Of a DNA stretch of 35,829 bases, positions 1 to 35,829 are shown piece after piece. The translations under genes were made by a program, and so were the position numbers. The notes under the pieces are model-generated. The model saw only the letters and a list, made by a program, of their open reading frames with translations. It ran no database searches and was not told where the DNA came from. Position 1 is the stretch's first letter. The number at the start of each line of letters is the position of its first letter. The stretch spans positions 1 through 35,829 of the forward strand of contig SVRE01000018.1 of the NCBI GenBank assembly GCA_015065005.1. Direction: 5' to 3'. Source of the DNA: Oscillospiraceae bacterium (GTDB lineage Bacteria > Bacillota > Clostridia > Oscillospirales > CAG-272).

Positions 1-49
1 TTTCTTTTTCGTATTTCTTGATGTTTCTATATCCTCTTGACATAAAATT

Positions 50-97
50 CCCCCTTATGGTAGTTTCTTTAATTCTACCATAAGGGGGTGTTTTTTT
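50..97 (+). terminator. Intrinsic terminator (rightward)
   Basis: A perfect 14-bp stem (arms 50-63 and 75-88, CCCCCTTATGGTAG and its complement) with an 11-nt loop is followed on the plus strand by TG and seven Ts. It would end a rightward transcript entering from outside the window. On the minus strand the hairpin is followed only by AATTTTATG, so it is a weaker stop for the leftward genes at 147-1383. Confidence 0.75.
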
Positions 98-146
98 CAA
101 TTGTCCATTTTTAACGGACTTGTGCATTTCAAGTGGCTTTGAAGTA

Positions 147-416
147 TTAGTTGTTAGTCAAAGCATCAAGCAATATTTTTATGCCGAGCCTCATTCCATA
201 TGTAAAGGCTGTTTCTTGCAGTATACTTGAACATTCACAGTATAGGTCTGTGTATTCCTCAAATTGTCGTTTTTGCTCCTTTGTATAATTGGCAGTAAGG
301 CTTTCTTCAACAATTTCTATTTTTGCGTAAAGCTCCTTGATTTCAGGTGTTATAGCATTTACATCTACCGACGGATTTATTTTATCTTGCCATATTTCTC
401 TAATAATGCTTTTCAT
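147..416 (-). CDS. Small helical hypothetical protein, DUF6809-like
   Basis: This 89-residue protein has no signal peptide or membrane segment and is predominantly charged and helical. Its pattern matches my memory of the DUF6809 family of Clostridia: an opening MKSIIREIW, a central EQKRQFEEYTDLY segment and a closing YGMRLGIKILLDAL. That family assignment is from memory only, and no biochemical function is known to me. The start at 416 has an AAGGAG Shine-Dalgarno 7 nt upstream. It lies 12 nt downstream of the HTH gene at 429-1091, so the two are probably co-transcribed with the small gene at 1093-1383. Such proteins are frequent on conjugative or other accessory elements, which fits the location. 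Confidence 0.6.
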   Translation of the reverse strand: MKSIIREIWQDKINPSVDVNAITPEIKELYAKIEIVEESLTANYTKEQKRQFEEYTDLYCECSSILQETAFTYGMRLGIKILLDALTNN

Positions 417-428
417 ATTTTACTCCTT

Positions 429-1091
429 TCAATACACATAACTCTCATAAGGCGCGCCAAACACCTTGATATATTTCTTTCTTACTTGCTTTACACGCTC
501 ATATATGGCTACATCGCTGACTTTTAGGTGTTTAGATACTTGGTATGGGTTCATTCCTCCCATAATCAAATTTATGGCTTGCTTTTGCTTCTGTGTCATA
601 TTAAGTTTACGCATAATTTTATTAACATCAACATCTTTTTCTTGTACACTTTCCGTTTCAAAAGGTACACTCATTTCTATTATGTTTGGATGACCAAAAT
701 CAATAGTATATTCTTCATGCAGCATGTTTTTGTTTATGTATCTAAATACCACTTTAAAGCAAGCATATCTCACATCAAGGTTTTGACCTAAATTCTCAAT
801 AGAGCAAATATCTCCAAGCGATTTTCCAATAAATTCACATAAAAAGCAAGTTGCCTCACAAGCTATATCGTAACCGTCGCTATAAGTTTCACTTGCTCCT
901 TTCTTATAAAGTATATCTCTGATTAAACCGTTATACAGTTGATATCCTCTTTCTCCGTGATAGTGCATAACTCTTTTGATAGCAAGTAATGCAATAAATT
1001 TTCCTAATGCTTGTACATTGTCATAAGTAATTACTACATCATCCTTTAATGATAAATCACATTTTTGGATATATCTTTCAAAATCATTCAT
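429..1091 (-). CDS. Hypothetical protein with C-terminal helix-turn-helix
   Basis: This 220-residue protein is of unknown family. Residues 1-130 are helical without a recognised motif and contain several cysteines. Residues about 160-215, beginning NMTQKQKQAINLIMGG and continuing through YQVSKHLKVSDVAIYERV, have the spacing of a sigma-70 region 4 or LuxR-like helix-turn-helix, so DNA binding is inferred. The start at 1091 has a GAGGGGG ribosome site inside the end of the preceding gene (stop at 1093), indicating translational coupling. It is the middle gene of a three-gene leftward unit. An accessory-element regulator is the best guess; a positive control factor for a mobile element would also fit. 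Confidence 0.55.
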   Translation of the reverse strand: MNDFERYIQKCDLSLKDDVVITYDNVQALGKFIALLAIKRVMHYHGERGYQLYNGLIRDILYKKGASETYSDGYDIACEATCFLCEFIGKSLGDICSIENLGQNLDVRYACFKVVFRYINKNMLHEEYTIDFGHPNIIEMSVPFETESVQEKDVDVNKIMRKLNMTQKQKQAINLIMGGMNPYQVSKHLKVSDVAIYERVKQVRKKYIKVFGAPYESYVY

Positions 1092-1092
1092 A

Positions 1093-1383
1093 TTACTTTA
1101 CCCCCTCAAAATCGTTCACATTAATCTTTTCGTAATTGATACCATACTCGAAATAAAAAGAACCGTTGCTGTCAGTTAAGAGGTCATAAGTTGTAACGCT
1201 TATTCTACCTCTATCGCTAATAGCAACGGTAATTTCATTTTTTCTTGTATCAATGGCTACGATATTGAAGGTAATGAATGCCTCTCCATCGTGGAATTGA
1301 AATTCAGAAAGATAATACTTTCTAAATTCCATTGATTTTTTGATTTGATTTTGCTTCTTCATAGGACTTTTCCTACCTTTCAT
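1093..1383 (-). CDS. Small hypothetical protein, first gene of leftward unit
   Basis: This 96-residue protein has a basic N-terminus followed by an apparently beta-rich body (FRKYYLSEFQFHDGEAFITF, then ITVAISDRGRISVTTYDLL). I recognise it only as a type common on Clostridia accessory elements and cannot name a family. Two starts are possible: ATG at 1383, with AAAGGT about 12 nt upstream, and ATG at 1362, with AGGA about 8 nt upstream. The second spacing is better, so the protein may really be 89 residues. It heads the unit that continues into the genes ending at 429 and 147. The upstream region is the near-palindrome at 1381-1588, which holds a plausible promoter (TTGTAT, 16 bp, TATAAA). Confidence 0.55.
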   Translation of the reverse strand: MKGRKSPMKKQNQIKKSMEFRKYYLSEFQFHDGEAFITFNIVAIDTRKNEITVAISDRGRISVTTYDLLTDSNGSFYFEYGINYEKINVNDFEGVK

Positions 1384-1588
1384 ATTTAATTTTTACCTTT
1401 CGGCAGAGTCAAAAAAGCGCAGGTGGAGTTTATATGCCTAACACTTGAAAATACAAAAACAGATGTCAACAGAAAAAAGAAAAAATATTGCTCATTTTCT
1501 CTTACAATTAGAGTTTAAAGCAATATTTTTACGCTGTTTACATCTGCGACGCCTGTGCTAAAATAGACTCGGGCGAAAGGTAAATATG
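1381..1588. repeat. 208-bp near-palindrome at the head of the accessory genes
   Basis: The two halves of this stretch are imperfect inverted copies. The outer arms are CATATTTAATTTTTACC then TTTCGGCAGAGTC (from 1381), against GACTCGGGCGAAAGG then TAAATATG (ending 1588). Inner arms pair AGATGTCAACAG and AAAAATATTGC (about 1461-1492) with GCAATATTTTT and CTGTTTACATCT (about 1520-1547). Each half ends with an AAAGGT-type ribosome site and ATG pointing outward. The left one starts the gene at 1093-1383. The right one starts a 14-codon reading frame (1586-1630) that stops at once. This looks like an inverted duplication of a leader, or a divergent promoter whose second gene has been lost. Confidence 0.65.
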
Positions 1589-1603
1589 AAACATATGTAT
1601 AGG

Positions 1604-1643
1604 AACAAAAAAATAAGCTACAGGATTTAGTTCCTATAGCTTA
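1604..1643 (-). terminator. Intrinsic terminator of the lysS operon
   Basis: Arms TAAGCTA (1614-1620) and TAGCTTA (1637-1643), extended by AGGA/TCCT inside, form the hairpin. On the minus strand it is followed by ATTTTTTTG. It lies about 120 nt beyond the lysS stop. A second hairpin (AAGCCTTAT and its complement, 1736-1758) sits directly behind the lysS stop but lacks a good U tract. The stem at 1614-1643 is also followed by AAATTTTT on the plus strand, so it may act in both directions. Confidence 0.7.
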
Positions 1644-1763
1644 AATTTTTATACTGTTATCCGCTCATTAGTTTTTGCTTAAATTGGTGTAAAAATGGTG
1701 TAAATTTCAATTTTCCAATTTTGCAAAATGCCATAAAGCCTTATGCCATAAGGCTTTTCAGAC

Positions 1764-3290
1764 TTAGTTGTCAGCGAGTGGTTTCATTGTTGGGAAAAGC
1801 AACACATCGCGGATGGAGGCGGAGTCGGTTAGGAGCATTACGAGGCGGTCGATGCCGAAGCCGAGGCCGCCTGTTGGGGGCATACCGTATTCGAGGGCGG
1901 TTACGTAGTCATAATCTACCTCTGCCTTTGAGTCAGGCTCTTCCTTGAGCTTCTCTGCTACCTGGTATTCAAATCTGCCCTTTTGGTCGATTGGGTCATT
2001 AAGCTCACTGAATGCGTTACCGTACTCGGTTGCGTTGATAAAGTACTCAAATCTTTCGGTAAATGCAGGATTTTCCGGCTTTCTCTTTGCAAGTGGGCTG
2101 TTTTCAACAGGGTAGTCATAAATGAAGGTTGGCTGAATAAGCTTTTCTTCAACATATGCATCAAAGATTTCAATGAGGACTCTGCCCTTGGTTGCATCGT
2201 CAGCTACCTCAACGTGGAGCTGCTTTGCTACCTCACGCGCTTGCTCATCTGTTGCCCAGTCGTTATAATCAACGCCTGCGTATTTCTTTACGGACTCTGC
2301 CATTGTAAGTCTTTCCCATTTGCCAAGGTCGATTTCTGTTCCTTGGTATGTGATAACGGTGGAGCCGCAAACCTTTTCTGCCAAGAGTTTGTACATTTCC
2401 TCTACCAAGTCCATCATACCGTAATAGTCGGTAAATGCCTGATAAAGCTCAATTGATGTAAACTCAGGGTTATGCTTTTGGTCCATACCCTCGTTTCTGA
2501 AAATTCTACCAACCTCATAAACCTTGTGCATACCGCCAACGATAAGACGCTTTAAGTAAAGCTCCGTTTCTATACGAAGGGTCATATCAAGGTCAAGGGT
2601 GTTATGGTGTGTCTTGAATGGACGGGCAGATGCGCCAATTTCCATTGGAACCAAAATAGGGGTGTCAACCTCTAAAAATCCCTTGCTGTCAAGATAGTTT
2701 CTGATTTCCTTTAAAATCTGTGAGCGCTTATAGAAGGTATCCTTAACCTCAGGGTTAACGATTAAGTCAACGTATCTTTGTCTGTATCTCTGCTCAAGAT
2801 TTGTAAGGCCGTGGTACTTTTCGGGTAATGGGCGGAGCGCCTTGGAAAGAAGAACTGCGCTCTTTGCGTGGATTGAGATTTCACCTGTTCTTGTTCTGAA
2901 AAGAACACCCTCAACACCGATAATGTCACCGATGTCCCACTTCTTAAAGCCTGCGTAATCATCCTCACCCAAGTCATTCTTGGAAACGTAAAGCTGAACC
3001 CTACCTGCCTCGTCAGCAAGGTGCGCAAAGGAAGCCTTACCCATAATTCTGCGTGACATCATACGTCCTGCAACTCGAACTACAATTTCCTCACCCTCGG
3101 CAAGTGTTGCTTCCTTTTCCTCGAAAAGAGCAATTGCTTCGGTGCTTAAGTGAGTTACATCATACTTTGTAATTTCAAAAGGGTTCTTACCCTCATCCTG
3201 AAGGGCCTTTAGCTTTTCCCTTCTTATAATCATCTGCTCGCTCAAATCCTCTTCGAGCGCTACATTTTCATTATTTACTACTTCTGCCAT
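1764..3290 (-). CDS. lysS: Lysyl-tRNA synthetase, class II
   Basis: LysS charges tRNA-Lys with lysine using ATP in the cytoplasm. The 508-residue length is normal for the bacterial class II enzyme. An N-terminal OB-fold anticodon-binding domain (about residues 60-170, with VRVAGRMMSRRIMGKASFAH) precedes the catalytic domain. Class II motif 2 is visible in VYEVGRIFRNEGMDQKHNPEF and motif 3 in GGLGFGIDRLVMLLTDS near the C-terminus. The ATG at 3290 has an AAGGA ribosome site. The gene is last in a leftward unit behind greA (11-nt gap), an arrangement common in Firmicutes, where greA and lysS are neighbours. A terminator follows at 1604-1643. Confidence 0.97.
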   Translation of the reverse strand: MAEVVNNENVALEEDLSEQMIIRREKLKALQDEGKNPFEITKYDVTHLSTEAIALFEEKEATLAEGEEIVVRVAGRMMSRRIMGKASFAHLADEAGRVQLYVSKNDLGEDDYAGFKKWDIGDIIGVEGVLFRTRTGEISIHAKSAVLLSKALRPLPEKYHGLTNLEQRYRQRYVDLIVNPEVKDTFYKRSQILKEIRNYLDSKGFLEVDTPILVPMEIGASARPFKTHHNTLDLDMTLRIETELYLKRLIVGGMHKVYEVGRIFRNEGMDQKHNPEFTSIELYQAFTDYYGMMDLVEEMYKLLAEKVCGSTVITYQGTEIDLGKWERLTMAESVKKYAGVDYNDWATDEQAREVAKQLHVEVADDATKGRVLIEIFDAYVEEKLIQPTFIYDYPVENSPLAKRKPENPAFTERFEYFINATEYGNAFSELNDPIDQKGRFEYQVAEKLKEEPDSKAEVDYDYVTALEYGMPPTGGLGFGIDRLVMLLTDSASIRDVLLFPTMKPLADN

Positions 3291-3301
3291 TTACTTTTTC
3301 C

Positions 3302-3784
3302 TTATTTCTTAGTTCTTTCAAAATGTGTAATTGTTGCTTCCTTATCGCCTGACGGTGCGGAAATTGTTACATTGTCGCCCTTTGTATGGCCGATAACAGC
3401 AATGCCGATTGGGGATAAGTCAGAGATTTTCTTGTTAAGTGGGTCAACCTCGTTTGAACCAACAAGGTAGTATGTTACCTCACGACCGTCCTTGTACTTA
3501 AGTGTAACTGTGGAGCCGATGCTGACAATATTCTTGTTAGCCTCCTCCTCGCTCATTACAACGCCGTTTTTGATAAGATATTCAAGCTCAAGAATACGGC
3601 TTTCACACTTAGCCTGCTGGTCCCTTGCCTCATCATATTCACTGTTTTCGCTCAAGTCACCGAAGGCTCTTGCCTCCTTAAGCATTTCTTTTACTTCATT
3701 TCTTCTGACTGTTTTTAAATAATCAAGCTCGTCAATTAATTTTTGATAGCCCTCTTTAGTATATTTTGTCTTCTGCTCTGCCAT
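3302..3784 (-). CDS. greA: Transcription elongation factor GreA
   Basis: GreA enters the secondary channel of RNA polymerase and stimulates cleavage of backtracked transcripts. The 160-residue length is typical. The N-terminal coiled-coil has the diagnostic sequence around EARAFGDLSENSEYDEAR, with the acidic tip residues that place a metal ion in the polymerase active site. The C-terminal FKBP-like globular domain follows (VGSNEVDPLNKKISDLSPIG, then GHTKGDNVTISAP). The ATG at 3784 has a GAGGT ribosome site. It lies 21 nt after the S41 peptidase gene and 11 nt before lysS, so it is probably part of the same transcript. Confidence 0.97.
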   Translation of the reverse strand: MAEQKTKYTKEGYQKLIDELDYLKTVRRNEVKEMLKEARAFGDLSENSEYDEARDQQAKCESRILELEYLIKNGVVMSEEEANKNIVSIGSTVTLKYKDGREVTYYLVGSNEVDPLNKKISDLSPIGIAVIGHTKGDNVTISAPSGDKEATITHFERTKK

Positions 3785-3805
3785 TTCAAGTTACCTCGTA
3801 AATTA

Positions 3806-5170
3806 TTATTTTAGCGCCTCAAGGGCTGCCTTTAATTGATCATCCTCGGAAGGAGCAAGCTCAAAAATATTCTTCTTTGATGCTTCCTCACTTAACTCCT
3901 GCTTAACATCGGGTTCAATACCCTCACCGTTATAATTCTCACTAACGGGTGGGTCGTACAAAAATGTGGTAAAGGAAAGCCCTGTACCGTCCGGCAAAGG
4001 AATAACGCTTTGGCCGCAGCCCTTACCAAAGGTGTTTTCACCAACGATAATTGCCTTTTTGTAATCCTTCAATGCGCAGGTAAACAGCTCTGCCGCGCTG
4101 GCGGTATAGCCGTTTGTCAAAACTGCCATTTTAATATCTGTGCCGTATAGCTTTTCAAATTCCTCTCCGCTTTCGTCAGAGGAATAGATTTGCTTTGTGC
4201 CGTCAGCATATCTTACGGTAACAACCGTGCCGCTTGGCAATAAAAAGTCCAGCATATCAATAACTGATGTAAGCGTGCCGCCCGGGTTGCCCCTTAAGTC
4301 ATACACTAATTTCTTACAGCCGTCAACAGTGATAGCCTGCTTAACTGCCTCCTTAAACTGTGCGGGGGTTGAGTTATTAAACTCAATTATACGGATAATG
4401 CCAACGTCCTTTTCTGTTTCGTGCTTTGAATAGATAACCGATTCAACAGTTATTTCTTCTCTGATTATGCTGATTTCATAGCTTTCACCGTCACGCATAT
4501 AGGTGATTTTCACAGGTGTACCGGGTTCACCCTTAATATGGTCGATTGCCACATAATAACCAAGCTCACTTATGCTCTGCCCCTCAACATGGGTAATAAT
4601 GTCCCCGGGGAGCAAGCCCGCTTTATTTGCAGGGCCGTCCTTCATAACATATGAAACACGGATAATTCCGCCGTTTGTATCAGATGTAACATAAACGCCG
4701 ATACCTACGGAATTTCCCTCAGAATCGTTCATTATCGTGTCAAACTCATCCGCGGTGTAATAGCCGCCGTATTCATCACCTGCGCCGATTATATAACCGT
4801 TGGCTATCATATAAACAAGGTCATCCTCGTTTATCTCGCCTGCGTAATTAGTTCGGTAATAATAATCAATATATGCAAGCTTTTTGTAAATTTCTATATT
4901 CCGCATTTCCTCCGGCAAGGCATTGTAAAGCTCCGCAATGCTTTTAAACTCACCGATTGCATCAAGCTTTTCCTTATACTGAAGGTCCAAATGCGTTTTT
5001 TCCTCCTCATACCGTACTGTCAGCACAGTATAGGTTACTATAAAGGTCAAAAGCACCGCAAGAGCAATTAACAAAGCTGTGATTGCTATATAATTCCTCA
5101 GCTTAAAGCCCTCGCCCCCGTGACCCTTATCGGGTTCGTTATTTATTGGGTAATTCTCTCTTAAATCCAT
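3806..5170 (-). CDS. S41 family carboxyl-terminal processing protease, membrane anchored
   Basis: This 454-residue serine protease of the CtpA/Prc type cleaves proteins near their C-termini on the outer face of the membrane. A cytoplasmic head of about 27 residues precedes one transmembrane segment (about 28-50, ITALLIALAVLLTFIV), giving an N-in orientation. A PDZ domain (about 150-240, with GPANKAGLLPGDIITHVEG) leads into the S41 catalytic core. The Ser/Lys dyad is visible as Ser358 in NGYTASAAEL and Lys383 in NTFGKGCGQ. The ATG has a GAGGA site very close by. It begins 10 nt after the upstream regulator gene, so they form an operon. The substrate cannot be told from the sequence; cell-wall enzymes or signalling proteins are usual for the family. 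Confidence 0.9.
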   Translation of the reverse strand: MDLRENYPINNEPDKGHGGEGFKLRNYIAITALLIALAVLLTFIVTYTVLTVRYEEEKTHLDLQYKEKLDAIGEFKSIAELYNALPEEMRNIEIYKKLAYIDYYYRTNYAGEINEDDLVYMIANGYIIGAGDEYGGYYTADEFDTIMNDSEGNSVGIGVYVTSDTNGGIIRVSYVMKDGPANKAGLLPGDIITHVEGQSISELGYYVAIDHIKGEPGTPVKITYMRDGESYEISIIREEITVESVIYSKHETEKDVGIIRIIEFNNSTPAQFKEAVKQAITVDGCKKLVYDLRGNPGGTLTSVIDMLDFLLPSGTVVTVRYADGTKQIYSSDESGEEFEKLYGTDIKMAVLTNGYTASAAELFTCALKDYKKAIIVGENTFGKGCGQSVIPLPDGTGLSFTTFLYDPPVSENYNGEGIEPDVKQELSEEASKKNIFELAPSEDDQLKAALEALK

Positions 5171-5180
5171 TTTCCTCTAA

Positions 5181-6266
5181 TTAAAACTTAATTGGCTTAG
5201 AAGTGAGATAACGCTTAACCATAAGCGCTACCTTAAAGGTAATTGCATGGTCGAACTGACGAAGGTCAAGCCCTGTCAGCTTTCTTATCTTTTCAAGCCT
5301 GTATACAAGTGTGTTTCTGTGTACGAAAAGCTTCCTTGAGGTTTCGCTTACGTTCAAGTTGTTATCAAAGAAAACCTGAATTGTTTGCAATGTTTCCTTA
5401 TCAAGAGTTTCAAGGGAGCCGTGCTTAAACACCTCACTCAGGAAAATCTCGCAAAGGGTTGTCGGAAGCTGATAAATAAGCCTGCCAATACCAAGGTTTT
5501 CGTAGCTGATAATTTCCTTCTCGCTCTCGAACACCTTACCAACCTCAATGGCAATCTGCGCTTCCTTATATGAATTTGCCAAGTCCTTTATGTTCTCAAC
5601 AATTCTACCGATACCAACACCAACCTTGCAGTAAAACTCTGAGCTTACTGTGTCGGATATGTTTTGTGCAACCTGCTCAAGCTCAAGTGTTGTAGGCTCA
5701 CCGTCAAGTCCCTTTACAACTACTATATCCTGCTCGCCTGTGGAAATTACATAATCCCTTGATTTGTCAGGGAACATATTCTGGATAATGTCAAATGGCA
5801 AAAGCTCTGTTCTTGAATAGAAGCGAACCAAAAATACAACCCTTGGCTCATTACTGTCAAAGTGAAGCTCCTTGCTCTTTGCGTAAATATCGCTTGGCAA
5901 AATATTGTCCATAATAATGTTTTTGATAAAAGAGCTTTTGTCACTCTTTTCATCGTGAAGGCTCTTGATGTTAGAAAGGGCAATGGCTAAAATAGAAGCA
6001 AATTTCTCCGCAGTCTTGTCCTCACCCTCAACAAAAACCATAAACTCAGGCTTTGCACCGCTACCGATATGCTGGTAGGTGTAACCGTCAAGGGTCATGC
6101 TGTCAGTAGTATATGCCATTTCCTCCTTAGCCTTTTCACGAAGCTTTCCGATATCAGCAAGCTCACTGGAAGCGATAACATAGCCGCTATCGTCAATCAC
6201 TCCTATGACACGGTCAATAGCATCGTGCATTTGGTGAATAATGCCTTGAAATAATCTGTTTGACAT
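5181..6266 (-). CDS. CdaR/PucR-type transcriptional regulator
   Basis: This 361-residue regulator has an N-terminal sensor part (about 1-135) resembling the sugar-diacid recognition domain of CdaR proteins (VIGVIDDSGYVIASSELADIG). A central GGDEF-like/PucR linker domain follows. The C-terminal HTH_30 domain is clear: NLNVSETSRKLFVHRNTLVY, then RLEKIRKLTGLDLRQF. This HTH is diagnostic of the PucR/CdaR family. No ligand can be predicted. It is first in a leftward unit with the S41 protease, greA and lysS, which is unusual company for a metabolic regulator. The ATG at 6266 has GGAGG 7 nt upstream. A candidate promoter lies at 6323-6351. The neighbouring sequence GTGTATATAGTTTACAC (about 6314-6331) is palindromic and could be an operator for autoregulation, which is inference. 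Confidence 0.82.
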   Translation of the reverse strand: MSNRLFQGIIHQMHDAIDRVIGVIDDSGYVIASSELADIGKLREKAKEEMAYTTDSMTLDGYTYQHIGSGAKPEFMVFVEGEDKTAEKFASILAIALSNIKSLHDEKSDKSSFIKNIIMDNILPSDIYAKSKELHFDSNEPRVVFLVRFYSRTELLPFDIIQNMFPDKSRDYVISTGEQDIVVVKGLDGEPTTLELEQVAQNISDTVSSEFYCKVGVGIGRIVENIKDLANSYKEAQIAIEVGKVFESEKEIISYENLGIGRLIYQLPTTLCEIFLSEVFKHGSLETLDKETLQTIQVFFDNNLNVSETSRKLFVHRNTLVYRLEKIRKLTGLDLRQFDHAITFKVALMVKRYLTSKPIKF

Positions 6267-6322
6267 ACTGTTTCCTCCGACAAAATGTTAGATTTTTTGT
6301 GCAATTTGTACATTGTGTATAT

Positions 6323-6351
6323 AGTTTACACTATTTAAACAAATTTTTCAA
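6323..6351 (-). promoter_or_regulatory. Candidate sigma-A promoter of the regulator-protease-greA-lysS unit
   Basis: On the minus strand TTGAAA (6346-6351) and TAAACT (6323-6328) are separated by 17 bp. The -10 box is weak (4 of 6). It overlaps the palindrome GTGTATATAGTTTACAC, which could be a regulator site. Confidence 0.4.
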
Positions 6352-6476
6352 TAGCTTTTCAGATATTTTTTTGTATATTTTGTATATTAAATTGGCAATT
6401 TGAACAAATTCGCTATAAAAAACAGCATAAGTTCATTGAAAACGGAAATCAAAGTTTTGTATTTTTTATTGATTTT

Positions 6477-6857
6477 GGGGCGTCGAGGACGTCGCCCCCT
6501 ACGGTGTCAATTCCGCGTTTTGATTTTATCGGCGGCAGCAAGCCACCGCCCTACAATTTTGATTTTGCATTGATTCCGAAGGCGTCGAGGACGTCGCCCC
6601 CTACGGTGTTGATTTGGCGTTTTTGTTTTATCGGCGGCAGCAAGCCACCGCCCTACAATTTTGATTTTGCATTGATTCCGGGGCGTCGAGGACGTCGCCC
6701 CCTACGGTGTCAATTCCGCGTTTTTGTTTTATCGGCGGCAGCAAGCCATCGCCCTACAATTTTGATTTTGCATTGATTCCGGGGTGTCGAGGACGTTGCC
6801 CCTACGGTGTCAATTCCGCGTTTTTGTTTTATCGGCGGCAGCAAGCCACCGCCCTAC
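6477..6857 (-). repeat. REP-like hairpin array 1 (8 units, two alternating stem types)
   Basis: Eight hairpins alternate between two stem types, giving four tandem copies of a unit of roughly 100-120 bp. One type is GGGGCG...CGCCCC and the other GGCGG...CCGCC with a GCAGCAAG-type loop region. Every hairpin has CTAC at its 3' foot on the plus strand, meaning GTAG at the 5' foot on the minus strand. Spacers are nearly constant (GGTGTCAATTCCGCG or AATTTTGATTTTGCATTG). One unit (6740) carries a stem mismatch and the copy at 6780 has paired changes in both arms. The array fills the gap between the regulator unit and rsmE and holds no gene. Confidence 0.9.
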
Positions 6858-6873
6858 AGGGTCGATTTTGTTT

Positions 6874-7614
6874 TTAAAGCTCAAGCTCATAGCATATGCA
6901 GGCAAGGGCAAAGGTTGGGGCGGTTTCGCAACGGAGTATCCTTTTGCCAAGTCCGACACTGATAGCACCGTTTTCCTTTAGAAGCTCTGCTTCTTTTTGA
7001 GAAAATCCGCCTTCACTACCTATAATTATGGACACGTCCCCCGATATTTTTGCATTTTTCAGGGCTTGCTTTATCGTTTGGGTGTCCTCACCCTCGTAGC
7101 AAAACAGCACCGTGCCACAAAGGCTTTTTAAAAGCTCACCAAAGGTAAGCACGCCTTTAACCTGCGGTATAATTCCGCGTCCGCTTTGCTTGGCAGCCCC
7201 CTCGGCAATCTTTTGCCACCTGTCAATCTTCTTGCCCTCGTCCTTTTTATCAATTTTAACAACGCATCTTTCCGAGGAGAAGGGGACAATCTCACAAGCG
7301 CCACATTCAATACTCTTTTGGATTATGGTTTCCATTTTGTCGCCCTTGGCAAGCGCCTGGTATAGCCTTATAAAGCACGGCGGCTCTGTGTCAGCCTGCT
7401 TTTCTTCAAGGACACGTGCCCTGACCTTTCCCTCGGAAAAGTCAAATAATTCACACGTGTAGAGGTTTTTTTGCATATCACAAGCCTCAATCACCTCTTT
7501 TGATGCCATTCTAAGTGAACGTGAAATGTGGTGTGCATCATCTCCTGTGATAGTTACAATTTTTCCGTTTTCCGTTATTTCTATTTGGTTTTGTCTTATA
7601 AAAAATCGTGGCAT
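6874..7614 (-). CDS. rsmE: 16S rRNA m3U1498 methyltransferase RsmE
   Basis: RsmE methylates N3 of U1498 in 16S rRNA using S-adenosylmethionine. The 246-residue protein shows a PUA-like N-terminal domain opening with MPRFFI, and the DDAHHISRSLRM motif. A SPOUT-fold C-terminal domain follows with IIGSEGGFSQKEAELL and LGKRILRCETAP, which forms the trefoil-knot cofactor site. The start chosen is ATG 7614, which has GGAGG 8 nt upstream; an in-frame TTG five codons earlier overlaps that ribosome site and is rejected. In Firmicutes rsmE usually follows dnaJ and prmA, as here. However, a terminator (7806-7830) and a promoter (7769-7797) separate it from prmA, so it is probably independently transcribed. 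Confidence 0.95.
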   Translation of the reverse strand: MPRFFIRQNQIEITENGKIVTITGDDAHHISRSLRMASKEVIEACDMQKNLYTCELFDFSEGKVRARVLEEKQADTEPPCFIRLYQALAKGDKMETIIQKSIECGACEIVPFSSERCVVKIDKKDEGKKIDRWQKIAEGAAKQSGRGIIPQVKGVLTFGELLKSLCGTVLFCYEGEDTQTIKQALKNAKISGDVSIIIGSEGGFSQKEAELLKENGAISVGLGKRILRCETAPTFALACICYELEL

Positions 7615-7654
7615 TCTCAACACCTCCAATTAAATGCAAAATTGACATCAAAGA

Positions 7655-7745
7655 TGTCATCCCGAGCATTGCCGAGGGATCTATGGGCTTATAATTGCCT
7701 TTGACACATAGATTTCTCCACGCACTTCGTTTGGTCGAAATGACA
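7655..7745. repeat. MITE-like imperfect inverted repeat
   Basis: A 91-bp element is bounded by TGTCATCCCGAGC (from 7655) and GGTCGAAATGACA (ending 7745). The inner ends of the arms are ATCTATG and CATAGAT. Single-arm relatives (AGATCCCTCGG, then GCTCGGGATGACA) occur at 25681 and, more diverged, at 12929. It sits in the 5' untranslated region of rsmE, between its promoter and start codon, so it would be folded into that mRNA. Confidence 0.65.
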
Positions 7746-7768
7746 GCTTAAATTCATTTTGTTCTTAT

Positions 7769-7797
7769 ATATTACCATTATATTAAATATTTGTCAA
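7769..7797 (-). promoter_or_regulatory. Sigma-A promoter of rsmE
   Basis: On the minus strand a perfect TTGACA (7792-7797) is separated by 17 bp from TAATAT (7769-7774). It lies directly behind the prmA terminator and 155 nt upstream of the rsmE start. Confidence 0.75.
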
Positions 7798-7805
7798 GAC
7801 ATAAG

Positions 7806-7830
7806 AAAAAGGCGGTTTTTCCGCCTTTTT
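7806..7830 (-). terminator. Intrinsic terminator after prmA
   Basis: The symmetric hairpin AAAAAGGCGG-TTTTT-CCGCCTTTTT begins 2 nt after the prmA stop and ends with a run of Ts on either strand. It closes the hrcA-to-prmA transcript and could act in both directions. Confidence 0.9.
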
Positions 7831-7831
7831 A

Positions 7832-8755
7832 TCATTTAAGCTTTAGTGAAATTGCACACCAGCCGTTTTCGTGAATTTCCTCTGTAATTTGGAAGCTGTT
7901 TTCTTCTATGGATTTATACACATCAGCACAACGCTCATCAATGATACCGCTGATAACCAAGGTTGTGTCCTTGTGCATAAAGCTGCCAATATCGGGCAGG
8001 AGGCGAATAATAATGTCCGCTACAATATTTGCGGTGATAACGTCATACTTGCCTTCCTTTACACCCTTTAAAAGATCGGAAACACCGCACACAATATTTG
8101 TGCAGTCATTGTCCTTTACATTTTCCTGCGCCACCTTTACAGCCACAGGGTCAATGTCATAGGCATAGCATTCATCAGCGCCCAGCTTTGATGCGCAAAT
8201 AGCAAGAATACCGCTGCCACAGCCAACATCAAGCATTTTACTGCTTTCGGTTATGTGCTTTTCCAAAAGGGTTGCGCACAATCTTGTTGTTTCGTGTGTG
8301 CCTGTACCAAACGCCATACCCGGGTCCATCTTAACTATAACCTGCTCGGGCTTGGCATCGTATTTTTCCCACATAGGAACAACAACAAGTCGCTTTCCGA
8401 TTTCAATAGGCTTATAGTATTGCTTCCAGGAGTCTGCCCAATCCTCTTCGCAAAGAGAAATCAATTCTATTTTACCGTTTATTTTTTCCGCCTGCATACG
8501 TTGTTCAATGAACATGGTATAGTCCTGCATTGGCTTGTCATCAGGCACGTAAACGGAAACAGAGGCAATTGTACGGTCAGCCTGCAAAACGCTTTCATCT
8601 ATTAAATCTCCGTACACTCCGTCAAGGATTCTGTCCTCAATGTCGGAATAATCCTCAATTTGGAGCCCGTTTGAAATCATACTCATAATGGCAACTAAGG
8701 AATCAAGCTCTTCTGTCTTAACCGTTACCTTAATTTGTATCCATTTATTGTCCAT
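7832..8755 (-). CDS. prmA: Ribosomal protein L11 methyltransferase PrmA
   Basis: PrmA trimethylates ribosomal protein L11 using S-adenosylmethionine. The 307-residue length fits the family. An N-terminal substrate-recognition domain (about 1-100) is followed by the conserved DPGMAFGTGTHETT stretch (about 144-157). The cofactor motif DVGCGSG lies at about 176-182, and a post-motif TANIVADI is typical of PrmA. The ATG at 8755 begins MDNKWIQI, with GAAAGGAAC upstream. It is downstream of dnaJ, as is usual in Firmicutes, but a hairpin array of nearly 500 bp (8826-9315) lies between them. A strong terminator follows its stop. Confidence 0.95.
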   Translation of the reverse strand: MDNKWIQIKVTVKTEELDSLVAIMSMISNGLQIEDYSDIEDRILDGVYGDLIDESVLQADRTIASVSVYVPDDKPMQDYTMFIEQRMQAEKINGKIELISLCEEDWADSWKQYYKPIEIGKRLVVVPMWEKYDAKPEQVIVKMDPGMAFGTGTHETTRLCATLLEKHITESSKMLDVGCGSGILAICASKLGADECYAYDIDPVAVKVAQENVKDNDCTNIVCGVSDLLKGVKEGKYDVITANIVADIIIRLLPDIGSFMHKDTTLVISGIIDERCADVYKSIEENSFQITEEIHENGWCAISLKLK

Positions 8756-8825
8756 AGTTTTGTTCCTTTCTGGAATGATATGTCACGACACGGCAGTGTC
8801 AATTTTGATTTTGCATTTATTGGTC

Positions 8826-9315
8826 GGACGGTCGGGGACGCCCGTCCCTACGGGGGTTATGCCAATTTTGCATTTTGCGTTTTTGTTCGTTTCGGGAGGG
8901 CAGACCCCTCCCCTACGAGGGTGCATCAATTTTGCATTTTGCGTTTTTGTTCGTTTCGGGAGGGCAAACCCCTCCCCTACGGGGGTGCATCAATTTTGCA
9001 TTTTGCGTTTTCGTTCGTTTTGGGAGGGCAGACCCCTCCCCTGCGAGGGTGCATCAATTTTGCAATTTTGCGTTTTCGTTCGTTTCGGGAGGGCAGACCC
9101 CTCCCCTACGAGGGTGCATCAATTTTGCATTTTGCGTTTTCGTTCGTTTCGGGAGGGCAAACCCATCCCCTACGAGGGTGCATCAATTTTGATTTTGCAT
9201 TTTGCGTTTTGCGTTTGTTTGGGCGGACGGTCGAGGACGCCCGTCCCTACGGGGGTTATGCCAATTTTGCATTTTGCGTTTTCGTTCGTTTCGGGAGGGC
9301 AGACCCCGTCCCTAC
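8826..9315 (-). repeat. REP-like hairpin array 2 (8 units) between dnaJ and prmA
   Basis: Eight hairpins with a period close to 64 bp fill the dnaJ-prmA gap. Five central units share the stem GGGAGGG...CCCTCCC. Units at about 8826 and 9220 use the GGACGG...CCGTCC stem, and the last (about 9290) is a mixture of the two. All end in CTAC on the plus strand. Spacers consist of short AT-rich words (CAATTTTGCATTTTGCG, then TTTTCGTTCGTTTC). All units point the same way, and the array would be transcribed as part of the dnaJ-prmA message. Confidence 0.92.
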
Positions 9316-9353
9316 GGGGGTGCGGCAATTTTGCATTTTGCATTTCTCAAAAT

Positions 9354-10487
9354 TTATTTCTTAAATTTTGAGAAAAAGCTGCTTTTTTTGGAGAAGTTCT
9401 TTTCGCCGCAGGAGTCGGCAAAATTGCGAAGGATTTTCTTTTGCTCCTCGCTTAGAGATTTTGGCGTTTCAACCACAACCTTTACGTACAAATTGCCCTT
9501 TGCACGAGAATTAACTGCGGAAATACCCTTTTGCCTTATGGTGAACATTGTGCCTGTTTGAGTGCCCTCGGGAATATCGTAATCCATTTGGCCCTCAAGG
9601 GTTGGAATTTTGATTTTTGCGCCCAATGCCGCCTCTGCAAAGGTAATGGGAACCTCGCAATATACATCATATCCGTCACGCTCAAAAATTGGGTGTGGGC
9701 GAACTGCAACCTGGATTACAAGGTCACCGGCTGCTCCGCCGTTTCTGCCCTCATTACCCTGGGAGCGCAGGGCAATTCTCTGCCCGTCATCAATTCCTGC
9801 TGGAATTGTAACCTCTAATTTTTTATTAACCTTTACATAGCCCTTGCCGCGACAGTTATCGCAGGGGGTCTTTATAATCTTACCTGTACCGTTACAGTCG
9901 GGGCAGGCACGTGTTGATTGCATCATACCGAAGGCGGTCCTTTGCTGTACCCTTACAGTACCGCTACCGCCGCACTTTGTACATTTTTCGGGGCTTGTAC
10001 CCTTTTTAGCGCCTGAGCCTGAGCAGTCATCACATTTTTGAACACGTGCGTATGAAACCTCCTTTTTACAGCCGAAAACAGCCTCCTCAAAGGAAAGAAT
10101 TACGCGCACGCCGATATCATCACCGGGAATTGGTGCATTAGCCCTTGACTGTGAGCGAGAGCCGCCGCCAAAGCCACCGCCGAAGAATGACGAGAAAATA
10201 TCGCCCATATCAAAGTCCCCAAAGCCGCCGAAGCCTCCTGCGCCGTAGCCTGTTGACTGGTCAAAGGCTGCGTGACCGTATTGGTCATACTGTGACTTCT
10301 TGTCCGGGTCGGAAAGCACGGCATAAGCCTCGTTTATCTCTTTAAACTTCTGCTCTGCCTCTGCATTTCCCGGGTTCATATCGGGGTGATATTTCTTTGC
10401 CATTTGGCGATATGCTTTTTTTATTTCATCTGCGCCAGCCCCCTTGGAAAGACCAAGGGTTTCGTAATAGTCTTGCTTATCTGCCAT
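9354..10487 (-). CDS. dnaJ: Chaperone DnaJ (type I Hsp40)
   Basis: DnaJ delivers unfolded clients to DnaK and stimulates its ATPase. The 377-residue protein has all type I parts. The J domain carries HPD at 34-36, followed by a Gly/Phe-rich linker rich in GGFGG repeats. Four zinc-binding CxxCxGxG repeats are visible: [24 protein letters not shown] and [10 protein letters not shown]-terminal client-binding domain follows. The stop codon lies inside a perfect 11-bp inverted repeat (9346-9372, CTCAAAATTTA and its complement), which lacks a U tract on the minus strand. The gene is downstream of dnaK but separated from it by a repeat array and a possible terminator. Confidence 0.97.
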
Positions 10488-10513
10488 TTAGTTTACCTCT
10501 TAATTTTGCGTTT

Positions 10514-10954
10514 GCGGCGGCAGAAAGCCACCGCCCTACACCGTAGATTTCGTTTTGTGTTTGTTACGTTTGTTGCGGGAGGGCAGACCCCTCCCCTACG
10601 GGTGGTATTGGTTTTGCATTTTGTGCTTGTTGGGCGGACGGTCGAGGACGCCCGTCCCTACGGGGGTATGTCAATTTTGCATTTTGCATTTTGCGTTTTG
10701 TGTTTGTTATGTTTGTTGCGGGAGGGCAGACCCCTCCCCTACGGGTGGTATTGGTTTTGCGTTTTGCGCTTGTTGGGCGGACGGTCGAGGACGCCCGTCC
10801 ATACGGGGTTATGTCAATTTTGCATTTTGCATTTTGCATTTTGCGTTTTGTGTTTGTTACGTTTGTTGCGGGAGGGCAGACCCCTCCCCTACGGGTGGTA
10901 TTGGTTTTGCGTTTTGTGTTTGTTGGGCGGACGGTCGAGGACGCCCATCCCTAC
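10514..10954 (-). repeat. REP-like hairpin array 3 (7 units) between dnaK and dnaJ
   Basis: One GCGGCGG...CCGCC unit (10514-10539) is followed by three tandem pairs. In each pair the GGGAGGG...CCCTCCC stem comes first and the GGACGG...CCGTCC stem second, giving a compound period of about 145 bp. All end in CTAC on the plus strand. The spacer before each pair contains a different number of TTTTGCA/TTTTGCG words (one to four), so this microrepeat expands and contracts. No gene lies here. Confidence 0.9.
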
Positions 10955-10998
10955 GGGGGTATGTCAATTTTGCGTTTTGCATTTTGCATTTTGCATTT

Positions 10999-11046
10999 AA
11001 AAACCCTTTGGGACTACCCCTTTTGGGGCAGTCCCTACGGGTTTTT
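10999..11046 (-). terminator. REP-type hairpin acting as putative terminator or attenuator after dnaK
   Basis: A GTAG-footed hairpin (GGACTACCCC-TTTT-GGGGCAGTCC, 11011-11034, with CTAC at 11035-11038) is enclosed by an outer AAAAACCC/GGGTTTTT stem (10999-11006 and 11039-11046). On the minus strand it starts at the dnaK stop codon and is followed by TTTTTAAATG. That is an intrinsic-terminator architecture built around a repeat-family hairpin. It would reduce dnaJ expression relative to dnaK. Confidence 0.6.
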
Positions 11047-12871
11047 ATTTGCCTGTTTTGTCTTCAAAGTCTGTGTTGTAGTATGTGCCGTCTGCACCCT
11101 GCTGTGGGCCGCCTTCGGCACCCATATCGCCTTGTGCGCCTGCCTGCTTATAAAGCTTTTCGCTTACTGCATAGAACGCTTGCTGCAAAGCCTCAGTATC
11201 TGCCTTGATAGCATCAGTGTTGCCGCCCTTTACAGTTTCCTTCAGCTTGTCAATTGCGCCCTGTACGCTTGCCTTTTCGCTTTCGTCAATCTTGTCACCA
11301 AGCTCGGAAAGGGTCTTTTCGCACTGGAATATCATATGCTCTGCGTTGTTTTTAACCTCAACTGCTTCCTTTGCCTTCTTGTCTTCCTCAGCAAACTTTG
11401 CAGCCTCGTTAACAGCCTTTTCAATATCCTCCTTGCTCATATTTGTGGAGGAGGTGATTGTAATGTGCTGCTCCTTGCCTGTACCCTTATCCATTGCGGA
11501 AACGTTTACAATACCGTTTGCATCAATATCAAAGGTAACCTCAATCTGTGGAACGCCGCGTGGTGCAGGTGCAATACCGTCAAGGTTGAACATACCAAGG
11601 GTTGTGTTACCGCTTGCCATTTCACGCTCGCCCTGAAGCACGTGGATTGTTACTGCAGACTGTCCGTCAGCGGCAGTTGAGAATATCTGTGACTTCTTTA
11701 CAGGGATTGTTGTATTTCTGTCAATAATCTTTGTGCAAACACCGCCAAGGGTTTCAATACCCAAGGAAAGTGGAGTTACGTCGAGCAAGAGAAGGTCCTT
11801 AACGTCACCGCCGAGAACGCCGCCCTGAATAGCCGCACCGATAGCTACACACTCATCAGGGTTAATGCCCTTGAATGGCTCCTTGCCGATAAACTTCTTA
11901 AGTGCCTCCTGTACAGCAGGAATTCTTGAAGAACCGCCAACCAAAATAACCTTGTCAATCTGGTTTACGCTCAAGCCGGCGTCAGCCAGCGCCTTTCTTG
12001 TAGGAATCATTGTAGCCTCAACCAAGTCAGCTGTAAGCTCGTTGAACTTAGCACGTGTCAAGTTAGCGTCAAAGTGCTTAGGACCTGTTGCATCTGCTGT
12101 GATAAATGGAAGGTTGATGTTGGAGCTTGTAACGCCTGAAAGCTCAATCTTAGCCTTTTCAGCAGCTTCCTTTAATCTTTGGAGAGCCATTTTGTCCTGA
12201 CGGAGGTCAATACCGTTTTCAGCCTTGAACTGCTCTGCAATCCAGTCAATAACAGCCTTATCAAAGTCATCACCACCCAAGCGGTTGTTACCGTTTGTGG
12301 CAAGAACCTCAAATACGCCATCGGAAATTTCAAGGATAGATACGTCAAATGTACCGCCGCCCAGGTCGAATACCATTACCTTTTGGTTTTCTTCCTTATC
12401 CATACCGAAGGCAAGGGCTGCCGCTGTTGGCTCGTTAATAATTCTCTTAACCTCAAGGCCTGCAATCTTACCTGCATCCTTTGTTGCCTGTCTTTGTGCA
12501 TCGCTGAAGTAAGCAGGAACGGTAATAACCGCCTCTGTTACTGTTGTGCCAAGGTAAGCCTCAGCATCTGCCTTGAGCTTTTGAAGAATCATAGCGGAAA
12601 TCTCCTGTGGAGTGTATGATTTTTCATCAATTGATACCTTGTATTCACGGCCCATTTCTCTCTTGATAGAGCTTACTGTTCTGTCCGGGTTGGTAATAGC
12701 CTGGCGCTTTGCAACCTGGCCGACAAGACGCTCGCCTGCCTTTGTGAATGCAACAACAGATGGTGTTGTTCTTGATCCTTCCGGATTTGGTATTACAACA
12801 GGCTCGCCGCCCTCGTAAACTGCTACACATGAGTTAGTTGTACCCAAGTCAATTCCAATAATCTTTGCCAT
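11045..12871 (-). CDS. dnaK: Chaperone DnaK (Hsp70)
   Basis: DnaK is the ATP-dependent Hsp70 that binds exposed hydrophobic peptides together with DnaJ and GrpE. The 608-residue length is normal for Firmicutes. The nucleotide-binding domain opens with [19 protein letters not shown]. Its phosphate-2 signature is [14 protein letters not shown] and its phosphate-3 region [14 protein letters not shown]. The linker [16 protein letters not shown] leads to the substrate-binding domain. The helical lid ends in a Gly-rich tail ([12 protein letters not shown]). The ATG at 12871 has AAGGAGT about 10 nt upstream. It follows grpE with a 93-nt gap that carries a short repeat fragment. Expression should be controlled from the CIRCE site ahead of hrcA. 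Confidence 0.98.
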
Positions 12872-12919
12872 AATAATTTTACTCCTTTGTATATTAGTAG
12901 ATTTTTTACTTAATTAGTT

Positions 12920-12967
12920 GAAGCCGCCAGATCCTTCGGCTTCGTTCAGGATGACACCCCGGTGTCA
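12920..12967. repeat. Dispersed repeat fragment in the grpE-dnaK gap
   Basis: GAAGCCG (12920-12926) and CGGCTTC (12937-12943) form a hairpin within the sequence AGATCCTTCGGCTTCG, which is followed by TTCAGGATGACA and GTGTCAATTTG. It is a diverged relative of the AGATCCCTCGG-GGGATGACA elements at 7655 and 25681. Its right edge runs into the last codons of grpE. Confidence 0.5.
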
Positions 12968-13450
12968 ATTTGCGACTTTAACCATGGCGTACCTTATAAC
13001 CTTATCGCCGTAGATGTAGCCCTTTTGGAACACCTCAACAATTTCGCCTTCGCCATAGCTGTCATCATCAATATGCATTACTGCATTGTGTAAATTGGGG
13101 TCAAAGCTCTTACATTCAATTTCCTTAACTCCCATTTTATTTAAAGCCTCCTGCGCTTGCGCTACAATAAGCTTTAAGCCTTCCATGAATTTTTCGTCCC
13201 CGTCAAGGGTCAAAACTCTTTCCACGTTGTCAATTACGGGAAGAAGATTTTTAACACAGTCAACGTATGCATCCCCGTAAATGCCGTCACGCTCCTTTAT
13301 GCTCCTTTTACGGAAATTGTCATACTCTGCCAAGACACGCAAATATTTATCGCTTGTTTCGGCAAGCTGCTTTTTGGTTTCGGTAAGCTGCACCTCCAAG
13401 GAAGGCTCTTCCTTTTCAGCCTCGCTGTTTACATTCTTTTCCTCGTTCAT
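12965..13450 (-). CDS. grpE: Nucleotide exchange factor GrpE
   Basis: GrpE releases ADP from DnaK. The 161-residue protein begins with an acidic, poorly conserved segment. A long coiled-coil follows (about 20-75, including RVLAEYDNFRKRSIKERDG, the family signature). The C-terminal beta wing contains the typical FDPNLHNAVMH and EVFQKGYIYGDKVIRYAMV. The start overlaps the hrcA stop by 4 nt, indicating translational coupling. It is the second gene of the CIRCE-controlled operon. Confidence 0.97.
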   Translation of the reverse strand: MNEEKNVNSEAEKEEPSLEVQLTETKKQLAETSDKYLRVLAEYDNFRKRSIKERDGIYGDAYVDCVKNLLPVIDNVERVLTLDGDEKFMEGLKLIVAQAQEALNKMGVKEIECKSFDPNLHNAVMHIDDDSYGEGEIVEVFQKGYIYGDKVIRYAMVKVAN

Positions 13451-14559
13451 TTCTCTTCACTTTCATTTCTAAATATTGTTTCGGGTAAAGCGTCAAGGCT
13501 GGACATATTGTTTATCTCCTCGCTAAGACGGTCAATGGTGGCAAGCACCTTTGAGTAGTCCATTCTGCAAGGACCGATAATTCCAATAGCGCCGATTGTT
13601 TTGCCACCCAGCTTTAGGTTTTTATATATTAAGGTAGAATCGTCCATTATTTTAACCATATTTTCCGAGCCGATGAAAATTTTTGTTTCATCATCACTTT
13701 GGTCGATAGTGGACACCGCCTTTATAATATCCTCCTTGCTTTCGATTGCGGATATCATTTTTTGCAGCTTGTCAAGATTTTTGTATTCGGGATAATCAAG
13801 CAAGCGGTTTACACCCTCGAACTTGATTTCCGACCCTAACTCATTCATTGTTTCATAAATGCTCTTTACAATTATGGAAACAAGCTCAGCGCACAGCTTT
13901 TTATCTTCTGTGCTTTTGGTTTCCAAATAGTTTTCCATATCTACCATTACGGAAATGTTCATTTCATTAATAGATATGCTTGTAAGGCAGATATTTAGCA
14001 CCTCGGTCAAGCACCTGACCAGCCCCTCATTTACATCAAAGGGCAGCTTTATGTTCCTTGTTTTAACCGAGTCAGACCCGCTTGCTATCATTACTATTAA
14101 TATGGAGCGGGGGTCAAGATACACCGCCTCATACCTTTTAATTGTAATGCTTGACGGGCGTGGGCGAAGGGACAGGGCAGTATAATTTGTCATTGCGGAG
14201 GCAACCTTTGTTGCGTTTTCCAAAATCTTATCAATTTCGGCTTGCTTTACAGACAACAGCTTTTTAAGCTCTCCCGCCTCCCTTGTTGTATTATCGTACT
14301 GGCTGACAAGAGTGTCAACATAAAATCTGTATCCAAGCTCAGATGGAATACGTCCCGCTGAGGTATGCGGCTGCTCAAGATACCCAAGGGATTCAAGCTC
14401 CGCCATTTCGTTTCTGATAGTGGCAGAGGAATAAGGAATATTGCCCTCTTGCATTAAATACTTGGAGCCAACAGGCTCACCCAGCTTAATGTGCGCCTCA
14501 ACAATAGCCTTGAGTATTGATTTTTTTCTGTCACTAAGCTCATAGCTGTCAAAGCTCAT
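13447..14559 (-). CDS. hrcA: Heat-inducible transcription repressor HrcA
   Basis: HrcA represses class I heat-shock operons by binding CIRCE, with GroEL modulating its activity. The 370-residue protein opens with a winged-helix domain (LSDRKKSILKAIVEAHIKLG, then VGSKYL and SSATIRNEMAELESLGYLEQ). The HrcA-specific GAF-like domain follows, with IIGPCRMDYSKVLATIDRLS near the end. An in-frame ATG 48 codons upstream exists, but that extension would cover the promoter and CIRCE. The ATG at 14559 has an AGGGGGG ribosome site and gives the normal N-terminus. It is first in the operon and represses itself. Confidence 0.96.
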   Translation of the reverse strand: MSFDSYELSDRKKSILKAIVEAHIKLGEPVGSKYLMQEGNIPYSSATIRNEMAELESLGYLEQPHTSAGRIPSELGYRFYVDTLVSQYDNTTREAGELKKLLSVKQAEIDKILENATKVASAMTNYTALSLRPRPSSITIKRYEAVYLDPRSILIVMIASGSDSVKTRNIKLPFDVNEGLVRCLTEVLNICLTSISINEMNISVMVDMENYLETKSTEDKKLCAELVSIIVKSIYETMNELGSEIKFEGVNRLLDYPEYKNLDKLQKMISAIESKEDIIKAVSTIDQSDDETKIFIGSENMVKIMDDSTLIYKNLKLGGKTIGAIGIIGPCRMDYSKVLATIDRLSEEINNMSSLDALPETIFRNESEEK

Positions 14560-14594
14560 AGAATATTCCCCCCTGTTTGTTAGTTTTTCAGTGT

Positions 14595-14621
14595 TTAGCA
14601 CTCTTTTCACCCAAGTGCTAA
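14595..14621 (-). promoter_or_regulatory. CIRCE operator (HrcA binding site)
   Basis: TTAGCACTC (14595-14603), nine bases, then AAGTGCTAA (14613-14621) matches the CIRCE consensus with a single mismatch in one arm. It lies immediately downstream of the -10 box of the hrcA promoter, at the likely transcription start, where bound HrcA would block initiation. Confidence 0.95.
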
Positions 14622-14632
14622 ATTCTACTGAT

Positions 14633-14661
14633 ATATTATCACCATTTCCTTGGTTTGTCAA
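14633..14661 (-). promoter_or_regulatory. Sigma-A promoter of the hrcA operon
   Basis: On the minus strand a perfect TTGACA (14656-14661) is separated by 17 bp from TAATAT (14633-14638). CIRCE follows 11 bp downstream of the -10 box. Confidence 0.88.
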
Positions 14662-14856
14662 TACCTTTTTCGCAACTTTTTCATGTTTTTTAGCAATTGA
14701 CAAAAAAGATTGCTAAAACTGTAAAAGCTTTTATTTTACAAAGAAAAAATGGGGTTTTTGCCCTTCAAAGCAATCCCTTTTAATACTTTTTATCGGCAAA
14801 AATCCTCGCTACGCAGTGTGAAAAGCTACAAATAACCATTAAAAAGCAGGCAACGG

Positions 14857-14934
14857 TAGTGGAAAACTCTAAAATCCGAGACCGAGGATAGTGGAAAACT
14901 TTTAATTTTGAAGCTGAAAATAGTGGGAAACTCT
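14857..14934. repeat. Three TAGTGGAAAACT repeats at exact 32-bp spacing
   Basis: TAGTGGAAAACTCT (14857), TAGTGGAAAACT (14889) and TAGTGGGAAACTCT (14921) are each 32 bp apart, with unrelated 18-20 bp between them. A further palindromic copy, TTTTCCACGTGTGGAAAA, lies at 15028-15045. The motif faces the upstream side of the hrcA promoter. No function is assigned. Confidence 0.6.
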
Positions 14935-14970
14935 GTTTTGCATTATGGAGTGACATACTAATACTAATAC

Positions 14971-15015
14971 AAATACAATACTAATACATATATAAATACA
15001 ATACTAATACATATA
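14971..15015. repeat. 23-bp AT-rich tandem repeat
   Basis: Two near-perfect copies of a 23-bp unit beginning AAATACAATACTAATACATA lie head to tail at 14971-14993 and 14994-15015. A partial ACTAATACTAATAC precedes them. This is a low-complexity repeat with no coding potential. Confidence 0.6.
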
Positions 15016-15146
15016 CAAGTACGGGAGTTTTCCACGTGTGGAAAAGTCAACGCATCACATTACAGCCTATTATTAAGGACAGATAACACCGCTTTTTTTA
15101 TGATAATATAAGGGTACAAAAATAAATAAGATGCTCTTTTAAAAGT

Positions 15147-15274
15147 CGTTTTTTAACGAACGGATTTAATAGCAAAGGGTGAGCCAAGGTGCCAAGTCCT
15201 GTGGCTAAGAAAAGCCACGTTTACTTATACGCAAAAGAGTTGTTACTCCCTGCCAACAATATTTATTTTGCGTA
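15147..15274. other. Structured non-coding segment of unknown type
   Basis: Several stems are packed into 130 nt. CGTT/AACG pairs at 15147-15158, and GTGGCT/AGCCAC at 15201-15218. A 9-bp pair TACGCAAAA/TTTTGCGTA (15228-15236 and 15266-15274) encloses a smaller TTGTT/AACAA stem. The rest of the gap 14704-15146 holds only the short repeats listed separately. The segment lies just beyond the 3' terminator of the large lipoprotein gene. It matches no riboswitch or housekeeping RNA I know on either strand, and its strand is undetermined. Confidence 0.4.
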
Positions 15275-15306
15275 AAAAATCCCACCCCCGAGGGAGTGGA
15301 ATTTCT
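15275..15306 (-). terminator. Intrinsic terminator of the 1434-residue lipoprotein gene
   Basis: On the minus strand TTCCACTCC-CTCG-GGGGTGGGA is followed by six Ts. The sequence is homologous to the terminator of the paralogous gene at 20585-20616, so it was duplicated with the gene. Confidence 0.85.
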
Positions 15307-15318
15307 TTGTTTTTATGA

Positions 15319-18300
15319 TTATTTCTTATCTACTACAACGTAGATTGGGTTTTCGGACACGTTAACGTAAACGTAACCCTCGCTATCAACTGTAAGTGTT
15401 GACTGCTTACCTGTTTGGCTACTTGTTTCCGCAACTGTGTTGCCTGCTTCATCGTAGCCTACCTGTGTTTCGGTAAGGGTTACGCTGTTGCAATCTGTAC
15501 CAACGTAGAGCTTGTAGCCATCAACCTTTGTCATATTGGAGGTTGGGCACCAGAGTGCATATGCCTCCTTTGCCTCATCCTTTGGTAGCCAGCTTATAGC
15601 ATCATCCTGTCCGTTTGTGAACTTAAATACCGTAACATCTTCTCTGCCTGACTCAACTTCCTTTTCAAAGTAGAATTCATTTAAGGTATTATAAAGGGTT
15701 GATATGTAATAATAGGATGCCTTTGGTGTAAGCTTTATTTCCGCATAGCTGCCGGCAAGCAAATCATTATCAATAAAGTAATATCTGTTATTTCCGTATG
15801 AATCAGGCTCACCCTTATAGCAATCATAGCCCTTTACTGTGTAAATAATCTCCGGGTTGTCACCACCGTAACGGTATGTAAAGCCATAGGCACCGCAGGT
15901 ACCGTACCTGCCGTATGCGCTTCTGTCATTACCCATATCCTCAACCATATACATTGTTGCCTTATCAACTCCGCAGGAGGACAAGAGCAAATATGCACGT
16001 GTTAACCACATAGCCTGAACCTGGCGTGATGTATATTCACCGTAGCGGTGTGCGGATGTGGCGGTTTCATATGATTCGTTTGTGTCCCAGCCGAACTCAG
16101 TGAGCCAAACCTCAACATCAGGATAATACTTGTCTCTGAACTCAACAAGGTCAGACATTGCTTCAACAAGACCGTATTCCTCAGGGCTTACACCAACTAA
16201 AACTCTCTCCCCGTTATACATCTCATACTTGCTGAAATATTTATGTACGTTAAATGCGTCCATAGCGATTGCGTCATTCTTTGTTGTCCACATTCCATAC
16301 TTATCATATCTGTTAGCTCTCATCCAATAGCACATAGCGGCAATATAGTTATAGTTATTGTTATCATTACCTGCAATATTAGCCAAGCCCGCCATAGCAA
16401 CCTTGATATCAGGGTCAGCGTTCTTTGCGCCTAAGAAATATGTATAATCATCCGGGTTATAAACATCAGCCAAAAGCGTTCTCATATGTCCGTCATAAGC
16501 GGCGGATGTAAGGGCGGCAAGCTGGTAAGGTGTTGTACCTCTTTGGTCCTCACCGTTTGGCTCATTACCGAACTCAAGCCACTTAATAAGGTTAAGTCCG
16601 ATTTCAGTGCCGCCGTCAGAGTGAACCCTTACATTTTCGTACAAGTATCCCATTCTGGAGCTACCGTAGCGCGCAGCATACTGATACACAAGGTCAGCAT
16701 ATCCAATGTATGTAGATGGCAAATATTTTTCTGTAAAGGTTGCAACCTCGGAGTTAAGCTTACCTGTGAGCTTGTTATATGTCCTTGCAGGGTTATCACC
16801 ATCACCCCACTGTAAGCAAGGAATAATTAAATTATAGGGTGCGTGCTCCTTATACTTCTTATCAAAGTTACCAACAACAGTCTTGATAAACACAGTTGAC
16901 TTAAGTGGGAACGAGGATGCGTTGTAGGACCAACCAAGGTTGTGGTACTCACGTACAATATTAACGAAGGAAAGTTCCCCAACGGTGCTTCCGGCACCGT
17001 CACCAAGGATGGTGCAAGCGCCCATCATTTCACCGATTGTGGGAAGCTTATGTGTTTTATCACTTAGCTCATCGCCCTCGGTTTCGCCTGTCTGATAACC
17101 GTAAAATACTACCTCAACAGGGGCTTCACCGTCAAGGAACTGAAGCTGAATAAATCTGACCTCTTTACCGATTTCAATCTTGTTCCAGGAGCTTGGCTTG
17201 AAGGAGGTTGCCAAATATGTTTCATTTGTAGCATCCCAAGCGCTTGGAGTTTTGAAGTTTGCAAAGCCCTTTGACGTACGAACGTCAAGGTCATATACAT
17301 CCTGGCTGTAGAAAACCATAATATAATCAATGTAATGGTTGTATTCAAGGTCGATGATAGGAGCAAGGTCGGTACCGTATCTTTCGTCAGTATCGGTATA
17401 GTACTCAAGTCTATCCTCATTCCAGTCACCAGCCTTGTGATAGAATTTCTTTAGCCTGTTTATTGGAAGAGCACCGTTTAAAGCAATATCATATTCATCA
17501 ATCAAAGGAGTTAAATCCTTAATAACCTCGCCACAGTAAATGGAGTTTACCCTGTTCGGGTCAACATAAACAAGGTCAATGCCGCCTGCGCGTATTGCTT
17601 CAACATTGCTCTTTATTCCATTGCTCTTTACACGGACAGCTATATAGTACTTATCTGTTTTTCCTACCGCCAAGTCAAGAACCGCTGTTTTCACAGTTCC
17701 TAAGCCTGTGACGGTTACGCCTTGGGCAAGGGTAGCTTCATTAAAGCTTTCTTCTGTAATTGGAGATGTGCTGTATCTGATTTCGTAGAACGGGTTCTTG
17801 CCTGTTACATTGAATTTGATAGTAACATTTTCGTTGCCTATTTGTGCTATCCTTAAATATTCAACCACAGGCGCCTTTTCACGCAAGTGATAAGGCAACT
17901 CAACCACAAGCTTGCACACATCGCAAATGTATTCCCCATCATCATTTTGTGTGTTGAGGGTACACTCTCCCTGCTCTGTATGGCTGCTATCCCTTAAGCA
18001 AGTTCTTTTATGGGTATAGCCGTTTTCCTTGGTCCACTCACCGTACAAATGTCCAAGCGCCTCCCCAACACCAAAGGTGTTTTCCCCCTTCTTGCCGCAA
18101 ACGCAGGAATAGTAATAATACGCCATTTCCAGACAGGTGGCGGGGGATTTTTCGTACACGTCCTCAGCTATTTTCTTGTCATATACGTGGGCAAGGAGGT
18201 CACCGTAGCCGCTTTTACATTTTTCACAGATTGCCTTTTCAGCACAGGTTGCCTTGCCACCGTTACAGCTATTTGTTTCGGTATGACTTGCATCATTTGC

Positions 18301-19623
18301 ACATATTCTTGTGTGGGTGCCATTACCGTTTGATGCCCAGGCGCCAAAGCTATGTCCAAGGGCTTCACCGTGCTCAAAGGTGTCCTCTCCCTTTGCGCCG
18401 CACACGCAGGAATAGTAATAAAGCGATTTTGTAAGACAAGTTGCGGGGGATTTTTCGTACACGTCCTCAACTATTTTCTTGTCATATGTATGTGGAAGGG
18501 GAGCGCCGTAGCCATCACCGCAATCAGCACAAATGGCAAGGGATGTACAGGTTGCCTTACCGCCGTTACATCTTTCTGTAACGGTTATTTCTGCATTCTC
18601 ATTGCAAACCTTGGTATGTGTACCGTCACCGTTGGATGTCCAGGGGCCGTAGGTAAACAGAAGAAGCTCACCGTATTCGCCGCCGCAAGCCTCACACTTA
18701 GCCTTTTCATCAGCGGTTGGGGTGCCGCCGTAGCATTTTTCACTTTCTATATGAGTAGCGTCATTTGCACAAATTCTTTGGTGATAGCCGTCATTTGTTG
18801 ATTGCCAATCACTGTAGCTATGTCCAAGTGCTTCACCGTAGTTGCTTTTACAATCTGCACAATTTGCTTTTTCGGTACAGGTTGCCTTGCCACCGTTACA
18901 GCTATTTGTTTCGGTATGACTTGCATCATTTGCACATATTCTTGTGTGGGTGCCATTACCGTTTGATACCCAGGCGCTAAAGCTATGTCCAAGGGCTTCA
19001 CCGTGCTCAAAGGTGTCCTCTCCCTTTGCACCGCACACGCAGGAATAGTAATAAAGCGATTTTGTAAGACAGGTTGCGGGGGATTTTTCGTACACGTCCT
19101 CAGCTATTTCCTTGTCATATGTATGGGAAAGGGGGGCGCCGTAGCCATCACCGCAATCAGCACAAATGGCAAGGGATGTACAGGTTGCCTTACCGCCGTT
19201 ACATTTTTCTGTAACGGTTATTTCTGCATTCTCATTGCAAACCCTGGTATGCGTTCCGTCACCGTTGGATGTCCAGGGGCCGTAGGTGTACTCCGGTGCT
19301 TTTTCCAGCACTCCGTTGCAAACACCGCAGATTTTGTCCTGTCCCTCTGCCGCCTCCGCCGCTGTACATTTCTCGGTTTGGCTATGGTCCTTGTCATTGG
19401 CGCATACTCTTGTATGGGTCCCATCACCGTTGAAAGACCATTCACCGTATGCGTGGCCTGTGGGTTCTCCCATTGTTGCGTTACACAATGAGCATTGCCT
19501 TGGCGTTGTACAGGTCGCATTTGCCCAGCTATGCACGCATATTCCGTTCGGATCGCAAGCGGCTAAGCATAGCGCTGCGCCAAGCAAAGCAAGTATTAAT
19601 AATAAATGTAGTGTTTTTTTCAT
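15319..19623 (-). CDS. Secreted lipoprotein: Cys-rich repeats plus putative clan GH-A glycoside hydrolase
   Basis: This 1434-residue protein has a lipoprotein signal (lipobox LAAC, Cys23) and should be tethered outside the cell. Residues about 30-575 hold repeated Cys modules (WTSNGDGTHTRVC, then CNGGKATCTSLAICADCGDG) with paired cysteines that may bind metal. A 211-residue block is duplicated at DNA level with an offset of 633 bp. A fibronectin-III-like stretch (about 590-670) and a jelly-roll, discoidin-like stretch (about 720-830) come next. The final 560 residues look like a TIM barrel with paired acidic residues: Glu1021 in WLEFGNEPNG (acid/base) and Glu1176 in VWLTEFGWDTN (nucleophile). 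That pair is the clan GH-A signature. I cannot place it in a numbered family, so the substrate is unknown. A close paralogue lies at 20631-23351. Confidence 0.72.
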   Translation of the reverse strand: MKKTLHLLLILALLGAALCLAACDPNGICVHSWANATCTTPRQCSLCNATMGEPTGHAYGEWSFNGDGTHTRVCANDKDHSQTEKCTAAEAAEGQDKICGVCNGVLEKAPEYTYGPWTSNGDGTHTRVCNENAEITVTEKCNGGKATCTSLAICADCGDGYGAPLSHTYDKEIAEDVYEKSPATCLTKSLYYYSCVCGAKGEDTFEHGEALGHSFSAWVSNGNGTHTRICANDASHTETNSCNGGKATCTEKANCADCKSNYGEALGHSYSDWQSTNDGYHQRICANDATHIESEKCYGGTPTADEKAKCEACGGEYGELLLFTYGPWTSNGDGTHTKVCNENAEITVTERCNGGKATCTSLAICADCGDGYGAPLPHTYDKKIVEDVYEKSPATCLTKSLYYYSCVCGAKGEDTFEHGEALGHSFGAWASNGNGTHTRICANDASHTETNSCNGGKATCAEKAICEKCKSGYGDLLAHVYDKKIAEDVYEKSPATCLEMAYYYYSCVCGKKGENTFGVGEALGHLYGEWTKENGYTHKRTCLRDSSHTEQGECTLNTQNDDGEYICDVCKLVVELPYHLREKAPVVEYLRIAQIGNENVTIKFNVTGKNPFYEIRYSTSPITEESFNEATLAQGVTVTGLGTVKTAVLDLAVGKTDKYYIAVRVKSNGIKSNVEAIRAGGIDLVYVDPNRVNSIYCGEVIKDLTPLIDEYDIALNGALPINRLKKFYHKAGDWNEDRLEYYTDTDERYGTDLAPIIDLEYNHYIDYIMVFYSQDVYDLDVRTSKGFANFKTPSAWDATNETYLATSFKPSSWNKIEIGKEVRFIQLQFLDGEAPVEVVFYGYQTGETEGDELSDKTHKLPTIGEMMGACTILGDGAGSTVGELSFVNIVREYHNLGWSYNASSFPLKSTVFIKTVVGNFDKKYKEHAPYNLIIPCLQWGDGDNPARTYNKLTGKLNSEVATFTEKYLPSTYIGYADLVYQYAARYGSSRMGYLYENVRVHSDGGTEIGLNLIKWLEFGNEPNGEDQRGTTPYQLAALTSAAYDGHMRTLLADVYNPDDYTYFLGAKNADPDIKVAMAGLANIAGNDNNNYNYIAAMCYWMRANRYDKYGMWTTKNDAIAMDAFNVHKYFSKYEMYNGERVLVGVSPEEYGLVEAMSDLVEFRDKYYPDVEVWLTEFGWDTNESYETATSAHRYGEYTSRQVQAMWLTRAYLLLSSCGVDKATMYMVEDMGNDRSAYGRYGTCGAYGFTYRYGGDNPEIIYTVKGYDCYKGEPDSYGNNRYYFIDNDLLAGSYAEIKLTPKASYYYISTLYNTLNEFYFEKEVESGREDVTVFKFTNGQDDAISWLPKDEAKEAYALWCPTSNMTKVDGYKLYVGTDCNSVTLTETQVGYDEAGNTVAETSSQTGKQSTLTVDSEGYVYVNVSENPIYVVVDKK

Positions 19624-19660
19624 TTTTTGTCCTCGCTTAATACGTCATTTTCGTGATTTA

Positions 19661-19689
19661 ATTATATCACTAAATATTATAAAATACAA
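19661..19689 (-). promoter_or_regulatory. Sigma-A promoter of the 1434-residue lipoprotein gene
   Basis: On the minus strand TTGTAT (19684-19689), 17 bp, then a perfect TATAAT (19661-19666). The start codon lies 38 nt further on, with GAGGAC as ribosome site. Confidence 0.7.
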
Positions 19690-19772
19690 CTCTTTGGGAA
19701 AATTTCCCGATTATTCAGTTTGTTGCGAACATTATTCTCCAAGCCGAATCTCAATTTTGCGTTTGTTTGGGC

Positions 19773-20555
19773 GGACGGTCGGGGACGCCCGTCCCTACGA
19801 GGTGCGGCAATTTTGGATTTTGCGTTTTTGTTCGTTTCGGGAGGGCGGACCCCTCCCCTACAGGTGCGGCAATTTTGCGTTTTGCCTTTTTGTTCGTTTC
19901 GGGAGGGCGAACCCCTCCCCTACGGTTGTGGCAATTTTGTGTTTTGCGTTTTTGTTCGTTTCGGGAGGGCGGACCCCTCCCCTACAGGATTTCAATTACG
20001 CATTTTGCGTTTGTTGCAGGAGGGCGAACCCTCCCCTACAGGTTATGCCAATTTTGAATTTTGCGTTTTTGTTCGTTGAGCGGACGGTCGGGGACGCCCG
20101 TCCCTACGAGGTGCGGCAATTTTGGATTTTACATTTTTGTTCGTTTCGGGAGGGCAGACCCCTCCCCTACGGTTGTGGCAATTTTGTGTTTTGCGTTTTT
20201 GTTCGTTTCGGGAGGGCGAACCCCTCCCCTACAGGTGGTGTCGGTTTTGGATTTTGCATTTTGCGTTTTCGTTCGTTTCGGGAGGGCGGACCCCTCCCCT
20301 ACGGGGTTGTGGCAATTTTGGATTTTGCATTTTCGTTTGTTTCGGGAGGGCGGACCCCTCCCCTACGGGTGGTGTCGATTTTGAATTTTGCTTTTTCGTT
20401 CGTTTCGGGAGGGCGGACCCCTCCCCTACGGGGTGTTTCAATTTTGGATTTTGCGTTTTTGTTCGTTTCGGGAGGGCGGACCCCTCCCCTACGAGGTGCG
20501 GCAATTTTGCATTTTGCGTTTTCGTTCGTTTCGGGAGGGCGGACCCCTCCCCTAC
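19773..20555 (-). repeat. REP-like hairpin array 4 (13 units), the longest
   Basis: Thirteen hairpins at about 60-70 bp spacing separate the two large lipoprotein genes. Eleven use the GGGAGGG...CCCTCCC stem. Two (about 19773 and 20080) use the GGACGG...CCGTCC stem. One unit at about 20018 has lost a base pair from each side of its stem (GGAGGG...CCCTCCC). Loops vary between GGAC, GAAC and AGAC, while the stems stay paired. All have CTAC at the plus-strand 3' foot. Spacers are built from TTTTGGATTTTGCG and TTTTCGTTCGTTTC words. Confidence 0.92.
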
Positions 20556-20584
20556 AGGTGGTGTCGATTTTGGATTTTGCATTC

Positions 20585-20616
20585 AAAAAAATTCCACCCC
20601 CGAAGGAGTGGAATTT
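20585..20616 (-). terminator. Intrinsic terminator of the 906-residue lipoprotein gene
   Basis: On the minus strand AAATTCCACTCC-TTCG-GGGGTGGAAT is followed by seven Ts. The stem is closed by a UUCG tetraloop with one U-G pair. It is the sister of the terminator at 15275-15306. Confidence 0.9.
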
Positions 20617-20630
20617 CTTTGTTTTTATGA

Positions 20631-23351
20631 TTATTTCTTATCTACTACAACGTAGATTGGGTTTTCGGATACGTTAACGTAAACGTAACCCTCGCTATCA
20701 ACTGTAAGTGTTGTCTGCTTACCTGTTACGCTACTTGTGTCTTCAACGGTATTGCCTGCTGCATCGTAGCCTACCTGTGTTTCGGTAAGGGTTACGCTGT
20801 TGCAATCTGTACCAACATAAAGCTTGTAGCCGTCAACCTTTGTCATATTGGAGGTTGGGCACCAGAGTGCATATGCCTCATCAGCCTGCTTGTTTGAATA
20901 CTGATATACCCAAACATCATCGTGACCGGACACAATTTCTCTTCTGAATGTATATTCCTTCAAGGTGTTGAAGAGAGTTGCCATGTAGTAGTAGGATGCC
21001 TTTGGTGTAAGCTTTTCCTCTGCGCTGTTGCCTGCAAAAACATCATTATCAATATAGTAATATCTGTCCTTTCCGTCTGCATCAGGCTCACCCTTATAGC
21101 AATCCTGACCCTTTATTGTATAGACAAGCTCAGGGTTATCATCACCGTAACGGTGTGTATAGCCGAAGATACCGCAGGTACCGTACTTACCGTATGTGTC
21201 TCTGTCATTACCCAAGTCATTAGCCATGTACATTGTTGCCTTATCAACTCCGCAGGAGGACAAGAGAATGTACGCACGTGTTAACCACATAGCCTGAACC
21301 TGGCGTGATGTATATTCACCGTAGCGGTGTGAGGATGTCATTGTTTCGTAGGATTCGTTTGTATCCCAACCGAACTCAGTGAGCCAAACCTCAACATCAG
21401 GATAATACTTGTTTCTGAACTCAATAAGGTTGGACATTGCATCAACAAGACCGTATTCCTCAGGGCTTACACCAACGTGAATACCTTCTCCGTTAAGCAC
21501 ATAGTACTCACCAAAGTATGTATGTACGTTAAATGCGTCCATAGCGATTGTATCGTTCTTGGATGTCCACATTTCATACTTATCATATCTGTTAGCGCGC
21601 ATCCAATAGCACATAGCTGTGATATATCTGTCACCGATACCTGCCAAGCCTGCCATAGCAACCTTGATATCAGGGTCAGCGTTCTTTGCACCTAAGAAAT
21701 ATGTATAATCATCCGGGTTATAAACGTCAGCCAAAACTGTTCTCATATGTCCGTCATAAGCGGCGGATGTAAGAGCAGCGAGCTGGTAAGGTGTTGCACC
21801 TCTTTGGTCCTCACCGTTTGGCTCATTACCGTACTCAAGCCATTTGATAAGGTTAAGGCCGATTTCAGAGCCGCCGTCAGAGTGAGCCCTTACATTATCA
21901 TATAAGTAAGCCATCTTGGAGCTACCGTAGCGTGCAGCGTACTGATACATAACGTCAGCATATCCAATGTATGTGCTTGGCAAATATTTTTCTGTAAAGG
22001 TTGCAACCTCGGAGTTAAGCTTACCTGTGAGCTTGTTATATGTTTTTGCAGGGTTATCGCCCGTAGACCACTGTAAGCATGGAACGATTAGGTTGTATGG
22101 AGCATGCTCCTTATACTTCCTATCAAAGTCACCAACAACAGTCTTGATAAACACAGTTGACTTAAGCGGGAATGAGGATGCGTTGTAGGACCAACCAAGG
22201 TTGTGGTACTCACGTACTACTGTAACGCAGGAAAGGTCCTTAATAGAGCTTTCAGCACCGTCACCAAGGAGGGCACAAATACCCATCATTTCGCCGACTG
22301 TTGGAAGCTTATGTGTTGTTTCACCAAGCTCATCACCCTCGGTTTCGCCTGTCTGATGGCCGTAGAATACTACCTCAACAGGGGCCTCACCGTCAAGGAA
22401 CTGAAGCTGAATAAATCTTACCTCTTTACCGATTTCAATCTTGTTCCAAGCATTTGCCTTTAAGGATGAGGACAAGTATGTTTCGTTCTTAGCATCCCAA
22501 GCGCTTGGAGTATTGAAGTTTGCAAAGCCCTTTGACGCACGAACATCAAGGTCATATACATCATGGCTGTAGAAAACCATAATATAATCAATGTAATGGT
22601 TGTACTCAAGGTCAATGATAGGGGCAAGATCAGTACCGTATCTTTCGTCAGTATCGGTATAGTAGTCATTTCTACCCTCATTCCAGTCACCAGCCTTGTG
22701 ATAGAACCTCTTAAGTGGGTTTGATGGAAGACCGCCCTCAGCAACAAGGTCGAACTCATCAATCAAAGGAGTTAAATCCTTAATAACCTCACCACAGTAA
22801 ACAGAGGTAATTCTATTAGGGTCAACATAAACAAGGTCAAGACCGCCTGCACGAACAGACTCAACGGTGCTTACAGCCCCCTTGTGCTTAGCCTGTACTG
22901 CAATATACTGCTTATTTTCCTTGTCAACCTTTAAGTTAAGAACAGCTGTCTTAACCTCACCGGAGCCTGTAACGGTTACACCCTCGGCAAGAGTTGCGTC
23001 CTTAAAGTTTTCTTCTGTAATAGGAGAGGAGCTGTATCTGATTTCATATGAAAGGTTCTTGCCCTTTGCATTGAATCTGATTGTTACGTTTTCAGCGCCG
23101 ATTTCCCCGATTCTTACGTATTGAACAACAGGAGCAACAACTTCAGTTGAACCCTCATCGGGATTATCATCCTCATTACCGGGGTTATCTCCTGAGCCGG
23201 ATGTACCTGTTCCGCTTGAGTCAGGCGCGCCGCTTGAAGGCACAGACACAGGTGGATCCTCCGTATCGCAGCTACAAGAACAGGATGTGATTACAGACAC
23301 TATTAAAATCAACGAGATTATGAGAAATAGTGCCAATAGCTTTTTCTTCAT
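20631..23351 (-). CDS. Secreted lipoprotein with putative clan GH-A glycoside hydrolase, short paralogue
   Basis: This 906-residue protein is the paralogue of the gene at 15319-19623. From the fibronectin-III-like region (YVRIGEIGAENVTIRFNAKG) to the C-terminus the two align throughout and end in the same NVSENPIYVVVDKK. The N-terminus differs. After a lipoprotein signal (lipobox ITSC, Cys24) there is a 50-residue Ser/Gly/Pro/Asp linker instead of the Cys-rich repeats. The putative catalytic pair is Glu510 in WLEYGNEPNG and Glu659 in VWLTEFGWDTN, 149 residues apart, as expected for strands 4 and 7 of a GH-A barrel. The SD GGAGG precedes ATG 23351, and a consensus promoter lies at 23411-23439. 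Polysaccharide or glycoprotein degradation is inferred; no family number can be given. Confidence 0.72.
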   Translation of the reverse strand: MKKKLLALFLIISLILIVSVITSCSCSCDTEDPPVSVPSSGAPDSSGTGTSGSGDNPGNEDDNPDEGSTEVVAPVVQYVRIGEIGAENVTIRFNAKGKNLSYEIRYSSSPITEENFKDATLAEGVTVTGSGEVKTAVLNLKVDKENKQYIAVQAKHKGAVSTVESVRAGGLDLVYVDPNRITSVYCGEVIKDLTPLIDEFDLVAEGGLPSNPLKRFYHKAGDWNEGRNDYYTDTDERYGTDLAPIIDLEYNHYIDYIMVFYSHDVYDLDVRASKGFANFNTPSAWDAKNETYLSSSLKANAWNKIEIGKEVRFIQLQFLDGEAPVEVVFYGHQTGETEGDELGETTHKLPTVGEMMGICALLGDGAESSIKDLSCVTVVREYHNLGWSYNASSFPLKSTVFIKTVVGDFDRKYKEHAPYNLIVPCLQWSTGDNPAKTYNKLTGKLNSEVATFTEKYLPSTYIGYADVMYQYAARYGSSKMAYLYDNVRAHSDGGSEIGLNLIKWLEYGNEPNGEDQRGATPYQLAALTSAAYDGHMRTVLADVYNPDDYTYFLGAKNADPDIKVAMAGLAGIGDRYITAMCYWMRANRYDKYEMWTSKNDTIAMDAFNVHTYFGEYYVLNGEGIHVGVSPEEYGLVDAMSNLIEFRNKYYPDVEVWLTEFGWDTNESYETMTSSHRYGEYTSRQVQAMWLTRAYILLSSCGVDKATMYMANDLGNDRDTYGKYGTCGIFGYTHRYGDDNPELVYTIKGQDCYKGEPDADGKDRYYYIDNDVFAGNSAEEKLTPKASYYYMATLFNTLKEYTFRREIVSGHDDVWVYQYSNKQADEAYALWCPTSNMTKVDGYKLYVGTDCNSVTLTETQVGYDAAGNTVEDTSSVTGKQTTLTVDSEGYVYVNVSENPIYVVVDKK

Positions 23352-23410
23352 TTCTTTTCCTCCGAGAAAAAATTTTACAAATCTTGCAATTTAGATTTAT
23401 ATACAAATAT

Positions 23411-23439
23411 ATATTACAATAAAAACCGCTTTTTGTCAA
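23411..23439 (-). promoter_or_regulatory. Sigma-A promoter of the 906-residue lipoprotein gene
   Basis: On the minus strand a perfect TTGACA (23434-23439), 17 bp, then TAATAT (23411-23416), about 60 nt upstream of the start codon. Confidence 0.82.
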
Positions 23440-23534
23440 GGCATTTTATACTATTTTAACAAATTAATCTCAAATTTAACAAGTTTTATGTGCTAATTTA
23501 TCAAATCGTTTCAATTTTACATTTCGTTCGTTTC

Positions 23535-23950
23535 GGGAGGGCGGACCCCTCCCCTACGATGTGTGACAATTTTGCATTTTGCGTTTTCGTTTGTTTTGGG
23601 AGGGCGGGCCCCTCCCCTACAGGTGGTGTCGGTTTTGGATTTTGTGTTTTGCGTTTGTTTGGGCGGACGGTCGGGGACGCCCGTTCCTACGAGGTGCGGC
23701 AATTCTGCATTTTACATTTTCGTTCGTTTCGGGAGGGCGGACCCCTCCCCTACAGATGGTGCCGATTTTGGATTTTGCGTTTTGCGTTTGTTTCGGGAGG
23801 GCGGACCCCTCCCCTACAGGTGGTGTCGGTTTTGAATTTTGCGTTTTGCGTTTGTTCGGGCGGACGGTCGGGGACGCCCGTCCCTACGAGGTGCGGCAAT
23901 TCTGCATTTTACATTTTCGTTCGTTTCGGGAGGGCGGACCCCTCCCCTAC
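23535..23950 (-). repeat. REP-like hairpin array 5 (7 units)
   Basis: Seven hairpins, five of the GGGAGGG...CCCTCCC type and two of the GGACGG...CCGTCC type (about 23666 and 23864), all have CTAC at the plus-strand 3' foot. One unit (about 23600) has GGGC in the loop side. The array occupies the gap between the lipoprotein promoter and the stop codon of the Amidase_6 gene. Confidence 0.9.
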
Positions 23951-23999
23951 AGGTGGTGTCGATTTTGGATTTTGCATTTTGCGTTTCCAACGCCCGTGG

Positions 24000-24626
24000 T
24001 TAGGTAGGTGAAGTTGGTGGCTCAGCTTCAGGTGTTGGAGTTGGTTCGGTTTCCGGTGGAGTCGGCTCGGGAGTTTGCTCGGGAATGGGCGGTAACGGTG
24101 GATTTAACAGGCTGTCAAAGCAATCAATTACGTACCTTGTGTCGTACCTTACCTTTTCTATATGGATTACGCGCAACGCTTTGTAATTGTATGAAGAGAG
24201 TGGGCGGTCAAGGGAGTCAACAGAATTGGCGCAGATATATATTTCCCCCTCGGTAATCTGAGAAATAATCAGCGTATGGTAAAAAACATTATCCTCGTTT
24301 TGAAGTTGAATTACATCGCCAATCATAGCCTCGCTAATATCCACAACACGTCCGTACGGCCCTACTCCCTCGTTTGTAGTCATAAAATTGTAAAAAAACT
24401 CCACCCCTGTCCAAGCCGCTGCACGTCTGTTTGGGGACAGGTAAAACCAACCGTAAATTGGAGCGAAGTTCATAACGCAAGAGCCTGCTAAAATTGATTG
24501 TGAAACAAAGTTTGTACAGTTTCCGCCTATGCCCTCAAAGGTAAAAAACAACGGGTTCCTTATCAAGGCGTATTTTCTTGCATATGCTACTGCCCTTTCC
24601 CTTAGATATTCCTTTTCAAGTATCAT
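24000..24626 (-). CDS. Amidase_6 domain protein with Pro/Thr/Glu-rich tail
   Basis: This 208-residue protein carries the putative amidase domain PF12671 (Amidase_6), a papain-like fold of Firmicutes. Conserved landmarks are YLRERAVAYARKYA, the nucleophile Cys37 in GGNCTNFVSQ, TGVEFFYNFMTTN, GDVIQL, His117 in FYHTLII and RPLSSYNYKALRVIHI. Residues from about 178 on are a low-complexity Pro/Thr/Glu tail. No signal peptide is visible from the start chosen (ATG 24626, with AGGAG 9 nt upstream). A longer in-frame extension to 24686 lacks a ribosome site. Cleavage of cell-wall or other amide bonds is the family expectation, not shown here. The gene is isolated between two hairpin arrays. Confidence 0.85.
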   Translation of the reverse strand: MILEKEYLRERAVAYARKYALIRNPLFFTFEGIGGNCTNFVSQSILAGSCVMNFAPIYGWFYLSPNRRAAAWTGVEFFYNFMTTNEGVGPYGRVVDISEAMIGDVIQLQNEDNVFYHTLIISQITEGEIYICANSVDSLDRPLSSYNYKALRVIHIEKVRYDTRYVIDCFDSLLNPPLPPIPEQTPEPTPPETEPTPTPEAEPPTSPT

Positions 24627-24757
24627 ATACTGCTCTCCTTTTAAAGACGTTATTAACAGTATATGCCTTTGAAGAAAAAACGCCACAAAACAAAAAAACA
24701 GACACTCCTACGGGGATTTTGTCTGTTTTCTGCTGAATTTTTATATTTTTCATGGGC

Positions 24758-24976
24758 GGTGGGAGCAAGCCCCTCCCCTACGGGCGGTATCGAATTTGCA
24801 TTTTGCGTTTTTGTTCGTTTCGGGAGGGCAGACCCCTCCCCTACAGGTGTGTCGGTTTTGAATTTTGCGTTTTGCGTTTGTTTGGGCGGACGGTCGAGGA
24901 CGCCCGTCCCTACGAGGTGCGGCAATTTTGCATTTTGCTTTTTCGTTCGTTTCGGGAGGGCAGACCCCTCCCCTAC
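24758..24976 (-). repeat. REP-like hairpin array 6 (4 units)
   Basis: Four hairpins occur in this array. A hybrid (GGTGGGAGCAAGCCCCTCCCC) comes first, followed by GGGAGGG-, GGACGG- and GGGAGGG-type units, all with CTAC at the plus-strand 3' foot. The last unit ends 12 nt from the stop codon of the pseudouridine synthase gene. The rest of the gap 24627-24757 is AT-rich with no feature I can support. Confidence 0.88.
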
Positions 24977-24988
24977 GGGACCAATTAT

Positions 24989-25603
24989 TCATTTTGCCCA
25001 TTCGGGTGTAGATTCGAATTCGAGCATTTGCTTGGTTTCGGGGTGGCAAAATGAAATGTAAGCGGAGTGCAGTGCAATTTTGTCATTATCCTTAGCACCG
25101 TACTTTCCGTCACCGTAAAGAACATTGCCACGAGAGGAAAACTGAACTCTGATTTGGTGCGTTCTGCCCGTGTATAGCTTCACCCTCACCAGATTTAATC
25201 GACACTCCCCCTTGAAAAATTCGGATTTCTTGGTAAATTCAAGGATTGCCTCCTTTACCCCTGCTCTTTTGGTTTTTGACACAAAGGACTTATTTTTTAT
25301 CCTGTCGTGATATAGAAAATCAACCATTTTTCCGCTATCCTCTATATCACCGTGGCAGAGGCACAAATATTCCTTTTTAAAGGATTTTTCCGCGACCTGT
25401 GTGGATAAAGCCGCTGCGCTCCTTTGATTTTTGGCATAAACCATCAAGCCTGTTGTCTGCGTATCAAGACGATGCACGGGATAAATTTCACATCCGCAGG
25501 CTTCCTTTAACATATTCACCATATTTTCTCCCCCGCTTAGCTGTGAGGACACACCGTATGGCTTTTCACATACAACTATTTCCTTGTCCTGGTAGATTAT
25601 CAT
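24989..25603 (-). CDS. RluA-family 23S rRNA/tRNA pseudouridine synthase
   Basis: This enzyme isomerises uridine to pseudouridine in RNA. The 204-residue protein is a short RluA-type synthase without an N-terminal S4 domain. The catalytic motif VHRLDTQTTGLMVYAK has Asp47 as the catalytic residue. The start motif VCEKPYGV and the later KLYTGRTHQIRVQFSSRG are typical. The precise target (rRNA or tRNA position) cannot be assigned. The ATG at 25603 has AAGGAG 8 nt upstream. The TGA stop lies just beside a REP hairpin, so the array borders the coding end very tightly. A second synthase of the related RsuA type is at 34411. Confidence 0.92.
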   Translation of the reverse strand: MIIYQDKEIVVCEKPYGVSSQLSGGENMVNMLKEACGCEIYPVHRLDTQTTGLMVYAKNQRSAAALSTQVAEKSFKKEYLCLCHGDIEDSGKMVDFLYHDRIKNKSFVSKTKRAGVKEAILEFTKKSEFFKGECRLNLVRVKLYTGRTHQIRVQFSSRGNVLYGDGKYGAKDNDKIALHSAYISFCHPETKQMLEFESTPEWAK

Positions 25604-25631
25604 ATTACGCTCCTTAATGCCTCACGTAAAA

Positions 25632-25654
25632 GGGCGAACAATGTTCGCCCCTAC
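25632..25654 (-). repeat. Single GTAG hairpin, GGGCGAACA stem type
   Basis: GGGCGAACAATGTTCGCCC (25632-25650) is a 9-bp perfect hairpin with CTAC at its plus-strand 3' foot. It is another stem class of the same GTAG family and lies just upstream of the pseudouridine synthase start. Confidence 0.8.
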
Positions 25655-25680
25655 AAAGTTTAAATTTAGATAAAGCCATC

Positions 25681-25727
25681 AGATCCCTCGGCGTTGCTCG
25701 GGATGACACCTGTTTGTGTCAATTTTG
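25681..25727. repeat. Dispersed AGATCCCTCGG/GGGATGACA repeat copy
   Basis: AGATCCCTCGGCGTTGCTCG then GGATGACA, a GACA/TGTC mini-palindrome and AATTTTG. It matches one arm of the element at 7655-7745, in the opposite orientation, and leads directly into array 7. Confidence 0.6.
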
Positions 25728-25744
25728 AATTTTGCATTCGTTTC

Positions 25745-26162
25745 GGGAGGGCGAACCCCTCCCCTACGGAATATCAATTACCCATTTTGCATTTATTTCG
25801 GGAGGGCGAACCCCTCCCCTACGGAATATCAATTACCCATTTTGCATTTGTTTCGGGAGGGCGAACCCCCTCCCCTACGGGATATCAATTACCCATTTTG
25901 CATTTGTTTCGGGAGGGCGGACCCCTCCCCTACACGGGTGTTGATTTTACTTTTGTTGGGCGGACGGTCGAGGACGCCCGTCCCTACGAGGGTATCGAAT
26001 TTGCATTTTGCATTTTGCATTCGTTGCGGGAGGGCGGACCCCTCCCCTACGGAATATCAATTACCCATTTTGCATTCGTTGCGGGAGGAGCAAGCCCCTC
26101 CCCTACGGGATATCAATTACCCATTTTGCATTTGTTTCGGGAGGAGCAAGCCCCTCCCCTAC
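25745..26162 (-). repeat. REP-like hairpin array 7 (8 units)
   Basis: Eight hairpins at about 55-60 bp spacing lie between the pseudouridine synthase and gpmI. Most are GGGAGGG...CCCTCCC and one is GGACGG...CCGTCC (about 25962). The last two are hybrids with GGGAGGAGCAAGCCCCTCCC. The spacer here is a distinct word, ATATCAATTACCCATTTTGC, so each array has its own spacer dialect. All have CTAC at the plus-strand 3' foot. Confidence 0.9.
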
Positions 26163-26187
26163 GGGAGGTATCGAATTTGCCTTTTTA

Positions 26188-27840
26188 TTAGTCTACGTTA
26201 ATAACGCTTGTATCCCACATATCAGGCGCTTCGTAGCCTAAGAAGTTTACTGCTGTTGCGGCAACATTGGAAAGACCGAACTCACCGTTGTCTGCCTTAA
26301 CAGTGTATTTATCGCTATAATAGTTATCGTAAATGATAAATGGAACAGGGTTTAATGTGTGGCTTGTCTTTGCCTTGAAGGAGCCGTCCTTGCCTGCCTT
26401 TGGCATACCCTTCTTATCGCACTCATACATTTCATCAGCATTACCGTGGTCAGCAGTGATAAGCGCAACACCGTGAAGCTTGTCAACAACCTCCAAAAGC
26501 CTTTTAAGCTGAAGGTCAAGGGCTTCCATTGAGCAGCGTGTTGCCAAAATGTTACCTGTGTGGCCAACCATATCGCCATTGGGGAAGTTAACTCTTAAGC
26601 AAGCATACTTTCCGCTTTCAAGACACTCTATCAGCTTGTCTGTAATTTCAGCGCACTTCATCCACGGTCTTTGCTCAAAGGGAACAACGTCAGAAGGAAC
26701 CTCGATATATGTTTCAAGCTTCTCATCAAACTTGCCGCTCTTGTTACCGTTCCAGAAATATGTTACGTGGCCGTACTTTTGTGTTTCGGAAATTGCAAGC
26801 TGTGAAACACCTGTGCTTGCAAGATATTCACCCATTGTATTGGTGATTTCCGGTGGGTTTACAAGGTAATTTGAAGGAATATGAAGGTCACCGTCATACT
26901 CAAGCATACCTGCGTAAACTACATTTGGATAACGAACACGGTCAAACTTTGTAAATTCCTTATCATCAAATGCCTTGGAAATTTCAATAGCTCTGTCACC
27001 TCTGAAGTTATAGAAAATTACGCTATCTCCGTCATTGATAGTACCAACAGGCTTTCCGTTTTCTGCAATTACAAAGGGTGGGAGGTCCTGGTCGATAACC
27101 TTAAGCTCTGCTCTATATGCTTCAACAGCTTCAGCAGCGGATGGGAACTGACGTCCCTCTCCCAAAACGTGGGTCTTCCAGCCAAGCTCAACCATTTTCC
27201 AGTTAGCCTCGTATCTATCCATGGTGATAACCATACGTCCGCCACCGGATGCAATCTTAATATCAAAGCTATTATCTCTTAAGCCGTTTAGGTATTCCTC
27301 AAATGGGAGAATGTAATCAAGGGCGCTTGTTTCACCAACGTCACGTCCGTCAATTAAAATGTGCAATCTAACCCTTGAAACGCCTTCCTTCTTTGCTTCA
27401 TCAATCATTGACTTCAAGTGATTGATGTGGGAGTGAACGTTACCGTCAGAGAAAAGACCCATAAAATGTAATGTTGAGCTGTTAGCCTTTACATTGGAAA
27501 CAATCTTTTGCCATGTTTCGGATGCAAACATTTTGCCGTTTTCTATGGACTGAGAAACAAGCTTTGCACCCTGTGCAAAAACCTGACCTGAGCCAAGAGC
27601 ATTGTGACCAACCTCGGAGTTACCCATATCGTCATCTCCCGGCAAGCCAACTGCTGTACCGTGTGCCTTTAGCTTAACTGTTGGGTACTTTGCCATAAGC
27701 ATATCAAGTGTTGGAGTGTATGCAAGGCTTACTGCATTTGCCTCTGTTGCAGGGGCAAGACCAACACCGTCCATAACGATGGTAAGCACAGGTCCTGTAA
27801 CGCCGATTGGATTGTTTAGCTTGTTAAGAACTTTTGACAT
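26188..27840 (-). CDS. gpmI: 2,3-bisphosphoglycerate-independent phosphoglycerate mutase
   Basis: GpmI interconverts 3- and 2-phosphoglycerate in glycolysis using two Mn ions and a phosphoserine intermediate. The 550-residue protein belongs to the alkaline phosphatase superfamily. The first metal ligand is Asp24 in IVMDGVGL and the catalytic Ser75 lies in DDDMGNSEVGHN. Further landmarks are HILIDGRDVGETSA, GGGRMVITMDRYEANW, the metal ligands in VNFPNGDMVGHTG and LITADHGNADEM, and a late KTSHTLNPVPFI. The ATG at 27840 has a GTGAGGA site. The gene stands alone on the minus strand, with divergent ywlG to its right. A possible promoter (TTGTTC, 17 bp, TATAAA) lies about 27890-27930. Confidence 0.97.
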   Translation of the reverse strand: MSKVLNKLNNPIGVTGPVLTIVMDGVGLAPATEANAVSLAYTPTLDMLMAKYPTVKLKAHGTAVGLPGDDDMGNSEVGHNALGSGQVFAQGAKLVSQSIENGKMFASETWQKIVSNVKANSSTLHFMGLFSDGNVHSHINHLKSMIDEAKKEGVSRVRLHILIDGRDVGETSALDYILPFEEYLNGLRDNSFDIKIASGGGRMVITMDRYEANWKMVELGWKTHVLGEGRQFPSAAEAVEAYRAELKVIDQDLPPFVIAENGKPVGTINDGDSVIFYNFRGDRAIEISKAFDDKEFTKFDRVRYPNVVYAGMLEYDGDLHIPSNYLVNPPEITNTMGEYLASTGVSQLAISETQKYGHVTYFWNGNKSGKFDEKLETYIEVPSDVVPFEQRPWMKCAEITDKLIECLESGKYACLRVNFPNGDMVGHTGNILATRCSMEALDLQLKRLLEVVDKLHGVALITADHGNADEMYECDKKGMPKAGKDGSFKAKTSHTLNPVPFIIYDNYYSDKYTVKADNGEFGLSNVAATAVNFLGYEAPDMWDTSVINVD

Positions 27841-27949
27841 AATATATCCTCACTTTTTTAATAATTGTATTAATAGAATTATTCCCACATAATTCCATTT
27901 TATATTATACAGTATAATTATGAACAAATCTTGAACTACCACAAAATAG

Positions 27950-27978
27950 TTGACAATTTTAAAATATAATGATAGAAT
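27950..27978 (+). promoter_or_regulatory. Sigma-A promoter of the ywlG-like gene
   Basis: A perfect TTGACA (27950-27955), 17 bp, then TAGAAT (27973-27978). The start codon follows 30 nt on, with a GGGGG ribosome site. Confidence 0.8.
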
Positions 27979-28008
27979 TATCTAAAATAATGATTTGGGG
28001 GTACAAAA

Positions 28009-28548
28009 ATGTCAATAAAAAACGAATGTATAGATGTTATAAATGAGCTTTGCCAGGTGGCTAAGCTTAAAAAAGGCGATATTTTGGTTGTAGGCTGTTC
28101 CACCAGTGAGGTTGTTGGCTCAAAAATCGGCACAAATTCCGACCCTGACACCGCTGAGGAAATTTTTGCGGGAATTTACTCTGTATTGAAGGAAAAGGGT
28201 ATTTATATGGCGGTACAGTGCTGTGAGCATCTTAACCGCGCCATTGTAACCGAAAGAGAATGTGTTCCCTTTAGCGAATACGTAAATGTTGTGCCGCAGA
28301 AAAAGGCGGGCGGCTCCCTTGCCACCGTTGCTTACAATAGCTTTGATTGCCCCGTTGTTGTTGAGGAAATCAAGGCAGATTGCGGAATAGATATTGGTCT
28401 TACCTTAATAGGTATGCACCTTAAAAAGGTTGCTGTGCCTGTGCGCCTTTCAACCAACAAGATTGGTAATGCCTTGTTTACCTGTGCGCGCACACGCCCG
28501 AAGTTCATCGGCGGTGAAAGAGCAATCTACGACAAGGATAAAATGTAA
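28009..28548 (+). CDS. ywlG: UPF0340 / TIGR01440 family protein (YwlG-like)
   Basis: This 179-residue protein belongs to the UPF0340 (DUF436, TIGR01440) family, named after Bacillus YwlG. Its function is not established. Family landmarks are VVGCSTSEVVGSKIGTNSD, the very characteristic MAVQCCEHLNRAIVTE and GIDIGLTLIGMHLKKVAVPV. It is full length and cytoplasmic, with no signal or membrane segment. The gene has its own promoter and is the first rightward gene after a long leftward block. The BspA-like lipoprotein gene follows after 54 nt and may share the transcript. Confidence 0.92.
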   Translation: MSIKNECIDVINELCQVAKLKKGDILVVGCSTSEVVGSKIGTNSDPDTAEEIFAGIYSVLKEKGIYMAVQCCEHLNRAIVTERECVPFSEYVNVVPQKKAGGSLATVAYNSFDCPVVVEEIKADCGIDIGLTLIGMHLKKVAVPVRLSTNKIGNALFTCARTRPKFIGGERAIYDKDKM

Positions 28549-28602
28549 TTACTGTATTTAGACTTGTACATCAGAAAGAGAGAATATAAATAAAAGGAAA
28601 AA

Positions 28603-30261
28603 ATGAAAATGGCAAAGAAGCTTTTATGTGTTATCACGCTTATGCTTGCGCTTGTATGTGTGCTTGCATCCTGTGGCGGCGATAAACACATTCATTCATT
28701 TGGTGAATGGACAGTAACAAAGTCTGCAACCTGCAAAGAATCAGGAACAGAAGAAAGATACTGTGACTGTGGGGAAATGCAGACGAGGAATGTTTCAAAA
28801 AAATCACACGTGTACGACGAGTGGGAAATAACAAAAGAGCCTACTTGCACAGAAAAAGGAAGTAAGGAACGGTTCTGTAATTGCGGTGAAAGGCAAACTG
28901 CAGAGATTTCTGCAACCGGTCACTCATACGGTGAATGGACTATAACTAAAGAAGCAAGCTGCACCGAGGACGGAACAGAAGAGAGAGCCTGCGCTTGCGG
29001 CGAAAAGGAGACGAGGACCATTAATGCAACCGGTCACTCATACGGTGAATGGACTGTAACTAAAGAATCAAGCTGCACCGAGGACGGAACAGAAGAGAGA
29101 GTTTGTGCTTGCGGCGAAAAGAAGACGAGACCTATTTTAGCAGAACACAACTTCGTAGGAAATTCTTGTGTTGATTGCGGTGCAAAGAAGCCGAGTGAAG
29201 GATTGGAATACAAAGCTGTAACAGGCGGATATGTTGTTTATGGTATTGGAAGCTGTACCGATACAGATATTGTTATTCCGAGCACACTCGAAGGTGAGCC
29301 GGTTATAGGAATTGGTGGACGTGCATTCTATGGTAAGTCAAATTTAACAAGTGTAGTAATTCCCGATAGCGTCATAAGCATAGGTGAAAATGCATTCAGT
29401 TATTGCGACAGCCTTACGAGCATAATAATAGGAAATAGCGTTACATCTATCGGTGGAAGTGCATTTTATGATTGTGGCAGCATTACAAGTGTAGTAATTC
29501 CCGATAGCGTCATAAGCATAGGTGGAAGTGCATTTTCTGGTTGCGACAGCCTTACGAGCATAATAATAGGAAATAGCGTTACATCTATCGGTGTACATGC
29601 ATTTGATAGTTGCGACAGCATTACAAGTGTAGTAATTCCCGATAGCGTCATAAGCATAGGTGTATATGCATTCTGTGATTGCGACAGCCTTACGAGCATA
29701 ATAATAGGAAATAGCGTTACATCTATCGGTGGATATGCATTTTATGGTTGTGGCAGCCTTGAAAGTGTGTATATCAAAGACTTAAAAAGCTGGTTTAATA
29801 TAGATTTTGAGGACCACACTGCCAATCCATTGCGTAACAACACGGCTAACTTGTACGTAAACGATACATTATTAACTAAGCTCGTTGTACCCGAGGGAGT
29901 CACAGAAATTAAGGATTATGCATTTTACGGTTACGGGAAGCTCAAGAGTGTCAAAATCACGGACGGAGTAACGAAAATAGGTAAATATGCATTTTATGAT
30001 TGCGGAAATCTTGAAACCGTCATAATTTCAGACAGTGTTACCAAAATTTATGAGTCAGCATTCGGTTATTGCTCAATACTTTCAACTCTTTATCTCGGAA
30101 AAGGATTGTCTGAAATACAAAAAAATGCCTTTTCTTTCTGTTATAAGTTAAAATCCATTTACTACAGTGGTACAAAAGCAGAATGGAATGAAATATTTAT
30201 TGACTCATCCGCTTGGGGAACAGACGGAACTGTTTATTTTCAAACAAAGCAGCCGGAGTAA
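28603..30261 (+). CDS. BspA-like leucine-rich repeat lipoprotein with Cys-rich repeats
   Basis: This 552-residue protein has a lipoprotein signal (lipobox LASC, Cys24). Residues about 30-190 hold four modules of about 40 residues of the type HSYGEWTITKEASCTEDGTE then ERACACGEKETR, with three cysteines each. From about 205 on there are BspA/LRR_5 leucine-rich repeats (TSVVIPDSVISIGENAF type, 23 residues each) to about 375. An interruption (KSWFNIDFEDHTANPLRN) and four more repeats follow. LRR_5 proteins are usually surface adhesins or host-interaction proteins; this is inference. The ATG at 28603 has an AAAGGA site; ATG 28609 is a possible alternative. The terminator is at 30374-30411. Confidence 0.88.
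   Translation: MKMAKKLLCVITLMLALVCVLASCGGDKHIHSFGEWTVTKSATCKESGTEERYCDCGEMQTRNVSKKSHVYDEWEITKEPTCTEKGSKERFCNCGERQTAEISATGHSYGEWTITKEASCTEDGTEERACACGEKETRTINATGHSYGEWTVTKESSCTEDGTEERVCACGEKKTRPILAEHNFVGNSCVDCGAKKPSEGLEYKAVTGGYVVYGIGSCTDTDIVIPSTLEGEPVIGIGGRAFYGKSNLTSVVIPDSVISIGENAFSYCDSLTSIIIGNSVTSIGGSAFYDCGSITSVVIPDSVISIGGSAFSGCDSLTSIIIGNSVTSIGVHAFDSCDSITSVVIPDSVISIGVYAFCDCDSLTSIIIGNSVTSIGGYAFYGCGSLESVYIKDLKSWFNIDFEDHTANPLRNNTANLYVNDTLLTKLVVPEGVTEIKDYAFYGYGKLKSVKITDGVTKIGKYAFYDCGNLETVIISDSVTKIYESAFGYCSILSTLYLGKGLSEIQKNAFSFCYKLKSIYYSGTKAEWNEIFIDSSAWGTDGTVYFQTKQPE
29351..29764 (+). repeat. Three 138-bp tandem repeats within the LRR gene
   Basis: The word GTGTAGTAATTCCCGATAGC recurs at 29351, 29489 and 29627, exactly 138 bp (two 23-residue LRRs) apart. 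The copies are nearly identical at DNA level. Variation is concentrated in the few codons after GGTGGA/GGTGTA (for example NAFSYCD, SAFYDCG, HAFDSCD, YAFCDCD). This points to recent expansion by recombination. Confidence 0.85.
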
Positions 30262-30373
30262 AAATTAAGCAGATAACAATATTATTGAGGTTACTATACA
30301 GCATTATGGAAAAGAATAAAATGTATGACGTCTTATTTTCAATTTTTTCATAACAAATCTCCTAAAATAAAGT

Positions 30374-30411
30374 AGACACATCATCAAGGATTTCTCCAAA
30401 ATGATGTGTCT
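30374..30411 (+). terminator. Intrinsic terminator of the LRR lipoprotein gene
   Basis: AGACACATCAT (30374-30384) pairs perfectly with ATGATGTGTCT (30401-30411) and is followed by CATTTCTTTATTT. It is the first part of the 223-bp duplicated block. Confidence 0.75.
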
Positions 30412-30431
30412 CATTTCTTTATTTAATTTTC

Positions 30432-30480
30432 GTAGGGGCAATTTTGAATTGCCCGCGGGTCATTCGTGAATGACCCCTAC
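30432..30480. repeat. Inverted pair of GTAG hairpins (BIME-like)
   Basis: GTAG (30432) then GGGCAATTTTGAATTGCCC, followed by GGGTCATTCGTGAATGACCC and CTAC (30477-30480). The two hairpins differ in stem sequence and face outward. This is the inverted arrangement of REP pairs called BIMEs in enterobacteria. An identical copy is at 32408-32456. Confidence 0.85.
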
Positions 30481-30501
30481 AAAAGCCTTATAAATCAAGG
30501 A

Positions 30502-30596
30502 TTATTTGCTTGCCTCTTCAACTGCAACTGCAACTGCAACAGTCATACCAACCATTGGGTTGTTACCAGCGCCGATAAGACCCATCATTTCTACGT
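30502..30596 (-). pseudogene. 3'-terminal fragment of the GGGtGRT gene
   Basis: The last 31 codons and stop of the GGGtGRT gene recur here, offset 1976 bp from the intact gene's end at 32478. The reading frame breaks off at 30596, where homology stops. It has no start codon or ribosome site and is a remnant of the duplication. Confidence 0.92.
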
Positions 30597-30847
30597 AAAA
30601 TCAGATTTTCGCCGAGAAATGCGTTGTAAATAAAGACGTGCGACACATCATCGTGTCTTATTTGTACCCACATTATTATGTGCATAACAAGGTTCTACGC
30701 AGTAGGTTCTTATAACATATTTGCAAATACTTTTCAACATCTTTCTTAAAAGTTATAATCAAATATGTATCATCTTTTTAATACTGTTCATTGCCATATT
30801 ATTACCCTTAACTTTTTCGACTCATAATTCTTTTTTAATTAAAAGTG
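30597..30847. other. AT-rich intergenic stretch with no gene
   Basis: I see no coding region here. The only structure is a weak hairpin (GACAC-ATCATC-GTGTC then TTATTT, near 30650). It is the left part of the segment bracketed by the 223-bp direct repeats. Confidence 0.5.
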
Positions 30848-30876
30848 TTTACAAATTAAACGAACTATGCTATAAT
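30848..30876 (+). promoter_or_regulatory. Sigma-A promoter of the leader RNA and lipoprotein gene
   Basis: TTTACA (30848-30853), 17 bp, then a perfect TATAAT (30871-30876). Transcription would start near 30883, about 260 nt before the coding start. Confidence 0.75.
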
Positions 30877-30882
30877 TCAAAG

Positions 30883-31100
30883 TGCCAAATAAACCCAATT
30901 AAATAAGAAAAGTCAAGTATATTTTCCCAAGGGATAACTATACCTTTTTTGTCATACACTAATTTTACGAATTTGGTAAAATCGCAAATTCCAACAAGTT
31001 AGTGTATGAGGATAGTATCCTTGTCTTTTCTTGGGTTTGTTTGGCGACAATTGGGGCTTGCGTTTTTCGGTGCGCTGGCTTCGGTTGGCGCACTTTTTTT
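30883..31100 (+). ncRNA. Candidate structured leader RNA (riboswitch- or attenuator-like)
   Basis: Nested helices follow the promoter. P1 pairs CAAGGGATAACTAT (30928-30941, two bulges) with ATAGTATCCTTG (31012-31023). P2 pairs CATACACTAA (30953-30962) with TTAGTGTATG (30999-31008), 10 bp without mismatch. Inside P2, TTTTAC/GTAAAA (30963-30968, 30976-30981) presents a 7-nt loop GAATTTG that is fully complementary to CAAATTC (30985-30991), giving a pseudoknot or an alternative hairpin. CCCAAG (30926) can instead pair with CTTGGG (31030-31035), competing with P1. An intrinsic terminator (31070-31100) ends the leader. The ligand is unknown and the element matches no class I know. Confidence 0.6.
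31070..31100 (+). terminator. Intrinsic terminator inside the leader, UUCG-capped
   Basis: GTGCGCTGGC-TTCG-GTTGGCGCAC (10 bp with three G-U pairs) is followed by seven Ts and lies 40 nt ahead of the lipoprotein start codon. Flanking TTTTTCGGT (31063-31071) and ACCGAAAAA (31105-31113) are also complementary and would form a longer alternative stem across the terminator. Confidence 0.85.
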
Positions 31101-31140
31101 ATTTACCGAAAAAAATTTATTTTAAGGAGAAAAACAAAAA

Positions 31141-32331
31141 ATGACAAAAAGACTTTTATGTATTATCGTCATTGTTCTTGCAGTTGCTTGCGTTTTGGTT
31201 TCTTGTGGTGATAATTCCAAAAGCAACGACAACAATAACACTACAAGCATTAGCACCGACAACACTACAAATGACACGGAAAACAGTGGCTCTGGCTCTC
31301 ACACTCATGATTATGAAGAATGGGAAACGGTTAAGGCAGCTACTTGCACAGCCGAGGGTACAAAAGAAAGATATTGCTCCTGCGGCGAAAAGCAGACTGC
31401 TACTATTATGGCAACAGGTCATAGCTTTGGTGAGTGGAAAACAGTTAAAGAGTCAACCACAACAGAAAAGGGATTGCAAGAAAGAGCTTGTGCATGTGGA
31501 GAAAAGGAAACAAGGGATTTAGATAAGCTTTCTGTTGTTACTACCATAACTAAACAACAGTGGAAGAGCTTTCTTGATTTTTCAAAATTGTCAAGTTTTA
31601 CAATCACTGCCAATGAGACTGGTTTCTATGACGAAAATTTATCAGCGATATTCAATCTTGTGGCAAAAAGCTATAACGGTCTTACTTATGTTAAGATAAT
31701 AGGTACAGATAGTTTAAGTGGTGAGGTTTTATTTGAGGAAGAATCCTATGAAACAAATGCAACAAACCCTATTTACTATATCGGTGGAATGGGTTTTGAT
31801 CACCTTCACACGCTGGTTAACGAATTTTGGAGATACGACGATTATTATTTTTCCAACTTAGTTTATTCAAACGAAGATAAATCATATTCTTTCAAAGACA
31901 CACCCGAGTTCAAATTTTGGTTTGAAAACGGCATTTTGACTAAGTACACTTATACCGATGATGAATTAACCTCAGAATACATAATATCAGACATAAATAC
32001 TACTGATATGGTGGATGTTCCAATTAACAAAGCTCGTAATACATTACAGGAAGCACTAAGTACTCTTTCCGAAGCATCGGTTTTTGATTATTGGTTCAAC
32101 AATAAACTTGAATACGATACAAATGTAATTTTAAATCAGTTGAGTTGCTTTATTGTAACAGGGGTTGAACGTTATCACCTTTTTCAAGAAGGAGAACATA
32201 TATCAATAATGATGGATTTAACCTCCGATATTTCTTTAATTTCTTCTGTTGATTGTAATGTTACCGATGGAAAAATCACATATCTTTATATAGAATTTGG
32301 AAATGGTGACACCGCTCAATTGGTATTCTAA
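31141..32331 (+). CDS. Lipoprotein with two Cys-rich modules and unknown C-terminal domain
   Basis: This 396-residue protein has a lipoprotein signal (lipobox LVSC, Cys22) and a Ser/Asn/Thr linker. Two modules follow (about 55-135) of the same kind as in the LRR lipoprotein: HDYEEWETVKAATCTAEGTK then ERYCSCGEKQTA, and HSFGEWKTVKESTTTEKGLQ then ERACACGEKETR. In the second module the first cysteine position is Thr. The C-terminal 260 residues (from KQQWKSFLDFSKLSSFTITA) match no family I recognise. The pattern of aromatic and acidic strands suggests a substrate- or ligand-binding beta domain. ATG 31141 has AAGGAG 11 nt upstream. Expression probably depends on read-through of the leader terminator at 31070-31100. 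The gene lies inside the segment bracketed by direct repeats. Confidence 0.8.
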   Translation: MTKRLLCIIVIVLAVACVLVSCGDNSKSNDNNNTTSISTDNTTNDTENSGSGSHTHDYEEWETVKAATCTAEGTKERYCSCGEKQTATIMATGHSFGEWKTVKESTTTEKGLQERACACGEKETRDLDKLSVVTTITKQQWKSFLDFSKLSSFTITANETGFYDENLSAIFNLVAKSYNGLTYVKIIGTDSLSGEVLFEEESYETNATNPIYYIGGMGFDHLHTLVNEFWRYDDYYFSNLVYSNEDKSYSFKDTPEFKFWFENGILTKYTYTDDELTSEYIISDINTTDMVDVPINKARNTLQEALSTLSEASVFDYWFNNKLEYDTNVILNQLSCFIVTGVERYHLFQEGEHISIMMDLTSDISLISSVDCNVTDGKITYLYIEFGNGDTAQLVF

Positions 32332-32349
32332 TTAAACAAAATGCAAAAA

Positions 32350-32387
32350 AGACACATCATCATGGGTTTACCCAAAATGATGTGTCT
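32350..32387. terminator. Bidirectional intrinsic terminator between convergent genes
   Basis: AGACACATCAT and ATGATGTGTCT form the stem. On the plus strand CATTTCTTTATTT follows, ending the lipoprotein transcript. On the minus strand TTTTTTGC follows, ending the GGGtGRT transcript. Confidence 0.85.
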
Positions 32388-32407
32388 CATTTCTTTATTT
32401 AATTTTC

Positions 32408-32456
32408 GTAGGGGCAATTTTGAATTGCCCGCGGGTCATTCGTGAATGACCCCTAC
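32408..32456. repeat. Inverted pair of GTAG hairpins, second copy
   Basis: This is identical to 30432-30480 and was carried along in the 223-bp duplication. It lies directly after the GGGtGRT stop codon. Confidence 0.85.
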
Positions 32457-32477
32457 AAAAGCCTTATAAATCAAGGA

Positions 32478-33476
32478 TTATTTGCTTGCCTCTTCAACAG
32501 CAACTGCAACTGCAACAGTCATACCAACCATTGGGTTGTTGCCTGCGCCGATAAGACCCATCATTTCTACGTGAGCAGGAACGGATGAGGAGCCGGCGAA
32601 CTGAGCGTCACCGTGCATTCTACCCATTGTGTCTGTCATACCGTAGGAAGCAGGACCTGCTGCCATATTATCTGGGTGAAGGGTACGACCTGTACCGCCA
32701 CCTGATGCAACTGAGAAGTAGTTCTTGCCGTTTTCCCAGCACCACTTCTTATATGTGCCTGCAACGGGGTGCTGGAATCTTGTTGGGTTGGTGGAGTTAC
32801 CTGTGATAGATACACCAACATTTTCAAGTCTCATAATAGCAACGCCTTCAGGAACACTGTCAGAGCCGTAGCACTTAACGTCAGCTCTTGGGCCCTTGGA
32901 GTATGGTGTTTCAGAAATCACCTTAACATCCTCTGTTGCAGGGTCAAATTCTGTTTCAACAAATGTAAAGCCGTTGATTCTTGAAATAATCATAGCGGCA
33001 TCCTTGCCAAGACCGTTCAAAATAACGCGAAGTGGCTTTACTCTTACCTTATTTGCGTTGAGAGCAATCTTAATAGCGCCCTCAGCAGCAGCGAAGGACT
33101 CGTGTCCTGCCAAGAAGCAGAAGCACTCTGTTTCCTCGGAAAGAAGCATCTTACCAAGGTTACCGTGGCCAAGGCCAACCTTTCTGTTTTCAGCAACAGA
33201 GCCGGGGATACAGAAAGCCTGAAGACCGATACCGATAGCGGCAGCAGCGTCAGCAGCCTTTGTGCAGCCCTTCTTAATTGCGATAGCAGCACCAACTGTG
33301 TATGCCCAAACAGCGTTTTCAAAGCAGATTGGCTGTGTTTCTCTTACAATCTTATCACAGTCAATACCCTTAGCAAGTGTAATTCCCTTACACTCCTCAA
33401 TGGAGTTAATACCATATTCCTTAAGAGCAGCCAAGATTTTAGCTTCTCTTCTCTCATATCCTTCAAATAATGCCAT
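32478..33476 (-). CDS. GGGtGRT family protein
   Basis: This 332-residue protein belongs to the GGGtGRT family (PF14057), named for the motif seen here in SVASGGGTGRTLHPDNM at about residues 255-270. Function is not established. It has several conserved cysteines (CDKIV, CFENAV, CFCFLAGHE), a nucleotide-binding-like ILNGLGKDAAMIISRI stretch and an Ala/Val-rich C-terminus encoded by a GCAGTT triplet-pair repeat. No signal peptide is present. It lies 14 nt downstream of an iron-sulfur scaffold-like gene, an association conserved in anaerobes. A role in Fe-S or selenium/sulfur-dependent enzyme maturation is inference. Its 3' end is partly duplicated at 30502-30596. Confidence 0.92.
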   Translation of the reverse strand: MALFEGYERREAKILAALKEYGINSIEECKGITLAKGIDCDKIVRETQPICFENAVWAYTVGAAIAIKKGCTKAADAAAAIGIGLQAFCIPGSVAENRKVGLGHGNLGKMLLSEETECFCFLAGHESFAAAEGAIKIALNANKVRVKPLRVILNGLGKDAAMIISRINGFTFVETEFDPATEDVKVISETPYSKGPRADVKCYGSDSVPEGVAIMRLENVGVSITGNSTNPTRFQHPVAGTYKKWCWENGKNYFSVASGGGTGRTLHPDNMAAGPASYGMTDTMGRMHGDAQFAGSSSVPAHVEMMGLIGAGNNPMVGMTVAVAVAVEEASK

Positions 33477-33490
33477 TATCCGTTACCTCC

Positions 33491-34183
33491 TTATTGCTTT
33501 CTTGGGTCGATATACTTTGCAGCCTCTGCAAATCTACCGTATGTACCCTTAGACTTTTCGTAAGCCTCGTTTGGCTCCATACCCTTCTTAATGAAGTCAG
33601 TCATCTTGCCAAGAGAAACGAATTCATAACCGATAACCTGGTCGTTTTCATCAAGAGCCATTCTTGTGCAGTAGCCCTCTGTCATTTCAAGGTAACGAAC
33701 ACCCTTTGCCTTAGTACCGTACATAGTACCAACCATTGAACGAGCACCCTTACCAAGGTCCTCCATACCGGCGCCGATAACAAGACCGCCCTCAGAGAAA
33801 GCAGACTGTGTTCTACCGTAAACAATCTGTAAGAAAAGCTCACGCATAGCTGTGTTAATAGCGTCACAAACAAGGTCTGTATTAAGAGCCTCTAAAAGAG
33901 TCTTACCGGGCAAGATTTCTGCTGCCATAGCTGCAGAGTGTGTCATACCTGAGCAACCGATGGTTTCAACAAGAGCCTCTTCAATAATACCGTCCTTAAC
34001 ATTCAAGGAAAGCTTGCAAGCGCCCTGCTGTGGTGCACACCAACCAATACCGTGTGTGTAACCGGAAATGTCTGTGATTTGCTTAGCCTGTACCCACTTA
34101 CCTTCTTCAGGAATTGGAGCCGGACCGTGCTTTGGTCCCTTAGCTACGGAGCACATGCTTTCAACTTCGTGTGAATAAATCAT
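33491..34183 (-). CDS. NifU/IscU-like iron-sulfur cluster scaffold family protein
   Basis: This 230-residue protein resembles the NifU_N/IscU scaffold fold in its central part. LSLNVKDGIIEEALVETIGC then SGMTHSAAMAAEIL carries Cys77 at the position of a scaffold cysteine. Cys49, Cys56 and Cys106 (DLVCDAIN) are other possible ligands. It is much longer than IscU, with an extra N-terminal segment and a C-terminal half (GARSMVGTMYGTKAKGVRYL) not found in classical scaffolds, so it is a specialised relative. It is co-transcribed with the GGGtGRT gene downstream. A consensus promoter lies at 34217-34245 and the SD AAGGAG precedes ATG 34183. Holding or delivering a cluster to its partner is the inferred role. 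Confidence 0.85.
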   Translation of the reverse strand: MIYSHEVESMCSVAKGPKHGPAPIPEEGKWVQAKQITDISGYTHGIGWCAPQQGACKLSLNVKDGIIEEALVETIGCSGMTHSAAMAAEILPGKTLLEALNTDLVCDAINTAMRELFLQIVYGRTQSAFSEGGLVIGAGMEDLGKGARSMVGTMYGTKAKGVRYLEMTEGYCTRMALDENDQVIGYEFVSLGKMTDFIKKGMEPNEAYEKSKGTYGRFAEAAKYIDPRKQ

Positions 34184-34216
34184 ATGATTATCTCCTTATA
34201 TAAATTTTTCCCTTAT

Positions 34217-34245
34217 ATTATACAATATCTTGACTGTAAAATCAA
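34217..34245 (-). promoter_or_regulatory. Sigma-A promoter of the scaffold-GGGtGRT operon
   Basis: On the minus strand TTGATT (34240-34245), 17 bp, then a perfect TATAAT (34217-34222), 34 nt upstream of the start codon. Confidence 0.8.
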
Positions 34246-34313
34246 CATTTTTATTAAATTTTTTATTTTTTGCGACAATGCATATTTTTTAACCCCAAAA
34301 TCGCAAAATATTG

Positions 34314-34342
34314 TTTACTTTTTATATATTATATGATATAAT
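34314..34342 (+). promoter_or_regulatory. Candidate promoter of the rsuA-type gene
   Basis: TTTACT (34314-34319), 17 bp, then a perfect TATAAT (34337-34342). It is divergent from the scaffold promoter. Confidence 0.5.
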
Positions 34343-34363
34343 ATTACGTGAATTTTTATGTTC

Positions 34364-34387
34364 GGTGGGAGCAAGCCCCCACCCTAC
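34364..34387 (-). repeat. Single GTAG hairpin, GGTGGG stem type, in the rsuA leader
   Basis: GGTGGG (34364-34369) pairs with CCCACC (34378-34383), with CTAC at 34384-34387. It lies in the 5' leader of the rsuA-type gene, 10 nt ahead of its ribosome site region. Confidence 0.75.
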
Positions 34388-34410
34388 AACGAGGTAAGGT
34401 GAGCATTTTT

Positions 34411-35115
34411 ATGCGGCTTGACAAATTTCTTTCCAATATGGGTAAGGCAACCAGGAGCGAAGGTGGCAAGCTGGTGCGTGCGGGCAAGGTTTTGGTAAAC
34501 GGCGTCCCTGCCAAGAAAAGTGATATGCAAATCAACCCCGACAAGGATGAGGTTTTGTTAAACGGTGTACCCGTTACATACAAGAAATTCACCTACATTA
34601 TGTTAAATAAGCCCGAGGGGTATGTAAGCGCAACTGATGACCCAAATGAAAAAACCGTGCTTGACTTAGTTGACCCTGAGGACAGGCGCCGTGGGCTTTT
34701 CCCCTGTGGACGCCTTGACAAGAATACCTTAGGTCTTGTTATTCTGACAAATGACGGTGAGGGGGCGCACAGGCTCTTATCCCCAAAGCACCACGTATCT
34801 AAGGTTTATAAATTTGAAGCCCTCTCCCCTATTTCACAAAAGGACGTGGAAATGCTTGAAGGGGGTGTTGACATTGGCGGTTACGTTACCAAGCCATGCA
34901 AGGTTACCCTTACAGGAGATACGCAAGGGGAAATCACCTTGACCGAGGGTAAATACCACCAGATTAAGCGTATGCTTGAGGCGGTGGACAACAAGATAAC
35001 GTATCTTGAGCGAATTTCCTTTGGCACAATTGAGCTTGACCCACAGCTTAAGCGTGGGGAGTGGAGATATTTGACCCAGAAAGAGGAAGAGCTGTTTATA
35101 AAGCAAAATGGATAA
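34411..35115 (+). CDS. rsuA: RsuA-family rRNA pseudouridine synthase
   Basis: This 234-residue enzyme converts a uridine of ribosomal RNA to pseudouridine. An N-terminal S4 RNA-binding domain (MRLDKFLSNMGKATRSEGGK, then LVRAGKVLVNG) precedes the catalytic domain. The catalytic Asp103 is in CGRLDKNTLGLVILTNDGE. The LNKPEGYVSA and EGKYHQIKRMLEAV motifs are those of the RsuA/RluB/E/F group. The start chosen is ATG 34411 with AGGTGAG about 8 nt upstream; an in-frame GTG at 34348 would read through the GTAG hairpin and is rejected. The transposase gene overlaps its 3' end by 8 nt. RsuA versus RluB/E/F cannot be decided from sequence alone. Confidence 0.93.
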   Translation: MRLDKFLSNMGKATRSEGGKLVRAGKVLVNGVPAKKSDMQINPDKDEVLLNGVPVTYKKFTYIMLNKPEGYVSATDDPNEKTVLDLVDPEDRRRGLFPCGRLDKNTLGLVILTNDGEGAHRLLSPKHHVSKVYKFEALSPISQKDVEMLEGGVDIGGYVTKPCKVTLTGDTQGEITLTEGKYHQIKRMLEAVDNKITYLERISFGTIELDPQLKRGEWRYLTQKEEELFIKQNG

Positions 35116-35254
35116 AGAAAATTTGCCTGTTAGGAAGAAAAACCGCCTTATCAATTTTGATTACAGCCGAGGCGGCGCATATTTTGTAACCATTTGTACA
35201 CAGGATAGGAAAAGAATATTGTCAAGCATCGTACATACAAACGGACCTGATTAT

Positions 35255-35277
35255 GTAGGGGAGGGGTTTGCCCTCCC
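35255..35277 (+). repeat. GTAG hairpin embedded in the transposase gene, first
   Basis: GTAG (35255-35258), GGGAGGG (35259-35265), a 5-nt loop GTTTG, then CCCTCCC (35271-35277). It has the same stem as the major class in the arrays and is translated in frame as VGEGFALP. Confidence 0.9.
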
Positions 35278-35413
35278 GCAATTAACCAATATTGGACAAA
35301 TAGCAGAATATTGGATGAAAAACATTTGTGTGCGTTTTTCCAATGCAGAATTAGACAAGTATGTAATAATGCCGAACCATATTCATATGGTTTTGATATT
35401 AAGGGAGTCTGAC

Positions 35414-35436
35414 GGGAGGGCAAACCCCTCCCCTAC
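35414..35436 (-). repeat. GTAG hairpin embedded in the transposase gene, second
   Basis: GGGAGGG (35414-35420), loop CAAAC, CCCTCCC (35426-35432), CTAC (35433-35436). It is inverted relative to the first copy, so the two GTAG feet face outward around the HUH-coding core. It is translated in frame as GRANPSPT. Confidence 0.9.
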
Positions 35437-35642
35437 AGTGTCCTCTATCATAGGGTGGCTGAAATATAACATAACAAGGGCTGCTGATTTAAAAAGCGGT
35501 CAAAGGCTGTTCCAGCGTTCATTTTATGACCGTATTATACGGAACAGGGATGAATACATGGAGATATGCAATTATATTTATTTTAACCCATTGAATTGGG
35601 AAAATGATGAATTATACTCTTTATGAAAGGAAAACTATACAT

Positions 35643-35829
35643 ATGAAAAAGTACATTATTTCACCAAAGCTTAATTGGTACCGTGCCAATATGCACTGCC
35701 ACACAACTGTTTCAGACGGTAGCTTAACCCCTGAGCAGGTTAAAGAGGAATACAAAAAGATGGGGTATTCCATTGTGGCATATACAGACCACGAGATTAT
35801 ACGTGAGCATAACGATTTAACCGATGACG
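35643..35829 (+). CDS. PHP-domain metal-dependent phosphoesterase, N-terminal part
   Basis: The gene runs off the window after 62 codons. The first PHP motif is present as NMHCHTTVSDGSLTPEQV (the HxHxxxSDG pattern that binds metal), and the second as AYTDHE. PHP proteins of this kind hydrolyse phosphate esters or act as histidinol-phosphatase-like enzymes; the rest of the protein would be needed to decide. The ATG at 35643 follows the transposase stop by 16 nt, with a GAAAGGA site upstream. Confidence 0.85.
   Translation, partial: MKKYIISPKLNWYRANMHCHTTVSDGSLTPEQVKEEYKKMGYSIVAYTDHEIIREHNDLTDD

Follow-up and report, generated by a model that had tools for sequence, protein, structure and literature searches.

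The window, meaning the whole stretch of 35,829 nucleotides that was analysed, contains REP hairpins in seven arrays and at single places together with a RAYT (TnpA-REP) gene of 172 aa (35108..35626, + strand). All seven arrays lie on the − strand. The array at 6477..6857 is built of two alternating REP kinds with a double unit of ~101 bp, the array at 8826..9346 lies between dnaJ and prmA, and that at 10514..10998 lies between dnaK and dnaJ with two kinds in a double unit of 143-150 bp. The array at 19773..20580 has a period of ~63 bp and is followed by arrays at 23535..23986, 24758..24979 (short, with a decayed first unit) and 25632..26162, the last made up of an array proper (25745-26162) plus one REP of a different kind (25632-25654). 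At a score of at least 17 the arrays hold 6, 5, 6, 13, 6, 3 and 9 units in that order, the first unit of the sixth (24758) being too decayed for the unit count and the nine of the seventh including the other-kind REP at 25632. Arrays of up to 13 same-strand units, as given in a preliminary description of this DNA, are thus confirmed at 19773. An inverted REP dimer with GTAG feet at both outer ends occurs twice with the same sequence (30432..30480 and 32408..32456, no strand assigned), and a single REP at 34364..34387 (− strand) has the sequence of one internal REP of another RAYT gene in this genome (G000:C76).

REP hairpins and arrays

Scanning the window for GTAG plus a hairpin gave 57 matches at a score of at least 18, of which four were set aside: those at 3239, 14594 and 24004 look like chance matches, and that at 11010 looks like the dnaK terminator because genome G016 has a similar hairpin at the equivalent position. 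The remaining 53 strict GTAG-footed REPs, rising to about 60 by eye once decayed copies are added, agree with the preliminary count of about 60 in seven arrays; they comprise at least seven stem kinds, the GGGAGGG kind accounting for 32. At one fixed cut-off the window has 54 hairpins and each of five dinucleotide shuffles none. A search made without reference to GTAG found 75 hairpins with 150 feet in the window, the commonest foot being GTAG (44/150) followed by TTTC (23), which is the opposite foot of the GTAG arrays; the five shuffles gave 0, 0, 0, 0 and 1 GTAG feet, the window counts being limited in that array copies are not independent of one another. The 34 non-array hairpins of this search have 7 GTAG feet. 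The foot enrichment proposed as a check was therefore borne out, although the claim that every hairpin is GTAG-footed was too strong, one array unit (~9021-9044) having GCAG. The window is unusually rich in such elements, with only 7 GTAGGG hairpins detected in 289 kb from 20 other stretches of the same genome. In keeping with GTAG REPs, the hairpins are short, GTAG-footed, present in many copies and mostly intergenic; Rfam gave 0 matches to the window.

The arrays of the window are local and recent. Array spacers differ among places C14, C102 and the window, and a T-rich 15-mer of the window arrays occurs 12 times in the window versus once elsewhere in the genome, as would be expected from local copying of a REP plus its flanks. 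No array was found in the dnaK-dnaJ-prmA region of 26 other genomes, as far as gap sequence was covered. With place-specific spacers and these 15-mer counts, the distinct amplification mode suggested earlier for the long arrays is not needed, and the suggestion was dropped, tandem repetition of REPs together with their flanks, and large blocks in one species, having already been described (PMC3733652). A blast comparison of genomes G014 and G028 for filled and empty REP sites (8 vs 7 REP loci) gave, among the matches listed, none spanning a locus, these matches being REP-sized with a few of REP plus flank up to 150 bp.

The RAYT gene and its inner REP pair

The start of the RAYT gene (ATG) and the end of the pseudouridine synthase gene upstream overlap by 8 bases. 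The protein matches NF047646 (E 9.8e-18; 64.4 bits, below the curated cut-off of 80), Pfam Y1_Tnp (20.3 bits; cut-off 23) and the E. coli TnpAREP chain 4er8_A (E 1.2e-5). It has an HUH motif (NHIH) and a catalytic Tyr followed by xxxNP (YIYFNP), the motifs expected of a RAYT, such that the original call would seem to be right though below the curated cut-offs. No REPs border the gene, the nearest upstream being 720 bp off and of another kind and none being present in the 203 bp downstream to the contig end. The pair lies instead within the reading frame: internal REP 1 (35255..35277, + strand) is read in frame as GTA-GGN (Val-Gly) before the HUH motif, while internal REP 2 (35414..35436, − strand) has the same 23 bases inverted and is read as CCT-ACN (Pro-Thr) just after it. 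That these two hairpins lie inside the frame had been missed in the preliminary description. The genome has four full RAYT genes with four different stems, and each carries an inverted pair of its own REP kind in frame.

Among 102 related genes both sites are occupied in 89, site 2 alone in 4, site 1 alone in 3 and neither in 6; the 80 named loci were the nearest to the query, such that these frequencies refer to Clostridia. The GTAG falls in a single codon phase in 92 of 95 site-1 hairpins and in 81 of 95 at site 2. A GTAG-free search of the 102 frames gave 229 hairpins, with 83/95 in the site-1 zone beginning with GTAG and 67/87 in the site-2 zone finishing with CTAC, while elsewhere in the frames a GTAG or CTAC foot was found in 6/47. 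Stems were compared in 79 non-redundant genes, drawn from 86 that have both sites and lack a stop. Similarity between partners of the same gene was 0.945 (37 identical) versus 0.600 between genes, for which the maximum over 5000 permutations was 0.662, and synonymous recoding of the 79 genes produced a hairpin in only 105 (site 1) and 66 (site 2) of 23,700 draws. The two sites change together. With 55 distinct site-1 stems in the 79 genes, site-1 and site-2 stem distances are correlated over all gene pairs (0.86), the correlation being 0.82-0.90 in four tree-distance bins from 0.5 to 3 and 0.42 in the last (25 pairs). In 41 of the 79 genes the site-1 stem was nearer to the site-2 stem of the same gene than to that of the nearest neighbour; in 10 it was farther away, and 28 were ties.

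Outer flanks of 200 bp are free of REPs in 74 of the 102 genes, where that much flank was covered. Of the 13 genes without one or both inner REPs some have matching REPs just outside, such that the inner place is not required. A search of plasmid and phage collections found relatives in 3 plasmid records and 1 phage record; of the three examined, the Chloroflexota and Bacteroidota plasmid genes do not have the inner pair and the phage-labelled contig does. Exchange of the HUH-coding segment between RAYTs as a cassette was considered and rejected, as a comparison of identities inside and outside the pair (86 genes, 3655 pairs) revealed none near-identical inside and distant outside; the most extreme row of this comparison involves a truncated gene (L250). 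At the rsuA locus 2 of 24 genomes have a RAYT frame separating rsuA from its neighbour, while the other 22 have an empty site, with the neighbour beginning at -3 to +36 bases relative to the rsuA stop. The RAYT is thus present there as a bare reading frame between otherwise adjoining genes.

REP copies and RAYT genes in related genomes

The stem of the window RAYT (loop TYYG) is present in 57 copies in its genome, two of them inside the gene. Among congeneric genomes G003 has 6 copies of this stem and G013 and G004 have one each, with none in 25 others. The RAYT's own contig, representing 1.7% of the genome, holds 28 of the 57 copies (26 of 55 without the inner two), which is suggestive of a preference in cis, although there are clusters elsewhere too and little can be concluded from one case. 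Three stems derived from RAYT genes are present in 12 of 16 RAYT-matching versus 1 of 13 non-matching genomes among 29 congeneric genomes (Fisher 0.00036), a comparison in which the genomes share ancestry and the origin of the patterns in RAYT genes favours RAYT-bearing genomes. In samples of ~24-290 kb per genome picked regardless of stems, 5 of the 10 genomes that have a full RAYT showed GTAGGG hairpins versus 0 of the 11 that do not (Mann-Whitney 0.0055). REPs are thus not equally dense in RAYT-lacking relatives, a comparison that the preliminary description had called for, and its proposal that the arrays are REPs dispersed by this RAYT or its relatives is supported both by REPs tracking RAYT genes in the genus and by the genomic copies of the window RAYT stem.

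REP kind and RAYT kind are not one-to-one. The three stems were not found in four RAYT-positive genomes (G010, G025, G022 and G001), and the samples from 5 of the 10 RAYT genomes contained no REP. Conversely, G028 has REPs and no RAYT was found there (contig break), G003, G024 and G012 each have 6 copies of a stem with no full cognate gene seen there, and none of the four RAYTs of the window's genome belongs to the array kind GTAGGGACGGGCG, the assembly being 83% complete.

Interpretation and known systems

The most probable reading, to which a probability of about 0.8 is given, is that this is a REP/RAYT system fitting subclass 2.4 (RAYT group 4) in a gut Clostridia genome, in which the RAYT genes carry their own REP pair in frame and would spread copies of it. 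Most likely the protein recognises its own kind of REP, folded as single-stranded DNA, via the GTAG foot and would disperse copies by cutting and moving them, with single copies then multiplying locally along with flanking DNA to give same-strand arrays. The REP pair found at the borders of other RAYT genes would in this clade have been taken into the coding sequence, such that the reading frame itself may be the whole element and enzyme and target would be inherited together. The inner pair has probably been kept for its function as DNA. A further proposal, for which the odds are about even, is that group-4-like RAYTs of Clostridia are elements without outer ends in which the in-frame pair is selected as both DNA and protein and changes in step, and that the gene can insert as a bare ORF in an operon. 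With a recognition pair changing in step within the frame, the gene would carry both key and lock of its own specificity.

That the inner REPs are ordinary REP insertions, recurring in two residue-tolerant loops with no role of their own, would account for the overlap of internal REP 2 with a six-residue gap of E. coli 4er8_A in the alignment and for the extra inner copy in a few genes (L033, L232 and L239). It is in keeping with the occurrence of REPs inside other genes (PMC3733652) and comes close to the view in passages of PMC6006769 that the variable region may have little effect on activity. Insertion at random, however, should give a mixture of orientations, frames and stems, whereas 89 of the 102 genes share the same two places in opposite orientations and mostly in one phase, with stems that match within a gene and differ between genes, making this reading improbable. 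A possible though doubtful role, and one compatible with the preferred reading of a self-carried REP pair, is that of a switch, in which the protein, or the pair folding on mRNA or ssDNA, limits RAYT expression. As ssDNA the two copies are predicted to pair with each other, forming a single long stem that encloses the HUH-coding part (z -9.3; 0/200 shuffles as good), but any inverted pair would be expected to give such a fold, and a switch alone does not explain the agreement of the stems with the REP kind in the genome.

Least likely is that the hairpins serve to terminate transcription or stabilise mRNA, were multiplied by replication slippage and have nothing to do with RAYT. The location of all seven arrays between − strand ORFs with GTAG on the same strand and the tandem periods of ~50-70 bp would fit, but stem identity with the RAYT-borne pair and the distribution in the genus speak against it and, in the stretches read, the GTAG hairpins have no T-run after them.

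If REP pairs are indeed self-carried, changes in the inner pair would set the REP kind that spreads in the genome and specificity could be read from sequence alone. This bears on how RAYTs and REPs stay matched and on whether RAYTs move REPs, and would supply enzyme/target pairs ready to be assayed for binding and cutting, and empty sites at which movement could be tracked. The results also place REP/RAYT systems in many gut Clostridia, a group that passages of PMC6006769 mention only with regard to the IS200 subclass; in the main texts of PMC2817692 and PMC3733652 neither Clostridi- nor Firmicutes occurs.

By signatures rather than tree placement, subclass 2.4 appears to be the nearest of the listed subclasses. 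Its signatures are NH[IFV]H, WQ and YIxNNP (PMC6006769), to which the window RAYT compares with NHIH, FQ and YIYFNP. HUH was recognised in 101 of the 102 related genes (NH[IFV]H in 83/101, DHxH in 10, NHLH in 6 and NHMH in 2) and YxxxNP in 91, while a rough pattern for the second motif gave WQ in 64, FQ in 30 and FK in 5 of 99. In-frame REPs within subclass 2.4 genes have already been published (Quentin et al., 2018, PMC6006769) and are present here, as are HUH and Tyr motifs and a variable HUH-to-Y region. As described there, insertions are variable and generally placed between HUH and Y, and additional REPs flank the gene, whereas here two fixed sites flank HUH, are inverted, are stem-matched per gene and change together. 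Such a pair is not described in the passages of PMC6006769 consulted, whose supplementary figures may show more, and a literature search found no paper on a matched inner REP pair. Co-evolution has been described for three TnpAREP/REP duos, from E. coli, S. maltophilia and Marinomonas, whose enzymes process the cognate REPs in vitro in single-stranded form (Corneloup et al., 2021, PMC8266576), a word search of that paper returning nothing on inner or flanking REPs. The palindromic elements of Rickettsia likewise lie in frame inside proteins, though in various genes rather than in that of the presumed acting enzyme (PMC3733652). With the REPtrons of Proteobacteria the present system shares the GTAG foot, two inverted REPs per RAYT, kind-specific genomic REPs and intragenic REPs, the difference being that there the same-kind pair borders the RAYT gene and here it lies inside (PMC2817692; PMC3733652).

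REP content of the window

The seven REP arrays claimed in the preliminary description are present, with every unit on the minus strand and the longest array comprising 13 units. A scan for GTAG plus a hairpin gave 57 matches, of which 53 were retained as REPs, and at a fixed cut-off 54 were found in the window vs none in five shuffles. The GTAG foot is common to several unrelated stems, and its proposed enrichment was upheld in a search for hairpins made without requiring GTAG, where it was the commonest foot (44 of 150). Only seven GTAG hairpins occur in 20 other stretches of the same genome (289 kb); the window, one entire contig of a 2.06 Mb assembly (83% complete, 103 contigs), is exceptional in REP density within its genome.

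Other features of the genome were recorded alongside. A GTAG-footed hairpin 3′ of dnaK (11010-11038) is probably the dnaK terminator, because a similar hairpin lies at the same place in the congener G016. Two large ORFs of 1434 aa (15319-19623) and 906 aa (20631-23351) gave no Pfam match at a threshold of 0.001. A repeat of some 200 bp or more (30370-30600 and 32346-32575, bounds by eye) includes an inverted REP dimer along with the 3′ terminus of a GGGtGRT gene, with an insert of about 1.75 kb between the copies whose ORF (31141-32331) resembles a lipoprotein and has no Pfam match; from its sequence the arrangement looks like a duplication-linked insertion. Elsewhere in the genome, one REP array (L304, G000:C14:5600-8800) has a different spacer, in which short A-rich repeats separate two REP kinds.

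A matched REP pair inside the RAYT frame

The window RAYT gene (35108-35626, plus strand) carries two identical 23-base REPs in opposite orientations at 35255 and 35414, translated in frame as VGEGFALP and GRANPSPT, and three further full RAYT genes in the genome have the identical layout with three other stems. Of the 102 RAYT genes compared, 22 belong to the window's genome or to others of its genus, family and order (fragments excluded), and the remaining 80 to named genomes, with one locus shared between the named and genus sets. The 80 named loci, the closest to the window RAYT, are mostly from Clostridia and Oscillospiraceae MAGs, many of them, going by titles, from the ruminant gut. Both sites were present in 89 of the 102 genes (21/22 and 68/80, respectively), with site 1 mostly 40-49 codons upstream of the HUH motif and site 2 mostly 9-18 downstream; the other 13 had site 2 alone (4), site 1 alone (3) or neither (6). 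When hairpins were sought without the GTAG requirement, the GTAG foot appeared in the two site zones and was rare elsewhere in the frame.

Among 79 genes under 80% identity, stem similarity between the two sites was 0.945 for a gene's own partner vs 0.600 between genes, and none of 5000 permutations exceeded 0.662. In a phylogeny computed after masking the hairpin residues, the stems at the two sites change in concert. Synonymous recoding of the same residues gave a hairpin in <0.5% of draws at either site, and therefore the hairpin is not forced by the protein sequence.

Some genes carry REPs outside the frame. L215 has no inner REP, but two identical REPs in opposite orientations lie at -93 and +6, and in L213 and L224 site 2 is accompanied by a REP a short way 5′ of the gene that is identical to it or nearly so. 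Only flanking REPs occur in a Chloroflexota plasmid relative, and a Bacteroidota plasmid relative has no inner REP and a palindrome directly 3′ of the gene with GTAG at both feet. Comparison of these sequences suggests an inward move of a formerly outer REP pair in the Clostridia branch. Both inner REPs, of one stem, occur in the RAYT of L317, a human faecal contig deposited as bacteriophage (MT839559.1) which may be host DNA.

For Proteobacteria, the accessible text of PMC8266576 reports that REPs in single-stranded form are processed in vitro by their cognate TnpAREP enzymes, that GTAG dependence varies among enzymes, and that enzymes and REPs co-evolve. By homology the Clostridia RAYTs likely process their cognate REPs in the same way. 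The inner pair would then represent the element's own two ends, built into two protein loops, site 2 probably being a loop from alignment to the E. coli TnpAREP chain 4er8_A and site 1 presumably so. Ends placed within the frame would keep enzyme and target linked and would allow the RAYT frame to sit inside an operon. Autoregulation through the inner pair is a realistic possibility, either in place of a role as element ends or alongside it, in keeping with the single-stranded DNA fold, in which the two inner copies close a long stem enclosing the HUH-coding part.

Distribution and probable insertion sites in the genus

The stem of the window RAYT occurs in 57 copies in its own genome, six in the congener G003 and one each in G013 and G004, with none in 25 other congeners. 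A second stem is most frequent in G019 (14 copies, two within its RAYT and one beside it), followed by G024 and G012 (six each) and G000 (the window's genome), G006 and G002 (one each). The third has nine copies in each of G000 and G014, two of the nine lying in each case within a RAYT gene that carries this stem, three in G012, two in G004 (both within its RAYT) and one each in G008 and G016. G028 has seven copies of the third stem and no RAYT was found there, the contig matching the flank of the G014 RAYT locus stopping before the expected RAYT position, so that a RAYT may still exist at that locus. One or more of these stems turned up in 12 of the 16 genomes that have a RAYT match, counting fragments and two weak matches, vs 1 of 13 without; the reversed patterns gave no matches. 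The expectation that RAYT-less relatives lack such hairpins was borne out in a stem-free sample (5/10 RAYT genomes vs 0/11 without), the fairer test because the three stem patterns came from RAYT genes.

The dnaJ-prmA gap of the window's genome is 598 bp and packed with REPs; among 25 other genomes compared across both genes it is 50 bp or less in 22 and 25 bp or less in 21. Long REP-free gaps occur in G006 (227 bp), G002 (205 bp) and G024 (662 bp, L263), the last being the relative with the closest DnaJ. The dnaK-dnaJ gap is 557 bp vs 57-308 bp in 24 other genomes, in which no REP array was found there, two having a terminator-like GTAG hairpin. The REP arrays at dnaK-dnaJ-prmA are probably recent insertions.

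The gene 3′ of rsuA resembles a PHP domain gene (23.6 bits, short of the 26.4 cut-off, with 62 residues visible), and in 22 of 24 genomes its start falls between -3 and +36 bases relative to the rsuA stop; genus loci such as L319-L325 often have two tandem copies of it, spaced by about 1.05 kb. The rsuA and PHP-like genes are separated by a RAYT frame in G000 and G012, starting at -7 and +5 bases, respectively, from the rsuA stop and ending some 20-30 bases ahead of the PHP-like gene. These two RAYTs share 47% identity and have different stems, and both independent insertion and an old shared insertion followed by losses are possible.

Relation to known REP/RAYT systems

Among the subclasses listed in the accessible text of PMC6006769, subclass 2.4 is the best motif fit. 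That text already states that subclass 2.4 genes have in-frame internal REPs, which it portrays as variable and lying for the most part between HUH and Y; no statement of a fixed, matched, inverted inner pair was found in it. Long REP arrays and intragenic REPs are likewise already known from the accessible part of PMC3733652. Relative to the Proteobacteria enzymes, the novelty here is the location of the target, inside the RAYT frame; as in-frame REPs, arrays and intragenic REPs have been published, the system is a variant of a known one.
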